From positions 2,046,001 through 2,110,000 of the forward strand of contig NC_009523.1 of the NCBI RefSeq assembly GCF_000016665.1: 64,000 nt of DNA. Direction: 5' to 3'. Origin of the DNA: Roseiflexus sp. RS-1 (lineage in GTDB: Bacteria > Chloroflexota > Chloroflexia > Chloroflexales > Roseiflexaceae). Shown one piece after another: positions 1-64,000 of this stretch. The notes under the pieces were generated by a model. It was not told where the DNA came from, ran no database searches, and saw only the letters and a program-made list of their open reading frames with translations. Each line of letters begins with the position of its first letter. Within the stretch, counting starts at the first letter, position 1. The translations under genes were made by a program, and so were the position numbers.

Positions 1-992
1 GTGTTGTGACGCTGCGCCAGCCACAGTACACCATCGGGCGCAATCCGGCGCGCGATCTGCACCTCGACTCGCCGGTCGTGTCGAATATGCACGGTCGGAT
101 CGAGGCGGGACCGCAGGGCGCGCAACTGATCGATCTCGGCAGCACGAATGGGACCTTCATCGGTGAGCGTCGCCTGCCGCCGAATCAGCCGTACCCGCTG
201 GTTCCCGGCGAGGAAGTGCGGATCGGACCGTTTCTTCTGATCTATGTCCCGCCTGGCGTGACGTATCCGCCTGAAGAAGTCGCGCTGCCGGTCGCGGAAG
301 CGCCTGAACCGCTTCCCATCGTTGTGGAGCGACCGTCCGCAGCCGAAGCGCTGTTTGATGAAGCGGCGGCAGGCGAGGAAGGCGCCGGCGGCGAATCTGC
401 GGCAGCAGTGGAGACGCCTGAAGCGCCAGGTGCGCCGCCAGCGCCGCCCGAAGCGCCGGTCTTTGTGGCGCAGGAGTTCCCCGAACGCATGCCGGTGCGC
501 TATACCGCGCCGCCCGATGGGCTCGACAGTCGCTACCTGCGCTACCTGCCAGCGATCTTTCAGGAAAACGAGTTCCTGGGGCGCTACCTGCGCATCTTCG
601 AGACGATCTGGGAGCCGCTGGAGTGGCGCCAGAACCATATCAACCTGTATTTCGACCCACGCACCTGTCCGCCGTCGTTTCTGCCCTGGCTGGCAGGATG
701 GCTCGATCTGGCGATCAATCCCTACTGGCCCGAATCGCGTATTCGCCGCCTGATTGCGGAAGCGGCCGATCTCTACCGCTGGCGCGGCACTGCCTACGGT
801 CTCAAGCGACTGATCGAGGTGGTGACCGGTCTGACGCCGACGATCACGGAACATCCGGCGCAACCGTTCGTTTTTCACGTGTCGCTCGTTATTCCACCGG
901 GGAGTGATGTCGATGCGATCCTGATCGATGATCTGGTGCGCACCCACAAACCGGCGCACGCCGGGTATATCCTGGATATTCGCCATGGATGA
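1..992 (+). CDS. FHA domain fused to phage tail protein I domain (5' end cut by window)
   Basis: The reading frame is open to the left window edge. The first in-frame start is GTG at 6, but the FHA fold would lack its first strand there, so the gene probably begins upstream. Residues ~1-85 form an FHA domain (TIGR, then S-N-M-H, then DLGSTNGTF), a phosphothreonine-binding module. A Pro/Ala/Glu-rich linker (~90-160) leads to a tail-protein domain (~165-328, with LRYLPAIFQ, LPWLAGWLDL and YRWRGTAYGLKRLI) of the P2 gpI/TIGR02242 type found at the baseplate of contractile injection systems. It overlaps the next gene by 8 bp. The domain calls come from motif recognition. The link to a contractile injection locus to the left is inference, because that DNA is outside the window. 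Confidence 0.8.
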   Translation, partial: VVTLRQPQYTIGRNPARDLHLDSPVVSNMHGRIEAGPQGAQLIDLGSTNGTFIGERRLPPNQPYPLVPGEEVRIGPFLLIYVPPGVTYPPEEVALPVAEAPEPLPIVVERPSAAEALFDEAAAGEEGAGGESAAAVETPEAPGAPPAPPEAPVFVAQEFPERMPVRYTAPPDGLDSRYLRYLPAIFQENEFLGRYLRIFETIWEPLEWRQNHINLYFDPRTCPPSFLPWLAGWLDLAINPYWPESRIRRLIAEAADLYRWRGTAYGLKRLIEVVTGLTPTITEHPAQPFVFHVSLVIPPGSDVDAILIDDLVRTHKPAHAGYILDIRHG

Positions 993-2592
993 CATTACGG
1001 CTATGCTCAGACGGAGTTACGATGAAGCGCCGTACCCTGGACGCGCCTATGCGCATACCCATCCCGACTACATGGCGGCGCTGGCGACGTTGCTCGGTCT
1101 GAACCCGCCGCCGGTTGCGCATTGCCGCGTACTGGAAATCGGGTGCGCTGCCGGTAGTAACCTGATACCAATGGCGCTGAGTCTGCCGGAGGCGACGTTC
1201 GTCGGCATCGATCTCTCGCCACGCCAGATAGCCGATGGGCGTCGGATCATCGAGACCCTTGGCATGACCAATGTAACTCTGCTGGTGCGCGATGTGCAGG
1301 AGGTCGGCGATGAATTGGGGCAGTTCGACTATATCATCGCGCATGGAGTCTACTCCTGGGTTCCGGCGCCGGTGCGCGACCGGCTCATGGCGTTGACGAA
1401 ACGCTCGCTTGCGTCACATGGAATTGCATATATCAGTTACAATACCTATCCAGGATGGCATATCCTGGGAGCATTGCGGGATCTGATGATCTATGCCGCC
1501 AGGGGCGTCGAGGATCCGCGCGAACGCGCACGTATCGCCCTGGCGCTCCTCGACATGCTGGCAGAGAGCGACTCGGAGAACGCGAATGCGTTTCATAGTT
1601 TTCTTGCCGCGTATGCCGGGCAGTTCCGATCAGTGCTGAGTCGTCTGGGTTCGCTCAGCCACGCATTTCTGATCCACGACGCGCTCGAGGTGGTGAACGA
1701 ACCGGTCTCCTTCGCACAATTCGCCGCTCACGCTGCGCAGCACGGGTTGCAGTACCTGTCCGAAACCGAATTTCCGATGGTCTTGCCGCTGGGATTGAAA
1801 CCGGAAACGGTCGATGCCATCCGTTCTTTTTCACGAAGCGGCATTGATCTGGAGCAGTACATGGATTTTCTCCGCGGTCGACAGTTTCGTCAGACGCTCC
1901 TCTGCCATGATCATGTGACCGTGCGACGAACGTTGCGTCCAGAACGGTTGATGGGGATGTCGGTCGCTGCGCTGATGCATCCGGAGACGCAACCGCTCGA
2001 TCTTGCCGGGAGCGAGTGGGTGGTGTTCCGCAATCTGCATGGTGTGGCGTTCAGCGTCTCTGCGCCGATCACCAAAGCGGCGCTGATCTGCCTGGCTGAG
2101 GCGTCGCCGCGTGCGGTTGCATTTGAGGATCTGGTCGTCGCAGCGCAGCGTCGAGCAGTGGCTGCGGGAGCATCACTGGAGGACACGGAACCGTCAGCGC
2201 TGGCGCGCCGGTTGGGCGGCGATCTGCTGCGCGCATTTGCCACGGCGACCTCGCTCGTGTCGTTCCATCTACATCCCCCGGCAGTGGCAACGCGCCCTGG
2301 CGAACGTCCAAAGGTGACGCCCCTGGCGCGCCTGGAGGCGCAGCACGGTGAAGAGGTGACGAATCTGTACCACGATGTGATCTCCCTCGATCCGTTCGAC
2401 CGTCACCTGGTGCAGTCGCTCGATGGGCGCCACGACCGCAGGGCGTTGGAGGAGATGATGGCTGCCGCAGTGACCGCCGGTGAGGTTCCGTATGCCGGGG
2501 ATGATGGACGGGCAGCGTCGCTGGCAGGGCTTGCCGCCGACATTGAGCAACGGTTGAACTGGTTTGCGCAGGTTGCGCTGCTGGTTGAGTGA
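985..2592 (+). CDS. SAM-dependent methyltransferase with C-terminal regulatory domain
   Basis: This 535-aa protein is read from ATG 985, which overlaps the stop of the preceding FHA-tail gene by 8 bp and implies translational coupling. An upstream in-frame start at 928 would lie deep inside the neighbour and is less likely. Residues ~45-150 carry a class I methyltransferase fold: motif I is VLEIGCAAGSN, followed by FVGIDLS. The C-terminal half resembles the methyltransferase regulatory domain (PF10119 type). The substrate cannot be read from sequence. Its coupling to a tail-protein gene suggests modification of an injection-system component or a co-transported product, which is inference. Confidence 0.75.
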   Translation: MDDITAMLRRSYDEAPYPGRAYAHTHPDYMAALATLLGLNPPPVAHCRVLEIGCAAGSNLIPMALSLPEATFVGIDLSPRQIADGRRIIETLGMTNVTLLVRDVQEVGDELGQFDYIIAHGVYSWVPAPVRDRLMALTKRSLASHGIAYISYNTYPGWHILGALRDLMIYAARGVEDPRERARIALALLDMLAESDSENANAFHSFLAAYAGQFRSVLSRLGSLSHAFLIHDALEVVNEPVSFAQFAAHAAQHGLQYLSETEFPMVLPLGLKPETVDAIRSFSRSGIDLEQYMDFLRGRQFRQTLLCHDHVTVRRTLRPERLMGMSVAALMHPETQPLDLAGSEWVVFRNLHGVAFSVSAPITKAALICLAEASPRAVAFEDLVVAAQRRAVAAGASLEDTEPSALARRLGGDLLRAFATATSLVSFHLHPPAVATRPGERPKVTPLARLEAQHGEEVTNLYHDVISLDPFDRHLVQSLDGRHDRRALEEMMAAAVTAGEVPYAGDDGRAASLAGLAADIEQRLNWFAQVALLVE

Positions 2593-2660
2593 TGGGTTAG
2601 TGCGCCTGGACGCCAGAGGTACAACCCAAATGTTTGAGACATTCTGGATCAGGGAAGTTT

Positions 2661-2822
2661 GACTTCGCTGCAAAAACGCACCGCCGAGACGCCGAGAGCG
2701 CAGAGAACTTCAAAAACGAAAGGTATGCGCGGCGAGGCATGATGCATTGGAGCGACTCGCTCTGGCATCTTCCTCTGCGAACGCTGCGCCGCTGCGGTGA
2801 TATGCCCTTTTTGCAGTGGACT
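2661..2822. repeat. Dispersed intergenic repeat, copy 1
   Basis: This 280-bp gene-free stretch holds a segment rich in the motif accgccgagacgccgagagc, followed by a partly inverted counterpart near 2775-2822. The same core, in the opposite orientation, recurs at 36730-36960 and 47110-47215. Translating it gives the familiar spurious peptide HRRDAESAE, so the short ORF across it is not a gene. The element lies directly upstream of the first kinase gene. Confidence 0.65.
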
Positions 2823-2871
2823 CAAGTTTGCTTTACTCGCCCCCGGATGACAGACGCTCAGGAGCGGTTCT

Positions 2872-5800
2872 ATGACAGAGTTCATCGGTCAGACGATCGG
2901 TAATTATCGGGTTGAAGCAGTGCTCGGCGCCGGGGGCATGGGGCAGGTGTTTCGTGCGCGACATATTCACCTTGATCGCCCGGTGGCGTTGAAGGTGATG
3001 CATGCCAATCTGTCGCACGATCCCGGCTTTCAGGCGCGCTTTCGCCAGGAAGCCCGTGCGATCGCCGCGCTTCAGCATCCGAATATCGTTGAAGTGTACG
3101 ATTTCGGTGAGCAGAATGGCTTGATGTATCTGGTGATGGAACTGTTGAGCGATGGGTCGCTGCGCGGGTTGATGCAGAAGCACGCTCGCGAGGGCAAGCC
3201 ATGGCCCCTGCTGCTGGCAATCGATCTGGTGCGCCAGGCAGCCGAGGGGTTGGCGTATGCCCACAGTCAGGGGATGATCCACCGCGACATCAAGCCGGAC
3301 AATATGCTGCTGCGCGCGGTTTCTGGCGCGCCAGGGCGCTATACCCTCAAAATTACCGATTTTGGGCTGGCGCGCATGGCGGAAGGATCGACGATGACGG
3401 CAACCGGTACGGCGATGGGCACGCCTGCCTACATGTCGCCGGAACAGTGTCAGGGAGCGCACGTCGATCTCCGTAGCGATATTTATGCGCTGGGAGTGGT
3501 GCTCTACGAGGTGGCGACCGGGTATCTGCCGTTTACGGCAGCCACGCTGAGTGAGGCGGCGTACAAGCATGTGTTTGTGCCGCCGACGCCGCCACGTCAG
3601 GTGCGCGCCGATCTGCCGTCGGAGTTGGAGGAGATTGTGCTGCGCTGCCTGGCGAAGCGCCCGGAAGAACGGTTTGCCAGCGCCGCTGAGGTTGCCGCCA
3701 GTCTGAAAGCGCTCCTGGCGCGCCCCGATCCGACGCTGACCCACGCCACGGTGATGGCGCATCCCAATGAAGCGCCGCCGGTCTCGCCGCAGGGGGTTGC
3801 ACCACCCCCGCCTCCGCCTGTGGTTGCTCCGCCGCAACCAACGGCAGTGGCGCCATCGAGTGGGACGTTGCCACCGGCGATCCCGTCGCTGCCGGGCGCC
3901 GCGCACCTGCCGCGTATCCAGGTGCGCGATAGCAGCGGCAATCTGCTGCGCGTGGTTGAGTTGACGAGCGATGGCGTCACGGTGGGACGGCAATCAACGA
4001 ATACGCTGGTGCTCGAATCGGAAGGGGTCTCGCGTTCGCACCTGCGGGTAGACTGGGATGGGCGGCAGGTGACGGTGACCGATCTGGGGTCGAGCAATGG
4101 AACGTTGCTGGGTGCAACGCGCCTTCCGGCGCGGGCGCCACACCCGTGGGGTTGGCGCGAGGTGGTGCGCGTCGGTCCGTTCTGGTTGCGCCTGGAGCCG
4201 CCAGCGCGCCTCGCCGAACAGGGCGGCGCGCTGTTGCAGCAACTTCTTGATGCGCAACCGACCGCCACACCGCCGCCTGCCGCCGCAACGCGCCCGATGC
4301 CGACCGGTATGGCGACTGCCAGTATCAGCACCGGGCGCATCGGTGTGGTGCTGGAAGATAAAACTCTGACTCTGAATCCGGGGCAACCGGCGCCGCTGCG
4401 CCTGACGCTGGCAAATCTGGGAACGGTCGTGGATCATTTCAGCATCGAAGTGGATGGTGCGCCAGCGGAATGGGTGCGCCAGCCTGCCGATGCGCTTCAG
4501 TTGATGCCGGGTGTGCAGATGCCGGTGGTGCTGACCGTAACCGCCCCGCGGTCACCGGCGAGTCGCGCCGGTGATTACCAGGTGACGCTGCGGGTGCGTT
4601 CGCGCGAAAACCCGTCGGAGGTGGGCGTGGCGCACGGGCAATGGACGGTGCTGCCCTTTGCTGCGCCAGTGTTGTCCCTCGCGCCAAAACGGGCCGCCGG
4701 GCGCGGACAGGCGCGCTTTACCACCACCCTGCGCAACAATGGCAATGCTCCAATCCAGTGCGCGCTGCGCGCCGAAGATGATGAACACGCGCTGCGTTAC
4801 CGCTTTGATCCGCCGGAGGTGACGCTGGATCCAGGCGCCGAAGTCGATGTGCCGACGACGGTCACCGGTCCGCAGCGCTGGTTTGGTCGCGAACAGACAC
4901 GCAGTTTCATGGTCGGGGCCGTTGTAGCGGGCGGCGAAGGACCGCCTGTGGCAACCGGGCAATTCGTGCAGATGCCGATCATTCCGGCGTGGGCGGTCAC
5001 GCTGTTGCTCCTGCTCATTCCGCTGTGTCTGGGCGGGGTGTTCTTCGGCAATGAAATGCTGGTTGTGCGCCCGGCGGCAGCGACGGCGACTGCGGCGACC
5101 GCCGAAGCAGCCGGTGTGATCGCGGCAGCGAATACCGCGACTGCGATTGTTGTCAACACAGCGGTTCAGGCGACAATCGAAGCCAAAGAGACGGTAGCGC
5201 TCGTGCAGCAGCAGACGATCGCCGCCGCGCCGATCGAGACCCAGATCGCGTTCCAGTCGGAGCAGAACACACAGATCGCCCAGGCGCAACAGACCCAACA
5301 GGCGCAGCAGGCGCAGCAGGCGGCCGCGCAACAGACCCAACAGGCGCAGCAGCAACAGCAGCAAGCGGCGCAGCAGACGCAACAGGCGCAGCAGGCGATC
5401 CAGCAGGCGACCCAGCAGGCGGCCGCACAACAGACTGCCGCTGCAGCCGCACAGCAGGCAACACAGGCAGTGCTGGACGCGCAGGCGACGCAGCAGGCGC
5501 TCGATGCACAGGCGACCATGGCGGCGGCAGCGAATGCAGAGACGGCCAGTGCGGTCGCCGCGCAGCAGACCACACTGGCGCAGACGGCGGCGGTCGTCGC
5601 GGCGCAGCAAACATCGGTCGCTGCAACGGCAACGACGCAGGCAGCGGCATTCAATGCGTTTCTCGGCGATTGGGTCAATGTCGATACCGCAACGAGCGGT
5701 ATGACTCGCCTGGTGATCGAAAAGCAGAACGAGACGAACTATACGTTCCACGGCTATGGCAAATGTACGCCGAGCGACTGCGACTGGGGCGTGATCCAGG

Positions 5801-6033
5801 TGCCGTATACGTCGGGGCAACTGGTCGGGGTGTATGATTTTGGTTTCAAGACGACGCGCATCACCGTTCGTTTGCAGGGCGACGATCTGCTGGCGGAAGT
5901 CTTCGATGATTACCGTCCTTCCGATCCCCGTCCTGATCGAACGACGAACTATGTGCTGCGCCGGCAATGGGTCTTGCGACCGGACATAATTATTCAACCC
6001 CCGCTCATTCTGCGGTTGACGCCTACGCCATAA
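2872..6033 (+). CDS. Transmembrane Ser/Thr protein kinase with FHA domain (kinase 1)
   Basis: This 1053-aa protein starts at ATG 2872, with AGGAG at 2860-2864 as ribosome binding site. Residues ~10-275 form a complete Hanks-type kinase: Gly loop [13 protein letters not shown] lysine, HRDIKPDN catalytic loop, DFG and [11 protein letters not shown] Pro-rich linker leads to a canonical FHA (~345-430; VGR, SRSH, SSNG). Two beta-sandwich domains of NEW3/CARDB-like appearance (~485-700) precede one membrane helix (~706-726). The outside part is an extreme Ala/Gln/Thr-rich stretch (~765-925) and a compact C-terminal domain with two Cys (~927-1053). It is the first of three similar kinases in tandem. 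The ligand sensed by the external domain is unknown. Confidence 0.88.
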   Translation: MTEFIGQTIGNYRVEAVLGAGGMGQVFRARHIHLDRPVALKVMHANLSHDPGFQARFRQEARAIAALQHPNIVEVYDFGEQNGLMYLVMELLSDGSLRGLMQKHAREGKPWPLLLAIDLVRQAAEGLAYAHSQGMIHRDIKPDNMLLRAVSGAPGRYTLKITDFGLARMAEGSTMTATGTAMGTPAYMSPEQCQGAHVDLRSDIYALGVVLYEVATGYLPFTAATLSEAAYKHVFVPPTPPRQVRADLPSELEEIVLRCLAKRPEERFASAAEVAASLKALLARPDPTLTHATVMAHPNEAPPVSPQGVAPPPPPPVVAPPQPTAVAPSSGTLPPAIPSLPGAAHLPRIQVRDSSGNLLRVVELTSDGVTVGRQSTNTLVLESEGVSRSHLRVDWDGRQVTVTDLGSSNGTLLGATRLPARAPHPWGWREVVRVGPFWLRLEPPARLAEQGGALLQQLLDAQPTATPPPAAATRPMPTGMATASISTGRIGVVLEDKTLTLNPGQPAPLRLTLANLGTVVDHFSIEVDGAPAEWVRQPADALQLMPGVQMPVVLTVTAPRSPASRAGDYQVTLRVRSRENPSEVGVAHGQWTVLPFAAPVLSLAPKRAAGRGQARFTTTLRNNGNAPIQCALRAEDDEHALRYRFDPPEVTLDPGAEVDVPTTVTGPQRWFGREQTRSFMVGAVVAGGEGPPVATGQFVQMPIIPAWAVTLLLLLIPLCLGGVFFGNEMLVVRPAAATATAATAEAAGVIAAANTATAIVVNTAVQATIEAKETVALVQQQTIAAAPIETQIAFQSEQNTQIAQAQQTQQAQQAQQAAAQQTQQAQQQQQQAAQQTQQAQQAIQQATQQAAAQQTAAAAAQQATQAVLDAQATQQALDAQATMAAAANAETASAVAAQQTTLAQTAAVVAAQQTSVAATATTQAAAFNAFLGDWVNVDTATSGMTRLVIEKQNETNYTFHGYGKCTPSDCDWGVIQVPYTSGQLVGVYDFGFKTTRITVRLQGDDLLAEVFDDYRPSDPRPDRTTNYVLRRQWVLRPDIIIQPPLILRLTPTP

Positions 6034-6096
6034 CCAGGGTGTGCCGCGCAACACAGACGACGCAGCTTCATTCCCATCACACAGGAGCCGCAGACC

Positions 6097-9000
6097 ATGA
6101 CTGAGTTCATCGGCAAAACGATCGGCAACTATCGCATCGAAGCGCTGCTCGGCGCGGGCGGCATGGGACAGGTCTTTCGCGCGCGCCACATCCTGCTGGA
6201 TCGTCCGGCGGCGCTGAAGTTGCTGCACGGCAATCTGGCGCAGGATCCGATGTTTCAGACCCGCTTCCGCCAGGAGGCGCAGGCGGCGGCGAAACTGCGC
6301 CATCCGCATATCGTCGAGGTGTTTGACTTCGATGAATTCGAGGGGATGGCGTATCTGGTGATGGAACTGGTGACCGGCGGCTCGATGCGCGGCTGGTTGC
6401 GGTCTGCGGCGTCGCAGACCGCCGGGAGTCTCGTGCAGGGGCTGGAACTGGTGCGCCAGGCGGCGGACGCGCTGGCGTATGCGCATGCGATGGGCATGGT
6501 GCACCGCGACATCAAGCCGGATAACCTGTTGCTGCAGCCCGGCTTTGCCGGACGCGGTCCGACGATGAAGGTGGCGGACTTCGGGCTGGCGCGCATGACC
6601 GAGGGCAGCAATCTGACGGCGACGGGGATGGCAATGGGGACGCCTGCCTATATGTCGCCGGAGCAGTGCCAGGGGAAGCCGCTGGATGGACGGAGCGACA
6701 TCTATGCGCTGGGGGTGGTGCTGTACGAAGTGGCGACCGGTACGCTGCCGTTCGTGGTCAAAACCGTCAGCGAGGCGGTGTTCAAACACGTGTATGTGCC
6801 CGCGCCGTCGCCGCGCCAGGTGCGTCCGGAGTTGCCTGACATCGTCGAGGCGATTGTGCTGCGCTGTCTGGCGAAACTGCCGGAGGAACGGTTTGCAACT
6901 GCGGCCGATCTGGCGGCGGCGTTATCCGAGGCGCTCGGCGCCATTGCGCCCGATCTGGCGATTGGGGAGGATGAGGGTGGCGCGATGTTGACCGACATCG
7001 CCGCGCGCACCCGCATCCAGACGCCGCGTGGCGGTCCGGCGCCGGTGGCGCTGACGCTTATGGGTGGCGGGTCGTTGCCGCGGGTGCAGGTGCTGGACGA
7101 TGCGGGCACGCTGCTCCAGGTGGTGGCGGTGCGTCCCGGCGGACTGACGGTGGGGCGGGTGGAGCGCAATGACGTGGTGCTGACGGGGGAGGGAGTGTCA
7201 CGCCACCATCTGCGCCTGGAATGGGACGGAATCCAGGTGCTGGCGACCGATCTGGGGTCGAGCAACGGCACCCTGCTGGAAGAACGACCGCTGCCGCCGC
7301 AGGAAGCGGTGGTCTGGCCCTGGCGCACCATGCTGCGCGTGGGGTCGTACTGGTTGCGCCTCGATCCGCCGGAGCGCGCCGAGAGCGGTCAGGTCGCCAC
7401 GCCGTCTGGAGGTGCGCTGATGACGCCGCAAACGGTGGCAACGCCAGGCGGCGGGGTGATGACGGTGCCGCCATTGTCAGGCGGGAGTGCGCCGCTCCCC
7501 TATTCCCAGGCGTTTGTGACGACCGGACTGGTGGGGATGACGCTCGAACCGGAGACGCTGGCGGTGACGCCGGGGCAGACCGCGACCGTGGCGGTGACGC
7601 TGGCGAACCTGAGCGATCAGGTGGATCATCTGACCGTCAGCGTCACCGGTGTGCCAGAGACGTGGGTGACGCTTCCTCCGGCGGCGCAGATGCCGCCGCG
7701 CGGTCAAACGACGGTGATGCTGGCGGTGCGCCCGCCAGCCGAACCGGACGCTCGCGCCGGTGAGTATCCGGTGGAGGTGAGCGCGCGGTCGCGCGCGCGC
7801 CCTGCGGAGGGCGGGTCGGTGCTGGCGCGCTGGACGGTGCGCCCGTATGTGCGAGAGGAACTGACGTTGTCGCCTGGGCGCGCGCGCGGGAGGATGCGGG
7901 GGGTGCTCAGAGCGACGGTGCGCAATCTGGGGAATGCGGCGGTGCGCTACCGGTTGCAGGGTGAGGCGGATGAAGCAGGGGTGCAGGCAACGGTGGCACC
8001 GGAGGAACTGGTGCTCGACGCGGGTGCGACCGGCAGCGCAATGGTGACGGTCGAAGGACCGCTCAAGCCGTTCGGCGGCGAGACGACCCATGGGGTGACG
8101 CTCTCGGCGACGGCGGATCACGGAGCGACGCTGCGCGCGCATGGGATGTGGGTCCAGGGAGCGTTGCTGCCGGTGTGGAGTCTCATTGCCGTCGTGTTGA
8201 TGGCGGGGTTCGGCGTCTCGCATGTCTTTGGCGCATTGCCCGCGTCACTGGCGGGCGGATTGCCGGGGTATGCCATCCTGCGCAGCGGCGAGCGTGTCAA
8301 TGCGGACATTGCAGGTCAGTCGGGAGCGCTGCCGACGCCTGCAGCGACGGCGACGCAAGCGCCGACGGCGGAACCCGTTGCGCCGGTCGAGCCGACGGTT
8401 GAGACCGGTGCAGCAACGCCGACGGTTGAGACCGGTGCGGTCATCACCAACGACCAGGCGACAGCGACGGCTGTGGCGGCGTCTGGCGGAAATGGTGCGA
8501 ATGCGGGTGGCGGAAGCGGCGGCGATAGCGGCTCAGGTGGCGGCGGGGGAAGCGGGGGCGCAGGAGGTTCAGGGGGTTCTGGCGGCGCAGGTGGCGCAGG
8601 TGGAACCGGGAGTGCGCCAACCGCAACGGCGACGGCAACGCGCACCCCAACCCCGACGGCAACCCCCACGCCGGTTGCGACCGCGGCATCGACTGCGACG
8701 CCGGAGTCGACCGCGACGCTGGAGCCGACCGTGACTCCGGAGCCGACTGCGACGCCGGAGCCGACCAGCACTGCCACAGCATTGCCGACGAATACGCCGA
8801 CTCTCGCGCCCTCGAATACGCCAACGCCGACAGAAACGCCGATTCCGCCAACACCCACGCCCACGCATACGCCAACACCCACGCCCACGCATACGCCAAC
8901 ACCCACGCCCACGCATACGCCAACACCTACACACACACCAACACCCACAGTCACGCCAACACCTACGAATACGCCAATACCCACTGTGGCAGTGCCGCTT

Positions 9001-9318
9001 CATCGCGCTCCGCCGAACGGCGCCGTGTTCTACCATTTCCCACGTGATACCATTCTGCAGTGGGCGCAGGTTTCAGGCGCGGTGTCCTACCGGGTTGAAA
9101 TCGATTGTTTTCATTGTTGTGGCTGGGGTGTGTGGTGCACAGATGTCGGGCGAACATGGAGGGTCGAAAGTGTTCCCCATATCGATGGAGCTTCATTCAA
9201 TGAGTTCCGTTTCTCCTGGGTTGGCGCTCAGCCAGGGCGCTGGCGCGTGTCGGCAATCGATGCCAATGGGCGCGAAGGTCCGCGCCATGAGTGGTGGTAC
9301 TTTGAGTTTCGACAGTGA
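6097..9318 (+). CDS. Transmembrane Ser/Thr protein kinase with FHA domain (kinase 2)
   Basis: This 1073-aa paralogue lies 63 bp after kinase 1 and begins almost identically ([19 protein letters not shown]). The kinase domain (~10-275) keeps the Gly loop, VALK-type lysine (AALK), HRDIKPDN and DFG. The FHA (~328-425) keeps VGR, SRHH and SSNG. Two beta-sandwich domains follow, then one membrane helix (~689-711). The external region is a Gly/Ser linker (~797-841), a Thr/Pro linker made partly of an exact 24-bp repeat, and a C-terminal Ig/FN3-like domain (~965-1073) with several Cys. A cell-surface sensor kinase acting on neighbouring FHA proteins is a reasonable inference. Confidence 0.88.
8848..8919 (+). 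repeat. 24-bp tandem repeat encoding a Thr/Pro linker
   Basis: Three exact 24-bp copies encode a PTPTPTHT-type linker in kinase 2, flanked by degenerate versions. This is an in-frame coding microsatellite prone to length change, not a CRISPR. Confidence 0.8.
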
Positions 9319-9321
9319 GCA

Positions 9322-11175
9322 ATGAACGAGTTGCTGGGACAGATTATCGGCAACTGTCGCATCGAGGCGTTGCTTGGCTCCGGCGGCATGGGGCAGGTAT
9401 ACCGCGTGCGCCATATGCACCTTGATCGATTACAGGCGCTCAAGGTCATGCATGCGCATCTGGCGAGCGATCCTGGCTTTCAGGCGCGTTTCCGCCAGGA
9501 GGCGCAGGCGATCGCCGCGCTCGAACATCCGCACATTGTGCGCATCTTCGGGTTTGATGAACAGCAGGGGCGGTACTACATCACCATGGAGTACCTGCCG
9601 GACGGATCGCTGCGCACGCTGCTCGACCGCCGCGCCCGCGATGGGGCGACATGGCCGCTCCACTTCGGGCTGGACCTGGTGCGGCAGGCGGCAGAGGCGC
9701 TCGACTTCGCTCACACCCGGGGCATTGTGCATCGTGACATCAAACCGGACAACATCCTGATCGAGCGTCATGCCGGTCCGGGTGGACGCTCACTCTATGT
9801 CGTCAAGTTGACCGATTTTGGTCTGGCGCGCATGGTCGAGGGGGGCGGCGGCATCACTGCCAGCGGTATGACCGTCGGCACACCGGCGTATATGTCGCCG
9901 GAGCAGTGTCAGGGCTTGCCCGTCGATGGACGCAGTGACATTTACTCGCTCGGGATTGTCCTGTACGAGGTGGTGACCGGGTATCTGCCGTTTACGGTCA
10001 GCCGGATCAGCGAGGCGGTCGAGAAGCACGTCTACGCTCAACCGCCGTCGCCGCGCACAGTCGCTCCCGATCTGCCGGTGGCGGTGGAGGCGATCATTCT
10101 GCGCTGTCTGGCGAAGAAACCGGAGGAGCGTTTTGCGACCGGCGCCGAACTTGCCCAGGCGCTGCGTCGGGTCATGCAGATGCCGGAACCTGCTCCGCTG
10201 CCGGCGCCGGAAGGATTGACGGTGCGAGTGCTGGGGTCTGGAGGACAGGTAGTGCAGGAGGCGCCGCTCACCGACCAGGGGTTGACCGTCGGTCGCCGCG
10301 CTGGCAATCAGATTGTCCTCGATGATCCGGCGGTGTCGCGCAATCACCTCCATATCGAATGGAGCGGGCGGCGGGTGCGGGTCAAAGACCTGGGTTCGCG
10401 CGGCGGGACGCTGCTCGATGGTACGCACATAAAGCCGCACGAGCCACATACCTGGAACATCGGACAGTCCCTGGGGGTGGGTCCGTTTACGCTGGAACTG
10501 GTTCAGCGCCGTGACGATCAGTTCGGCATCGCTCTGGCGCCGGGACAGGAGTCGCTGGAGATCGTCGCCGGTCAGCCGGTGACCGTTGATGTGACGCTGG
10601 TGAATCGCGGCGCTGCCGATACCCTGACGCTGGCAGTTGAAGGATGGCCCGCAGCGTGGGTTCATCTGCCGGATCAACCGGTACGGGTCGATGGCAGCGC
10701 ACAGCTGGCGGTGCGCCTGACGCTTCAGACGCCAGTAACGGCGGGAGTACGGTTCGGTGCGTATCAGGTGCGGGTGCATGCGCGTTCGACGACGCAGCCG
10801 CAGATCGGGGCATCGATTGAGGCAACCTGGACGGTCATTGCGCCGCCATCGTTGACGGTGCAGGTGTCGCCCGCAACGGCGCGTGGACGGGATCGGGCGC
10901 GCTACACGGTTCGCCTGACCAATCAGGGCGGAACGGTTGCGCATGTGGTGTTGATGGCGGAAGATTCGGGTCAGGCGCTGGCGTACAACTTTGGACGTCA
11001 CGAAGTGCACCTGGCTGCCGGCGAGACGGTCGATGTGCCGCTTGAAGTGCGCTGCGACCGCCGTATCTTTGGCGGTGTTCAGACGCATCATTTTGTGGTG
11101 ACTGCTGCCGTGCTCGGCGCTGGTTCGACGCAGGCGACAGCAGCGTTCGTGCAGACGGCGCTCCTTTCGATCTAG
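9322..11175 (+). CDS. Soluble Ser/Thr protein kinase with FHA domain (kinase 3)
   Basis: This 617-aa protein starts 3 bp after the kinase 2 stop, so the two are co-transcribed. The kinase (~8-270) is intact: GSGGMGQVY, ALK lysine, [21 protein letters not shown]. The FHA (~298-393) has VGR and SRNH, but the usual N-G of the binding loop is replaced (DLGSRGGT), so peptide binding may be altered. Two beta-sandwich domains follow and the protein stops at FVQTALLSI, exactly where its paralogues enter the membrane helix. It is therefore a cytosolic version of the same architecture. Confidence 0.87.
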   Translation: MNELLGQIIGNCRIEALLGSGGMGQVYRVRHMHLDRLQALKVMHAHLASDPGFQARFRQEAQAIAALEHPHIVRIFGFDEQQGRYYITMEYLPDGSLRTLLDRRARDGATWPLHFGLDLVRQAAEALDFAHTRGIVHRDIKPDNILIERHAGPGGRSLYVVKLTDFGLARMVEGGGGITASGMTVGTPAYMSPEQCQGLPVDGRSDIYSLGIVLYEVVTGYLPFTVSRISEAVEKHVYAQPPSPRTVAPDLPVAVEAIILRCLAKKPEERFATGAELAQALRRVMQMPEPAPLPAPEGLTVRVLGSGGQVVQEAPLTDQGLTVGRRAGNQIVLDDPAVSRNHLHIEWSGRRVRVKDLGSRGGTLLDGTHIKPHEPHTWNIGQSLGVGPFTLELVQRRDDQFGIALAPGQESLEIVAGQPVTVDVTLVNRGAADTLTLAVEGWPAAWVHLPDQPVRVDGSAQLAVRLTLQTPVTAGVRFGAYQVRVHARSTTQPQIGASIEATWTVIAPPSLTVQVSPATARGRDRARYTVRLTNQGGTVAHVVLMAEDSGQALAYNFGRHEVHLAAGETVDVPLEVRCDRRIFGGVQTHHFVVTAAVLGAGSTQATAAFVQTALLSI

Positions 11176-11225
11176 CGCTCGTTTGCGTATTTCCTGACTC
11201 AAGGGTTATAGCACGGGGGCTTTGC

Positions 11226-13910
11226 ATGGCGCCGAATGATCCGTCTGTGCCGGATACGCCGCCCAATCCATATGCCACACGCGCTGTCTCCGCTTCAGAG
11301 GGCGGTAGTGCCGCGTTCGTCGCTCTGCTCGATGCGCGGGGCCAACCGACGCAGTATGCCGAAGTCTCTTCCGATGGCGTCACGATCGGGCGTCTCAAGG
11401 GCAGCGATCTGGTGCTCGACGATCCCACCATCTCGCGCAATCACGCGCGGGTGGAGTGGGATGGACGTCACGCCAGGGTGACCGATCTCGGGTCGAAACT
11501 GGGCACGTTCCTCGGCGCTGTGCGTCTGATGCCGCAAACGCCTTATGAGTGGTCGCCTGATCAACCGCTGCGCATCGGTCGCTATGTATTCCGGCTGTAT
11601 CCCGGCGCCCTCCCACCGGCGGCAGTGACTGCACCTTCTGCTTCTCCTGTTGCCGGGTCAGGTCGCCCCGAAGCGACAGCTGGCGTTTCTTCCGCTGTTG
11701 CTGAGGCGCCGACCGGTCGCCTGCCGCCGCCTGAGCCATTGCAGGGTGAGGCTGAACCGGCGCCTGCCCCGATTGCGCTTTCGATTGCGCCGGAGCAGGT
11801 TACGCTGACGCTCGTGCCGGGGGAACGCGCCAGCGTCAATGTGCGCGTCAGAAACAACACCACGCTACCGCTCACGATTTCGCTGACCATCGATGGTTTT
11901 CCATCGGAGTGGGTCGATGGCATGCCCACGCTCTCGGTGGCGCCCGGGGCGCAGGCATCGGCGACCCTGACAGTCTCTGTGCCGGCGGCCAGCGCAAGTC
12001 TCGCGGGCGCGCGTCCGGTTTCGATTCAGGCATTTGCTGCCGAACTGCCGACGCTCATGTTCGAGGCGCCGCTCGAATGGCATATCGCCCCCTTTCTGGC
12101 TGGTGAACTGGCAATCACGCCGAAGCGCGCCTCTGGTCGCGATCAGGCGGTGTATACCATTCAGGTGCGGAACAATGGCAATGTTCAGGCTGCGTATGTG
12201 CTGAGCGCCGCCGACGAGCCGCAGGAACTGGAATACTCCTTCGCGCAGGAGCGTGTGAGCGCTGCGCCCGGCGCAATCGCCGAAACATCGCTGACCGTGA
12301 TTGCCCGACGTCGCATGTTCGGCGCCGATCGACGCCATACCTTTACCGTTCAGGCGGTCGAGACCGATGTGCAGCAATCGATGCGCGACATATTGAGCGC
12401 GCAGGCGCTGTTCGTTCAGACGGCGACATTTCCGCTCTGGTTTGTGCCGTTGATCATCGGGTTGCTCCTCTTCGGATTGCTATGCGGTTTCGCAGTTCTC
12501 CCGGCATCGCTTGCCAGCGCGTTGCCGGGGTACGGCATCTTTGCCGCTCCCACCGAACCGCTCCCTGATACCCGTGGGACCGCCGTGGCGCAGGCGACGG
12601 CGACTGCGCAGCAGTTGCAACTCACGGAGCAGCAGGGGCTGGCGACGATTGCAGCGCTGGAGCAGACTGCGACTGCCGCGTCCGCCGATCAGCGCGTCGA
12701 ATTTCAGGCGACGCTGGTGGCACAGTTCGCCACTGCGACCGCGATTGCGATCCAGTTTACGTCGCTGCCAACGCTGCCGCCGCCGACAGAGGCGCCATTT
12801 GCGACGGTTCCCCCCGGTACAGCGCCAGCGCCCACGGTGACCATGCCACCGGTTACTCCTTCGGCGACGGCAACGCCAACGCGAACACCATCACGCACAC
12901 CGGCGCCATCACAGACCCCGGCGCCCGGTCTGCCGCAGGCGACCATCGAGGATGCGACGGTGCAACGCCTGACGAGCGGCGAAACGTCGCTGATCTTCCG
13001 GGTGCGCCTCTCGAACGCAAGCGCTTCGATTGTTTCGATTGCGTACACGACGGAGGATGATACAGCGCGCGCGGGGGTCGATTACCGCAGTGTGAACGGA
13101 ACATTGACCTTCAACCCCGGCGACCTCGAACGGGAGATCGCCGTTCCGGTGTTGCCCGATGCTGCCACGGCGATCGATCTGCGCTTGCGAGTCGTTCTGA
13201 CGAGCGCCGCGGGCGCCAATCTTGCCCGGGGCATCGCTGTCGGGACGATTCGCCCGGCTGCCGGGATAGCAACTGCCACGTTCACGCCCACGCCGACCCC
13301 ATCGGCGACGCCGACCAGGACGCTCTCACCAGCGCCGACCAATACCCTGACGCCGGTTCCGCCAACGCCGACGAACACCTTCACGCCAGTTCCGCCAGCG
13401 ACGCCGACGAACACCTTCACGCCGGTTCCGCCAGCGACGCCGACGAACACCTTCACGCCGGTTCCGCCAACGCCAACTGAGACGCCGACTCCGACGCCGA
13501 CCGAGACGTTGACTCCAACGCCGACTGAAACCCCCGAACCGGTTAATCTGACCCTCACTGCGCCGTCGTCGGTCGCTGTTACCGGTGGCGCTGCCGCGCC
13601 CTGGACGAATATTGCGGGGGTGGTGATCGGAGGCGTTTCTGCCGGTGATACCGTCACCGTGACGCTCAGCATTGCGGGAGTGGATCCATCGAACAATGCA
13701 GGGCAAATGCGCATCACCGGCATTGGCGGGTTCACCGAGACCACTGCTCCGCAAACGTTTACGACCACCCGCGCCGATGCCAATGATCGACTGACGCGCC
13801 TTCAGTACCGGCGTGGTCAGCCCGGCGCGGCGAGGATGACGATAACCGTTGTTCATGGCAGCGGGCAGAGCCGGACGGTGCAGATCGATCTCATTATCAG
13901 TGCGCCATAA
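11226..13910 (+). CDS. Membrane-anchored FHA protein with external Calx-beta domain
   Basis: This 894-aa protein has no kinase. The FHA is at ~38-122 (IGR, SRNH, but SKLG in place of the usual NG loop). Two beta-sandwich domains shared with the kinases occupy ~180-395, then one membrane helix (~402-425; FPLWFVPLIIGLLLFGLL). Outside lie an Ala/Gln/Thr coil-like stretch, a Calx-beta-like domain (~572-675; TEDDTARAGVDY, Ca-binding in the family), a Thr/Pro linker with 36-bp repeats (~685-768), and a C-terminal beta domain. It likely couples a phosphothreonine partner inside to a surface module, perhaps as substrate or docking site of the kinases just upstream (inference). Confidence 0.8.
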   Translation: MAPNDPSVPDTPPNPYATRAVSASEGGSAAFVALLDARGQPTQYAEVSSDGVTIGRLKGSDLVLDDPTISRNHARVEWDGRHARVTDLGSKLGTFLGAVRLMPQTPYEWSPDQPLRIGRYVFRLYPGALPPAAVTAPSASPVAGSGRPEATAGVSSAVAEAPTGRLPPPEPLQGEAEPAPAPIALSIAPEQVTLTLVPGERASVNVRVRNNTTLPLTISLTIDGFPSEWVDGMPTLSVAPGAQASATLTVSVPAASASLAGARPVSIQAFAAELPTLMFEAPLEWHIAPFLAGELAITPKRASGRDQAVYTIQVRNNGNVQAAYVLSAADEPQELEYSFAQERVSAAPGAIAETSLTVIARRRMFGADRRHTFTVQAVETDVQQSMRDILSAQALFVQTATFPLWFVPLIIGLLLFGLLCGFAVLPASLASALPGYGIFAAPTEPLPDTRGTAVAQATATAQQLQLTEQQGLATIAALEQTATAASADQRVEFQATLVAQFATATAIAIQFTSLPTLPPPTEAPFATVPPGTAPAPTVTMPPVTPSATATPTRTPSRTPAPSQTPAPGLPQATIEDATVQRLTSGETSLIFRVRLSNASASIVSIAYTTEDDTARAGVDYRSVNGTLTFNPGDLEREIAVPVLPDAATAIDLRLRVVLTSAAGANLARGIAVGTIRPAAGIATATFTPTPTPSATPTRTLSPAPTNTLTPVPPTPTNTFTPVPPATPTNTFTPVPPATPTNTFTPVPPTPTETPTPTPTETLTPTPTETPEPVNLTLTAPSSVAVTGGAAAPWTNIAGVVIGGVSAGDTVTVTLSIAGVDPSNNAGQMRITGIGGFTETTAPQTFTTTRADANDRLTRLQYRRGQPGAARMTITVVHGSGQSRTVQIDLIISAP
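13365..13472 (+). repeat. 36-bp tandem repeat encoding a TNTFTPVPPATP linker
   Basis: Three near-identical in-frame 36-bp units fall inside the Thr/Pro linker of the Calx-beta FHA protein. Confidence 0.8.
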
Positions 13911-13945
13911 CAGCATTCCGTACCGCATTTCAGGAGGTGTGCGTC

Positions 13946-16900
13946 GTGTCCGCCGACAATCCATCCAACACACCCGCCGACCGGCAGACGCATGCCGGAC
14001 TTTCGCCATCGTCGTCCGATAAGGCGCCGCACATCGTTGTGCTCGACGCCCAGGGCAATCCGGTTCAGACGCTCGCATTGACGCGCGCTGGCGTCACGAT
14101 CGGTCGTCTGGCGAACAATGCGCTGCGGCTTGACGCGCCGGTCGTCTCGCGCACTCATGCGCGGATCGACTGGGACGGCGCGCGCGTGACGGTGACCGAC
14201 CTGGGATCGAAGAGTGGCGTCCAACTGGGGACGATGCGCCTGTCTCCGCAAACGCCACAGGTCTGGGATCCTGCGCAAACGCTTCAGATCGGTCCGTATA
14301 CGTTGCGTCTGCATATCGGTGCGCCTTCACCCGCCGACCCGGCGTCGCCGGTGACCGGAGATCTGCATGCCGCGCCAACCCAAAAGGTCAGGGAAGCGGG
14401 TCTCTCAGTTGCGCTGTCGCCGGCGCATACGGCGCTGACCCTGATCCCCGGCGAGCCGACCGACGTCGAGGTGCGCGTCACCAACCAGACGAATGCACCA
14501 CAGACGGTTGCGCTCTCGCTCAGTGGTCTGCCAGAGACCTGGGTCGAACCTGCGCCAGCGCTGCGGGTTGCGCCATTCTCGATGAAGACCGCCATCATCC
14601 GTGTTCAGGCGCCAGCATCTCCCGAAAGTGCCGTTCGTCCCTATGAGGTGCGCGTGCGCGTCTCGTCTCAGGAAGATCCTTCCAGCAGCGCCGAACTTCG
14701 CCTGGAATGGCGGGTTGCGCCGTTTCTGTCGGGGGAGGTGGAGGTTGCGCCGCATCGCGCGCTGGGACGTGAGCAGGCGGTTGTAACGGTGCACCTGCAC
14801 AACGGTGGCAATGTACGCGCGACGTATCACCTGCGTACCGGTGATATGGCGCAGATGGTCGGCGCTGCGTTCACCCAGGAATATGTCACCCTCGATCCGG
14901 ATGAAACCGTCGAGATTCCACTGACGATCACCGCGCCGCGTCGCGTTTTCGGTGGTCATCGTGTCTACACGGCGCCAATCGAGGTCGAAGAAACCGATGA
15001 AGTGTCTGGTTCGCTCAGGCGCACGTTGCACGCCGAAGTTCGCTTCGTGCAGACGACGCTGTTGCCGCTCTGGGCGCCGGTTGCGCTGTTCGTTCTGCTG
15101 CTGTTGCTGTATGGACTGAACCTCCCGGCGGCGCTCTGGGCGCGCGTTCCTGGAAGCGGTTTTCTGGCAGGGGTGCAGAGCGGCGGCATTCGCGCCGAAG
15201 CCACGCAGGTTGCCGCGCTTGCAACCCAACAGGCGCTTCAGGGGCAGACGGCTCTCGCCGAAGTGGGAGCGGCGCTGGCTGCGACCCAATCGGCAGTGGC
15301 GGCGCTGCCGACCGAACAGCAGGCGAGTGCACAGACGGCGCTTGCCGGAGCGTTTCAGGCAACCGTGGCTTCATTGTCGGTGGCGCAGACCGCGAATGCG
15401 CAGTCGCTTGCGGCGACCAACGCGGCGCTCGAGGCGCAACTGGCGCAAACCGCCACGGCGCAAAATGTGTCGACAACACCCGAACCGGCGTCGACTATCG
15501 GCGTGCCGATGACCACCGCGCGACTGACGACGACGCCGACAGCGGGCGCGACGTCCACGCTGCGCCCAACCGCAACCTCTGCACCATCGGCGACATCCGT
15601 TCCGCAACCTACGACGGTCGCGGTCGCCAGCGCTATGGTGGAACCTGCGACGATCGCGTTTGGCAGCATTAAGAAGGGGACCGCCAGTGCGCCGCGCACG
15701 CTGCTGCTGAAGAATACCGGCAACGCACCGCTGACCATCAGCGAGATTGTGATTGGCGGCGCCCATGCCTCGGAGTTTGCGCGCGTCGCTGGAGGCGCCG
15801 ACAACTGTGGCACGTCGCTGGCGCCCGGCGCGTCGTGCACCATTACTCTGACCTTTACCCCATCTGCCGCCGGTCAGCGCACCGGGCAACTGCGGATCGA
15901 AAATTCGTCTGCCGACGGAGTGGTGCTTGTGAGCCTGTCCGGCAGCGGAACGGAAATTCCGGAGGTTGCGTCGATTGTGCGCATCGGCAACAGCCCGACC
16001 AATGCCGCCAGCGCTCAGTTCCAGGTCAATTTCAGCGAACCGGTGAAAGGTGTAACGGCTTCGAATTTCAGCGTGGTGACCCTTGGCGGCGCCGTCGGCG
16101 CTGCCATCGCATCGGTATCCCCTGCCAGCGGCACGTCCACGAATCAGTGGACGGTGACGGTTAATGCTGGCGGCGGCAACAAAACCATCCGCCTCGATTT
16201 CGTCAACAGCAATGGCGTGACCAACGCCGATGGCAATGCGGTGGAGAAACTGCCGTTCAACGCTGGCGACCAGATTGTGATCGATACGACGGCGCCGACG
16301 GTTGCGCTGGGCAATACGCCGCCATCGCTCACGAATAACCCGGCGGCGCCGTTTACGTTTAGCGGCAGCGATGACGTGAGTTCCAACGTAACCTTCGAGT
16401 GTCGCGTTGATGCCGCCAGTTTTGCACCATGCACCAGCCCGTTTACCCCTTCCGGTCTGGCTGACGGCAACCGTACCTTCAATGTGCGCGCACGCGATCA
16501 GGCGGGGAATGTCAGTGCGCCAGCATCGTATACCTGGGCGATTGATACCTCGCCGCCGGATACGACGATAACAGGCGGTCCTGCCAATAGCAGCACCAGC
16601 GGACCGACCGTCTCATTTACGTTCTCATCCGAAGCGGGCGCAACCTTCCAGTGTCGCATGGATAGCGGATCGTTCAGCGCCTGCACCAGCCCATTCACAG
16701 CGACTGGTCTTACTGATGGTTCTCACACCTTCCATGTGCGCGCTCTCGATGCCGCCGGGAATGTTGATGCCAGCCCGGCGACGCGCACCTGGACGGTGGA
16801 TGCCACGCCGCCGGATACGACGATAACGGGAGGTCCTGCCAATAGCAGCACCAGCGGACCAACCGTCTCATTTACATTCTCATCCGAAGCGGGCGCAACC

Positions 16901-18232
16901 TTCCAGTGTCGCATGGATAGCGGATCGTTCAGCGCCTGCACCAGCCCATTCACAGCGACTGGTCTTACTGATGGTTCTCACACCTTCCATGTGCGCGCCA
17001 TCGATACGGTAGGGAACATCGACCCGACTCCGGCAACGCGCACCTGGACGGTGGATGCCACACCGCCGGATACGACAATTCTCAGCGGACCAACTGGCGT
17101 TATCAGTGTGACAGGAGTCACGTTCACGTTCACTTCGACCGAGACCAGTTCGACGTTCCAGTGCCGGTTGAATACCGGGTCATTTGTGAGTTGCACCAGT
17201 CCGCACACCATCAGCGGGTTGGTGAATGGTTCACAGACCTTTGAAGTGCGCGCGATCGATGGGGTGGGGAACGTCGATCCGACGCCAGCAACCCGAAGCT
17301 GGACGGTCGATACGCAACCGCCGGAAACGACGATCACCAGCGGTCCTGCTGACGGCAGCACGACAGGTCCGGGGGTTACATTCAACTTTACCTCATCTGA
17401 GACGGGCAGCACGTTTGAGTGCAGTCTGGATTCCGGCCCATTTTTGCCGTGTACTTCTCCGCAGACACTCTCACTCTCGAACGGTTCACATACATTTGGT
17501 GTGCGCGCGATCGACGCGGTCAATAATATCGATCCGACTCCGGCGACTCGCACCTGGACAGTCGATGCCATACCGCCGGCTGTCACCAGTGTCACATCGA
17601 CCACGCCGAACGGGGTGTATGGTGTCGGCGCTACCATTAATGTGATGGTCAACTTTAGCGAGTCGGTGACGCTGACCGGTGGTTCCTTGCAGGTGAACCT
17701 CAACAGCGGGGCAACGGTGACAATTGCGACGCTCAGCGGCGTCAGCGCCAGTGGTATCTATGTGGTCGGTGCAGGTCAGAACGCTTCCGATCTCGACTCC
17801 GTTTCGCTGACGCTGACCGCTGGTGCAACCCTGCGTGACGCGGCGGAAAACAACGCCGTCCTGACCATTCCGACAGGTCAATCGCTGGCGGATTTGCGTG
17901 ATATTGTGATCGATACAACCCCGCCTACTCCGCCAACCGTTACCAACCCTGCCAGCGCGACAACGGTGCCGTCTACCACCACGACACTTAACATAACAGG
18001 TAATGCAGAAGCGGATAGCCTGGTTCAGGTATGGAATGACATAGACAACAATGGTGCGATCGATGGGGGTGAGACTGTTGTTGCATCTCAGCAACTGACC
18101 GGAGGCGCTACAAGTTTCAGCATCAGCGTGTCGCTGGCAACCGGCGACAACAACTTCGTCGTTACTGCAACCGATGCGGCGAACAATCGCTCGTCGCCGA
18201 CCGATGTGCCGACGATTACCCGGAGTCCGTAA
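13946..18232 (+). CDS. Membrane-anchored FHA protein with large external Ig-like repeat region
   Basis: AGGAGG at 13932-13937 decides the start: it overlaps the upstream GTG at 13937 but sits 8 nt before GTG 13946, giving a 1428-aa protein (MSADNPSNT). The FHA is at ~29-122 (IGR, SRTH, binding loop SKSG without Asn). Two shared beta-sandwich domains and one membrane helix (~374-396) follow. Outside are an Ala/Gln/Thr stretch, an ASPM/HYDIN-type choice-of-anchor domain (~566-668; IAFGSIKKGT, NNCGTSLAPG-like), then at least five ~85-residue Ig-like repeats of bacterial surface type, each with paired Cys (FQC...CTSPF), and C-terminal bacterial Ig-like domains. Adhesion or surface display driven by an intracellular phospho-signal is inference. 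Confidence 0.8.
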   Translation: MSADNPSNTPADRQTHAGLSPSSSDKAPHIVVLDAQGNPVQTLALTRAGVTIGRLANNALRLDAPVVSRTHARIDWDGARVTVTDLGSKSGVQLGTMRLSPQTPQVWDPAQTLQIGPYTLRLHIGAPSPADPASPVTGDLHAAPTQKVREAGLSVALSPAHTALTLIPGEPTDVEVRVTNQTNAPQTVALSLSGLPETWVEPAPALRVAPFSMKTAIIRVQAPASPESAVRPYEVRVRVSSQEDPSSSAELRLEWRVAPFLSGEVEVAPHRALGREQAVVTVHLHNGGNVRATYHLRTGDMAQMVGAAFTQEYVTLDPDETVEIPLTITAPRRVFGGHRVYTAPIEVEETDEVSGSLRRTLHAEVRFVQTTLLPLWAPVALFVLLLLLYGLNLPAALWARVPGSGFLAGVQSGGIRAEATQVAALATQQALQGQTALAEVGAALAATQSAVAALPTEQQASAQTALAGAFQATVASLSVAQTANAQSLAATNAALEAQLAQTATAQNVSTTPEPASTIGVPMTTARLTTTPTAGATSTLRPTATSAPSATSVPQPTTVAVASAMVEPATIAFGSIKKGTASAPRTLLLKNTGNAPLTISEIVIGGAHASEFARVAGGADNCGTSLAPGASCTITLTFTPSAAGQRTGQLRIENSSADGVVLVSLSGSGTEIPEVASIVRIGNSPTNAASAQFQVNFSEPVKGVTASNFSVVTLGGAVGAAIASVSPASGTSTNQWTVTVNAGGGNKTIRLDFVNSNGVTNADGNAVEKLPFNAGDQIVIDTTAPTVALGNTPPSLTNNPAAPFTFSGSDDVSSNVTFECRVDAASFAPCTSPFTPSGLADGNRTFNVRARDQAGNVSAPASYTWAIDTSPPDTTITGGPANSSTSGPTVSFTFSSEAGATFQCRMDSGSFSACTSPFTATGLTDGSHTFHVRALDAAGNVDASPATRTWTVDATPPDTTITGGPANSSTSGPTVSFTFSSEAGATFQCRMDSGSFSACTSPFTATGLTDGSHTFHVRAIDTVGNIDPTPATRTWTVDATPPDTTILSGPTGVISVTGVTFTFTSTETSSTFQCRLNTGSFVSCTSPHTISGLVNGSQTFEVRAIDGVGNVDPTPATRSWTVDTQPPETTITSGPADGSTTGPGVTFNFTSSETGSTFECSLDSGPFLPCTSPQTLSLSNGSHTFGVRAIDAVNNIDPTPATRTWTVDAIPPAVTSVTSTTPNGVYGVGATINVMVNFSESVTLTGGSLQVNLNSGATVTIATLSGVSASGIYVVGAGQNASDLDSVSLTLTAGATLRDAAENNAVLTIPTGQSLADLRDIVIDTTPPTPPTVTNPASATTVPSTTTTLNITGNAEADSLVQVWNDIDNNGAIDGGETVVASQQLTGGATSFSISVSLATGDNNFVVTATDAANNRSSPTDVPTITRSP
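16561..17070 (+). repeat. Two near-identical 255-bp Ig-like repeat units
   Basis: The unit beginning tacgacgataac at 16561 recurs at 16816 with only a few substitutions, and a more diverged unit begins at 17071. The period of 255 bp equals 85 residues, one Ig-like domain. The near identity indicates recent duplication or gene conversion. Confidence 0.85.
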
Positions 18233-18241
18233 CATGCCGCG

Positions 18242-18250
18242 TGATATAAT
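18242..18250 (+). promoter_or_regulatory. Extended -10 promoter for the pseudokinase gene
   Basis: TGATATAAT is a perfect extended -10 (TGn plus TATAAT). It lies just after the stop of the previous gene and 36 bp before ATG 18287. No good -35 is visible. It suggests the last gene of the array has its own transcription. Confidence 0.6.
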
Positions 18251-18286
18251 GAAGCATCTCCTTTCTCTTTGACGAAAGTCACTTCC

Positions 18287-21200
18287 ATGCTCGACTCCGC
18301 AGCGAATGAGCAGACCATTGGCGCGTATCGCCTGGAAGACGAGATCGCTACCGATAGCGCGGGGGTTGTCTATCGCGCGCGCCATCTTCCCACGGCTCAA
18401 CCGGTGGCGATCCGCATTCTGCCGCCCGACATCGTTGCAGCGCCCGACTTCCGTGAGCGTTTCGAGCGCGAGATGCGCGCAGTCGCTGCGCTCTATCATC
18501 CGCACGTTGCCGAACTGTATGAGTTTGGAATCGGCGAGGGGCGCGCGTTCATTATCGGTGAACTTCCATCCGATGGGTTTCTGCGTGATGCGATCCGGCG
18601 CCGCACGCTCCCGTTGCGCCTGAGCGTCGAACTGGCGCGTCAGGCGGCGGTCGGGTTGAGTGCAGCGCATGCCCGTGGCGTCGTTCACGGAGCGCTCAAG
18701 CCCGAAGCATGTGCGCTCTTCGCTGGACCGGGCGGCAGCTATCTGCTGAAAGTCGGCGATTTTGGCATTGCGCGTTTGATCGCCCCAGCTGCCGCCAGTC
18801 CCGCCGTCTACCAGGCGCCAGAGCAACGCGCTGGCGGTGAACCGGATCCATCCGTCGATTGCTATGCACTGGGTGCCATCCTGTACGAGATGATCGTCGG
18901 CTCGCCGCCGCCGCTCACCGCTATTCCCCTGTTGCGCATGGTGCGCCCCGATACGCCAGCCGACCTTGAGGCGCTGGTTGCGCGTTGCCTGGCATCCACG
19001 CCATCGGATCGCTTCAGTCGCATGAATGAACTGGCAGAAGCGCTGGACGCCCTGGTTGCAGCAATGGGGGAGCGTCTGTCGGTCGCTGCCGCCGACGAAA
19101 CGACGGTCATCGAGCAACGTTCTGCCGCCGATGATGCAACGGTTGCAGCGCATCTGTTTACTCCTGCCCCCGAAGATGCAACGCTCATCGCGCCGGTGAC
19201 GCCGGGGGCGGGTGAGGGCGCGACGGTCATCGAAGAACCGGTGGCGCCGGGGGCGGGTGAGGGTGCGACGGTCATCGCTCCGGGGGCGGGTGAGGGCGCG
19301 ACGGTCATCGAAGAGCCGGTGGCGCCGGGGGCGGGTGAGGGCGCGACGGTGATCGAAGCGGGGGCGGCGGAGGCGGATGAGGGTGCGACAGTCATCGCGC
19401 CTGAGGCGTCGCCGACGGAGGGTGCGCCATCGAGTGCGGTTGCCGACGCCACTGCTGCACTGATTGCAGACACAACGTCCGACGAAGCGCCGACAGTCCT
19501 TCCAACGCCGTTGGTTGCGCCGCAACAACAACCGTCGGCAAGGGGTGATGTCACGGCGGAAGCGCCATCGGTTGTTCCACCCGACGAAGCAGTTACCATC
19601 CTTCCCGAACCGGTTCCAGCGATCAGCACACCCCTGCCTCAGGTTTCAGCCACTCAATCGCTGATCATCGCCACGCCGCCGCCTGGCTTCCCGGCGCTGC
19701 CCCCGCCCTCGAGCATGCCGCAGGTGCAACTGCTCGATAATGCCGGCGCCCCGCTGCGTCTGCTCAGTCTGACCGGTGATGGTCTGGCGATTGGCAGAGC
19801 GGAGTCCAATGATCTGCCGTTGCCTGATGAGAGTGTTTCCGAAGAGCACGCATTCATCGATTGGGATGGGCGGCAGGTGACGATTACCGACCTGGGTTCA
19901 AAGAATGGCACCTTTGTCGCCGGTATCCGTCTGCCGCCGCAGGAGCGGTATCCGTGGCAGGGGGGCGCTCCGGTGCGGATCGGGGTCTACTGGTTGCGTC
20001 TGATTCCGCCGCTGGCGCAGGCGACGAGTGTGGTTGCGCCTGCCGTCTATGGCGTTCCCGGTCCTGAAGCGGTAGCAGCGCCGCCGCAGGCGGTTGGTGC
20101 GCCGCCGCCCCGCGCTCCCGCTCCGGTCACGCCGAGTTTTGGCGCGCCTGCCATTCCTCCGACTGCCGCAGCGTCGCCGCAGGCAGGCATTACCCAAATG
20201 CCCGCGCCTGGAACTCCGCGAAGCGCTCCGCTGCCGCCGCAGGCGCCTCTCCAGCCGCCCGGCGACACTCCAGCTGGCGCGGCTGGCGTGACGCAACCGC
20301 CGCTCAGTTCCAACCGCTACGCCGTCGAACTCGAACAGGATGTCATAACGCTGACCCCCGGCATGCCGGCTGTGCTGCGCATGACCCTGCACAACTACAG
20401 CGATAGTGTCGATCATCTGCGGGTCGACGTGCAGGGTGTGCCCGAAACCTGGATTCAGGGTCCGACCCCTGAACCGCAATTGTTGCCGAACGGTCGCGCA
20501 CCGGTGGCGCTCAACATTAATGTGCCGCGCACGCCAGAGAGCCGCGCCGGTCCTTATCCGGTCACCATCTATGCCCGCTCACGGAGCCGCCCCAATGAAG
20601 CTGGCGTCGCTCAGGCGACCTGGAATGTTCAGGCGTTCACCGAGCATCGGCTGGAATTGAAACCGCGCCGTGCGGCCGGATGGCGCAAAGCCCACTATAA
20701 CCTGACGCTCACGAATGCGGGAAACATGCCGATGCGCTATACCCTGATCGGCGAAGACGATGAGCAGGCGCTTGCCTTCAATCTGGGAGAGGACGCCGTC
20801 GCGCTCGAACCCGGCGCCGCATACAAACACCGCCTGACAGTGCGGGGACCGATCCGCTGGCTCGGTTCGTCGCAACCACGCAGTTTCTCGGTTCAGGCGC
20901 GCACCGAGAAGCGTTCGGACACCCAAACCTCATCGGCGCAGTTCATCCAGCGGGCGCTGATCCCGACCTGGCTCATTCCGCTGGCGCTGCTGGCATTTCT
21001 GGCGATCCTCTACTTCGTCACGCTGCCGCCGGTCATCCGCAATCCGCGCTTTGAGCGATCTCCGCAGATCGCAGGTCAGCCGGTGCGTCTGATCTATGAA
21101 ATCGATAATGCGCAGCGCGTCGAACTGTTGCCGCTTGGCGTCCCGGCGCCTGCCGGGTCCGGTCGCCGCACCTTCGAGTTTCTCGATGCGACGGCAATTC

Positions 21201-21790
21201 CCACCGATCTGAGCATTCTGGCGATCAGTCGGTTTGGCGTTCGCGCGGAGGCGTCGGTGGTGGTTGCCGTGGTGACGCCAACACCGACGCTGGCGCCAAC
21301 AGCGACCCCGCCGCCGCCGACCGCTCAACCAACACCCGAGGTCTTGCCTGCGCCGACCGCAGCGGCGCTACCCCCTGCGCCTCCGCCAGTGCCTCCGCCT
21401 GCGCCGCCACCAGCGGCAACACCAACCCCGGAAGTGTCGCTGGCGGAACTCCTGCGCCTCGAATGCCGATCGGGGGAGCGCATTGTGATCACCGGCGCGG
21501 GACCGCCGCGCGAGTCGTTCCTGCTCTACTTCGGACGGCGCGCTGTGAGCGGCGGCAGCATAGCGCCCAATGGCGTCTATCGCATCGAAATGCTGATCGG
21601 ACCGGAACGACCGGGAGAGTATCCCGTGAGCGTCCGGTTGCGTCTCAGCGACCGTCCCCTGCCGATCCGCACCTATCAGTACGGCGCCGACCGGCTCGTC
21701 AACCTGAGCAGCGTCGCACCGACCGCCGTGACAACGGAGATCCTGTGCGTCGTGCAGCGCGCGGAACCGACGCCAACCGTGGCGCCGTAA
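18287..21790 (+). CDS. Pseudokinase-FHA transmembrane protein
   Basis: This protein is 1167 aa from ATG 18287; an upstream TTG at 18269 is less likely because it falls too close to the -10. Residues ~5-265 align with the kinases upstream, but the Gly loop is degenerate (ATDSAGVVYRAR), the VAIK lysine is Arg (VAIRIL), and the catalytic loop HRDIKPDN reads HGALKPEA, losing both catalytic Asp and Asn. DFG and APE-like motifs remain. A linker (~272-408) holds about eight ATVI/ATLI motifs with acidic flanks. The FHA (~478-568) keeps IGR and SKNG but has SEEH. Two beta-sandwich domains, one membrane helix (~892-915), a Pro-rich linker and a small beta domain end it. Role as phospho-substrate or scaffold is inference. 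Confidence 0.85.
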   Translation: MLDSAANEQTIGAYRLEDEIATDSAGVVYRARHLPTAQPVAIRILPPDIVAAPDFRERFEREMRAVAALYHPHVAELYEFGIGEGRAFIIGELPSDGFLRDAIRRRTLPLRLSVELARQAAVGLSAAHARGVVHGALKPEACALFAGPGGSYLLKVGDFGIARLIAPAAASPAVYQAPEQRAGGEPDPSVDCYALGAILYEMIVGSPPPLTAIPLLRMVRPDTPADLEALVARCLASTPSDRFSRMNELAEALDALVAAMGERLSVAAADETTVIEQRSAADDATVAAHLFTPAPEDATLIAPVTPGAGEGATVIEEPVAPGAGEGATVIAPGAGEGATVIEEPVAPGAGEGATVIEAGAAEADEGATVIAPEASPTEGAPSSAVADATAALIADTTSDEAPTVLPTPLVAPQQQPSARGDVTAEAPSVVPPDEAVTILPEPVPAISTPLPQVSATQSLIIATPPPGFPALPPPSSMPQVQLLDNAGAPLRLLSLTGDGLAIGRAESNDLPLPDESVSEEHAFIDWDGRQVTITDLGSKNGTFVAGIRLPPQERYPWQGGAPVRIGVYWLRLIPPLAQATSVVAPAVYGVPGPEAVAAPPQAVGAPPPRAPAPVTPSFGAPAIPPTAAASPQAGITQMPAPGTPRSAPLPPQAPLQPPGDTPAGAAGVTQPPLSSNRYAVELEQDVITLTPGMPAVLRMTLHNYSDSVDHLRVDVQGVPETWIQGPTPEPQLLPNGRAPVALNINVPRTPESRAGPYPVTIYARSRSRPNEAGVAQATWNVQAFTEHRLELKPRRAAGWRKAHYNLTLTNAGNMPMRYTLIGEDDEQALAFNLGEDAVALEPGAAYKHRLTVRGPIRWLGSSQPRSFSVQARTEKRSDTQTSSAQFIQRALIPTWLIPLALLAFLAILYFVTLPPVIRNPRFERSPQIAGQPVRLIYEIDNAQRVELLPLGVPAPAGSGRRTFEFLDATAIPTDLSILAISRFGVRAEASVVVAVVTPTPTLAPTATPPPPTAQPTPEVLPAPTAAALPPAPPPVPPPAPPPAATPTPEVSLAELLRLECRSGERIVITGAGPPRESFLLYFGRRAVSGGSIAPNGVYRIEMLIGPERPGEYPVSVRLRLSDRPLPIRTYQYGADRLVNLSSVAPTAVTTEILCVVQRAEPTPTVAP
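19205..19365 (+). repeat. Short coding repeats encoding EGATVIE-type motifs
   Basis: Imperfect 30-48 bp units built on gggggcgggtgagggcgcga encode repeated GAGEGATVI followed by EEP or AP. Further single ATVI/ATLI copies flank the block. They form the linker between pseudokinase and FHA. Confidence 0.8.
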
Positions 21791-21793
21791 CGG

Positions 21794-23098
21794 TCACTGT
21801 TCGGGATAGGCTTCAAGCGTCTCTTTGACCGCTGCCAGGAATGCGTCGGCAGTGGCGCCATCACAGGCGCGATGGTCGAACGTGAGCGACAGATAACACA
21901 TCGGACGGATGACAATCGCGTCGCTCCCCTGATGGGTGATAACCACCGGACGCTTAACAATCGCGCCGACGCCAAGAATACCGCTCTGCCCGCGATTAAG
22001 AATAGGGGTTGCGAACAGGCTCCCGCCAACGCCATGGTTGGAAATGGTGAAGGTTCCGCCCTCGGTCTCATCCGGCTGTAACCGACGCATACGCGCACGT
22101 TCGGTCAGGTCGTTCAGCGCGCGCGCAATCCCCGCCAGGCTTTTCTCATCGGCGTCGCGCAGCACTGGTACGATCAGTCCATCATCGAGCGCAACCGCAA
22201 TCCCGATATGGATACGCCGGTAGGTGATGATCCCATCGTCGGTAAACCGGGTATTCAGCGCCGGAACGCGGCGTAACGCGGTTGCAACCGCCTGCACGAT
22301 GTAGGCGGTCACGGTCAGACGAATCCCCTGCTGCTCGAACGAACTGCGGTAGCGCTCGCGGTGCGCCAGCACCCGCCCCATATCGACCTCAAAGACCGTC
22401 GTTGCCTGCGGAGCGTCGCGGAGCGACCGCACCATATGGTCGGCAATCACGCGGCGCATTGTCGTCAACGGCGTGAGGAGGGCATCATCGGGCAGCGGTT
22501 GAGCGACGGGAGTGCGCGTTGGCGTCGGTGGCGCTGCTGGTGTCGGTGGAGGCACAGGCGGCGCGACCGTTGTCGGGAGCGGTTGGGGCGGTGCAACCGG
22601 TGCGGGTGGAGGCGTGGCGGCAGCCTTCTGTCGCTCCTCGATATAGCGCAGCACGTCCTTCTTGCTGACGCGCCCGCCAGCGCCGGTGCCGCGGATCTGG
22701 CTCAGATCGATGCCGTACTCGGCGGCGAGACGGGCAACAACCGGCGTGATCGGCGGACCGTCAGCGCGGCGGGGACGCGCTGGCTCTGGAGCATCCGTCG
22801 TCACCGTCGTTGCCGCCGTCCCGGCGCCTGCTTCTGGAGCGTTGCTCACTGCCGCTTCACCCGGCTCGCCGATCCGGGCAAGCAAGGCGCCGACCGGCAC
22901 GGTGGCGCCTTCTGGCGTAGCGATTTCAAGCAGGACGCCACTGGTGATCGATGTCACCTCGGTCGAGACCTTATCCGTTTCGACTTCCACGAGCGCTTCG
23001 TATCGTTCGACGCGGTCGCCGACGCGCTTGAGCCAGCGCCCGATCGTCGCTTCGGTCATGCTTTCGCCGATCTGCGGCAGAACAATATCAACCGCCAT
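21794..23098 (-). CDS. 2-oxoacid dehydrogenase E2, dihydrolipoamide acyltransferase
   Basis: This 434-aa enzyme transfers acyl groups from lipoamide to CoA in a pyruvate- or branched-chain 2-oxoacid dehydrogenase complex. The N-terminal lipoyl domain carries the lipoylated Lys43 (ETDKVSTEV). A linker precedes the E3-binding domain (~115-155; VARLAAEYGIDLSQIRGTG). The catalytic domain ends with the DHRACDG motif (His409). The start is supported by CAGGAA about 8 nt upstream of ATG. No E1 or E3 gene is adjacent, so the substrate stays open. The gene converges on the pseudokinase gene with a 3-bp gap and no visible terminator between them. Confidence 0.93.
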   Translation of the reverse strand: MAVDIVLPQIGESMTEATIGRWLKRVGDRVERYEALVEVETDKVSTEVTSITSGVLLEIATPEGATVPVGALLARIGEPGEAAVSNAPEAGAGTAATTVTTDAPEPARPRRADGPPITPVVARLAAEYGIDLSQIRGTGAGGRVSKKDVLRYIEERQKAAATPPPAPVAPPQPLPTTVAPPVPPPTPAAPPTPTRTPVAQPLPDDALLTPLTTMRRVIADHMVRSLRDAPQATTVFEVDMGRVLAHRERYRSSFEQQGIRLTVTAYIVQAVATALRRVPALNTRFTDDGIITYRRIHIGIAVALDDGLIVPVLRDADEKSLAGIARALNDLTERARMRRLQPDETEGGTFTISNHGVGGSLFATPILNRGQSGILGVGAIVKRPVVITHQGSDAIVIRPMCYLSLTFDHRACDGATADAFLAAVKETLEAYPEQ

Positions 23099-23168
23099 GG
23101 TTGCATTCCTGGAGTTTACAAATGCGGATGATGACGCGCGGATTGGAGGTGCGCACTGTCTGAGAGCA

Positions 23169-23174
23169 ATTATA
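23169..23174 (-). promoter_or_regulatory. Probable -10 of the E2 gene
   Basis: A perfect TATAAT on the minus strand (GGTATAAT) lies 70 bp upstream of the E2 start. The -35 region is not convincing. Confidence 0.45.
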
Positions 23175-23216
23175 CCTGATCATTCGCTTCATCACACGCC
23201 ATCCGCCTGCCATGCC

Positions 23217-23552
23217 TCACCTGTACGCCGGGAGATGCCGCACGGCATCCCGAACTTCATCCGTCGGATCGCCATCCCGTGCGACCGCCTGCGTGACTGC
23301 CCCCGCACTCGTTCCAACCGTGGCGACGACTCCCGGTGCCGCCGCCACAAGCGCCGCGCTCGTCGCATCGCCGTGCGCCAGGGCCATCAGAGCGGTGGCG
23401 CTGTCGAAAAGCGCACCGGCGCCGGGGATCAGTCCGGCGGTGTCACGCCCGGTCGGGGTCACGGCGCGGGCGCTCTCTACCCTGCCATTCTGTGCCAGCG
23501 GCGCGTCCCCTCGACCTGTCCGCGTCGCCCATGATCTCACACCAGGGCGCAA
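23217..23552 (-). pseudogene. Possible remnant of an RHS/polymorphic-toxin pre-tip region
   Basis: The minus-strand frame contains DTAGLIPGAGALFDSATAL followed by an Ala-rich helix. This resembles the pre-toxin segment that follows the RHS core in complete genes, and parallels the GLLLPGLTG segment of the RHS cassettes further right. There is no start with a ribosome binding site and no recognisable core or toxin. It is most likely a decayed fragment at the left edge of the RHS island; a spurious frame in GC-rich DNA is the alternative. Confidence 0.3.
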
Positions 23553-23638
23553 AGGCGCGAAGAATCAGGACGTGATGGACGACGGCGCCGGCATCCGCGC
23601 AGCGCCTGCACCTGCCATACCCCGGCGTCGCGCAGGGG

Positions 23639-24084
23639 CTATCGGGTCGCTTCGTCCGCAAGCAAGGCGCGATAGTCCGCTTGTTGGAAGTGCCGGTCCG
23701 CCGTGAGGGCGGCGGTCAGTCCACGATCGCGCATGACGACGAAGGAGACGCAATCGGTCAACCCCATTCTTTGTCCGACCGTTGGATATAGAGTTGGAAT
23801 GCACGGGCGTAGCGATCATCGGTGAGCGCGACGATGTCAACGTGTGGATCCGCTTCCAGCGATGTCAACAGTTGCGCCCCCGCAGCGCGGTAGCGTTCTT
23901 TCGCCAGCACATTGCCAATTTCCAACAGGACGGCGCGGGTGGTGACCATGCGCGTCTGTTCGGCGTCCAGCTGATCAGCCAGCTAGATCGCCCGTTGGTG
24001 CAGCAGATCCTTCGGATTGGCCAATGCCAGGGCAAAGGCGGTATCCAGGAACGCCTCATGCGGCAGCATCGGCGGGTGCACCAT
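23639..24084 (-). pseudogene. PIN-domain toxin (VapC-like), broken by a stop and a frameshift
   Basis: Read from ATG 24084 (or 24069), the frame gives MLPHEAFLDTAFALALANP, ending after HQRAI with an in-frame TAG. The frame continues in register with LADQLDAEQ and a long helix to EWG. There a missing G in tgggg(g)ttgacc shifts the frame, after which TDCVSFVVMRDRG and ALTADRHF follow to a stop at 23639. These are PIN motifs: Asp in FLDTA, TDCVSF and TADRHF. Two independent lesions mean the ribonuclease toxin is inactive. It follows its antitoxin gene, overlapping it by ~29 bp. Confidence 0.8.
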
Positions 24085-24289
24085 ATAAATAAGCGTCGAC
24101 GTTCGTGGCAAAATCGGCGGGTGCGTCGAGCTGCAGCGATCGGGCAGTGTACAGAAAGGACGTTTCGGGTATAGCGGCTGGCTCCATCACCTCGATGGTG
24201 ATGTGCACGCACATGTTGGGCGCAAGCGCTGAGGGTTGATCGAGCCGCAACACCTGCCCATCGAACACGGCTTCAATGGTGGTCGCCAT
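24056..24289 (-). CDS. Antitoxin of AF2212/DUF104-like type
   Basis: This 77-aa protein begins at ATG 24289 after GGAG. It starts MATTIEAVFDGQVLRLDQP, which matches the short beta-rich N-terminus of AF2212-like (PF01954) antitoxins paired with PIN toxins. It immediately precedes and overlaps the broken PIN gene, the standard antitoxin-toxin order. With the toxin dead, the antitoxin may be a relic or may still protect against related toxins. Confidence 0.7.
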   Translation of the reverse strand: MATTIEAVFDGQVLRLDQPSALAPNMCVHITIEVMEPAAIPETSFLYTARSLQLDAPADFATNVDAYLYGAPADAAA

Positions 24290-24320
24290 CGGTGATCTCC
24301 GAGCGAACGTACTCGGGGAT

Positions 24321-24329
24321 AGTATACCA
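24321..24329 (-). promoter_or_regulatory. Extended -10 promoter of the PIN antitoxin-toxin pair
   Basis: TGGTATACT on the minus strand lies about 32 bp before the antitoxin ATG. No clear -35 is seen. Confidence 0.55.
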
Positions 24330-24658
24330 GAACTGCGCGATGCGCCGCCAGCACGCGACGACAGTCGCAATTGGCGTCCAGCCAATCGTATCCGGTGCAC
24401 ACAGGATGGATCGCGCTGCGACAACCTCAACCGCCGCCGCCTCATCGCCGTATTGCGTTGCACGCTTCCCTGCCGTCGCTCCCGCGCTCGTGCCGGGGAC
24501 TGGCTGCGGCGCATCGTGTGGCGCGCATGCCAGAGAAACCAGCACACTGGCGCCTTCAAACGGCTCGCCGACTCCCGCGAGCAGCTGAATCCCGTTTGAA
24601 CAGCGTCGGACTATCAGGTCAGAGGGAGAAGGCTGCGTATCGGTCTGATGTTCCTCTC
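24330..24658. other. Gene-poor gap between antitoxin promoter and DUF416 gene
   Basis: The minus frame reads a degenerate stretch (GIQLLAGVGEPFEG, then an Ala/Cys-rich helix) without a start or ribosome binding site. Overlapping plus-strand frames look equally unconvincing. It may be an eroded toxin or pre-tip fragment. No RNA gene or promoter is visible other than the antitoxin promoter at its edge. Confidence 0.4.
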
Positions 24659-25290
24659 TTAGCGTTCAGGCATCTCGTTTTTGATCAATCCACGGATAAA
24701 CGGTTGAATGCCGCGAGTGCGTTCGATCGCGCGGAGGCGGGCGATGTCGTGATCCTGGAGCATCGTGATCATGCGCGCCGCTGCAATATTCTCCTGCTGA
24801 AACTGGCGTTCACTGGCAAGCAAAGGCGCACTGGCAATCCAGGCGTCAAACGCGGGATCTACCGCGTGCACCGTCAATTGGGGATCGGTCACCCGATTAA
24901 GATAGGCATCCACTGCTGCCAGGGCGTGTTCAGCCACCTCGGCGGCAGTTGCGCTCTGCTGATCGAGGATGGTTTGCAGGGTCAAACAAATCGCGGATAC
25001 CGTGATCAAGGCCAGTTCGGCATACAAGGAAGCGTGCTCTTCAGTATCGGGAGCCACGTGCTCACATGTCGCCTGCAATTGCGCAATCGCCTCGCTGCTG
25101 AGCGTCGCGCCGCCGATGTACGCCCATATTGCATCAAGCGCATCAATGAGCAGGCTGGTTGAGCCAGCGCGTTCCACCACTGAAATGCCTGATAGGCGGG
25201 GAGCAGACGCTCGCAACAGAGTGCAGCGAATGCGGTTCGGCTGCGGGGCGGTAATGCATCAAGGTGCGTGAGGAGCTGATTCGACTCCAT
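24659..25290 (-). pseudogene. DUF416 (YjaG-like) protein, frameshifted
   Basis: Three consecutive ATG codons occur at 25296, 25293 and 25290. GAAGGA is properly spaced only for the last, giving MESNQLLTHLDALPPRSRTA then AFAALCCERLLPAYQAFQ, the DUF416 N-terminus. At ~25165-25175 the frame must shift to continue with VVERAGSTSLLIDALDAIW through to a DUF416-like end (DHDIARLRAIE, GIQPFIRGLI). One indel therefore splits the gene. It sits directly behind an RHS tip remnant, the position of an immunity gene. DUF416 is uncharacterised, so the immunity role is inference from position. Confidence 0.65.
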
Positions 25291-25296
25291 CATCAT

Positions 25297-25827
<531 letters not shown>

Positions 25828-25946
25828 CTATTTCAGGGTTATTAAGGTGCAGGCGTATGGTACTCTTTCTTCGCCGACCGGTCAAAGGAGGCCGTAAGGA
25901 CAGGGTTGTGCGAGTGGGGTGTCGGCCGTACAGCGGCCCAGTCCGC

Positions 25947-26996
25947 TCACAGCCCCCCTCCCATCGCCACGTCCACCCACTCGAAGTCCGGGTTGTCTCG
26001 CCCCGCCAGGTCCGCCAGCATCAGATCCAGCTCGTCGGGGATGGCGTTGAACTCGAAGCGGATGCGTTGCCGCCCCGGCCGCTTGATTTCAGCGATGGCC
26101 GCCTGCTTGATGGCCTCCAGCGCCATCTGCCGCTGCCCCGACGTCAGCTCCTCCCAGGGAATGAAAACCGGCTTCACCCGCGTGCCGTCGGTCAGCACCA
26201 GGGTGGTGGCCAGCGCCTGCTGCAGGTAGGCCCGTACCTCGGCGTCCGTGCCCGGCTCCCTGGGCTGCGGCTGCGGCGTCAGGCCGGGGATGACATACGG
26301 CGCCTGACAGGTGACCTTGCGGCCGTGGTCGGCGCAGTAGGCGATGACCTGCCGGCGCAGGGCTTTGGCTTCTTGCTCGCTGCGCGCCACGAAGGCGGGC
26401 GAGAGCTGGTGGAAGACGCCGCCATCGGGCAGCAGTTCGGTCTTGTGGCCGGGCAGGCCCAGCAGGAAGTCCCGCCCGTATTTCTCCACGTAGGCCGGGC
26501 CGAAGAAGTTGACCCACCCGATATGCGTGAGGCGGAGTTTGCGGACATCCCTGGAGAGTATCGAATCGCTGAATGCCTCATCGAGACAGCCGAGCCAGGG
26601 CCGGGTCAGCGGGTATAGCGTCCGCCCCAGGACGGACAGACGTTGGATGGTCGGTTCCACCAGATGGCGCTCATCCTTGAACTCGAAGTCCAGTAACGTC
26701 CCGATTCGAAACAGGTTCTCATCGTCATTGAATTGATCCACACTAAAGTACAGCGATACGCCCGGCAGGTCATCAAAGCGGATGCTGAAAGACACGCGCC
26801 ATTTAATAGTACGCCAGACCTCCTGCATCCATGCCTGGATGGCGGTCAGCCACTCCTCGCGGGGGAGGCAGCGGTCCCCGCTGGACGTCCAAAAGGTGAC
26901 CCCGTTGTCGGCGACCGCCTCCATCCAGGCCAGGATCTCCTCAGCCCGGCTCACTTGAACCTGGTAGAAGCGAAGCACTGGTTGAACATACCGCAT
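25947..26996 (-). CDS. Candidate immunity protein for the adjacent RHS nuclease tip
   Basis: This 349-aa soluble protein begins at ATG 26996. Its ribosome binding site (AAAGGAG) overlaps the stop of the RHS toxin gene 15 bp upstream, so the two are coupled. It has no signal peptide or membrane helix. The central motif GWVNFFGPAYVEKYGRDFLL and the mixed beta pattern recall immunity-type proteins of polymorphic toxin loci, but I do not recognise the exact family. Position immediately downstream of the toxin tip is the main argument for immunity function. Confidence 0.6.
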   Translation of the reverse strand: MRYVQPVLRFYQVQVSRAEEILAWMEAVADNGVTFWTSSGDRCLPREEWLTAIQAWMQEVWRTIKWRVSFSIRFDDLPGVSLYFSVDQFNDDENLFRIGTLLDFEFKDERHLVEPTIQRLSVLGRTLYPLTRPWLGCLDEAFSDSILSRDVRKLRLTHIGWVNFFGPAYVEKYGRDFLLGLPGHKTELLPDGGVFHQLSPAFVARSEQEAKALRRQVIAYCADHGRKVTCQAPYVIPGLTPQPQPREPGTDAEVRAYLQQALATTLVLTDGTRVKPVFIPWEELTSGQRQMALEAIKQAAIAEIKRPGRQRIRFEFNAIPDELDLMLADLAGRDNPDFEWVDVAMGGGL

Positions 26997-27011
26997 CTTC
27001 TGCTCCTTTCC

Positions 27012-28631
27012 TCAGGGCCACTCCACGAGGCGAATCTGCTCGCGCGTGATCTTCACTCCCGCTGTTTGTAGGGCTTTCAGCAAATCCTCAATATACCCCT
27101 CGGTGATGGGGTCGGTCTTGGTACGGAACAACTCCAGGAGGATCGGCCGACCCGTGGCTTGATATCTCGTCAACTGGCGGGCAAGCTCATCTATGTTTTT
27201 AGCAGTGTGACTTTGCGTCCAGTACTTGACCTCCACGATGTCATCGGTGACCAGGAGCAGGTCGACACGGCCTCCCTCGACCACTGCCTCCACCGCCTGC
27301 AGCTTGCCGGCCTTGTAGTACTCCTCTGCCCGCAGGAGCTCGGCCGCAAAGCCGCGGCGATACGAATCCGGAATGCGCTCGTCCTGCACCATCTTCTCCA
27401 GCCACGCAACCCCACGCCGGACCTCCGGGCTGGCGCCGGCGAAGCGTTCGGTCCAGGACACCGCCCGCACCATGTCCAGGATGTCATCGGTCCGTGCGAG
27501 CGCCCTGCCGCCGCGCACCGCCATGCCCAAGCCGGTCAGCCCCGGCAGGAGCAGGCCGCCCACATCCGCCGCCAGCGCCAGTCCATTGTCCCACGTCAGC
27601 CCGTTCTGAGTAATGTCCCAGATATCGTAGGCGATGAATGCAATATCAACCGCGCTCTCGATCCAGTGCCCCGTCGGGTCGGTGTACTTCAGCGGATTGT
27701 TGTAAACGTACGCAAAGCGGTTGAAGCTCTGCGGGTTGCCCGGCTCAGGAACGATGCTATCCGGCGAGATGAACCGTCCGAGCGTCGGATCATAGTACCG
27801 AGCATGGTAATACAACAATCCGGTCGCATCAAGCCGCTGTCCAGTGAAGGTGCGCGCCGTCAGTCCGATGCCGCCGGTGCGCACCCGCCCCCACGGGTCG
27901 TAGTGCTGCATTCCTACGAGCGTGCCGCTCGCGGTCGTCGCTGCGCTCACGCTTCCCAGGTGGTCGCTGAAGAGATACAGCGTTCCCTGGTCGCTGCGCC
28001 GCACGCCGATGATGTCGGCGCCGAAGCGGTAGAAGTGCGTCGTCGCGCCGCCGACGGTGCGCTCCCAGAGGTCGGCGACGGTGACGACGGTCGCGCCGTT
28101 GCTCGTGCGCGTCACCCGCGCGCCGGCGGCGTCATAGGTATAGGTTTCGGTCAGGCCCGCCTGGGAGACGCCGGCGAGCTGGTTCCAGCCGTTCCAGACG
28201 AAGGTCCGCCCGCCGCCGCTCGTGAGGTTGCCATTGGCGTCGTAGGCATACGGCTGCCCGCCGACGCGGATGGGGGCGTGCGGGCGCGGCTGGCGCGCCG
28301 CCGGGTACTCATATCCCACGCCGGCTTTGACGCGCAGGTTCCCCAGCCGGTCGTAGGCATACGTCTCGCTCAGCGTCGGCGGGGCGACCGCCGCAGGCGT
28401 GGGGGAGGGCGTGGCGGTGGGAGTCGGCGTCGGCACGCCGCCGGGCGGAGCGCCGCGCTCCGGCGTGACTTCGTCCCGCGCGGCGTGGGTCGCCGCTCCG
28501 GTCGTCGTCTCCAGGCGACCGTCGGAGGATGCGGTCTGCGGCGGGGACCGGATATCAGATGCACGTGGTACAATACCGCCGGGATATGGCGTGATGCGCG
28601 GGAGCCGCAATGCGGATCTATCTGGACACAT
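27012..28631 (-). CDS. RHS core cassette with PD-(D/E)XK-like nuclease tip (copy A)
   Basis: The frame is 539 codons, but its ATG lies inside the oppositely oriented PIN gene and has no clear ribosome binding site, so this is probably a 5'-truncated orphan cassette. Residues ~95-330 are RHS repeats (YAYDRLGNL, YDANGNLTS) and the RHS core (YYHARYYDPTLGRFISPDS, NNPLKYTDPTGHW). The pre-tip segment GLALAADVGGLLLPGLTG (~355) is shared by every cassette here. The tip (~380-539) has GFAAELLRAEEYYKAG, then VDLLLVTDDIVEVKYW: a D-(x)n-ExK pattern of restriction-endonuclease-like nucleases. A coupled candidate immunity gene follows. Nuclease fold is inferred from the motif only. Confidence 0.7.
   Translation of the reverse strand: MCPDRSALRLPRITPYPGGIVPRASDIRSPPQTASSDGRLETTTGAATHAARDEVTPERGAPPGGVPTPTPTATPSPTPAAVAPPTLSETYAYDRLGNLRVKAGVGYEYPAARQPRPHAPIRVGGQPYAYDANGNLTSGGGRTFVWNGWNQLAGVSQAGLTETYTYDAAGARVTRTSNGATVVTVADLWERTVGGATTHFYRFGADIIGVRRSDQGTLYLFSDHLGSVSAATTASGTLVGMQHYDPWGRVRTGGIGLTARTFTGQRLDATGLLYYHARYYDPTLGRFISPDSIVPEPGNPQSFNRFAYVYNNPLKYTDPTGHWIESAVDIAFIAYDIWDITQNGLTWDNGLALAADVGGLLLPGLTGLGMAVRGGRALARTDDILDMVRAVSWTERFAGASPEVRRGVAWLEKMVQDERIPDSYRRGFAAELLRAEEYYKAGKLQAVEAVVEGGRVDLLLVTDDIVEVKYWTQSHTAKNIDELARQLTRYQATGRPILLELFRTKTDPITEGYIEDLLKALQTAGVKITREQIRLVEWP
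28566..28574 (+). promoter_or_regulatory. Extended -10 promoter of PIN gene pair, copy A
   Basis: TGGTACAAT is an extended -10 lying 36 bp before ATG 28610. It is located inside the antisense RHS reading frame. An identical copy is at 33486. Confidence 0.5.
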
Positions 28632-29053
28632 GCACCCTGCACCGGCCGCTTGATGATCGCACGCAGCTGCGTATCGCGCTCGAAGCGGACGCGGTGCTCA
28701 CGCTCTTGACGCTGTGCGCGCAAGGAACGCTCACGCTGGTCGTCTCTGCGGTGAACGCCTTTGAAACAGCGCGTAATCCCCGCCCGCAGCGGGCGCTGTT
28801 CGTCCAGGCGATCATGGCGCGGGCTGCCGAGTATATCCCGCTGACGGATGAGATTGAGGCGCGGGCGCAGGAGTTGGAGCGCGCAGGCGTCAAAGCGATT
28901 GATGCATTGCATTGGGCGACGGCGGAGGCGGCGGGGGTGGACCGCTTTTGCACCTGCGATGATCGCTTCTATCGCAAAATGAAAGCAGTGCCGGGCGTGA
29001 CGTTGAAAGCGGTCACGCCGCTCGAACTGATCCAGGAGGTCGTGCCATGCTGA
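28610..29053 (+). CDS. PIN-domain ribonuclease-like protein, copy A
   Basis: This 147-aa protein has GGGAG five nt before ATG 28610. PIN acidic residues are visible: Asp6 (IYLDTC), Glu52 (NAFET), Asp98 (KAIDALH) and Asp117/118 (CDDRF), the metal-binding set of VapC-type RNases. It overlaps the following 83-aa gene by 7 bp. The pair resembles a toxin-antitoxin module with the toxin first, and it sits antisense to RHS sequence. The protein is identical to the copy at 33530. Confidence 0.8.
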   Translation: MRIYLDTCTLHRPLDDRTQLRIALEADAVLTLLTLCAQGTLTLVVSAVNAFETARNPRPQRALFVQAIMARAAEYIPLTDEIEARAQELERAGVKAIDALHWATAEAAGVDRFCTCDDRFYRKMKAVPGVTLKAVTPLELIQEVVPC

Positions 29054-29298
29054 CAGGAACGCCGCAGCCGTTGGCGCTGCTCACCGAGCGAGCGTTGCGT
29101 CTGTTGCTGGCGGAGTTGGGACCGATCGACACCGTGCGGTTTTTGAGCCAGTATACCCTGGGCGAGGGCGATGCAGTCGCCGACAAGGATCGGTTGGTCG
29201 GGTCGCTGACGGTGGCAGAGATTGCCGCAGCGATCCGTCAGGCGCAGATGGCGGCTGGCGCGCCAGCCCGCGCGCCAGAAACAGACGACGCGGTGTGA
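29047..29298 (+). CDS. Small partner of PIN protein (possible antitoxin), copy A
   Basis: This 83-aa helical protein (MLTGTPQPLALLTERALRLL, LGPIDTVRFL, LTVAEIAAAIRQ) overlaps the PIN gene by 7 bp and is translationally coupled to it. I do not recognise a DNA-binding fold with certainty. Size, acidity and coupling make it the likely antitoxin. Identical to 33967-34218. Confidence 0.55.
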   Translation: MLTGTPQPLALLTERALRLLLAELGPIDTVRFLSQYTLGEGDAVADKDRLVGSLTVAEIAAAIRQAQMAAGAPARAPETDDAV

Positions 29299-29332
29299 TG
29301 GGCGGACGAATGCGGTTCTGGTGCGGGGTGCG

Positions 29333-29560
29333 GTTCCCAATCGGCTGCCTTGGATTCGCCCCTGCCGCGCCACCGCATCGCGCGGCGCAGCGGTCGGCGC
29401 CCCCGCGCCGGGAACGATGCTATCCGGTGAGATGAACCGCTCGAACGCTGGGTCGCAATACCGCACGCCATAATACATCAACCCCACGCCAGGGTCAACG
29501 CGCTGGCCGGTGAAGGTGGAGTCGGTATGCCGGGCGCTTTCGCTGATGGTGCGCAGCGTG
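29333..29560 (-). pseudogene. RHS core remnant
   Basis: The minus frame reads STFTGQRVDPGVGLMYYGVR, then YCDPAFERFISPDSIVPGAG, a slightly decayed RHS core motif. It ends at the boundary of repeat copy A, showing that the module was inserted into or recombined with an older RHS gene. Confidence 0.6.
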
Positions 29561-29565
29561 CCGTG

Positions 29566-29770
29566 TGGTTGACCCTGGCATCTTCGTCACTCCATCGTGA
29601 TTCCCCGCATAGAAGGTCGTGCGTTACCGTTGGCCTTCGCGTCCTGATGGGGCAGTCGTTGCTGTCATAGAAGATAGAGTTGTTACGTTTGCGGTCGCAG
29701 TCAATTGATCAGCCTACATGGAGAGCGCATTGCTCTCCATGCAAGTAGCCGCCTGCGTATGGACGCCGAA
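29566..29770. other. Intergenic stretch with a 10-bp inverted repeat at 29717-29741
   Basis: CATGGAGAGC and GCTCTCCATG flank a 5-nt loop. It lies downstream of the SUKH gene on the minus strand, but no T-run follows, so terminator function is uncertain. The rest shows no gene. Confidence 0.45.
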
Positions 29771-30430
29771 CTAAAGTGGCGGCACACGCCTTCCAAAGCC
29801 GCCCCACCCCTTTGTCTTCACCACCAGTTCCAGCCATGCTTCCAGCGATTCTGCGACAGTATAGTAAAGGTCAGCATCGCGTTCGCTATAAGGGCGGAAC
29901 AGGTATTCGTGATCAAGGAAAAAGACCTTGCCCTGCTCGGGCCCTTCACGCAGAATGGCCAGGTAGTTTCCATCGTGAGCGTCGCAGAAGGCCACGTAGT
30001 TGAGTGTATGAAGATCACGGAAATCGGGATCGTTACCAAGCATGGCTCGAAAATCCTTCAGCAAATTCTGGTTAATAGTGACCAATTCAAGCGTGCTGAA
30101 GATGTGGTAGTGGATATAATCGCCCTTTGTTGACCAAGAGGGTTTCCAGGCTAATGGCGCCACATAAAGTTGAGCACCATTGGTTAGTTGCAGAAAATGA
30201 TGCAGGCTTTCTGGCAGAGCGAATCCTAGTGACTGCTCAATTGCCCTTATATCTTCTGGTAAGGCTGGTGAATACGTTGTGTGTGTACATGGCACGAGCC
30301 ACGCATCTTCCGTCTCAATCAATACATCGCCAAATGTGAAAATCAAACCCTCCCGCGTATGCATTCTCTTGGGGCAAACGAGCACCTGTTGCTCCAAAAT
30401 GGCCTTCAGATATGTGTTGATGATGGACAC
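29771..30430 (-). CDS. SUKH (SMI1/KNR4) family immunity protein
   Basis: This protein is 219 aa from GTG 30430, chosen because GAGGAGG lies ~10 nt upstream; a longer frame to 30547 would overlap the toxin gene. Residues ~65-100 (LPEDIRAIEQSLGFALPESL followed by HHFLQLTNGA) are the SUKH hallmark, and FLDHEYLF near the C-terminus fits. SUKH proteins neutralise polymorphic nuclease toxins, especially HNH types. It starts 28 bp after the HNH-like RHS tip, matching that pairing. Confidence 0.8.
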   Translation of the reverse strand: MSIINTYLKAILEQQVLVCPKRMHTREGLIFTFGDVLIETEDAWLVPCTHTTYSPALPEDIRAIEQSLGFALPESLHHFLQLTNGAQLYVAPLAWKPSWSTKGDYIHYHIFSTLELVTINQNLLKDFRAMLGNDPDFRDLHTLNYVAFCDAHDGNYLAILREGPEQGKVFFLDHEYLFRPYSERDADLYYTVAESLEAWLELVVKTKGWGGFGRRVPPL

Positions 30431-30458
30431 CTTTTTCTTCCCTCCTCGCTGACTGGGA

Positions 30459-31302
30459 TCAGTAGGGGAAAGGAATCCCCTCGTGCTGGTAGAATTCGCG
30501 CAGCAATGGGAGAATCTTTTCGGGGTTTTGTCTAGCCCACTCCTCAAGTCCTCGCTGTGCCATATTTAGTCTTCCTCTCAAGAATTGATTCAGCCTGTCT
30601 TGGATTCCGCCAGCCGCCGTGTGGTAGTTCCTCGCATAGACCACCCATCCCTCCTTGGGACCGCCCAAGGCAATGGGCCAGAGGTGATGTTGTTGATAAT
30701 CGTCAATACGGAATTCAGGCCTGGGACTGTACTTGAACAATCCTGACAAAATTTCCTTGCCTTCTTCAGCTTCCCCCCTCGCCTTCTCCACCGAGCCCAG
30801 TAGCCTTTTCTGGGCAACGACCTCTTCGGCTTTTTGCGCCGCTTCCAGGACAAAGCGTTGTGCTCCTTCTCCAACAGCACGGGTGGTGACTCGGCCTACC
30901 AGTCTGGCGGCTTCATCGCCGTGGTTGGCTGCCGCGACGGCCGCCCTGCCGCCGCGCACCGCCATGCCCACGCCGGTCAGCCCCGGCAGGAGCAGCCCGC
31001 CGACATCCGCCGCCAGCGCCAGCCCGTTGTCCCACGTCAGCCCGTTCTGGGGAATGTCCCAGATATCGTCGGCGATGCATGCGATATCAACTGCGCGCTC
31101 GATCCAGTGCCCCGTCGGGTCGGTGTACTTCAGCGGGTTGTTGTGAACATAGGCATACCGGTTGAGGCTCTGCGGGGCGCCTGGCTGCGGCGCCGACAGA
31201 TTGAGGCTGAGAAACCGCCCGGTCGCCGGATCATCGTATCGGCTATGATACTACATCAACCCGCTGGCGTTCCGCCGCTGCCAGTGCAGTTGCGCATATC
31301 GG
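30459..31302 (-). pseudogene. RHS core fragment with HNH-like nuclease tip
   Basis: Homology starts near 31302 (HWQRRNASGLM), hits a TAG at 31251-31253 inside the YYHSRYDDP motif, then runs open through RFLSLNLSAPQ, NNPLKYTDPTGHW and the shared pre-tip segment to a stop at 30459. The first usable start is GTG 30971, inside the pre-tip. The tip (~115 residues) contains IDDYQQHHLWPIALGG and NYHTAAGGIQDRLNQFLRG, an HNH/endonuclease VII-like pattern with paired His. Without its 5' part it is an orphan module, either silent or expressed only as a free tip. Confidence 0.65.
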
Positions 31303-31336
31303 CGCACGGCCGGTGCACACCACTATCTCGCAGCCG

Positions 31337-31657
31337 CTAAAGGGTCCTTCGCCTCAGGAGCCGTAGATTCGGAATCCTGGCGGTCAGTATCCGCTCAAGC
31401 TCTTCTGGTCGCTCTGTTCCGTTGACGTAAAAAAGAATGCTAATCTCAGGAAATTCGCTCTTGTACAATTCCTCGTAAAAAGGATCGAAATTCCGCTGCA
31501 GGACGAAGTTTTCCTCACCTACTGTATCAAGCCGATAGTAATCTCCCCGATGTAAGCTTTCGTGTGGCGCTAGTTGGACGCCGAGCGCCTGCTCGACGGC
31601 CACCCGCGCCGCCTCCAGGTCATCGTGGTCGAATCCATAAAGGTCATACGTCTTCAT
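31337..31657 (-). CDS. Candidate immunity protein for the nucleotidyltransferase-like tip
   Basis: This 106-aa protein has a strong ribosome binding site (AAAGGAGG) before ATG 31657. It begins MKTYDLYGFDHDDLEAARVA followed by VEQALGVQL, with an alternating helix-strand pattern. No family is recognised. It lies 250 bp downstream of RHS copy B on the same strand, the immunity position. Confidence 0.55.
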   Translation of the reverse strand: MKTYDLYGFDHDDLEAARVAVEQALGVQLAPHESLHRGDYYRLDTVGEENFVLQRNFDPFYEELYKSEFPEISILFYVNGTERPEELERILTARIPNLRLLRRRTL

Positions 31658-31907
31658 GCTTCCTCCTTTGACCGAGAGAAGTCGTGAGAGTTTTGTATAA
31701 TCGGTCGGGACAAAAGCCGCATCCAACTTGTAAAGCAAAGGGCAAGCGTTGATGTCCATCCGCAATCGAGCTTGTATCGGATACTGCACAGAATGACCAA
31801 CTCCAGGGCACAACCTGTCGGGATTTGTATGGCTGCTCAATCGCCAGCGCTTGACCCGGCGCAGGATTTTCTCGGCTTGCCTGCGACTTGGCCTGAACGG
31901 TTTATGA
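31658..31907. other. Gap between RHS copy B and its candidate immunity gene
   Basis: No convincing gene is seen. The minus frame is open for part of the length but lacks a ribosome binding site. The plus strand carries a TATAAT at 31697-31702 without a suitable gene behind it. Confidence 0.35.
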
Positions 31908-33551
31908 TTAGCGCACGATGATGTAAGGACCCCTTTGTGCGATGGACTCGATGGACTCGTAGATCATAAAGGTCACAGGTCTCCCGGTCATTTCACCAAG
32001 TTCTCGGCTTAAATCCAAGAGGCCCAGCATTTTCAGGTGTTCCTCATCGAGCGGTTCGGTCCGTGTTCCGCCGCCCCGAAGCCCGATGCCGAGTTCTTTA
32101 GCGCGCTGCAGGAGAGTGGAACTCGCCAAAGCGAGATCAAAGTCACTCACGCGTCCGACGTCGAAGGGTGCACCTGTCTTGAAGCTTACGCCAGTGACGG
32201 AACTACCACGGAAGGCTGCCTGAACATCTCCGTACCCTGCATTTTGCAATCCTTGTTTTAGTCGAGCGCCAAATTGGGCGAATTCATCGGCGTTCTTGAA
32301 ACCAAGAGGGAGGGTGCGCTGAGCTGCTTCCTGAGCCAGGTTCTCGGAAATCCTGGTTGCTGATCGGGCCAGGTCTGCGGCCTCATCGCCGTGGCTCGCC
32401 GCCTCTGCAGCCGCCTTCGCCGCCTTGCCGCCGCGCACCGCCATGCCCAGGCCGGTCAGCCCCGGCAGGAGCAGCCCGCCCACATCCGCCGCCAGCGCCA
32501 GCCCATTGTCCCACGTCAGCCCGTTCTGGTGAATGTCCCAGATATCGTAGGCGATGAATGCAATATCAACCGCGCTCTCGATCCAGTGCCCCGTCGGGTC
32601 GGTGTACTTCAGCGGATTGTTGTAAACGTACGCAAAGCGGTTGAAGCTCTGCGGGTTGCCCGGCTCAGGAACGATGCTATCCGGTGAGATGAACCGTCCG
32701 AGCGTCGGATCATAGTACCGAGCATGGTAATACAACAATCCGGTCGCATCAAGCCGCTGCCCGGTGAAGGTGCGCGCCGTCAGCCCGATGCCGCCGGTGC
32801 GCACCCGTCCCCACGGGTCGTAGTGCTGCATTCCTACGAGCGCGCCGCTTGCGTTCGTCGCTGCGCTCACGCTCCCCAGGTGGTCGCTGAAGAGATACTG
32901 CGTTCCCTGGTCGCTGCGCCGCACGCCGATGACGTCGGCGCCGAAACGGTAGAAGTGCGTCGTTGCGCCGCCGACGGTGCGCTCCCAGAGGTCAGCGACG
33001 GTGACGACGGTCGCGCCGTTGCTCGTGCGCGTCACCCGCGCGCCGGCGGCGTCATAGGCGTAGGTTTCGGTCACGCCCGCCTGGGAGACGCTGGCGAGCT
33101 GGTTCCAGCCGTTCCAGACGAAGGTCCGCCCGCCGCCGCTCGTGAGGTTGCCATTGGCGTCGTAGGCATACGGCTGCCCGCCGACGCGGATGGGGGCGTG
33201 CGGGCGCGGCTGGCGCGCCGCCGGGTACTCATATCCCACGCCGGCTTTGACGCGCAGGTTCCCCAGCCGGTCGTAGGCATACGTCTCGCGCAACGTCGGC
33301 GGGGCGACCGCCGCAGGCGTGGGGGAGGGGGTGGCGGTGGCGGTCGGCGTCGGCACGCCGCCGGGCGGAGCGCCGCGCTCCGGCGTGACTTCGTCCCGCG
33401 CGGCGTGGGTCGCCGCTCCGGTCGTCGTCTCCAGGCGACCGTCGGAGGATGCGGTCTGCGGCGGGGACCGGATATCAGATGCACGTGGTACAATACCGCC
33501 GGGATATGGCGTGATGCGCGGGAGCCGCAATGCGGATCTATCTGGACACAT
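31908..33551 (-). CDS. RHS core cassette with nucleotidyltransferase-like tip (copy B)
   Basis: This 547-codon frame is nearly identical to copy A up to the pre-tip and likewise starts inside the antisense PIN gene, so its 5' end is doubtful. After the RHS core and GLALAADVGGLLLPGLTG the tip diverges completely. Residues ~450-477 read AAFRGSSVTGVS, then GRVSDFDLALAS, the GS-x(n)-DxD signature of the nucleotidyltransferase fold. GGTRTEP and VTFMIYES follow. Such folds in toxins usually modify RNA or nucleotides, but the substrate here is unknown. A small candidate immunity gene lies downstream. Confidence 0.7.
   Translation of the reverse strand: MCPDRSALRLPRITPYPGGIVPRASDIRSPPQTASSDGRLETTTGAATHAARDEVTPERGAPPGGVPTPTATATPSPTPAAVAPPTLRETYAYDRLGNLRVKAGVGYEYPAARQPRPHAPIRVGGQPYAYDANGNLTSGGGRTFVWNGWNQLASVSQAGVTETYAYDAAGARVTRTSNGATVVTVADLWERTVGGATTHFYRFGADVIGVRRSDQGTQYLFSDHLGSVSAATNASGALVGMQHYDPWGRVRTGGIGLTARTFTGQRLDATGLLYYHARYYDPTLGRFISPDSIVPEPGNPQSFNRFAYVYNNPLKYTDPTGHWIESAVDIAFIAYDIWDIHQNGLTWDNGLALAADVGGLLLPGLTGLGMAVRGGKAAKAAAEAASHGDEAADLARSATRISENLAQEAAQRTLPLGFKNADEFAQFGARLKQGLQNAGYGDVQAAFRGSSVTGVSFKTGAPFDVGRVSDFDLALASSTLLQRAKELGIGLRGGGTRTEPLDEEHLKMLGLLDLSRELGEMTGRPVTFMIYESIESIAQRGPYIIVR
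33486..33494 (+). promoter_or_regulatory. Extended -10 promoter of PIN gene pair, copy B
   Basis: TGGTACAAT, identical in sequence and spacing to copy A. Confidence 0.5.
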
Positions 33552-33973
33552 GCACCCTGCACCGGCCGCTTGATGATCGCACGCAGCTGCGTATCGCGCT
33601 CGAAGCGGACGCGGTGCTCACGCTCTTGACGCTGTGCGCGCAAGGAACGCTCACGCTGGTCGTCTCTGCGGTGAACGCCTTTGAAACAGCGCGTAATCCC
33701 CGCCCGCAGCGGGCGCTGTTCGTCCAGGCGATCATGGCGCGGGCTGCCGAGTATATCCCGCTGACGGATGAGATTGAGGCGCGGGCGCAGGAGTTGGAGC
33801 GCGCAGGCGTCAAAGCGATTGATGCATTGCATTGGGCGACGGCGGAGGCGGCGGGGGTGGACCGCTTTTGCACCTGCGATGATCGCTTCTATCGCAAAAT
33901 GAAAGCAGTGCCGGGCGTGACGTTGAAAGCGGTCACGCCGCTCGAACTGATCCAGGAGGTCGTGCCATGCTGA
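33530..33973 (+). CDS. PIN-domain ribonuclease-like protein, copy B
   Basis: Its 147 residues are identical to the protein at 28610, including Asp6, Glu52, Asp98 and Asp117/118. The flanking DNA is identical too, indicating recent duplication or gene conversion. It overlaps its small partner by 7 bp. Confidence 0.8.
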   Translation: MRIYLDTCTLHRPLDDRTQLRIALEADAVLTLLTLCAQGTLTLVVSAVNAFETARNPRPQRALFVQAIMARAAEYIPLTDEIEARAQELERAGVKAIDALHWATAEAAGVDRFCTCDDRFYRKMKAVPGVTLKAVTPLELIQEVVPC

Positions 33974-34218
33974 CAGGAACGCCGCAGCCGTTGGCGCTGC
34001 TCACCGAGCGAGCGTTGCGTCTGTTGCTGGCGGAGTTGGGACCGATCGACACCGTGCGGTTTTTGAGCCAGTATACCCTGGGCGAGGGCGATGCAGTCGC
34101 CGACAAGGATCGGTTGGTCGGGTCGCTGACGGTGGCAGAGATTGCCGCAGCGATCCGTCAGGCGCAGATGGCGGCTGGCGCGCCAGCCCGCGCGCCAGAA
34201 ACAGACGACGCGGTGTGA
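33967..34218 (+). CDS. Small partner of PIN protein (possible antitoxin), copy B
   Basis: This 83-aa protein is identical to that at 29047. It is coupled to the PIN gene by a 7-bp overlap. The likely antitoxin role is inferred from arrangement, not from a recognised fold. Confidence 0.55.
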   Translation: MLTGTPQPLALLTERALRLLLAELGPIDTVRFLSQYTLGEGDAVADKDRLVGSLTVAEIAAAIRQAQMAAGAPARAPETDDAV

Positions 34219-34253
34219 TGGGCGGACGAATGCGGTTCTGGTGCGGGGTGCGG

Positions 34254-34547
34254 CGTCGTCATCCGGAACGTCAGCAGCATTGGTGAGGGTCAGCGTAACG
34301 ACGACCGTCTCGCCAACCGAGACGACCGACGGATTGGCGGCGAGGGTCAGGGTGAGCGCCGGAAGCGGTGGATCGACGGGCGGCGCCGGGACGGGCGCCG
34401 GGTCAGGCGGCAAGAGCGTGTCATAGGTGGTGGGGGGGTGAACGGGACAACCGGCGCCTGCACAGGCGCCGCCATTGGGAAGCCGCTGTGCAGGGTCGCA
34501 ACCAGCGCGAGGGTCACAACCGGACAGAACAGGCGCAGACGAAGCAT
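34254..34547 (-). pseudogene. Truncated secreted RHS-type N-terminus with a G7-tract frameshift
   Basis: ATG 34547 has GGGAGAGG seven nt upstream and encodes a signal peptide (MLRLRLFCPVVTLALVATL). After APVVPFT a run of seven C (G7 on plus, 34432-34438) puts the frame out. The other frame then reads TLTLAANPSVVSVGETVVV and TLTLTNAADV, a DUF11-like external domain. A run of 8 or 5 would join the two. The sequence is cut at 34254 by the repeat module. It is probably the original 5' end of the RHS gene whose tips fill the island. Confidence 0.6.
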
Positions 34548-34717
34548 GACCACACCTCTCCCACAGAGCGCCTGGCTTGCAGGAGAGGGATGTTCGACAG
34601 CGGCGCCGCGACGCCCTCGCGCCTCATCCCCTCGCCGCTGCTCCTACTGCCGGTACGGGCGCAGCGCCGCTGCGCCCCTCCGTCGCCCCTCGCGCCTCTC
34701 GCCTCATCCCCTCTCGC

Positions 34718-36712
34718 CTACGGCTGCACCACCGCCACCTCGAAATGCATGCCGTCGAGACGCGGAAAATGCCCGCCCCAGTAGAACCCGAAGTGGCGCG
34801 CAATCGCGGCGAGTTCGCGCACCGATCCAGGCTGACCGACCAGTGCGGGAACGGCATTCAGCCCGTTGAGATTCGTGGCGGGATCATAGTTGATGTCGAA
34901 CGCTGTGCCGAAGGCATGATTGCTCAAACTGTCGGCAGTATCGTCCTTGCGTCCGCGAATGAAGCGCGGACTGTACGAACCGTTCCAGATGATGACCCGG
35001 TCGAGCAACCCGGCCTCTTCCCACGCTTTCCACAGACGCAGCAACTGGTTGACCGCCAGGCGATGCCAGCGGATTGCGCCATTGGCGGGTGCGCCACGAA
35101 TGTTGCGCCCGATCAACTGCGGAATCTGCACAGTCACGATATTCTCCTGCTCCCACGACCCAAGGATGCGGATGCCGTCTTTGTCGCGGCTTGGGTCGGG
35201 CACAAACTCATACGCGCCGAAGAGCGCCTGGCGCTGTGCTGCCGTCACCAGCGGCTTGAAATCGGGCGGCGGGGGCCACTGCGGGCTGGTGCGGTCCCCC
35301 GGCGGCATGGGGAAGCCGCCGGTCGGCAGCGTGGTCTGGCGCGTCACGGCAGGCTCGACCACCGGCGGCGGCGTGGCGGTCTTCGGTTTCCACTGCTCGA
35401 CCTGCGGCGGCAATGCCAGTTGACTCTGGCGTCTGACCGGTCCGTTGCCGACCCGATAGAGCGTATCGAAGGCAAACACCTGGATGGTGAGCGTTATTCC
35501 CTGGAACTCCTTCTGGTACGCATCGGTCAGTGGTGCGCCGATCCGGGCGGCGACCGCTGCCTGATGGAAGGGCGACGCCGGATCGAAGGCGACGCCGCTC
35601 GCCTTGTACATTTCAGCCCACAGGAGACTGGACAGCGGTCCCGGCGGCGTCTCACTCAGTTTGCGCACATCGTTCCAGTTGGTTTTCGTTTCCGGGGCAG
35701 CAATCGGCGTATACAGCACATCGCCGCAGAACACCTGCATCGAATACTGCTGCCCATCGACCGTTACGCGGTAACTGCCGCTCAATGCCGGACCCAGGCG
35801 TTGCTCAGCCGCCGTGCGATGGAACGCCCAACCCGGATTGAACTGCGTGTTCCCGTTTTTCGTGCGACTGCCAGCGATCCCGGCGTTGAAACTTGATTTC
35901 AACAGTTCAAAGGCGAGCGTTCCAGGAGCAGGAAAGTTGCCAGCGATCAGATCGCTGAGGGTCTGCACCTCAGCCCACTTTTCCCCTTCGTTGAACGCCG
36001 TGTCGCGCGCAAAATGCTGGTAGTTGTACTGTCGTCCGTTGACTGTCAGCCATGCAGAGCGTGGCGAACCGGGCGCAATCGGCGCGCCGAAACCATGCTT
36101 TGCGGCATGCAGGTGAAATGCAGCGCCGATGTTGAAACCGCTGGCGCGTGCTGCCGTTTCGTTCTGAAGGAAGAGCCAGAGCGCCCGCTGGCGTTCAGGG
36201 GTATCATCGATCGCTGGCGCTCCCAGCAGCGCTACCGGTGGCGCCTCCGGCAGCGGCGGCAGCGTAAAGGGAGTAAGCGTCCCATACGCAACACCGGGAC
36301 GTGGCGGCGCCCAGTGCAGCAATGCCGCTTCCGCCAGCAACCCGTGACGATGCTGAATATCGAGCGTCAGGCGACGCAGTGCAATCACCTGATCGCGGGA
36401 TCGCGCCGCGCGCGGCGCGCCCTCGATAACGATACCAATGCTGATCCGGTCGATATTCCGCACCCGCCCAAGTTTTGCCAGCCCGCTGTGGCGCGCCGCG
36501 CGCGCTTCATCCACCAGTTGGGTGATGGTTCCATCGGCGGCAATGTGATAGTGCGGCGAACGGGTGCTGGCTCTGGCGCTCCATCGCGCGATCGCCTGTT
36601 CCGCAGGAGATGGATCGTCGTGGAAGACGATCATGGTGATGGCAGCGCCGCGACGCGATTCGGAAGCGGAAGACGCCGCAGCGCGCCACTGAATAGAGAG
36701 TTGTTCACTCAT
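34718..36712 (-). CDS. Two-domain peptidoglycan hydrolase: amidase_2 plus M15 peptidase
   Basis: This 664-aa protein has no evident signal peptide. The N-terminal ~170 residues match N-acetylmuramoyl-L-alanine amidase type 2: zinc ligands in IVFHDDPS and HYHIAADG, and later RHSG. The middle (~190-480) contains two similar modules (YNYQHFARD, YSMQVFCGD, LTIQVFAFD) around short helices. The C-terminal ~160 residues carry an M15 D,D/L,D-peptidase: SNHAFGTAFDIN and GMHFEV are the zinc site. It would cut both the amide and the peptide stem bonds. Lack of a signal and location beside the RHS island and FHA-tail locus leave open an export or injection route. Confidence 0.8.
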   Translation of the reverse strand: MSEQLSIQWRAAASSASESRRGAAITMIVFHDDPSPAEQAIARWSARASTRSPHYHIAADGTITQLVDEARAARHSGLAKLGRVRNIDRISIGIVIEGAPRAARSRDQVIALRRLTLDIQHRHGLLAEAALLHWAPPRPGVAYGTLTPFTLPPLPEAPPVALLGAPAIDDTPERQRALWLFLQNETAARASGFNIGAAFHLHAAKHGFGAPIAPGSPRSAWLTVNGRQYNYQHFARDTAFNEGEKWAEVQTLSDLIAGNFPAPGTLAFELLKSSFNAGIAGSRTKNGNTQFNPGWAFHRTAAEQRLGPALSGSYRVTVDGQQYSMQVFCGDVLYTPIAAPETKTNWNDVRKLSETPPGPLSSLLWAEMYKASGVAFDPASPFHQAAVAARIGAPLTDAYQKEFQGITLTIQVFAFDTLYRVGNGPVRRQSQLALPPQVEQWKPKTATPPPVVEPAVTRQTTLPTGGFPMPPGDRTSPQWPPPPDFKPLVTAAQRQALFGAYEFVPDPSRDKDGIRILGSWEQENIVTVQIPQLIGRNIRGAPANGAIRWHRLAVNQLLRLWKAWEEAGLLDRVIIWNGSYSPRFIRGRKDDTADSLSNHAFGTAFDINYDPATNLNGLNAVPALVGQPGSVRELAAIARHFGFYWGGHFPRLDGMHFEVAVVQP

Positions 36713-36729
36713 ACATCACCTGTCATCAC

Positions 36730-36960
36730 CTATCCTCTGCGCCCCCGGCGTCTCAGCGGTGCGCTTTGCAGCGACCATTATTTCACCGCAGCGGCGCGGA
36801 GTTCGCAGAGTGAAGAACCATATCGTGCCGCTCGAACACTGCTTTGCCGCGCATCCATCTCGTTTTTGACGTTCTCCGCGCCCCCGGCGTCCCAGCGGTG
36901 CGCTTTGGCAGAGACGTCAGTCGGGTGTCAGCGCAATCCGCCGCGCCACAGATGACCATT
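36730..36960. repeat. Dispersed intergenic repeat, copy 2
   Basis: This occupies most of the 355-bp gap upstream of the peptidoglycan hydrolase gene. The core ggcgtctcagcggtgcgctt occurs twice (with a close variant at ~36888), separated by an inverted partner (ccgcagcggcgcggagttcg). It matches the reverse complement of copy 1. Confidence 0.65.
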
Positions 36961-37067
36961 GTAGCACGATGGCGTGCAGGTGGCGGCGGGACGCCCGCAA
37001 ACGCACATCGATCCCTGCGAACCTCAAGAATGGGGCGACGTCGTGTCTTCTCCATGGGGCAGGGTGA

Positions 37068-37559
37068 CTACACACGCGCATTGACCCCCGCGCCCCACAC
37101 TGGAATCTCCGGTATTGCCGGCGATGGTTGCCACAGATCGACAATGTCGCGCGCCGTCAGCAGTTGACCGAAGGTCGTTGGGATGAACGTGACGCGCCGC
37201 AAGCGACGACTGGGCACAGCAACCGGCAGCTGGAGCAGCGGACCGATTGCAAAGCGGTAGTAACGCGCAGTGGCGCGCGGATGGTGCGGTTCATCGGGGA
37301 TCAGTTCGTAACGGTACGCCAGCCCGACTGTGCGCACGGCTGCCAGGTACCGCACCGACCAGCGCTCTGCAGCGAACGCCGCCGTCTGGTAGAACGCCAG
37401 GTAGCTGGCGGTGAGCGGCACGCGCGCCCTGTCGAGCGGCACGCGATACCACCCGGCGCGAATCCGGTCAAAATCCGCCACGCGCGTCACCACGCACACC
37501 AGCACCGGCGCGTCGGCCGGAATATCGTCGAGAAAGGAACCATTTGGATGATCAGGCAT
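37068..37559 (-). CDS. Uncharacterised 163-aa protein
   Basis: ATG 37559 is chosen over an upstream start at 37685 because AGGAG lies 6 nt before it and the longer frame runs through a repeat hairpin. The protein is soluble and mixed alpha/beta, with VLVCVVTRVADFDRIRAGWY, an aromatic-rich middle, and RRVTFIPTTFGQLLTARDIV near the end. The FIPTT...LLTARDI pattern is reminiscent of a small domain in some predicted nucleases, but I cannot assign a family. It is probably transcribed ahead of the peptidoglycan hydrolase. Confidence 0.65.
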   Translation of the reverse strand: MPDHPNGSFLDDIPADAPVLVCVVTRVADFDRIRAGWYRVPLDRARVPLTASYLAFYQTAAFAAERWSVRYLAAVRTVGLAYRYELIPDEPHHPRATARYYRFAIGPLLQLPVAVPSRRLRRVTFIPTTFGQLLTARDIVDLWQPSPAIPEIPVWGAGVNARV

Positions 37560-37613
37560 AGTCGCTCCTGTTTCGTGCTTCAGGCATCGTTGGGTCATCA
37601 GGACCTCCAGACT

Positions 37614-37642
37614 CCCCCTTCTCCCCTTGTGGGAGAAGGGGG
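37614..37642. repeat. CCCCCTTCTCCC/GGGAGAAGGGGG hairpin repeat
   Basis: A perfect 12-bp stem with a 5-nt loop (cttgt). This palindrome type (translated as PSPLVGEGG) is widespread between genes in many bacteria. It could act as a bidirectional terminator or be a mobile palindromic unit. No T-run follows. Confidence 0.65.
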
Positions 37643-37740
37643 TTGAGGGGATGAGGGGCAAAAGCGTAGTCGGAATGCAGAACATTACTCATCGGTTCAT
37701 TTCAACGCAGCAGGGGAAACACCCGCACCCCGACATGCGC

Positions 37741-38682
37741 TCAGACGACCCAACCGACATACTCAGGCGCATAGCGTCGGAGATCGTCGCGCAGCCGCAG
37801 CAGCGCCAGATCGGCGGCTTTGGCTTCGAGCATGACATCGAAGGGCGGCAACCCGCGCGCTGCATCGAGAAATGCAATGAACTCGAACGGATTGACAAAA
37901 TCGCTGTGCTGCCCGGCGCGCGGCGCAACCACCTGTGGCGCGCCATGCCCCGCTCGCCTGAGATGCGCTTCGGTGCGCTGGGTGCTGAAATGGACCTCCG
38001 GGCGCACACCGGGAGACCACGTCGCCAGGGCAAGCCCCAACGCCTCGCTCAGCCCGATGCGCTCCGGATTGCGCAACTGAAAATGGAAGGCGTCGAACAC
38101 CACCGGGATGCCCGTAAACCGGTGGAGACGCAACGCAGCGAACAACCCGAATCGCTCGCCATCGGGTTCGATGGCGATGCGCCGCCGGGCTGCGGGAGAC
38201 ATCCGCTCGAAACGGACGGCGAATCGTTCCACCGCAGCTGCACAATCCCCGCCCTCGCCGCCGATGTGGACCACGACAACACTCTCCGGACCGGCGCCAA
38301 GCGCATCGAGGAGTGCTGCCAGGGAAGCGATGTGCGCCAGGGCGCGTGTTGCAGCTTCCTCAGAGGCGGCGCCGGGCGTTGTGCCGGGGTGGGGATGCAT
38401 GCTGAGCCGGATGGCGGCGGATCGCGCATACGACCCCACCTCGTCGAGCATGGCGGCGGCAGCGGCGATCTGATCCGCCGGCGTCCCGGCGCGATCCTCC
38501 GGCGCCAGCAGATCGTCGGGCAGCCGGTAGAAGCGGATATTGTGCGCATTCAGGTAGCGGAGCGCCTCAATGACCCACAGGAGCCGGACACTGAGATGTG
38601 CGCCGGCTTCCGATTGATGCGCCCCTGCGCGGGATAATGGTACGTGTCCCAGGATTCTGGCGGCAACACCGAGATGTATCAT
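37741..38682 (-). CDS. uvsE: UV-damage endonuclease (UvdE/UvsE family)
   Basis: This 313-aa protein is read from ATG 38682, directly after a strong promoter; upstream in-frame starts would precede the transcription start. The TIM-barrel motifs fit the family: IHLGVAARILG, NIRFYRLPDDLLAP, IRLSMHPHPG, VVVHIGGEGGD, IAIEPDGERFG, VVFDAFHFQL and MLEAKAADLALLRLRDDL. The His/Glu/Asp metal ligands are recognisable. It nicks DNA 5' to UV photoproducts, light-independent repair useful to a phototroph. It is divergent from gltX with back-to-back promoters. Confidence 0.85.
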   Translation of the reverse strand: MIHLGVAARILGHVPLSRAGAHQSEAGAHLSVRLLWVIEALRYLNAHNIRFYRLPDDLLAPEDRAGTPADQIAAAAAMLDEVGSYARSAAIRLSMHPHPGTTPGAASEEAATRALAHIASLAALLDALGAGPESVVVVHIGGEGGDCAAAVERFAVRFERMSPAARRRIAIEPDGERFGLFAALRLHRFTGIPVVFDAFHFQLRNPERIGLSEALGLALATWSPGVRPEVHFSTQRTEAHLRRAGHGAPQVVAPRAGQHSDFVNPFEFIAFLDAARGLPPFDVMLEAKAADLALLRLRDDLRRYAPEYVGWVV

Positions 38683-38705
38683 GGTATACCTACACGTTTT
38701 CGTAA

Positions 38706-38733
38706 AGTATATCCGTTTCCGTGTGAATGTCAA
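38706..38733 (-). promoter_or_regulatory. Promoter of the UV-damage endonuclease gene
   Basis: TTGACA (38728-38733), a 16-bp spacer and TATACT (38706-38711). The expected transcript start leaves a leader of only about 15-18 nt. Confidence 0.8.
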
Positions 38734-38743
38734 GCGTCTTGAC
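38729..38743. promoter_or_regulatory. Palindrome joining two divergent -35 elements
   Basis: GTCAAG-cgt-CTTGAC is a perfect 6-bp inverted repeat created by the abutting -35 boxes of uvsE and gltX. It may be only a consequence of the two boxes, or a shared operator. Confidence 0.5.
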
Positions 38744-38767
38744 GCGCGATTGTCACACTGGTATACT
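38739..38767 (+). promoter_or_regulatory. Promoter of gltX
   Basis: TTGACG (38739-38744), a 17-bp spacer and TATACT (38762-38767) with an extended -10 TG at 38759-38760. Confidence 0.8.
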
Positions 38768-38799
38768 CCCCGTTACAATGAGGATCACGGAGCACGACG

Positions 38800-40320
38800 A
38801 TGGGTGAGATTCAGGGTCCGGTGCGGGTGCGCTTCGCTCCCAGCCCCACCGGGTATCTCCATATTGGCGGTGTGCGCACTGCCCTCTTCAACTGGCTCTT
38901 CGCCCGTCATCACGGCGGGCAGTTTATCCTGCGCATCGAGGATACCGATGAGAAGCGCTACGTTCCAGGCTCAGCCGACGATCTCATGGCGTCGCTGCGC
39001 TGGGTCGGCATTGAGTGGGACGAAGGTCCTGACATCGGCGGTCCGTATGCGCCGTATGTCCAGTCGTTGCGCCACGAGGCTGGCATCTATCGCCCGTTCG
39101 TTGAACAGTTGCTGGAGAGCGGGCATGCCTACATGTCGTTCACGACCGAAGAGGAACTTGAGCGCATGCGCGCTGAGGCGCTGGCAGGCGGCGTGAAAGC
39201 CTTCCGCTTCCGCGGTCCTGAGCGCGACTGGTCGCTCGACCGGCAGCGTGAGATGGCGGCGACCGGTCGCCCCTACACGGTGCGCCTGAAAACGCCGACC
39301 GAAGGGGTGACGGCGTTTCGCGATCTGGTGCGTGGCGGTGAACGCATCGAGTTCAGGAATGAGGAACTGTACGATATTGTGCTGGTGAAGTCGAGCGGGA
39401 TGCCGGTCTACCACCTGGCGCACCTGGTTGACGATCACCTGATGCGCATCACGCACGTGTTACGCAGTGATGAGTGGGTTGCCAGCACGCCATATCACGT
39501 GCTTTTGTACCAGGCGTTTGGCTGGGAGATGCCAGCGTTTGCCCATCTTCCGCCGATCCTGCGTCAGGATGGGCGCGGCAAACTGTCGAAGCGCACCGAT
39601 GATGTGGCGGCCAACCGCTTCTGGGAGCGCGGCTATCTCCCCGATGCCATGTTCAACTATCTGGCGCTTCAGGGGTGGAGTTACGATGGATACACCGAGA
39701 TTATGTCGCGCGAAGAGTTGATCGAACGCTTCACCCTCGACCGGGTGCAACCGTCGCCGGCGCGCTGGAACCCCGAGAAACTGCTCGATATGAACGGCAT
39801 CTATATTCGTCGCCTGAAAACGGAGCAACTCGCCGATGCTATCGCGCCGTTTCTGGCGCGCGCCGGTCTGATCGGCGATCCGCCGACACCCGACGAACGC
39901 GCGTATCTGGTGCAACTGACGCCGTTGATCCACGAGCGCCTGAAGGAATTAGGCGAGGCGCCTGAACTGCTGGAGTTCTTCTTCCGTGAGGTGACGCTGC
40001 CCGATCCCCTGCTGCTCATCCAGAAGAAAATGGACGCGGCCACAACTGTCGCCGCGCTCGAAGCGGCGCACGCCCGGCTTGCGCCGCTGGAACCGTGGAC
40101 GCATGATCGGCTCGAAGCCGAACTACGCGCGCTGTGCGAGGAGTTGGGGCTGAAAGCCGGTCAGTTATTCGGCGCTATCCGCGTTGCGGTGACGGGGCGA
40201 ACCGTTGCGCCGCCGCTCTTCGATACCCTGGTTGCGCTCGGCAAATCGCGCACCCTCCGCCGCCTGGAAGCGGCAAGAGCAGCGCTGACGACGCACGCTG
40301 GCGCAAACGTTCAATCATGA
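38800..40320 (+). CDS. gltX: Glutamyl-tRNA synthetase
   Basis: This 506-aa class I synthetase charges tRNA-Glu with glutamate in the cytosol. The N-terminal nucleotide-binding fold has RFAPSPTGYLHIGG (HIGH-type motif at ~21) and LRIEDTD. The KMSKR-type loop is GKLSKRTDD at ~260. The C-terminal helical anticodon-binding domain ends in LGLKAGQLFGAIRVAVTG. Full length for the family. ATG 38800 has GGAG about 8 nt upstream. Its 3' end overlaps the convergent FHA gene by 10 bp. The discriminating or non-discriminating type cannot be told here. Confidence 0.96.
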   Translation: MGEIQGPVRVRFAPSPTGYLHIGGVRTALFNWLFARHHGGQFILRIEDTDEKRYVPGSADDLMASLRWVGIEWDEGPDIGGPYAPYVQSLRHEAGIYRPFVEQLLESGHAYMSFTTEEELERMRAEALAGGVKAFRFRGPERDWSLDRQREMAATGRPYTVRLKTPTEGVTAFRDLVRGGERIEFRNEELYDIVLVKSSGMPVYHLAHLVDDHLMRITHVLRSDEWVASTPYHVLLYQAFGWEMPAFAHLPPILRQDGRGKLSKRTDDVAANRFWERGYLPDAMFNYLALQGWSYDGYTEIMSREELIERFTLDRVQPSPARWNPEKLLDMNGIYIRRLKTEQLADAIAPFLARAGLIGDPPTPDERAYLVQLTPLIHERLKELGEAPELLEFFFREVTLPDPLLLIQKKMDAATTVAALEAAHARLAPLEPWTHDRLEAELRALCEELGLKAGQLFGAIRVAVTGRTVAPPLFDTLVALGKSRTLRRLEAARAALTTHAGANVQS

Positions 40321-40868
40321 AAGTTGGTCTGGAAGTCGGCGCGCTGTTCGTTCAGCGCCTGTTCGAGCTGCGCCCGGCTGATCAGCCCCATCTCGTAGGC
40401 GATCTGTCCAAACGGCAGTCTCACGCCGCTTGATGAGACGTCGCGCTGCCGTTGCACTACTCGCGCAACCTGTTCCGGCGTGAGGATGCCGCGGCGGACG
40501 AAATACTCACCCAACCGCGGGACACTGCCGGTCTGTGTGTTGGGTGTTACGCCCAGCGCGCGCTCTTCCAGCTCCTCGTATGAGATGAGATAGGTTGTTC
40601 CGCCGAGCGTTAACTGGTCTCCAGGGTTGAGCCGGCTCTGCCCACGTACCGGCAGCCCGTTCAGCGAAATGCCGCCCGGCGCCAGCGGGACGATGAACCA
40701 GCGGTCGAGAATCTGGCGGATCTCGGCATGGCGCGTGCTCAGATGGCGGTCATTGAGCACGACGTCGCACTGTGGTCCGCTGCCGATGGTGTTGACGCGC
40801 TCGCTGACGGTGTAGCGCCTGCCGATCTGCATGCCGGTGATTGCAGTGAGAACGAGCGCTTTGACCAT
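40311..40868 (-). CDS. Small FHA-like protein with MshEN-like C-terminal domain
   Basis: This 185-aa protein is read from ATG 40868 (AGAGGA 5 nt upstream). The N-terminal FHA fold (~1-100) has NTIGSGPQCDVVLNDRHLST, RHAEI and GISLNG. The phosphate-binding Arg of the usual GR motif is Ser, so phosphothreonine binding is doubtful. Residues ~125-178 (LGEYFVRRGILTPEQVARVV, FGQIAYEMGLISRAQLEQAL) resemble the tandem helical N-domain of GspE/PilB ATPases (MshEN), which binds c-di-GMP in some members. It converges on gltX. Confidence 0.75.
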   Translation of the reverse strand: MVKALVLTAITGMQIGRRYTVSERVNTIGSGPQCDVVLNDRHLSTRHAEIRQILDRWFIVPLAPGGISLNGLPVRGQSRLNPGDQLTLGGTTYLISYEELEERALGVTPNTQTGSVPRLGEYFVRRGILTPEQVARVVQRQRDVSSSGVRLPFGQIAYEMGLISRAQLEQALNEQRADFQTNFHD

Positions 40869-41031
40869 CGTTCCTCTCCCTCTGCGTGCGTGCTTTGACC
40901 GAAGAGCGCAGCGTAACGGGAAACGCGCCCGGTGTGCGCTGTTCGGACGTCTTCCACAGACTTCACGGATGACCGTCACGGCTGGAACGAGGGAAAAGGG
41001 CGGTGCATCGCTGACGCCTTGATGATACTCT

Positions 41032-41060
41032 GGTATATCACGCGATTTATACATTGTCAA
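41032..41060 (-). promoter_or_regulatory. Promoter of the small FHA-like gene
   Basis: TTGACA (41055-41060), 17-bp spacer and TATACC (41032-41037) on the minus strand imply a leader of about 155 nt before ATG 40868. No small gene is obvious in the leader. Confidence 0.6.
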
Positions 41061-41078
41061 GAGCAATCGGATAACAAA

Positions 41079-41107
41079 CTTTTCATCCGTCACAGGAGTG
41101 CTATACT
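41079..41107 (+). promoter_or_regulatory. Promoter of the DUF190-CBS gene
   Basis: Extended -10 TGCTATACT (41099-41107). The -35 position holds a weak CTTTTC (41079-41084) at 17-bp spacing. Confidence 0.6.
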
Positions 41108-41182
41108 TGGAACCTGTTCGGGCGCCATGCCCGAGACCGGCGACGCCGGGCAGTGCAACCACAACCGATAAGGTGAAGAACC

Positions 41183-42424
41183 ATGACAGCAGGCGAACCT
41201 CTTCAGCGTGTGCGGATCTACCTCAGCGAGCGTGACAGCGCTGATGGTCAACCGCTCTATCTCGTCGCGCTCGACCGATTGCGACGCGAAGGCGCATCGG
41301 GCGCCACGGTGCTGCGCGGTATTGCCGGGTTTGGATCCGGGCATCGCCTGCGCACCGCCGGCATTGCCGATTTCAGCCAGCAGACGCCGGTTGTGATCGA
41401 ATGGCTTGATCGGGCTGAGCGTGTGGCGCGGGTGCTGCCGACGCTCGATGAAATGCTGGGGGATGCGTTGATCACCATTGAAGATATCAAGGCGTACCGC
41501 GCAGCGCTCCGTTCGAGCGGTCCATTTGGCAGTCGCTCGGTCGCCGATGCCGCATGCGACGAGATTGCGATCATTCCGCCGGATATGCTGCTCGCTGAAG
41601 CGGTCGAACGTCTGGCGCGCTCACGTCAGCCACTGCTGGCGGTTGTGGAAGGTCAACGTCTTGCTGGCGTTCTGATGTCGGGTGATGCCGAACGTTTCGG
41701 CGCCATTCCGCTCGATGCGCTGGCAGAACTCGATGATGCCGAACGCACCGCGGTGCTGGCGCGCGTCGCAGTGCGTCCGGTGCGCGATGTGATGCGCGAG
41801 CCGCGTGCGATCTATATCGAATCGCCGCTTGCCCACACAGTGAACCTGCTGGTCGAATGGGGCCTCGATGCCCTGCCGGTCACCGATGGCGATGGGCGGT
41901 TGGTCGGCATCTTCGGGATCGACCAGGCGTTGCGCGCCGCGCTCGATGGAGCCCAACCGTCTCAGTATGTGCGCAATAGTGAGCCGCCGCCGGTGAGCCT
42001 GATCATGCAGATGCTCGTGCCAACCGCTGCTGGCAGCGCTGATGCAGCCACCGTCCTGTTGCAGGCGCTCCAGACCCCGATCCAGGCAGTGGTACTGGTG
42101 AATGGGTTCTATCCAACCGGTATCGTCTCGATCCCCGATGCAACCCGGCGAGTGCGCGATCCGTTGCGTTCCGCCTGGATTGCGGCGCTGGCAGGGGATC
42201 GGGCGCCGCTTGCGGCGCTGGCATCGACGAGCGGGGTCACTGCGATGGAACTGGCATCGACGCCTGATCTCATATCATCGCGCGCCAGCGAGTACGACGC
42301 TATTCGCATGCTGATTGAGAACCGGCGCCAGCATCTGGTCGTGGTTGATAGCGAAGGGCGCCTGGCGGGCATGGTCACCCGACGGGGCGTACTGCGCGCC
42401 CTGGCGCAGGAAGGGAATGGGTGA
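41183..42424 (+). CDS. DUF190 (PII-like) protein fused to CBS domains
   Basis: This is a 413-aa protein. Residues ~5-110 match DUF190, a PII-like ferredoxin-fold module (RVRIYLSERD, GASGATVLRGIAGFG, VIEWLDRAERV). The remainder has two CBS pairs: LLAEAVERLARSRQPLLAVV, DVMREPRAIYI with GLDALPVTDGDGRLVGIFG, and MLIENRRQHLVVVDSEGRLA. CBS pairs bind adenine nucleotides and DUF190 forms trimers, so this is probably a cytosolic energy or ion-status sensor. The effector target is not evident; no transporter is adjacent. Confidence 0.82.
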   Translation: MTAGEPLQRVRIYLSERDSADGQPLYLVALDRLRREGASGATVLRGIAGFGSGHRLRTAGIADFSQQTPVVIEWLDRAERVARVLPTLDEMLGDALITIEDIKAYRAALRSSGPFGSRSVADAACDEIAIIPPDMLLAEAVERLARSRQPLLAVVEGQRLAGVLMSGDAERFGAIPLDALAELDDAERTAVLARVAVRPVRDVMREPRAIYIESPLAHTVNLLVEWGLDALPVTDGDGRLVGIFGIDQALRAALDGAQPSQYVRNSEPPPVSLIMQMLVPTAAGSADAATVLLQALQTPIQAVVLVNGFYPTGIVSIPDATRRVRDPLRSAWIAALAGDRAPLAALASTSGVTAMELASTPDLISSRASEYDAIRMLIENRRQHLVVVDSEGRLAGMVTRRGVLRALAQEGNG

Positions 42425-42440
42425 CGGGCGTGCAGACGCC

Positions 42441-43490
42441 TCAACTCTTCCGGTTCAACACGAACTCGCCGATCTCTGCCAGTGCGCGGCGCGCCGGGGT
42501 TGCTGCGAATGATGCAAGGTGCTGATAGGAGCGTTCCACCAGCATCCGCGCCTCCTCCATCGCTCGATCGGCGCCGCCGCTGGCGATCACCGCAGCAACG
42601 ATCTGCGGCACACGCGACGGTTCCGGGCGCTGACCATTCGCAAGCGCGCGCAGCAGCGGGTTGCGGCTCTGCGCCACCGCATACATGAGCGGCAGCGTCA
42701 GCGTTCCTTCACGCAGATCATTGCCGGCTGGCTTGCCGAGCGCGGTTTCGTCGCCAGTATAGTCGAGCACGTCGTCCACGATCTGGAACGCCAGCCCCAG
42801 GTCGTAGCCGAAGCGCCCCAGGGCATCGATCTGCTCCTCATCGCCGCCCGCCACGGCAATCCCCGCTTTGCATGCCGCCTCGAATAGCACCGCTGTCTTG
42901 CGCCCGATCTTGCGGTAGTACTGTTCCACCGCAGTTGCCAGCGGCTCAACATGGGTCACCGGATTCAGCTCCCCTTCGACCATCGTCTGCGCTGCGGATG
43001 TGTAGAAGGCGATAATGCGCGGATCGGGTTCGGCGGCCAGTTCGTTCGCCGCCAGCGCAAACAGGTAATCCCCCAGCAGCAGCGCAACATCGGCGTCCCA
43101 GCGGGTATGGACGGTCACATGCCCGCGGCGCTGACCGGCATGATCCACCAGGTCGTCGTGGATCAGCGAAGCGGCGTGCAGCAGTTCGATTGCAATCGCC
43201 GGATGCAGCGCGCGTCCCGGGTCGTAAGCGCCAAGTCGGGCGCTGAGCAGCACCAGCGCAGCGCGCAACCGTTTACCCCCGGCGGCGACGGTGTAGGTTC
43301 CGGCTGCGGTCAGCAACGGTGAGCGTGAAGCAGTACGCGCCAGCATCTGTCGCTCGACTTCTGCCATATCGCTGAGCAGATCGGCGCGGCGAAGAATGTC
43401 TCCCAGTCCGATCGGCATCGTGCGCGTCGTCGCAGCCGGCTCGTTCAACCGCTGCTCAGGCACGCCGAGGTGCAAAGGGGTGTGTGCCAT
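42441..43490 (-). CDS. Polyprenyl (all-trans) diphosphate synthase
   Basis: This 349-aa protein is read from ATG 43490 (AAGGTG ~6 nt upstream). It elongates allylic diphosphates with isopentenyl diphosphate for quinone side chains or carotenoid/bacteriochlorophyll precursors. The first Asp-rich motif is LIHDDLVDHAGQRRG, the second QIVDDVLDYTGDE, and the substrate motif GGKRLRA is present. Chain length cannot be fixed by eye. The DDLVD motif (DDxxD without two extra residues) is typical of long-chain bacterial enzymes. It converges on the DUF190-CBS gene. Confidence 0.9.
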   Translation of the reverse strand: MAHTPLHLGVPEQRLNEPAATTRTMPIGLGDILRRADLLSDMAEVERQMLARTASRSPLLTAAGTYTVAAGGKRLRAALVLLSARLGAYDPGRALHPAIAIELLHAASLIHDDLVDHAGQRRGHVTVHTRWDADVALLLGDYLFALAANELAAEPDPRIIAFYTSAAQTMVEGELNPVTHVEPLATAVEQYYRKIGRKTAVLFEAACKAGIAVAGGDEEQIDALGRFGYDLGLAFQIVDDVLDYTGDETALGKPAGNDLREGTLTLPLMYAVAQSRNPLLRALANGQRPEPSRVPQIVAAVIASGGADRAMEEARMLVERSYQHLASFAATPARRALAEIGEFVLNRKS

Positions 43491-43537
43491 TACGCGCACC
43501 TTTCTATGCGGCGCATAAGATTGTGAAATACTGAACA

Positions 43538-43567
43538 ATTATAGTGCCCGGTCACCGCGTGTGTCAA
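43538..43567 (-). promoter_or_regulatory. Promoter of the polyprenyl diphosphate synthase gene
   Basis: TTGACA (43562-43567), 18-bp spacer and perfect TATAAT (43538-43543). The leader is about 40 nt. Confidence 0.8.
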
Positions 43568-43715
43568 TACCCGAATCATTTGCAAAGGTTTTGCCCGAAT
43601 TTGCACACCTTTTGCATTAAATTATACCATGTTCACCTCAGGTGCGGATGCCTGTGCACGGGTCGTGCCATTCACGTAACGCCATTCCTGCGCGCATCTC
43701 TCGATTGCAGCGGCG

Positions 43716-44357
43716 CTACAGTGCTTTCTGGTTTTCGCGCGCGACTTCGAGCCGACCAAGATGGCACGCTTCGCTGAGGCTCACCAGGTAAGGCAGGTCA
43801 TCGCCGTATTCAACGACACTGATGCTGGCGTTTGTCACCCAGATGCGATTGATCCGATCCATATTCATGCCGAGCGCGTCGGCGACCAGAATCTTGACCA
43901 CCACATCGTGAGTCGAGACGAGCACCGTGCGTTCGTTGTACTCACGCAGCAACCATTCTTTGAAATCGAGCACACGCTTCAGCACGTTGCTGAAACTCTC
44001 GCCGCCGGGCATTTGGGCGCGGGTTGGATGCTGGCGCCATTCGCGCAAACCATCGCCGTAGCGCTCGATCACTTCTTCGACCAGCAACCCCTGCCACTCG
44101 CCGTGATGGATTTCGAGCAGTGCGGGGGTGGTGTGCAACGGAACGTGAGGGTGATAGCGCGCGATCGCTTCCGCAGTACGCGCCGCGCGCTGCAATGGGC
44201 TGGTGAAGATCGCATCCAGCGGCTCGTTGCGCAGGCGCTCAGCGAGCGCTTCCGCCTGACGCAAACCGAGTTCGGAAAGCGGCGCGTCCATTTGCCCCTG
44301 GTACCGCCCCTCGCGGTTCCACACACTTTCGCCGTGGCGAATGATGATCAGGCGCAT
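43716..44357 (-). CDS. Histidine phosphatase family protein
   Basis: This protein is 213 aa from ATG 44357 (GGAAG 6 nt upstream). It starts MRLIIIRHGESVWNREGRYQ, with the phospho-accepting His in RHGES. Other family motifs are DAPLSELGLRQAEALAERL, IFTSPLQRAARTAEAI, EIHHGEWQG, and the second His in VSTHDVVVKI. It belongs to the branch including phosphoglycerate-mutase-like and cobalamin/alpha-ribazole phosphatases. The substrate is unresolved. Its start region overlaps the open frame of the divergent TPR-like gene but not its chosen start. Confidence 0.88.
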   Translation of the reverse strand: MRLIIIRHGESVWNREGRYQGQMDAPLSELGLRQAEALAERLRNEPLDAIFTSPLQRAARTAEAIARYHPHVPLHTTPALLEIHHGEWQGLLVEEVIERYGDGLREWRQHPTRAQMPGGESFSNVLKRVLDFKEWLLREYNERTVLVSTHDVVVKILVADALGMNMDRINRIWVTNASISVVEYGDDLPYLVSLSEACHLGRLEVARENQKAL

Positions 44358-44463
44358 GGGTTGTCTTCCTCCTGCTGATGCGACGATGATTCGCCATTCT
44401 GTGCCATCATGCGATATGATACAAACGTCAGGCATTATATCTGAAAGTGAACCTGTCTGTGCG

Positions 44464-45390
44464 ATGAAACGTGAACGGCGATCACCAATCGAAGCGGCTG
44501 CGCAGACCCCGCTGGGGCGGTTGCGCGCTGCGCTGGACGACGCCGAGCGGGTGGCGGTCAGCGCCCGCATGGCGGCGGACGATGCGGTGGCATTTCTCCG
44601 GGCGTGTGACACGATCGATATGCTGATCGATGCGATCGGCGCGGGCGCCGATATTCGCCCGGAAACGAACCGCGCCGACTTCCTGCGGGAGCGACTGCGG
44701 GCGAATGCCGGGGCGATCGTCGGTGTGGTTCAGCGCGCCGGTCGTGATCGTGACCTGCACGATAGCCCCTCCTGGAAGCAGGCGCTGACGATTGCTGCGG
44801 ATGCACGCGCCCGTCGTTTCCGCCGGATGGCGCTCATCGGCGCTGGCGCAGCGGTCGTGATCGCGCTCCTGGCGCTGCTGCCGGTGATCGTTCCTGCCGA
44901 ACCGGCGCCTGATATTGCGTCGATCAGTCGCCTGCTCGCTGATCGTGAGGTTGCTGCGGCGCTCGACCTGGCGCGCGCGGAGTATGAACGCTTTCCCGAT
45001 GATCCAGAGGCGGCGCTCTGGCGTGGCGTCCTCGAACTGCGCGCCGGTGATCCGCAGGTGGCGGAGGAACTCTTTGCGCAGGCGCGTCGCCAGGCTGCCA
45101 GCGATGTCGCTTTTCTGTTTGAACGCGGCAATCTGTTGATCCAGGCGGGTCTTCCTGATGCCGCCGAAGCTGATGCTGCCACGCTTATCGCCCGGTCCGA
45201 CGCCGGGGCGGAAGGGTATCTGCTCCTTGGCAGCGTGCGTGAAGCCCGCGGCGACCGTGAGGGCGCAATCGCCGCGTTTCAGCAGGCTGCCGATCTTGCT
45301 GCCGCTGCCAACAAACCACAGCTCGAAGTCATTGCCAAAACCCGCCTGGGCATGATCCTGCAATCGCTGCCGCTGAACGTGGAACGTTGA
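44464..45390 (+). CDS. Membrane-anchored TPR-like protein
   Basis: This 308-aa protein is read from ATG 44464 (MKRERRSPIEAA); the frame is open further back to 44341 but would overlap the phosphatase gene. A cytosolic helical N-terminus (~1-115) precedes one membrane helix (~121-143; MALIGAGAAVVIALLALLPV). The C-terminal part has TPR-type helical pairs (REVAAALDLARAEYERFPDD, EGYLLLGSVREARGD, EGAIAAFQQAADLA). Probably a protein-interaction scaffold; partner unknown. Confidence 0.75.
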   Translation: MKRERRSPIEAAAQTPLGRLRAALDDAERVAVSARMAADDAVAFLRACDTIDMLIDAIGAGADIRPETNRADFLRERLRANAGAIVGVVQRAGRDRDLHDSPSWKQALTIAADARARRFRRMALIGAGAAVVIALLALLPVIVPAEPAPDIASISRLLADREVAAALDLARAEYERFPDDPEAALWRGVLELRAGDPQVAEELFAQARRQAASDVAFLFERGNLLIQAGLPDAAEADAATLIARSDAGAEGYLLLGSVREARGDREGAIAAFQQAADLAAAANKPQLEVIAKTRLGMILQSLPLNVER

Positions 45391-45426
45391 GCGTGGAAGG
45401 GTGGGCGCAGGCAGCGCCTGCCTGAA

Positions 45427-47046
45427 TTACGAGGGAAACAACTCATCCGCCTCTGCATACGCACGACGTCGGCGTTCGGCGGGTGATGTTTCGACATGTC
45501 CCATCGCCTTGTAGAATGCGGCATCGTAGGAACGGGTACGGATGACTGCCGGCATCGGCACGGCGTGACCCAGCACCATCGCCTGCTGGCGCGTATCGAG
45601 GCTGGCAAGCACGGCGCGTAAGCCAGCGGCGCCGCTGACGCCGGTAAAGACGGCTTCGATATCCCGGTCGTCGTTGAGGAGCGCCGTGATCCGGCTGCCG
45701 AGCTGACTCATCACGTCCGGGTCAATCGACGACGGGCGCTGATCGACGACGAGCAGTGTGACACTGTATTTGCGCAACTCGCGCGCAATCGTGCCGAAGA
45801 TCGTCTGTTTCGCAGCAGAAGGGTTGAGGAACTTGTGCGCCTCTTCGATGGTGATCACCAGTTGCCGTGGCTTGTCGGCAGCGTTCTTCGTGCGCAGGAA
45901 GGTTTCGGTCTGTTCGACCCAGCGACGATGGATGCGGCGGGTCATGATGTTCGCCGTCAGCATATACGCCAGGGCGCTGCGGTACTGCCCGAACTCCAGC
46001 ACCACATGCCGCCCGCGCGCCAGATGCTCGATCATGCGGTCGATCGCATCCGTCTGCGACTGCTGCCGGATGAACCCCAGGCGCGGGATCTGCTCCAGTT
46101 TGCGCTTCAAAGCGCTGATCGATCCCGCGTGCGCTCCGGCGCTCTCAGCAAATGCCCGGATGTCGTCGCTGCTCATTGCGAGCAGCGCCTTCATCCACTC
46201 CTGCCGGTAACGATCAACCAGCAGGTAGGCCGACTCGGCGGCGGTGGCGGTCAGATTCAGCTCGTCCTGCAACAGAAGAATGTCTTCGACCTCGATCTGA
46301 TCCTGCCCGATCGTGATGGCTTCATCCACGCTGACGCCGCGTTTGCGCGAGGATTCGGCATCGAGTGAATAGATCAGCACCTGCGCGCCGAAGAGTTGTC
46401 GTAATCCTTTGACAAAGGACCCATCCTCCGCAGCCGCGTCCCAGCCGTACTCGCTGTGCATGTCGAACACCAGGTTCGACGCAACGCCAGAACGGATGAT
46501 GCCGCACAGGATCAGACGAGTCAGGAAACTTTTGCCGGTGCCGCTCTTGCCGAAAATGCCGTTCGAGCGTTCCACCAGACGGTTGAGGTCGATGCAGACC
46601 GGAATATCCATATCGAGCGGTCTGCCGATCTCGAAGTGGGTGGCGTCTTCCGCACCAAAAACACGCATGAAATCCTGCTCGTTCGCTTCGAGCACCGGCG
46701 CAAAATGGCGCGGGACGGTCTTGACCGGGCGCAGCCCTTCGTTTGTGTCGTGGGGGAGCATCAGCATCGGTTTGAGTTGCATGGCGCCGTAGGTCGCCGT
46801 TCCTGCCAGAACCTCGTGGAAGAAATCATCGCCATCCGGCGGACTCGCAAGCACGCTGCGGTTGGTTGCCGCAAGCGCAATGTCGGTCACCATTGAGAAG
46901 AACTCGTGCTTCTCCCCCTGGATCACCACAAACTGCCCAACGCGCACATCCTCGACGCTCAGCCGGCTGTCGAGACGGACATTCAACCCTTCGACCAGTG
47001 AGCCGTCGGTCACAACTCCCAGACGTTTGCGGTTGAACGGCGCCAT
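45427..47046 (-). CDS. HerA-type (DUF87) ATPase
   Basis: This 539-aa protein has an N-terminal HAS-barrel-like beta domain (GVVTDGSLVEGLNVRL, VGQFVVIQG) as in HerA. The FtsK/HerA-fold ATPase follows: Walker A GKSGTGKSFLTRL (~165), Walker B LVITIEEAHKFL, and LVVDQRPSSIDPDVMSQLG as sensor segment. HerA pumps DNA as a hexamer, usually with the NurA nuclease for end resection. No nurA gene is adjacent, so its partner must be elsewhere or differ. It has its own good promoter. Confidence 0.87.
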   Translation of the reverse strand: MAPFNRKRLGVVTDGSLVEGLNVRLDSRLSVEDVRVGQFVVIQGEKHEFFSMVTDIALAATNRSVLASPPDGDDFFHEVLAGTATYGAMQLKPMLMLPHDTNEGLRPVKTVPRHFAPVLEANEQDFMRVFGAEDATHFEIGRPLDMDIPVCIDLNRLVERSNGIFGKSGTGKSFLTRLILCGIIRSGVASNLVFDMHSEYGWDAAAEDGSFVKGLRQLFGAQVLIYSLDAESSRKRGVSVDEAITIGQDQIEVEDILLLQDELNLTATAAESAYLLVDRYRQEWMKALLAMSSDDIRAFAESAGAHAGSISALKRKLEQIPRLGFIRQQSQTDAIDRMIEHLARGRHVVLEFGQYRSALAYMLTANIMTRRIHRRWVEQTETFLRTKNAADKPRQLVITIEEAHKFLNPSAAKQTIFGTIARELRKYSVTLLVVDQRPSSIDPDVMSQLGSRITALLNDDRDIEAVFTGVSGAAGLRAVLASLDTRQQAMVLGHAVPMPAVIRTRSYDAAFYKAMGHVETSPAERRRRAYAEADELFPS

Positions 47047-47076
47047 ACGTCCCCCTTCTGCACCACTCCTCGCACA

Positions 47077-47104
47077 AATATACCAGTTTTCACCGCCGTG
47101 TCAA
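47077..47104 (-). promoter_or_regulatory. Promoter of the HerA-type ATPase gene
   Basis: TTGACA (47099-47104), 16-bp spacer and TATATT (47077-47082) preceded by TGG, so both -35 and extended -10 are present. Confidence 0.75.
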
Positions 47105-47109
47105 CCGTT

Positions 47110-47215
47110 GCTCCGGGCGGTCACTATTGCTTCGCTATGCATCCATCGTGGTTCGTTTTTAGGGTTCTCTGCGCTCTCAGCGTCTCAGCGGTGCGTTCTC
47201 GCGGCGAAGTCGTTA
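47110..47215. repeat. Dispersed intergenic repeat, copy 3
   Basis: The core ggttctctgcgctctcagcg and cgtctcagcggtgcgttctc match copies at 2661 and 36730. It lies in the 368-bp divergent gap between the HerA-type gene and the secreted repeat protein; the remainder of the gap is AT-rich and carries the latter's promoter. Confidence 0.65.
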
Positions 47216-47290
47216 ATACAATGAAATGTCTTTTATCAGGCAGAATGACGATTTTGTTAATTCTTAAGGTTTACATTATTTTCATCATCA

Positions 47291-47319
47291 TTGACACGAT
47301 TTTCTCTTTCTTCTATAGT
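47291..47319 (+). promoter_or_regulatory. Promoter of the large secreted repeat protein
   Basis: Perfect TTGACA (47291-47296), 17-bp spacer and TATAGT (47314-47319) in unusually AT-rich DNA. A leader of about 90 nt precedes ATG 47415. Confidence 0.8.
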
Positions 47320-47414
47320 CTTGTTACCGTCGTATGAGGGATGATTCTGCTGCGCAGATCAAGACGTTTTTGCCATTGCTTCGCGTCGGTAATATGGTTT
47401 CGTAGGAGGGAAAT

Positions 47415-50400
47415 ATGCCAGCCCGTTTCCGGTTCCTTCGCTATGTGCTGATTGTTGTGCTTCTTGTTGTTTCCATTCCGCTTCTATCGGCGCCGGGGCA
47501 TTCGTCCTTCATAGAACGAATGACAACTCCTCCGGCCGCCATCGCACAGAGTGCTGCGCCAGTCGGTCCGCAGCCGGGTGATGTGTTCCGGCAGTTTCAG
47601 GACGACCTGAACTCCCGGCAGACCTCTGTCTGCAATTCATCACCTGCGAATTGCGGTACGATACCGTCGGAACAGCAACGGCAGGCGCGAAACGTCGATC
47701 TTGCCAACGCGGTGCGCGCCGAAGCAGTGTTCGAGTATTGGGGCGGGCACCTCGCTTCGACGCAGCAGGAATTCAATGTGAACGGCGGTCCGTGGACGCC
47801 CTACCCGGATATTCAGGGCATCCCTCCTGATACGCTCCCGACCTGTTATTTCCGCGCGCCAACCAACGCGATTGCGCCGTTGCCCCTGAGTGGAACCGGT
47901 GGTGTTCGTCCACCGGGCAGCACCGGCAGTACCGTGACGGTCAACTACCGCTACCGGATCGGTCCGCAGCGGTCATTGCCGCAGTGCGCCTCAGGCACGA
48001 ACTTCTACTGGGGCAACATGTGGATCTATGAGGTGACAACGCGCATCTACTACAACTCGACCATCCCGCGCCCTGATGGCGCAATCACTTCGCCTACGGA
48101 TGGCGCCACAATCACCGAGAACCGCAGCGCCAACCAGTTTCCGCGCATCACGGTGCGGGCGCAGGCATCGACCGGTCGCTCGATTGCGCGCGTCGACCTG
48201 ATCGGGAATTATCTCGATTATGACTGGGATGGCGATGGCATATTGCGCGAATGGCACTACGCGCTGCGCCACGGCGTCTGGGAACGCACCATCGGGACGA
48301 GCACGTCGCCGTCGCGCGGTACGGCAACCAGTGGAGAGTACGATTTTACCTGGAATACGGAATGGATTCCGGATCAGGATCAACCAGTGCAGTTGATGGC
48401 GCGGATCACCGATAACACCGGGGTCAGTTACATGACCGAGGCGGTGACGGTCACGTTCAACCGCGTCGGGCGCAGTGTGCGGATGTACACCACCTGGAGC
48501 GACTACTATGGGCAGCGGGTGTTCGGTCCGCCGCGCAACTTTGGCTTTAATACCTACAGTCAGCCGCGGATTGGAAAGACAGCGTTCATTTCCATCCCGG
48601 ATCCGCTCACGAATGCAACCAGAGCGCGGGTTATTCTCTACAGTTGGAGCGGTCGTTCGTCGACTGCGTTGAGCACCACGGTTGCTATCAATGCCTTCTC
48701 AGTCTGGTCTGGAAATTCCTTCGGTATATTCCACGATTACAATTTCGATACGCGCGACCTTAATAATCCCCGCGATTTTCTCAATCAGGGCGACAATATC
48801 CTGCGCATCTGGTCGAATCGTACCGATCACGCACTTGAAGTGCTCTGGCCCGGTCCGGCGATCTTCGTTGAGTATAGCGCTCCGCCCGAAACCCCGGTGT
48901 TGCGCGCTATCGATACCTCCTTCAGCACACCGGAGGATCAATCGCTGTCGTTCACGCTGCCGGTGAGCAATCAGGCGCGCGCCGCGCTCCAGTATACGAT
49001 TCTGACTCCGCCTGCGCTCGGAACACTGCGTGGCATCGCTCCCAATCTGACCTACATCCCCAACCCGGATGTCAACGGCAGCGATAGTTTTGTGTTCCGC
49101 GTCGATGATCAGTATGGACGTAGCGCTACGGCGACCGTCGCCATCAATATTCAGGCGGTTGATGACCCGCCGGAGATAACGCTGGGCGGCGGGGCGTTGC
49201 TGAATCCCGACGATGTGCTGGATCGTTCCGGCAGGGTGCGCGATCCGGATTCTTCATCGCTGACGGCGACGGTCGATTATGGCGATGGCCGCGGTGAGCA
49301 ACCGCTGAGTCTTGGGGCAGACGGCTCGTTCCGGCTGATCTACCGATACCGCAACGGCGGGCGCTTTCCGCTGACGGTGCGGGTCAGCGATGGCGCGCAG
49401 ACCAGCGTTGCAACCGTGCTGGTGACCGTGATCACCCCCGGCACGCCTCCGCCCCCCGGTGACTGGAGCCTGACAGGATGGCGCTATCGTGTGCCGCTGG
49501 AGGCGCGCTCAGGCGCATATCCGCGTGTCGATCACGTTGCCGAGTTTGATGTTAACTTTACCACTGCGCTGTCACAGGCAGGTGGAAGCGGCGCGTTGCT
49601 GCGCGAATCGATCCGTGTGGTCGAGGTTGACGCAGGCGGTAATGTGATTGATCCGAATGTCGTCTATCAGTTCGATCCGGTGAGCGCCTACAATCCGACG
49701 ACCAATGCGCGCGGAACGCTGCTGGTGCTGTTACGCGGACGCACCGAGGCAAACACAACCCGTCGTTTCTATGTCTACTTCGAGACGCAGGGGCGCTTTG
49801 CGCCGCCGACATTCACGCCGCTGACGGTGGTCGTCACGCCGACGCTGATCTATCAGCGTGACCTGGCAACTGTTATCGAGACGCGCACGTCTGATGGTCA
49901 GCGCAACGCTACGTTCTATTACTCGCTCAACGGTGGCGCGCTTATCAGCATGTTTGATCGCTCGAATGCGGACTGGATTTCGTACAATCCGGCAGCCGAC
50001 TCGGCAGGCGCGTACCGCGGTATTCCGAACGTCGGTCCGGTCTTCCATCCCGGATACTACAATGTGTTCCCCATTCCGAGCGCGTCAGGTCCGCTTCAGG
50101 GGAACGAACCCGGTACGAACCAGCGATCATCGACGACCATCGAACGGGAAGGAACGCTGCGCACTATCGTGCGCTCGGTGAGCAGCAATGGGCAGTGGGA
50201 GGCAGTGTGGGAGTTCTTCCCCAACAGTGTGCGGATGTTGGTGCTGCCCAGAGAGCCGCGCGGTTCAAATCCGTTCCTCTACTGGTGGCTGTACGAAGGG
50301 ACGCCAGGCGGAACGCTCAATGAGGGCGACCGCTGGGTGCGCGGCGATGGATTGTCTGGTATCGCCGTCGATCCCAGTTTCTCCTTCAACGAACGCTTCC

Positions 50401-51953
50401 ATGCCGACATCAACGGTCCGGAGTGGGTCTACTTCCGTGCCGGTGAACCGTCTCAGGGCGGACGGGCGCTGTGGCTGGCGCACCATGATGATACCGACAC
50501 GACGATTGAGATGTATCGCTATCAGAATGACTCCTCCGGCTGGCAGAATGGCATGACTGTCTTCGGTTTCGGTCGGCGCGAATGGGACGGGTCGTCGCAG
50601 ACGTTGCGCCCGGAACTGCGAAATCAACGCCGTTTCTCGCTTGGGTTCATCGATAATGCGCCATTGACATTCGATAGCGCTGTGGGGCGCGAGATCGAGG
50701 GGCGTTACCGTGATCTGGCAGCGACCGTCGGGCGGGGTGAGCGCCTGGCGCCGAACCTTGCGCCGTGGGCGCCGGGAGAGACCTACAGCGTTCGCCCTGG
50801 TCAGACGCTGAATGTGCCAGCGCCCGGCGTGCGCGCCAATGACAGCGACGGCGATGGCGATCCGTTCCAGGTGACACTGACCGGTGAGCCGCAGAACGGC
50901 ACACTCACGTTCAACAGCGACGGTTCCTTCATCTATGTTCCAAATGAAGGCTTCGTCGGCGCCGACGTCTTCACCTATACGGCGAGCGATGGGCGGCTCA
51001 GCGCCCCGCCAACGACGGTGACCATCCTGGTTTCCCCCAATCAGCCGCCGACGGCGCGGGGGAGCAGCGCAACGACGACCAACCTGCGCCCGTTGACTGT
51101 GCCGGCGCCGGGGGTGCTGGAAGGGGCAAGCGACCCGGATGGCGATCCGCTGACGGCGGTGCTGATCAGTCCGCCCGCTGGCGGAACGCTGAACCTCAAC
51201 CCGGACGGGTCGTACACCTACACGCCGCGTTCGGATTTCATCGGCGAGGATGTGTTCCAGATCGCCGCCTCTGACGGTGAGGCGCAGTCGGCGCCGGTCG
51301 AGGTGCGGATCACGGTGCGCAAGGAAAATCGTCCGCCGACGGCGCGGGGGAGCAGCGCAACGACGACTAACCTGCGCCCGTTGACTGTGCCAGCGCCGGG
51401 GGTGCTGGAGGGGGCGAGCGACCCTGACGGCGATCCGCTGACGGCGGTGCTGATCAGTCCGCCCGCTGGCGGAACGCTGAGCCTCAACCCGGACGGGTCG
51501 TACACCTACACGCCGCGTTCGGATTTCATCGGCGAGGATGTGTTCCAGATCGCCGCCTCTGACGGTGAGGCGCAGTCGGCGCCGGTCGAGGTGCGGATCA
51601 CGGTGCGCAAGGAAAATCGTCCGCCGACGGCGCGGGGGAGCAGCGCAACGACGACTAACCTGCGCCCGTTGACTGTGCCGGCGCCGGGGGTGCTGGAGGG
51701 GGCGAGCGACCCTGACGGCGATCCGCTGACGGCGGTGCTGATCAGTTCGCCCGCTGGCGGAACGCTGAGCCTCAACCCGGACGGGTCGTACACCTACACG
51801 CCGCGTTCGGATTTCATCGGCGAGGATGTGTTCCAGATCGCTGCCTCTGACGGCGAGGCGCAGTCGGCGCCGGTCGAGGTGCGGATCACGGTGACGCGCG
51901 AGGTTGCTTCGACGCCAGAGTATCGGGTATTCCTGCCGCTGCTTGTGCGCTGA
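47415..51953 (+). CDS. Large secreted protein with cadherin-like tandem repeats
   Basis: This is a 1512-aa protein. AGGAGG lies 8 nt before ATG 47415. A signal peptide (YVLIVVLLVVSIPLLSAPG) is followed by a Cys-containing N-terminal region. Mid-protein domains include an Ig-like segment (~490-580), an Asp-rich PKD/VCBS-like domain and a DUF2341-like beta domain (GWRYRVPLEARSG, RFYVYFETQG). The C-terminus has four cadherin-like/tandem-95 type repeats, the last three about 96 residues each and nearly identical (DPDGDPLTAVLIS, NPDGSYTYTPRSDFIGEDVF). It ends EYRVFLPLLVR with no sorting signal recognised. Probably an envelope or matrix protein. Confidence 0.82.
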   Translation: MPARFRFLRYVLIVVLLVVSIPLLSAPGHSSFIERMTTPPAAIAQSAAPVGPQPGDVFRQFQDDLNSRQTSVCNSSPANCGTIPSEQQRQARNVDLANAVRAEAVFEYWGGHLASTQQEFNVNGGPWTPYPDIQGIPPDTLPTCYFRAPTNAIAPLPLSGTGGVRPPGSTGSTVTVNYRYRIGPQRSLPQCASGTNFYWGNMWIYEVTTRIYYNSTIPRPDGAITSPTDGATITENRSANQFPRITVRAQASTGRSIARVDLIGNYLDYDWDGDGILREWHYALRHGVWERTIGTSTSPSRGTATSGEYDFTWNTEWIPDQDQPVQLMARITDNTGVSYMTEAVTVTFNRVGRSVRMYTTWSDYYGQRVFGPPRNFGFNTYSQPRIGKTAFISIPDPLTNATRARVILYSWSGRSSTALSTTVAINAFSVWSGNSFGIFHDYNFDTRDLNNPRDFLNQGDNILRIWSNRTDHALEVLWPGPAIFVEYSAPPETPVLRAIDTSFSTPEDQSLSFTLPVSNQARAALQYTILTPPALGTLRGIAPNLTYIPNPDVNGSDSFVFRVDDQYGRSATATVAINIQAVDDPPEITLGGGALLNPDDVLDRSGRVRDPDSSSLTATVDYGDGRGEQPLSLGADGSFRLIYRYRNGGRFPLTVRVSDGAQTSVATVLVTVITPGTPPPPGDWSLTGWRYRVPLEARSGAYPRVDHVAEFDVNFTTALSQAGGSGALLRESIRVVEVDAGGNVIDPNVVYQFDPVSAYNPTTNARGTLLVLLRGRTEANTTRRFYVYFETQGRFAPPTFTPLTVVVTPTLIYQRDLATVIETRTSDGQRNATFYYSLNGGALISMFDRSNADWISYNPAADSAGAYRGIPNVGPVFHPGYYNVFPIPSASGPLQGNEPGTNQRSSTTIEREGTLRTIVRSVSSNGQWEAVWEFFPNSVRMLVLPREPRGSNPFLYWWLYEGTPGGTLNEGDRWVRGDGLSGIAVDPSFSFNERFHADINGPEWVYFRAGEPSQGGRALWLAHHDDTDTTIEMYRYQNDSSGWQNGMTVFGFGRREWDGSSQTLRPELRNQRRFSLGFIDNAPLTFDSAVGREIEGRYRDLAATVGRGERLAPNLAPWAPGETYSVRPGQTLNVPAPGVRANDSDGDGDPFQVTLTGEPQNGTLTFNSDGSFIYVPNEGFVGADVFTYTASDGRLSAPPTTVTILVSPNQPPTARGSSATTTNLRPLTVPAPGVLEGASDPDGDPLTAVLISPPAGGTLNLNPDGSYTYTPRSDFIGEDVFQIAASDGEAQSAPVEVRITVRKENRPPTARGSSATTTNLRPLTVPAPGVLEGASDPDGDPLTAVLISPPAGGTLSLNPDGSYTYTPRSDFIGEDVFQIAASDGEAQSAPVEVRITVRKENRPPTARGSSATTTNLRPLTVPAPGVLEGASDPDGDPLTAVLISSPAGGTLSLNPDGSYTYTPRSDFIGEDVFQIAASDGEAQSAPVEVRITVTREVASTPEYRVFLPLLVR
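51045..51895 (+). repeat. Three near-identical 288-bp tandem repeats
   Basis: Units start at 51045, 51333 and 51621, each encoding one 96-residue cadherin-like domain and differing at only a few positions. Copy number is likely to vary by recombination. Confidence 0.92.
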
Positions 51954-51967
51954 CAGGATGAGGTCCG

Positions 51968-52000
51968 AAGGGGCGATGTCCTGGACATCGCCCCTTTTTT
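51968..52000 (+). terminator. Rho-independent terminator after the secreted repeat protein
   Basis: AAGGGGCGATGTC and GACATCGCCCCTT form a 13-bp stem with a 3-nt loop, followed by a T-run to 52000. It lies 15 bp after the stop codon. Confidence 0.92.
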
Positions 52001-52018
52001 GCGTGTGACGCGCCAGGC

Positions 52019-52027
52019 TGGTACCAT
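52019..52027 (+). promoter_or_regulatory. Possible extended -10 for the cyanophycin-synthetase-like gene
   Basis: TGGTACCAT lies 26 bp before ATG 52053, right after the terminator. The match is imperfect and no -35 is seen. Confidence 0.35.
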
Positions 52028-52052
52028 GTTGTCAGTTGTTGCGGAGAGATGT

Positions 52053-53240
52053 ATGACAATTGACATCTGCACCCTGGCGACGTTTGACGGTCCCAATCGT
52101 TTCGATCCACGCCCTGGCGTCCTGGCGCATCTCCGCGCCGGGCGCGACTATAGTCTGGCATTGCGCGCGGCGCTCAAAGACGCTGCACAGCGTATCGGTC
52201 TGGTGATCGCTGCCCCGCATATCGATAGCCGTGTTGCAGAGGGTGAGGTCTGGCATGAAGCGTTCTTCGTGACACCGATGCCGGCGATTGGCGCAGAGAT
52301 GCTGCGCTATGTCGTGGCGCTGCTCAACGCGCGCGATGCCGGTGATGAGGAGTGGGATGCGGACGGGCGTCTGTGGGATTTGCAGAAGAAACGCCGGGCT
52401 GAAGCCCTGCCGATCCAGGCGCTGCAACTGATCGCCGAAGCGTCGGCGCGGCGGATCCCGGCTTTTACGCGGCGTGATGGTCTGATTCAGATCGGCTACG
52501 GTGCGCGTGGTTACACGCTTGATCCAGCATTGTTTCACAAAAGCGAGTCGAATCCGCGTCCATCCGATGCCGGCGCCAGCGCGCCACCCTTCGCGTCATC
52601 GCCGCTGAGTGCGGCAGTTCCCTGGGATCGTCTGGGGAGCGTTCCGGTGGTCGTCATTTCCGGCAGCGCCCCGGCGTCAACCGCAGGCATCTTTGCCGCT
52701 CAAGTGGCAGAACGACGGGGTAGAACGGTCAGCGCCCTGTCGGCGTCATTCGACGCAGCACGCGCTTGCTTGACGGATCCGCAGGCTGAAATGGTGATCC
52801 TGGACCTGGATCCGTTCGATCTGCTGCGGCGCGGATTGCCGGTCGAGCACTGCCTGGTCAGTGCATTGATCGATCTGCCGGATGCGCTGGTATCTGAAGC
52901 CGGGAGCCGTGACGATCTGGCGCGTGCGTTGGGCGTTGCACTGCTGGTGACGGCGCCGGGCGGGCGCGGGATTCTCAATGCCGATGATCCGTCGATCCTG
53001 GCGCTCGCTGACTATGCGCCGTGCCCGTTGATCCTGATAGCCCGCTCGGAGCATGCGGTGCTGCGGGCGCATCGTGCAGCAGGGGGCAGCGCACTCTTCC
53101 TGCGCGATCAGGCGATTGTGGTTGCCCATGGGTGGGATGAGACGACCATCGCGCCTCCGCCAGACCTGGATCCCTGGCAGGCGCTCGTGGTTGAGGCGTT
53201 GCATCGTGCGTTCGCGGAGGGGATGCACGCGATATGTTGA
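52053..53240 (+). CDS. Degenerate cyanophycin-synthetase/Mur-ligase-like protein lacking ATP-grasp
   Basis: This protein is 395 aa from ATG 52053 (GGAGAG 5 nt upstream). Residues ~1-165 resemble the N-terminal domain of cyanophycin synthetase (TFDGPNRFDPRPGVLAHLR, ending LIQIGYGARGYTLDP). The ATP-grasp domain that should follow is absent. After a short linker the Mur-ligase-like part begins at VPWDRLGSVPVVVISG, but the P-loop GTNGKTT is replaced by GSAPAST. Later landmarks persist (ARACLTDPQAEMVILDLD, GLPVEHCLVSALID, GRGILNADDPSILALA). Both ATP sites look lost, so it is not a normal ligase. Function unknown. Confidence 0.7.
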   Translation: MTIDICTLATFDGPNRFDPRPGVLAHLRAGRDYSLALRAALKDAAQRIGLVIAAPHIDSRVAEGEVWHEAFFVTPMPAIGAEMLRYVVALLNARDAGDEEWDADGRLWDLQKKRRAEALPIQALQLIAEASARRIPAFTRRDGLIQIGYGARGYTLDPALFHKSESNPRPSDAGASAPPFASSPLSAAVPWDRLGSVPVVVISGSAPASTAGIFAAQVAERRGRTVSALSASFDAARACLTDPQAEMVILDLDPFDLLRRGLPVEHCLVSALIDLPDALVSEAGSRDDLARALGVALLVTAPGGRGILNADDPSILALADYAPCPLILIARSEHAVLRAHRAAGGSALFLRDQAIVVAHGWDETTIAPPPDLDPWQALVVEALHRAFAEGMHAIC

Positions 53241-53294
53241 AGCCCCACGAACAGAACGTCATGAGCCGCCGGGCTACCGGGTGAATACCGGTTG

Positions 53295-54404
53295 CTATTC
53301 CTGATCTTCATGAGCCGCCACCCGTGCGAAATCGTACAGAATCCGGTAGAGGCGCTCCAGACTGGCAATATCGACCCACTCTTCATCGGAGTGCAATCCG
53401 GCGCCCACCGGTCCGAAACAGATCGCCGGAATGCCAGCGCCGCTGTAGAACCGGGCGTCTGAACCGTAATGCTCACGGTAGAATGCTGGCTGGCGCCCGG
53501 TGATGCGCTCGACGCTGGCAGCAAGGCGCGCAAGGTGCGGGTCGTTGGGGTCGGTCAGCAGCGGGATGCCGCCGTTGCTGTTGCGAACCACAGTCGCGCC
53601 GGGGAAACAGGCGCGCACAGCAGCTTCGATCTCGTCAGGGGTTTCTTCAGGAATGTGGCGAATATCGAGCGAGAGGGTGACGGTCTCAGGAATGCGGTTG
53701 AGCGTCTCGCCGCCACGCACTACGGTCGGCACGGCGGTCGTTGCCCAGACTGCTTCCGTGGGGGTGGGGAAGCGTCGTTCGAGCGCCTGCAACCCGTCGC
53801 GCAGCAGCAGGATCGGGTTGACTCCATCCCACGGACGCGAACCGTGCGCCGGTTTGCCATGGAGTGTGACATCGAACCGCACCATGCCTTTTGCTGCATA
53901 GCAGATGTTGAGGTCGGTCGGTTCCGCAGCGATGAAGAAGCGGGTGCGCCACCCCTGCTCCAGCAGATAACTCGTTCCGTGGAAGCCGCCGATCTCCTCA
54001 TCAGTGACATACATAAAGCCAACGTCGGGCGGTTGGGGCGCCGCAGCCAGGTCTTTCATCAGCCGCATGAGCACAGCGCATGCGCCTTTCATATCCTGAC
54101 TGCCGCGACCGTAGATGCGCCCGTCGCGCACAACGGGACGGTATTGCTCTGCACGCGCAGCGACCACATCGAGGTGTCCGTTGAGCAGAAGCGCTGGCGT
54201 GTGCGTGTCGCGCAGCGTCACCATCAGACCTGGCTTCTGTTCAACCTCGTATCGCCGGATCAATACTCCGTCGATCTGACGGGCGTATTGCTCGACATAA
54301 TCAATCGCTGCCTTCAATTCTGATGGATGGTCGGCAGTCGACTCAAAGGCAATCAGGTCACAGGCGAGGTCGGTGATCTCACGTCGCAACGAGGCATCGT
54401 TCAT
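53295..54404 (-). CDS. M20 family metallopeptidase/deacylase (ArgE/DapE-like)
   Basis: This is a 369-aa cytosolic enzyme. Metal and catalytic motifs of the ArgE/DapE/Acy1 branch are present: LLLNGHLDVV, GRGSQDMKGACAVLM, VTDEEIGG and the C-terminal GAGIPAICFGPVGAGLHSDE. Dimerisation-domain motif DVTLHGKPAHGSRPW is intact. It hydrolyses an N-acyl or peptide bond; acetylornithine or succinyl-diaminopimelate are possible substrates but genomic context does not decide. ATG 54404 has GGAGC 7 nt upstream. Confidence 0.88.
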   Translation of the reverse strand: MNDASLRREITDLACDLIAFESTADHPSELKAAIDYVEQYARQIDGVLIRRYEVEQKPGLMVTLRDTHTPALLLNGHLDVVAARAEQYRPVVRDGRIYGRGSQDMKGACAVLMRLMKDLAAAPQPPDVGFMYVTDEEIGGFHGTSYLLEQGWRTRFFIAAEPTDLNICYAAKGMVRFDVTLHGKPAHGSRPWDGVNPILLLRDGLQALERRFPTPTEAVWATTAVPTVVRGGETLNRIPETVTLSLDIRHIPEETPDEIEAAVRACFPGATVVRNSNGGIPLLTDPNDPHLARLAASVERITGRQPAFYREHYGSDARFYSGAGIPAICFGPVGAGLHSDEEWVDIASLERLYRILYDFARVAAHEDQE

Positions 54405-54440
54405 GGCGCTTGCTCCGTGTCATTCTGGTCGTTGCGACGT

Positions 54441-54449
54441 AGTATACCA
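54441..54449 (-). promoter_or_regulatory. Extended -10 promoter of the M20 peptidase gene
   Basis: TGGTATACT on the minus strand, 37 bp upstream of the start codon. Confidence 0.6.
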
Positions 54450-54465
54450 TGCGTTGCGGATGAGG

Positions 54466-54540
54466 GCTGAGAACTGAGAACCGGGAACTGAGAACTGAGG
54501 ACTGAGAACTGAGGACTGAGAACTGAGGACTGAGAGCCGG
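54466..54540. repeat. Heptamer repeat (actgaga/actgagg)
   Basis: About ten imperfect head-to-tail copies of a 7-bp unit. Such runs (spurious peptide VLSSQFSVLSSQ) occur between genes in many environmental bacteria. They lie between the glucosaminidase-like gene's 3' end and the M20 promoter. Confidence 0.8.
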
Positions 54541-54544
54541 GTTT

Positions 54545-55363
54545 TTAACCTTCCTCCCCCTCGATGCTTGCCGGTCCGTACCGCATCCGCCGTGCAAGCG
54601 CAATGATCGACTGTCCATAGGTCGTACCGGGTGATGCCCATCGACCGTTGAGACCGGGAATTGTCGGAGCGATGCCCCGCAGATGGGAGGGGAGTGGTCG
54701 GACTGCAAGCGCCGTGGCGATCAGCGCGCGTTGCGTCTCGTTCGCCTGTGCATCGGTGAGGGCGTATGCCAGCAACCGCCCCAGGTGGGCCGGGATAGCA
54801 TGGTCAACCCATGTCGGGAAACTGATGCCGCGTTCCCAGCGTTGCCGCTGCGTATTGTACGCCCATCCACTCGGATCGGGCGGCGGATCGCTGCGCCACT
54901 CGCCGGTGACGCCGATACCCGCCGGGTTGCGCTGCGGGCGCAGACTCCAGAAACTGGTCAGGTGACCCGTTTCGTGCGCCATCTGTGCCAGCGCCAGAAA
55001 CCAGTCTATGCCGGCTGCGTCGCCGATGGAGCGGTATGCCTGGACAATGACGCCAATATCGAAGGGGGTATAACCGGAATCGGCGCGCGGCGTCAACCAG
55101 GCGATCGCCATCTCTGCCGTACCGGTTGCTCGACCGACAATCGGTGCATCATCGAGGATGGGTGGAAGATCGTCATCGGGCGGTGGAACCGGCGTGGGCG
55201 GAAGGGGCGGTTCGGTCGGTTCGGGCGGTGCTGCGGCGGACGCCTGAACCAGCGGCAGATAGACCTGGTATGCTGAACGTTCACTGGCTCGACCGGTTGA
55301 TCCAGCGGCGGCAGTCGCACATGTGGCGATCAATACTTTAAGAAACTGGCGACGGGTTATCAC
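54545..55363 (-). CDS. Tat-exported glucosaminidase-like protein
   Basis: This is a 272-aa protein with GTG start (AGGAC 6 nt upstream). A twin-arginine signal, TRRQFLKVLIATCATAAAG, is followed by a Pro-rich linker (~45-75). The C-terminal domain (~85-265) has FLALAQMAHETGHLTSFWSL, where MAHETG carries the catalytic-type Glu, NPAGIGVTG, and GLNGRWASPGTTYGQSI, the pattern of glucosaminidase domains that cleave peptidoglycan glycan strands. Twin-arginine export implies folding before transport. Confidence 0.75.
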   Translation of the reverse strand: MITRRQFLKVLIATCATAAAGSTGRASERSAYQVYLPLVQASAAAPPEPTEPPLPPTPVPPPDDDLPPILDDAPIVGRATGTAEMAIAWLTPRADSGYTPFDIGVIVQAYRSIGDAAGIDWFLALAQMAHETGHLTSFWSLRPQRNPAGIGVTGEWRSDPPPDPSGWAYNTQRQRWERGISFPTWVDHAIPAHLGRLLAYALTDAQANETQRALIATALAVRPLPSHLRGIAPTIPGLNGRWASPGTTYGQSIIALARRMRYGPASIEGEEG

Positions 55364-55446
55364 GGCAGTGTCCTACAACAGATAGTTTCTGCCATGAGCA
55401 TACCGCGAACGCCGGGGTGTTTCCAGGGCTTGAGATTACAGCGTCG

Positions 55447-55475
55447 TTGCTGCAACCTGAGTGGTGTATGATACT
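55447..55475 (+). promoter_or_regulatory. Possible promoter of methylglyoxal synthase
   Basis: TTGCTG (55447-55452), 17-bp spacer, GATACT (55470-55475), overlapping an alternative TATGAT. About 35 bp upstream of GTG 55510. Confidence 0.4.
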
Positions 55476-55509
55476 GGCGGTTTCATCGGGTTTGTCGAGG
55501 GAGTGAGTC

Positions 55510-55902
55510 GTGATCGGACGACGACCAACGCTGGCGCTGATTGCGCATGACCGCAAAAAGGACGACATCGTGCTCTTTACGTTACGCCACCGCGATGCGC
55601 TTGCCGGGTGTCGCCTGATCGCCACCGGAACGACCGGGGAGCGAATCGCGCGAGCGACGCGCCTGGAGGTCGAACGAATGCTGTCGGGACCGATGGGTGG
55701 CGATGCGCAGATCGCAGCGCGGGTTGCCCAGGGTGAGATCGATGGGGTCATTTTCCTGGTCGACCCGCTCTACGCCCATCCGCACGAGCCGGATATTCAG
55801 GGGTTGCTGCGGGTGTGCAATCTCTACAATGTGCCGCTGGCCACCAACCTGGCGACCGCCGAACTGGTGATTGCCGGTCTGCCGCAGGGAGAGGCGGTGT
55901 AG
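55510..55902 (+). CDS. mgsA: Methylglyoxal synthase
   Basis: This 130-aa protein starts at GTG 55510 (GAGGGAG 6 nt upstream). It converts dihydroxyacetone phosphate to methylglyoxal and phosphate, a bypass of lower glycolysis under phosphate limitation. Family motifs: LALIAHDRKKDD (N-terminal Asp/His), ATGTTGERI, LSGPMGGDAQIAARVAQGEI, IFLVDPLYAHPHEPDI and RVCNLYNVPLATNLATAELV. Typical length for the family. Single gene, convergent with the permease gene. Confidence 0.95.
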   Translation: MIGRRPTLALIAHDRKKDDIVLFTLRHRDALAGCRLIATGTTGERIARATRLEVERMLSGPMGGDAQIAARVAQGEIDGVIFLVDPLYAHPHEPDIQGLLRVCNLYNVPLATNLATAELVIAGLPQGEAV

Positions 55903-55925
55903 CGCTCGTCGCATTCACGGTGCGT

Positions 55926-55959
55926 CCCGTGAGCCAGGCGTGGTCGGCTGGCTCACGGG
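55926..55959. terminator. Possible bidirectional terminator between mgsA and permease
   Basis: CCCGTGAGCCAG and CTGGCTCACGGG form a perfect 12-bp stem around a 10-nt loop, 24 bp after the mgsA stop. No T-run is present. Confidence 0.45.
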
Positions 55960-56089
55960 CGCGGTTGGGCGGACAGAGCGATGGGATGCGGCAACGACGG
56001 TGTACCTGTTTCGGTCGAACGCAGCGCCAGCGTCATCGTGCGCGTCTTGTGCTCCAGGCGCACCCGGATCTTCCCGCCGCAACTGCCGC

Positions 56090-57148
56090 TCAGATCACCA
56101 GGTTGAACAGATACCCGATAGCAACAATGCCCGCCGCTGTGATGCCGATGAAGGTGATGATCAGGCGCGGCTTGAGCACCCGTCGGAGAATGATCATCTC
56201 CGGCAGACTCAGGGCGACGACAGCCATCATGAACGCCAGCGCCGTTCCGAGCGCTGCGCCTTTCGCAATCAGCGCCTGAATGACCGGCATCACACCAGCG
56301 GCATTCGCATAGAGCGGGACCCCCAGCAGCACTGCCGCCGGAACCGACCACCACGCTTCGCGTCCCATAATGTCGGCCATCGCCTGTTCCGGCACGTAGC
56401 CATGAATGCCGGCGCCGACGGCAATGCCAATGATGACATACAGCCAGACCCGCCCGACAATCTCGCGCGTGCTTTGCCAGGCAAGCGCGAAGCGTTGCGA
56501 CCATGTCGGGTCGGTGGCGGCAACTGCTCCGCCGCCGGATCGGATCTGCCAGACGAAGTCCTCTACGTACCGTTCCATCTGCAAACGCCCAATGACCATT
56601 CCCGACGCCACGGCAATCGCCAACCCCGCTGCCATGTAGAGCGCCGCGATCTGCCAGCCGAAGAGACCGAAGAGCATCACCAGAGCGACTTCATTCACCA
56701 TTGGGGCGGCGATGAGAAACGAAAAGGTGACACCCAGCGGAATGCCCGCTTCAACGAAACCGATAAAGAGCGGCACGGCGGAACAGGAACAGAACGGCGT
56801 CACCACGCCAAGGCTCGCTGCCAACAGGTTGCCGACCCCCTCACGCTTCCCGGTAAGCAACGCACGCGTTCGTTCAGGGCTGAAAAAGGAACGGACTGTC
56901 GAGATAACGAAAATCATACCGCTGAGCAGGAGCAGGATCTTGGGAACATCGTAGAGAAAGAAGGCGACCGACTCTCCCAGGTGCGATCCTGGTTGAAGAC
57001 CGATCAACCCATAGGTCAGCCAGTTTGCCAGCGGTTGGATGCTCCTGTACGCCACGAGCCAGACAACCGCCGCTCCGGCCACCATCAACCAGGCGCGACG
57101 ATCTGCGGCTCTCGCGTGTTCTGCCGGTGATGTAAGAACCTGTGCCAT
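56090..57148 (-). CDS. Permease of the DUF318/ArsP family
   Basis: This is a 352-aa protein, ATG 57148. About eight membrane helices are visible. The family signature TPFCSCSAVPLFIGF (~115) and GVPLYANAAGVMPV are present. Members export organoarsenicals or related compounds (ArsP) or are uncharacterised (YraQ). It is the last gene of an arsR-thioredoxin-permease operon, with 121 bp separating it from the thioredoxin gene. Metalloid or thiol-reactive substrate export is inferred from this context. Confidence 0.87.
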   Translation of the reverse strand: MAQVLTSPAEHARAADRRAWLMVAGAAVVWLVAYRSIQPLANWLTYGLIGLQPGSHLGESVAFFLYDVPKILLLLSGMIFVISTVRSFFSPERTRALLTGKREGVGNLLAASLGVVTPFCSCSAVPLFIGFVEAGIPLGVTFSFLIAAPMVNEVALVMLFGLFGWQIAALYMAAGLAIAVASGMVIGRLQMERYVEDFVWQIRSGGGAVAATDPTWSQRFALAWQSTREIVGRVWLYVIIGIAVGAGIHGYVPEQAMADIMGREAWWSVPAAVLLGVPLYANAAGVMPVIQALIAKGAALGTALAFMMAVVALSLPEMIILRRVLKPRLIITFIGITAAGIVAIGYLFNLVI

Positions 57149-57269
57149 AACGAAGAACCTCACGTAAAAAGGACAAAAATCTCCCTGCATCCTTGTCGCC
57201 ATACGTGGCGCCACTCCAGTGGCAGGGCTTCTGCGTGGTCGCAGCGCCCGGCAATGCCGCGACGAACGC

Positions 57270-57509
57270 TCAATGTTGCGTCAGCCAGGCGGTGATTTCG
57301 GACTCGCTGGGAATGCGGCCAGCGGAGACCAGCGTGTCGTTGATGACCAGACCGGGGGTTTGCAGAATGTTCCAGCGCATCATGTGCGCATAGTCGGTCA
57401 CTTTTTCAATTGCGGCATCGATGCCGCGTTCGGCGATCACTTTTGCCACAACCGCTTCGAGACGTTTGCAATTGGCGCAACCCGACCCAAGAATCTTGAC
57501 CGAGACCAT
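57270..57509 (-). CDS. Small redox protein, TM0996/MTH895-type thioredoxin fold
   Basis: This is a 79-aa protein. AGGAGG lies 6 nt before ATG 57509. MVSVKILGSGCANC carries a CxxC at Cys11/Cys14, and TPGLVINDTLVSAGRIPS holds the cis-Pro loop. Such mini-thioredoxins commonly accompany DUF318 permeases and ArsR regulators, probably reducing or shuttling the substrate. It starts 14 bp after the arsR-type gene. Confidence 0.9.
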   Translation of the reverse strand: MVSVKILGSGCANCKRLEAVVAKVIAERGIDAAIEKVTDYAHMMRWNILQTPGLVINDTLVSAGRIPSESEITAWLTQH

Positions 57510-57523
57510 CCGAGACCTCCTTG

Positions 57524-57901
57524 CTACTCAGTGCTATCGAGAACGGTCGATATGCGATCAGTACGTCGTGCGCACGTGCAGGCGGAGAGCGTTCCTGCAC
57601 TGATGCTGTGCGCATCGCTGTTCACCATCGTGCGCGCCAGGTCGATCATCTGGAGCACTTCCGGCTTCGCAATGCGGTAGAAAATGTTCACCCCTCTGCG
57701 GCGGTCGGCGATCAGCCCGACCCGGCGCAGGACTGCCAGTTGCTGCGAGATGTACGCCTGCGGCATGGCGAACGCCTCTTCGAGACGACAGACGCACTGC
57801 TCACCTTCGCGGAGCGCTTCCAGAAGCGCAATCCGCGTTGGATGCATCAACGCCTTGAAGATGAGCGCCTCAGAAATGAATGTTGTCTCATGTGATCGCA
57901 T
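57524..57901 (-). CDS. ArsR/SmtB family transcriptional regulator
   Basis: This protein is 125 aa from ATG 57901. An upstream ATG at 57928 lies inside the operator, before the -10, so it cannot be used from this promoter. The winged-helix domain has IFKALMHPTRIALLEALREG, Cys36-Val-Cys38 in the position of the ArsR metalloid site, and MPQAYISQQLAVLRRVGLIA as recognition helix region. A further Cys pair lies at the C-terminus (SACTCARR). It probably represses this operon until a metalloid or thiophilic compound binds. Confidence 0.9.
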   Translation of the reverse strand: MRSHETTFISEALIFKALMHPTRIALLEALREGEQCVCRLEEAFAMPQAYISQQLAVLRRVGLIADRRRGVNIFYRIAKPEVLQMIDLARTMVNSDAHSISAGTLSACTCARRTDRISTVLDSTE

Positions 57902-57907
57902 AGCGGC

Positions 57908-57936
57908 AGTATATGCAAGATTTTGCATACAGACAA
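57908..57936 (-). promoter_or_regulatory. Promoter of the arsR-thioredoxin-permease operon
   Basis: TTGTCT (57931-57936), 17-bp spacer and TATACT (57908-57913). The end of the -10 is only 6 nt from ATG 57901, so the mRNA is probably leaderless or nearly so. Confidence 0.75.
57912..57929. promoter_or_regulatory. ArsR-type operator palindrome
   Basis: TATGCAA-n4-TTGCATA is a perfect 7-bp inverted repeat located between -35 and -10 and touching the -10. Repressor binding would block RNA polymerase. It is the likely autoregulatory site of the adjacent ArsR protein. Confidence 0.75.
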
Positions 57937-58089
57937 GATGAAAGAGATTAATTTCTGGTAGCGACTCCGCAACCGTGTTACCGTGTTATGCCAGCGTCTG
58001 AGGCAGTTGATAGTGGCACAGGGTGCTGATCGCGTTTGTGGTTTCACAGATGCTTGCCAGACGGGGGAAAACGTGTTACTGTTTTCTTA

Positions 58090-59064
58090 TCAAGACAATT
58101 CGATCAGTATCTGGAAGTGTTCGATTGCTTCGCGCGGGGTGCGCACCGTGGGTACGCCATTGAAGGAGATGCCGGCAGTCACCAGGGTGTGCGCCAGTTC
58201 TGCCGAGATGCCGCTGATTGCCACCTGGCATCCGATCAGGCGCAGCGCCTGCACCGCCTGCCCCAGCAGCGCAGCCGCGCGGCTGTCCACATTCGAGGCG
58301 CCAGCGATGTCAATAATCACCAGGCGCGCCCGCTGGAGGCTGGCAGCTTCGAGCAACCGCCCGACGAACGATTGCGCCCGTTGATCATCGATCGGTCCGA
58401 CGACCGGCGCCAGCAGCACTCCCTCTGCCAGCAGGATTGCCGGGGTTTCCAGTTGCGCTACGAGATCGAGCAACCGTTGCTGGCGCTGATTCTGCGCTTG
58501 CAGCGCCTGCGTTTGTTCCTGAAGGGTCTGCGCCTGCGTCTCGATGCGCGCAAACGCCTCTTCAGCCCGTTGTTGCTGCTTCATCGCGTTGCGCACGGCG
58601 GTATCGGCGATGATGCGACTCAGCGCCATGCTGGCGACAATGAAGATAAAGATGGCAATTGTGCGCAGATCGGCGGTGTAGGTGGTCACGAAACCATGCT
58701 CTGATCCGGCGCGCAGGGTGAAAATGGCGAGCATCCCCAGCGCGCTGCCGACCACCCAGCGGGGCCCGCCAAGCACCTGCGCCAGCGCCATCGGCACAAG
58801 CGCAATCAGCGCCTGACGTTGCACGACGAACTCGTCAGGTGTGGCGATGCCAACCGCAACCGTCACAATCACGATGTCGATCATGCGCGCCGGTTCCCAC
58901 CCGCGCCGGTATGCCCACAGCAAGACGATCAGCAGGATTGCGATGGCAATGCTCATCGGCAGAATAATGCTGGAGGCATCGCGCAGCACCTGACCGGTCG
59001 CCAGCAATATTGTTCCAAAGATCTGGATAATCAGCAGGGCAGTGACAACCTGGCGCTGTGTCAT
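58090..59064 (-). CDS. Membrane protein with C-terminal STAS domain (RsbR-like)
   Basis: This protein is 324 aa from ATG 59064, which overlaps the preceding stop (ATGA). About six membrane helices fill residues ~5-165. A coiled coil (~170-210, Gln/Ala/Glu-rich) leads to a STAS domain (~215-320): TPAILLAEGVLLAPVVGPID, RLVIIDIAGASNVDSRAAAL and GCQVAISGISAELA. The site normally phosphorylated (Ser/Thr after D-x-x-G) reads DIAGASNVDS. Resembles RsbR-type stressosome proteins with a membrane sensor. Last gene of a five-gene operon. Confidence 0.82.
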   Translation of the reverse strand: MTQRQVVTALLIIQIFGTILLATGQVLRDASSIILPMSIAIAILLIVLLWAYRRGWEPARMIDIVIVTVAVGIATPDEFVVQRQALIALVPMALAQVLGGPRWVVGSALGMLAIFTLRAGSEHGFVTTYTADLRTIAIFIFIVASMALSRIIADTAVRNAMKQQQRAEEAFARIETQAQTLQEQTQALQAQNQRQQRLLDLVAQLETPAILLAEGVLLAPVVGPIDDQRAQSFVGRLLEAASLQRARLVIIDIAGASNVDSRAAALLGQAVQALRLIGCQVAISGISAELAHTLVTAGISFNGVPTVRTPREAIEHFQILIELS

Positions 59065-59756
59065 GGTACGTGCTCCACAACCGGCAAACGCAGCATATCG
59101 TAAGCGTCGTAGATGCGTGAATGACGTTCCTGCAAGCGCTGCTCGAATGCCTCCATGCCGTTTGTGCGAATAAACTGTGCTTCGGATCGATAGATCGGCA
59201 GCACCCACAGCATCTGGATCAACAGGTCGGGACGTTCAATCTGACCCCAGGGATCGCTTTCGTACAATCGACCATCATCAAGATACGGGTAAGTGAAGTA
59301 GAGGTACTCCATCGACGATCCCGGCACAACCGGTTCACCAACAGGCAGAATATATCCGGGTCCGATCTCGATGGTATGGATGAACGGGTATTCGGCTATC
59401 AGCGCCAGGAGTTGGGCGACCTGCTGTTCGTGCGACGGCGCAGCATGCATGATGTACTCGTAACGCACGCCGCGCTCATCGCCGAAACTGGCGCGGCTGA
59501 AGGGAATGGTGCGGTAACTGGCGCCGAGGGTGCAGAGCGTCGTATAGAGCGGGTTTGCCCGGTATACCAGCACCGTAAAGTGGGGTGACACGAACACTTC
59601 GGCTGGCGGCGCGTCATTCTTGAAAACCGGACGTACAAGAAATGCGGGCACACCCTTCCAGCGCAGGTAGTTGTCGAACACCAGCGTGGTCGGGTCGTCA
59701 TTGCGCACATGCGCGGCATCGAGTGTCGCACGGAACCGGTTGAGGTCGAATGTCAT
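59061..59756 (-). CDS. Suppressor-of-fused (SUFU) domain protein
   Basis: This 231-aa cytosolic protein overlaps both neighbours by 4 bp. The C-terminal two thirds match the bacterial SUFU fold: EYIMHAAPSHEQQVAQLLAL, HTIEIGPGYILP, MEYLYFTYPYLDDGRL and LLIQMLWVLPIYRSEAQFIR. In bacteria SUFU-like proteins are often immunity proteins of polymorphic toxins, but here the neighbours are metabolic and signalling genes and no toxin is adjacent. Role unknown. Confidence 0.75.
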   Translation of the reverse strand: MTFDLNRFRATLDAAHVRNDDPTTLVFDNYLRWKGVPAFLVRPVFKNDAPPAEVFVSPHFTVLVYRANPLYTTLCTLGASYRTIPFSRASFGDERGVRYEYIMHAAPSHEQQVAQLLALIAEYPFIHTIEIGPGYILPVGEPVVPGSSMEYLYFTYPYLDDGRLYESDPWGQIERPDLLIQMLWVLPIYRSEAQFIRTNGMEAFEQRLQERHSRIYDAYDMLRLPVVEHVP

Positions 59757-61213
59757 GCCAGGATCAGTCCATCGCGAGCCGGCGCCTGTACTTCAAGTGT
59801 ACCATGAATGATACGGTTGCGGTAGTTGCCGTAGCGAGCAATCAGGTCGTGCCCGTCGGGAAGCATACCGGCGACCGGGATGGAGACGCGGCGCGGTTGA
59901 TCATCATTGTTGACCACGACAATCACCGTCTGGTTTTCCAGTTTGCGCGCAAAGGCGAACACAGCGTCATCGGCGTAGAGCGTATGGAATGTGCCGGTGC
60001 GCAGCGCTGGCAGTGTGTGACGCAGTTCGATCAGGCGCTTGTGGTACGCCAGCGCCGCCATATCCCAGGTTTCCGGGCGATCCCACGGCATCGTGCGACG
60101 GGCATCCGGATCGACGCCTCCCTCCAGTCCGATTTCGTCTCCGTAGAACACCGACGGCGCTCCGGGAAAGGTCATGAGCAGGATCGTCGCCAGGCGCACA
60201 CTGCTGCGGTCGCCGCGCGCGATGGTCAGCAGGCGCGCCGTGTCGTGGCTGTCGAACAGGTTCAGCTGCGTCAGTTGGATCTCCCAGTCGTAGAGAGTCA
60301 CCACGTCGTCGATCACCCGCGCATACTCGGCACCGGTCAGCGGCGGTGATGTGACATAATCCCTTCCGACCACCTGCGCCGGATCGACGCGCGGTCCGGC
60401 GGCGTAGGCAATCGTCGGTCCGGCGAAGAGATAGTTCATCACGCCATCGAACTGGTCGCCCTGCAACCACTGGCGCGCATCGCGCCATACCTCGCCGACG
60501 ATGTAGGCTTCAGGGTTGATGGCTTTCACCCGCTGGCGGAATTCCTGCCAGAACCCTTCGGTCGTGATCTCGAACGGCACATCCAGTCGCCAGCCGTCGA
60601 TGCCCTGGCGGATCCAGTGCTCGGCGACCTGCATGAGAAACTCGCGCACCTGCGGGTTGTCGGTGTTGAACTTTGGCAGCGCCCGGTTGTTGAACCACGC
60701 GCGATAGTTTGCCGGGCGCGCGCCATCATACGGATGCAGGGGCCATCCCTCGATGAAGAACCAGTCCAGGTACGCGGAGTGGGGTCCGTTTTCGAGAATG
60801 TCGTTGAACTGGAAAAAGCCGCGGCTGGCGTGATTGAAGACGCCATCGAGCACGACGCGCATGCCGCGCCGGTGGCACGCTTCCAGCAACTCACGGAATG
60901 CCCGGTTGCCGCCGAGCATCGGATCGACCTGATAGTAGTCGTGGGTGTGGTACCGATGGTTCGAGGCGGACTGGAAGATCGGCGTGAAGTAGATCGCCGT
61001 GATCCCCAGATCCTGCAGGTAATCCAGCCGTTCGACGACGCCCAACAGATCGCCGCCTTTGTACCCTTCTGGTGTTGGAGGGCTGTCCCAGGGCTGGAGG
61101 TTGTTCGGTTTGGCGACCCGGGCGCTCCAGGCGAAACGGTCGGGAAAAATCTGATAGAAAACAGCGTGTTTGACCCAGTCGGGCGTATGAATGGTCATAA
61201 GTGTGTCGTTCAC
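59753..61213 (-). CDS. GH13 alpha-amylase/neopullulanase-like glycoside hydrolase
   Basis: This 486-aa protein has no signal peptide, so it acts in the cytosol. GTG 61213 overlaps the preceding stop by 4 bp, as elsewhere in this operon; ATG 61198 is an alternative. The (beta/alpha)8 barrel contains the four GH13 regions: VVLDGVFNHAS, GWRLDVPFE (nucleophile Asp211), IVGEVW (acid/base Glu241) and FDSHDTAR (Asp324). Intracellular maltodextrin or cyclomaltodextrin hydrolysis is the likely reaction. A short C-terminal beta domain completes it. Confidence 0.9.
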   Translation of the reverse strand: MNDTLMTIHTPDWVKHAVFYQIFPDRFAWSARVAKPNNLQPWDSPPTPEGYKGGDLLGVVERLDYLQDLGITAIYFTPIFQSASNHRYHTHDYYQVDPMLGGNRAFRELLEACHRRGMRVVLDGVFNHASRGFFQFNDILENGPHSAYLDWFFIEGWPLHPYDGARPANYRAWFNNRALPKFNTDNPQVREFLMQVAEHWIRQGIDGWRLDVPFEITTEGFWQEFRQRVKAINPEAYIVGEVWRDARQWLQGDQFDGVMNYLFAGPTIAYAAGPRVDPAQVVGRDYVTSPPLTGAEYARVIDDVVTLYDWEIQLTQLNLFDSHDTARLLTIARGDRSSVRLATILLMTFPGAPSVFYGDEIGLEGGVDPDARRTMPWDRPETWDMAALAYHKRLIELRHTLPALRTGTFHTLYADDAVFAFARKLENQTVIVVVNNDDQPRRVSIPVAGMLPDGHDLIARYGNYRNRIIHGTLEVQAPARDGLILA

Positions 61214-61881
61214 TCACCGGATCGCAGGCGGATGACAAAAGCGGCGTGGTCGGCAGCGGCGATCCCCTGCTGCAGCGCCGCAAGTGCGGTTGCCATATCG
61301 CCGCGCAGAAGCGCGGGCAGGTCGAACCAGAGACCGGGAAAGATGCGGCTGCGCGTGATATGGTCGGGGTCGGCGGGTATCTGACGGTACTCGCCTTCGT
61401 CGAGTGTGAACCAGACAATGCGCTCCTCGAAGACCAGCCACACCAGATATTCCTGCACGCCGGCGCGACGGTAGACGCGCAGTTTGGCGTGCATGTCCTG
61501 CGCAGCGCTACTTCCAGCAATTTCAGCGACGAACTCCAGCGGTCCGCAAACGTAGCCATCGGCGTCGATGGTTGATGTGCCGTTTTCGAGGCGCAACAGC
61601 CCGTCAGGTTGGAGTTCATTCTCCCAGTCGAGCCGCACGGTTGCGTTATTGCCGACACGGACGCCGGGAGTTGCCGCTGCATAGACGCCAAGGAGCGTGA
61701 TAATCCGACTGTGCGGTTCGCTGTGAGTTGCGAAGCGAACGGGGGAAGCCACGGAGACAACTCCTTCGATCAGTTCGGCTTTGAAGCCATCCGGCATAGC
61801 GTTGTAGCGTCGCTCGAACTCCGCCCGCGTGAGCCGGTCGCCGCTTTCGAGATACGGTATCGCCAGTTGCAGTGTTGTCAT
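61210..61881 (-). CDS. Uma2 family (DUF820) putative endonuclease
   Basis: This protein is 223 aa from ATG 61881, supported by GGGAGGTGA ~9 nt upstream and preferred over an upstream start at 61914. DUF820 pattern: LTRAEFERRYNAMPDGFKAE, LIEGVVS, QPDGLL (Asp), LEFVAEIAG (Glu) and KLRVYRRAGVQEYLVWLV. The fold is PD-(D/E)XK-like; biological role is unknown although the family is highly expanded in Chloroflexota and cyanobacteria. It lies 8 bp after the LCP gene. Confidence 0.85.
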   Translation of the reverse strand: MTTLQLAIPYLESGDRLTRAEFERRYNAMPDGFKAELIEGVVSVASPVRFATHSEPHSRIITLLGVYAAATPGVRVGNNATVRLDWENELQPDGLLRLENGTSTIDADGYVCGPLEFVAEIAGSSAAQDMHAKLRVYRRAGVQEYLVWLVFEERIVWFTLDEGEYRQIPADPDHITRSRIFPGLWFDLPALLRGDMATALAALQQGIAAADHAAFVIRLRSGE

Positions 61882-61889
61882 GCGTTTCT

Positions 61890-63476
61890 TCACCTCCCAT
61901 CGTTGCTCAGCCACTCCTGGCGGTAATCACGCCCGATAACCACGACAATATCGACATTATATCCCGGCGGCGGCGCATCAGGCGGCGCCGTCGCCAGGAC
62001 GTAGCGCGCTTCGATACCCAGCGCCTCCGCCAGGCGGCGGCGTGTTTCCGGTCGTCCGCTGTAGTCGATGATCACCGTGTGTTCATAGATGCGGGTGACA
62101 GTCGCCGGATCGGCAATGATAAACCCGCGATCTGCAAGGAAAGCGCTCACACGTCCGGCGATCCCTTCGACACGGGCGCCGTTGAGCACCTGGACAACCG
62201 TGTCCGGCTCGGCGACGGCGGGGAGCAGGGTGGGCGTTGGTTGCGCCGGGTCGAGCGGCGGCGAATCAGGTGCAGCCGCCTGGGTCGGCAGACTCGTAAT
62301 CGATGGTGCAACGCTCAGGTCTGGTCCAGCCTTCCAGCGCGCCACCAGCGCCGCCAGATCGGTCGGGTTCCAGTAAATATCCGAGCCGTCCTCGCGGTCG
62401 ATTGCCACATCGTTCGGATTGATTGAGAGTTGCAAAATGCGATTGCCATCGAGATCGCGCGCCAGCGCCGCCAGTTCCGCTGCCGCGCGCAGATCGGAGA
62501 CCGGCAGGGTAGTGCGCACATGTTCGCTGACGACCTCGATCCAGCGTGGGAGCAGCGCTGCGTTATCGAGCAATCCACGGGCGCGCACCTGATCGAGGAG
62601 CGCGCGCAACACCTGCTGCTGCCGCCTGCCCCGCTCGAAATCACTGCTGCCATGGCGCGTGCGGGCGTAGATCAGCGCCATGCGCCCATCGAGCACTTGC
62701 AGACCCGCTGGAATATAGATCCGCTCAACGCCATAGTTTTCGGTGGGATATTCTGCATCGAGGATCGGCGCCGGTACGTCAATCAGCACACCGCCGACCG
62801 TATCGACGAGTCGCTCAAAGCCGCGAAAATCGACCTGTGCGATGTAGTCGACCGTGACGCCGAGGAATTGCTCGACTGCTTCAGCTGCGAGTGCGCCGCC
62901 AGCCGCCGATGGATCGGTTGCTGCGCCATAGAGCGCGGCAGCGTTGGCGTACCCGTATCCATAGGCAGCGTTGATCTTTGCCCAACCGAGGTGTGGGATC
63001 GGCGCGACTGAGTCGCGTGGGATCGAGAGCATACTGGCAGTGCGCGCCTGCGGATCGACCCGCACCAGGATCAGCGTGTCGCTGCGCACCCCCTCTTCGG
63101 GGTTTGGGCGACGATCAACCCCGAGCAGCAGCACGGTAAAAGGACGGCTCAACAACTGTGTTGAGGGTTGGTCGGACGTTGCGGGAGCCGTTGCCGCAAC
63201 GGTTGCGTCGTGGTTCGAGGGTTGGAGCGTGGTTGGAAGCGGCAATGGAGCAGTCGTTGCGCGCTGGCGTGGATCTTCCTGTTCGAGGCGCTCCAGGACG
63301 CGACCGGCCTGACGCAGCGCCATGACGCCAGCGGTCAAAAGCGCCAGCAGCGCCAGCGCTCCAATTGCCAGCGCAAACGTGGTCCAACTGGTGGTGCGCC
63401 GTGCACGCCGGCGTGCTGCAATGCGCTCGCGCGCTGTCGTACCGTTTCCGGATCGTTGCCGATAATCATTTGCCAC
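61890..63476 (-). CDS. LytR-CpsA-Psr (LCP) family protein with LytR_C domain
   Basis: This protein is 528 aa from GTG 63476, where AGGA is suitably placed; an ATG at 63539 precedes the promoter -10 and is excluded. A basic N-terminus precedes one membrane helix (~31-52). The external LCP domain (~115-350) has LLLGVDRRPNPEEGVRSDTL, SMLSIPRDS, and YARTRHGSSDFERGRRQQQV with the Arg cluster that binds the lipid phosphate. The C-terminal LytR_C domain (~425-520) begins VVQVLNGARVEG. LCP enzymes attach glycopolymers to the cell envelope. First gene of the five-gene operon. Confidence 0.92.
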   Translation of the reverse strand: MANDYRQRSGNGTTARERIAARRRARRTTSWTTFALAIGALALLALLTAGVMALRQAGRVLERLEQEDPRQRATTAPLPLPTTLQPSNHDATVAATAPATSDQPSTQLLSRPFTVLLLGVDRRPNPEEGVRSDTLILVRVDPQARTASMLSIPRDSVAPIPHLGWAKINAAYGYGYANAAALYGAATDPSAAGGALAAEAVEQFLGVTVDYIAQVDFRGFERLVDTVGGVLIDVPAPILDAEYPTENYGVERIYIPAGLQVLDGRMALIYARTRHGSSDFERGRRQQQVLRALLDQVRARGLLDNAALLPRWIEVVSEHVRTTLPVSDLRAAAELAALARDLDGNRILQLSINPNDVAIDREDGSDIYWNPTDLAALVARWKAGPDLSVAPSITSLPTQAAAPDSPPLDPAQPTPTLLPAVAEPDTVVQVLNGARVEGIAGRVSAFLADRGFIIADPATVTRIYEHTVIIDYSGRPETRRRLAEALGIEARYVLATAPPDAPPPGYNVDIVVVIGRDYRQEWLSNDGR

Positions 63477-63512
63477 ATGCAATCCTCGTGCAGGATCGAT
63501 TTCTGGCGCGTG

Positions 63513-63521
63513 ATTATACCA
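63513..63521 (-). promoter_or_regulatory. Extended -10 promoter of the LCP-Uma2-GH13-SUFU-STAS operon
   Basis: TGGTATAAT, a perfect extended -10, lies 37 bp upstream of GTG 63476. No clear -35. Confidence 0.7.
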
Positions 63522-63541
63522 TAGCGCTCGTATCCTCATAT

Positions 63542-63571
63542 TTGACAGATGCCATAAATGTCGTGTATTCT
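63542..63571 (+). promoter_or_regulatory. Plus-strand promoter with long untranslated stretch behind it
   Basis: TTGACA (63542-63547), 18-bp spacer, TATTCT (63566-63571). The next plus-strand gene starts ~300 bp later, so this may drive a long leader or a small RNA. Confidence 0.5.
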
Positions 63572-63876
63572 ATAAGTACGACAGTCAGGCGTTATGACTG
63601 CACGAAATAGCGTCATTATTAAGGGTTTATCAAACGTGACGTTTCGACACAACAGCGACAGGACGCATACCGAAATCGACCGATGCGCACTATGCGCAGC
63701 GATCGTCGGAGATTCTGCTATTGTTTGCACTGTTGCCCGGCGATGCGTCACACGCTCCTTCAGGGTGGTGCTCTCTGCGAGCGCCGCTGATGTCATACGC
63801 GCTCGAGCGTAGGGTCATTCCCCCTTCGCCAGAGCGCAGTGAGTTGGCTTTGCAGCTTCTGGAAAGGGGGAAAGGC
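63572..63876. other. Gap before the HNH endonuclease gene
   Basis: No protein gene is supported here; short frames on both strands lack ribosome binding sites. It begins with a promoter-like sequence and could be a leader or small RNA. No terminator was identified. Confidence 0.4.
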
Positions 63877-64000
63877 TTGGGGCAACGAGTTCTTGTTCTC
63901 AACGCAAGCTACGAGCCGCTACAGTTTATTTCTGTTCGTCGCGCGATCGTTCTCTTGCTGCAGGATAAAGCAGAGCTGGTCGAAGCTGCCCAGCAGCGTC
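63877..64000 (+). CDS. HNH endonuclease (N-terminal part, runs off the window)
   Basis: A TTG start at 63877 follows the purine-rich GGAAAGGGGGAAAGG. The product begins [20 protein letters not shown] then [14 protein letters not shown], the conserved start of a family of ~170-190 aa HNH endonucleases widespread in Chloroflexota, cyanobacteria and actinobacteria. The HNH motif itself lies beyond the window. The frame is open further upstream to a TGA near 63787, so an alternative start cannot be excluded. Confidence 0.75.

Follow-up and report, generated by a model that had tools for sequence, protein, structure and literature searches.

The window analyzed here is a stretch of 64,000 nucleotides (positions 2046001–2110000) of the genome of the hot-spring bacterium Roseiflexus sp. 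RS-1, which is a single contig of 5,801,598 bases. Particles of a contractile injection system (CIS) have been imaged in its relative R. castenholzii (Gaisin et al. 2026, PMC12998442). In the 20 kb upstream of the window, on the same strand, Pfam searches identify a complete CIS (genome 2025027–2045788), comprising genes for an AAA+ ATPase, three eCIS_core proteins, a Pvc16 cap, a sheath, two gp19-type tubes, a CIS_tube/LysM protein, a GPD/base_V spike, gp25, and baseplate J. A preliminary description of the window had proposed that its kinase/FHA genes are attached to a contractile injection system, and the sheath, tube, baseplate, and AAA+ genes to be sought on the left under this proposal are all present there. 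The window itself begins within the last gene of the CIS and continues with the array as follows.

1–992, plus strand: FHA-tail protein I fusion, a Cis12-type wedge protein and the final CIS gene (Pfam FHA and Tail_P2_I)
985–2592, plus strand: methyltransferase with MethyTransf_Reg and PKMT domains (Pfam); overlaps the end of the fusion gene
2872–6033, plus strand: K1, kinase-FHA-Ig-Ig-TM, a coiled/low-complexity stalk, and a small β domain; catalytic motifs intact
6097–9318, plus strand: K2, kinase-FHA-Ig-Ig-TM, a Thr/Pro-rich stalk, and an outer end; catalytic motifs intact
9322–11175, plus strand: K3, soluble kinase-FHA-Ig-Ig without TM; catalytic motifs intact, NG motif of the FHA domain without Asn
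11226–13910, plus strand: F1, FHA-Ig-Ig-TM with an outer Calx-beta domain; NG motif of the FHA domain degenerate
13937–18232, plus strand: F2, FHA-Ig-Ig-TM with outer Ig-like repeats; NG motif of the FHA domain degenerate
18269–21790, plus strand: PK, pseudokinase-FHA-Ig-Ig-TM; right end of the CIS-array block

Judging from Pfam and the gene coordinates, all parts named in the preliminary description lie on the plus strand in the order it gave, from the tail fusion through the pseudokinase-FHA protein. Between the methyltransferase and K1 genes lies a dispersed repeat of ~165 bp (window 2659–2824), which occurs ~40 times in the genome, forms a long, imperfect hairpin when folded, and matches no Rfam family. 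The two flanking genes are contiguous in the genomes designated G323 and G335, so that the repeat looks like an insertion. Farther along the window, two ORFs on the minus strand (27012–28628 and 31908–33548) are paralogs and match RHS repeats weakly, and a 300-nt repeat occurs in three copies within 27501–32720. A surface protein of the cadherin/Big type (1512 aa) is encoded at 47415–51950, and its gene contains three near-identical tandem units of 288 nt (51039–51902).

The fusion protein consists of 346 aa and starts with GTG at genome position 2045952, 49 bp before the window. Its FHA and Tail_P2_I domains each score 1.9e-16 in Pfam, and the nearest named match of the tail gene is from uncultured Roseiflexus. 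The tail part matches chain 9gtp_E, of which the baseplate entry of the S. coelicolor CIS contains six copies. The paper on the 9gtp entry describes one Cis12 per wedge, and we equate 9gtp_E with Cis12. The FHA domain, joined through a long linker, is seen in the sequence itself, and by homology the protein to which it is fused is predicted to sit in the baseplate. The best structure matches of the FHA part of the Cis12 alignment are GarA and related FHA domains, and the phosphothreonine-binding residues are invariant across 10 diverse members.

Alignment of the six large array proteins gives an FHA domain and two β-sandwich (Ig-like) domains common to all, and the AlphaFold2 model of the module consists of two Ig-like sandwiches and a membrane helix (mean pLDDT 87.9). 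The helix directly follows the Ig-Ig pair in five of the six; the exception is K3 (617 aa), which ends after the sandwiches. This composition agrees with the preliminary description, as do the different external ends, which are a small β domain in K1, a Calx-beta domain in F1, and Ig repeats in F2. The outer domain of K1 has a weak avidin/lipocalin-like match, which assigns no named function. In relatives, the outer ends include an FGE-sulfatase domain and a weak β-propeller match (Pfam Lactonase). K1, K2, and K3 retain the K, HRD, N, and DFG motifs. The last protein is a pseudokinase, as had been read from the letters: the Lys of VAIK is replaced by Arg, HRD has become HGA, and the catalytic Asn is absent. 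The general order of domains is (kinase)-FHA-Ig-Ig, then a single TM helix, then an outer end that varies, and the predicted topology is bitopic, with the part before the helix in the cytosol. The kinase domain is nearest to PknB-type models, and the array resembles PknB-type kinases with GarA/FhaB-type partners in this respect and in the nearness of the Cis12 FHA domain to GarA. Unlike those, the array kinases have no PASTA domain, are fused to FHA and Ig-TM, and are linked to a CIS.

The array's 22 kb holds 7 of the 28 FHA matches of the genome (binomial about 5e-8), and this clustering is therefore not due to chance. The Ig module was found at none of the 18 genome regions bearing other FHA matches, and all six module matches scored in the genome (the best six candidates per genome were scored) fall in the array. 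No PP2C match was obtained in the locus; the six PP2C matches of the genome lie elsewhere.

The CIS and the array are inherited as one block. In G316 and G395, which belong to the same genus, the left neighbor of the CIS abuts the right neighbor of the array at a distance of about 160 bp, and these empty sites place the right end of the block at window position 21793. In a third genome, G330 (a draft assembly), a deletion has removed the CIS together with the greater part of the array, leaving only broken pieces of F2 and PK. The empty sites and the deletion together indicate that about 45 kb, from near position 16561 of locus L010 to window 21793, is a single unit that is present or absent. 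Where the block ends on the left, another cap gene of the Pvc16 type (L010 18426–19004) lies immediately 5′ of the AAA+ gene.

To examine the linkage in relatives, the tail protein was searched in 400 Chloroflexota genomes and the neighborhoods were read with custom HMMs seeded on the window. Strong matches of the sheath of this CIS lineage occur in 54 of the 400. The Ig-TM module occurs in 51 of these 54 and in 12 of the 346 genomes without the CIS, as raw genome counts that ignore kinship and with a module alignment built largely from CIS-linked members. The genes after FHA-Cis12 are usually (pseudo)kinase-FHA-Ig-TM or FHA-Ig-TM genes, in several Chloroflexota families and on Deinococcus plasmids. 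The full order methyltransferase-K1-K2-K3-F1-F2-PK is kept in G335. The same order is kept as far as F1 in G323, where two more module genes lie on a separate contig; the locus L094 probably supplies the end that this array lacks. The methyltransferase was observed in Roseiflexaceae loci only (present in G323, G335, and L142). In Thermogemmatispora, Ktedonobacterales, and others, a single kinase-FHA-Ig-TM gene immediately follows FHA-Cis12, and another group of loci has FHA-Ig-TM and then a pseudokinase. Five Deinococcus plasmids carry a (pseudo)kinase-FHA-Ig-TM gene of 1600 aa right after FHA-Cis12, at an internal position of the CIS cluster; for Deinococcota, the comparison covers these plasmids. 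The co-occurrence suggested by the preliminary description is thus found in different families, and in a second phylum as well. A distant search with a 19-row alignment and a scan of viral contigs gave no matches.

A Pfam-based check finds a linked kinase domain at 25 of the 26 FHA-Cis12 loci and at 2 of the 20 loci without the FHA domain (Fisher 1e-9; 3e-8 including the cases with short flanks; 0.005 by family). FHA-Cis12 occurs without a nearby kinase in G161, and likewise in G240 and G238b, which have short flanks. The clear exception among the loci without the FHA domain is G145, in which the CIS locus encodes a kinase and an FHA-TM protein and Cis12 has an Ig-like domain, not FHA. The other, G209, is doubtful: a divergent multi-TM kinase lies ~5 kb from the AAA+ gene, and Cis12 has no FHA domain. 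The linkage is not universal from the side of the module. The preliminary description held that the array belongs with tail genes; these are indeed present beside it, but single (pseudo)kinase-FHA-Ig-TM genes, mostly encoding pseudokinases, exist in some other Chloroflexota with no CIS genes nearby. The loci L082, L083, L084, L086, L087, L090–L094, L096, and L097 represent a family of pseudokinase-(FHA)-Ig-TM genes that are not linked to a CIS and in which the motif has degenerated to HG[AST]; it is distributed in Chloroflexota both with and without the CIS described here.

Sheath, tube, spike, gp25, Cis11, Cis12, cap, and AAA+ genes all lie in one cluster, so the type IId gene set is present, and Gaisin et al. 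placed the Roseiflexus CIS in type IId (PMC12998442). The Roseiflexus, Thermogemmatispora, and Deinococcus CISs of that study are the same systems as those described here; particles were purified from T. carboxidivorans and D. grandis, and Roseiflexus particles were imaged. The authors inferred action inside the producing cell from unanchored intracellular particles and left the firing mechanism of the Roseiflexus CIS open, and neither a kinase nor an FHA domain is mentioned in the main text. A T6SS is rejected, because its TssJLM membrane complex has no Pfam match among the proteins of the block. The phage defense systems MADS and PD-T4-6 are also rejected, because their full gene sets are absent; the five proteins scanned gave only partial matches of the kinase domain or methyltransferase fold.

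The Streptomyces type IId CIS shares with the present one the CIS lineage (by the published placement), the gene set, a Cis12 homolog, a gene for a single-pass membrane protein after Cis12, and CIS-linked Ig-TM proteins. Directly behind Cis12, Streptomyces encodes a zinc-ribbon-TM protein in the place where CisA lies; CisA is necessary for firing, and a contact with the baseplate is predicted for it (PMC12237407). By contrast, Cis12 of the Roseiflexus type bears an FHA domain, the Ig-TM module is fused to a kinase and FHA, and the protein after Cis12 is kinase-FHA-Ig-TM (after the methyltransferase in Roseiflexus). The array begins at the locus position that CisA occupies in Streptomyces. No CisA-like gene (zinc ribbon, TM, and conserved C-terminal domain) was found in FHA-type loci, and no close cisA homolog exists in Roseiflexus according to PMC12998442. 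CisA-like matches follow FHA-less Cis12 in G017, G313, G320, G211, and G155 (weak in the last four), and the loci with a CisA-like gene group with Streptomyces on the baseplate tree. In addition, Cis12 has an N-terminal Ig-like domain in place of FHA in the loci L115, L117, and L118 (G209, G241, and G145, respectively), in which genes for FHA-TM proteins also precede those for the cap and AAA+ protein; these are perhaps a third docking variant.

The states of the kinase and of the Cis12 FHA domain change together. Where the linked kinase is intact, the set of phosphothreonine-binding residues in the Cis12 FHA domain is intact at 13 of 14 loci, the exception being G061b. Where it is dead (G302, G375, G061, G238, and five Deinococcus loci), none of the nine loci keeps the full set, at least one residue being lost in each. 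In D. psychrotolerans, the kinase keeps the Asp equivalent to that of HRD, and its Lys is replaced by Arg. The FHA domain of the kinase protein itself stays intact in Deinococcus. On the baseplate J tree, which has 44 rows and no outgroup from other CIS types, the dead-kinase loci form two clades and the trait requires 2 changes, indicating that few independent events lie behind the coupled decay. These residues are compatible with a kinase phosphorylating a component that the FHA domain would then bind. The phosphothreonine circuit envisaged in the preliminary description, which had drawn on type VI secretion, is supported in part, as to linkage and joint degeneration, but the machine is a CIS assigned to type IId, not a T6SS. 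The T6SS PpkA/Fha/PppA pathway likewise ties a Ser/Thr kinase and FHA to a contractile machine, whereas here the FHA domain is fused to a baseplate protein, there are several kinase-FHA-TM proteins, and the locus has no PP2C match.

The linkage and the common architecture are direct observations, and the best-supported mechanism that we infer from them is that phosphothreonines control how the CIS docks and fires. The same pairing is kept in other bacteria, suggesting that phosphorylation may be used to dock and fire the CIS. We propose, with a probability of roughly 55%, that a phosphothreonine handshake is built into this type IId CIS, in which baseplate FHA domains and membrane Ig-TM partners would serve docking and firing. 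A signal from outside or from envelope stress would activate K1 and K2, phosphothreonines would arise on the kinases or neighboring proteins, and the FHA domains on Cis12 would bind them. This would pull the particles to the membrane with the baseplate leading, and they would fire; the producing cell would probably be killed, by analogy with Streptomyces. The FHA membrane proteins, the pseudokinase, and the soluble kinase may be relays or scaffolds. The array would in this way take over the job of CisA, with kinase control added. A point against the proposal is that the Roseiflexus particles show no sign of anchoring while the cells are intact (PMC12998442), an appearance that fits only triggered, transient docking.

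A serious rival comes from the module itself, which matches Streptomyces CIS-locus proteins at 1e-50 and better and so is not new. By description, not by sequence, the matched proteins appear to be Sco4256–4258 (chaperone-like domain, TM, and variable end), and the array module shares with the Sco4256-type family an N-terminal chaperone-like (Ig) domain, one TM helix, and linkage to a type IId CIS. Sco4256 was found in particles (PMC10020575), deletion of Sco4256–4258 emptied the tubes and abolished CIS-dependent death (PMC10066040), and the set is toxic in E. coli (PMC10020575, PMC10066040). The array proteins may accordingly be effectors carried as cargo, in which Ig-Ig-TM would load or insert into the membrane, the variable outer ends could be effector domains that act or target, rather than choosing the trigger as the preliminary description has it, and FHA and kinase would aid loading or docking. 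However, the array proteins are 600–1430 aa with catalytic kinases, unlike the Streptomyces proteins of 450–560 aa, the FHA domain sits on the outer wedge protein and not on the tube or spike, and the array holds the position of CisA where CisA is missing. We therefore weigh a receptor or anchor above cargo, which we regard as rather unlikely.

The kinases may instead govern expression, assembly, or recycling of the CIS, with the Cis12 FHA domain binding a phosphorylated structural protein during assembly; threonine phosphorylation in the T6SS does act on assembly of the membrane complex (PMC3953482). This is improbable, since membrane-anchored partners with variable outer ends, together with free cytoplasmic assembly (PMC12998442), point to an event at the membrane. 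That an ordinary expansion of receptor kinases adjoins the CIS by chance might be imagined from the unlinked single homologs and from the many kinases that Chloroflexota may hold (39 Pkinase matches in G281). We reject it as very unlikely, because the association holds in several families and in both phyla, the kinase gene lies inside the Deinococcus CIS cluster, FHA is on a baseplate protein, and the CIS and array are jointly absent at the empty sites.

The phosphothreonine handshake may be extended to a fuller picture, for which we see a little less than an even chance. The baseplate would read phosphothreonine through FHA-Cis12 bound to membrane receptor kinases, and an outside signal would dock and fire the particles on the cell's own membrane. 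The system would then be a phospho-gated suicide device that several Chloroflexota lineages have conserved in place of CisA and from which a phospho-independent form has descended in Deinococcus. The open-licence literature yielded no account of a Cis12 protein with an FHA domain or of a CIS that has kinases as partners; the papers retrieved on a CIS with FHA or kinases concern the T6SS or unrelated subjects. The locus offers a candidate answer, concrete and testable through named residues, to the question of what makes free injection particles in the cytoplasm fire, and one protein architecture unites two puzzles of Streptomyces, CisA and the Ig-TM "effectors". If the proposal is true, phosphothreonine control of contractile machines extends from the T6SS to a second, structurally different lineage.
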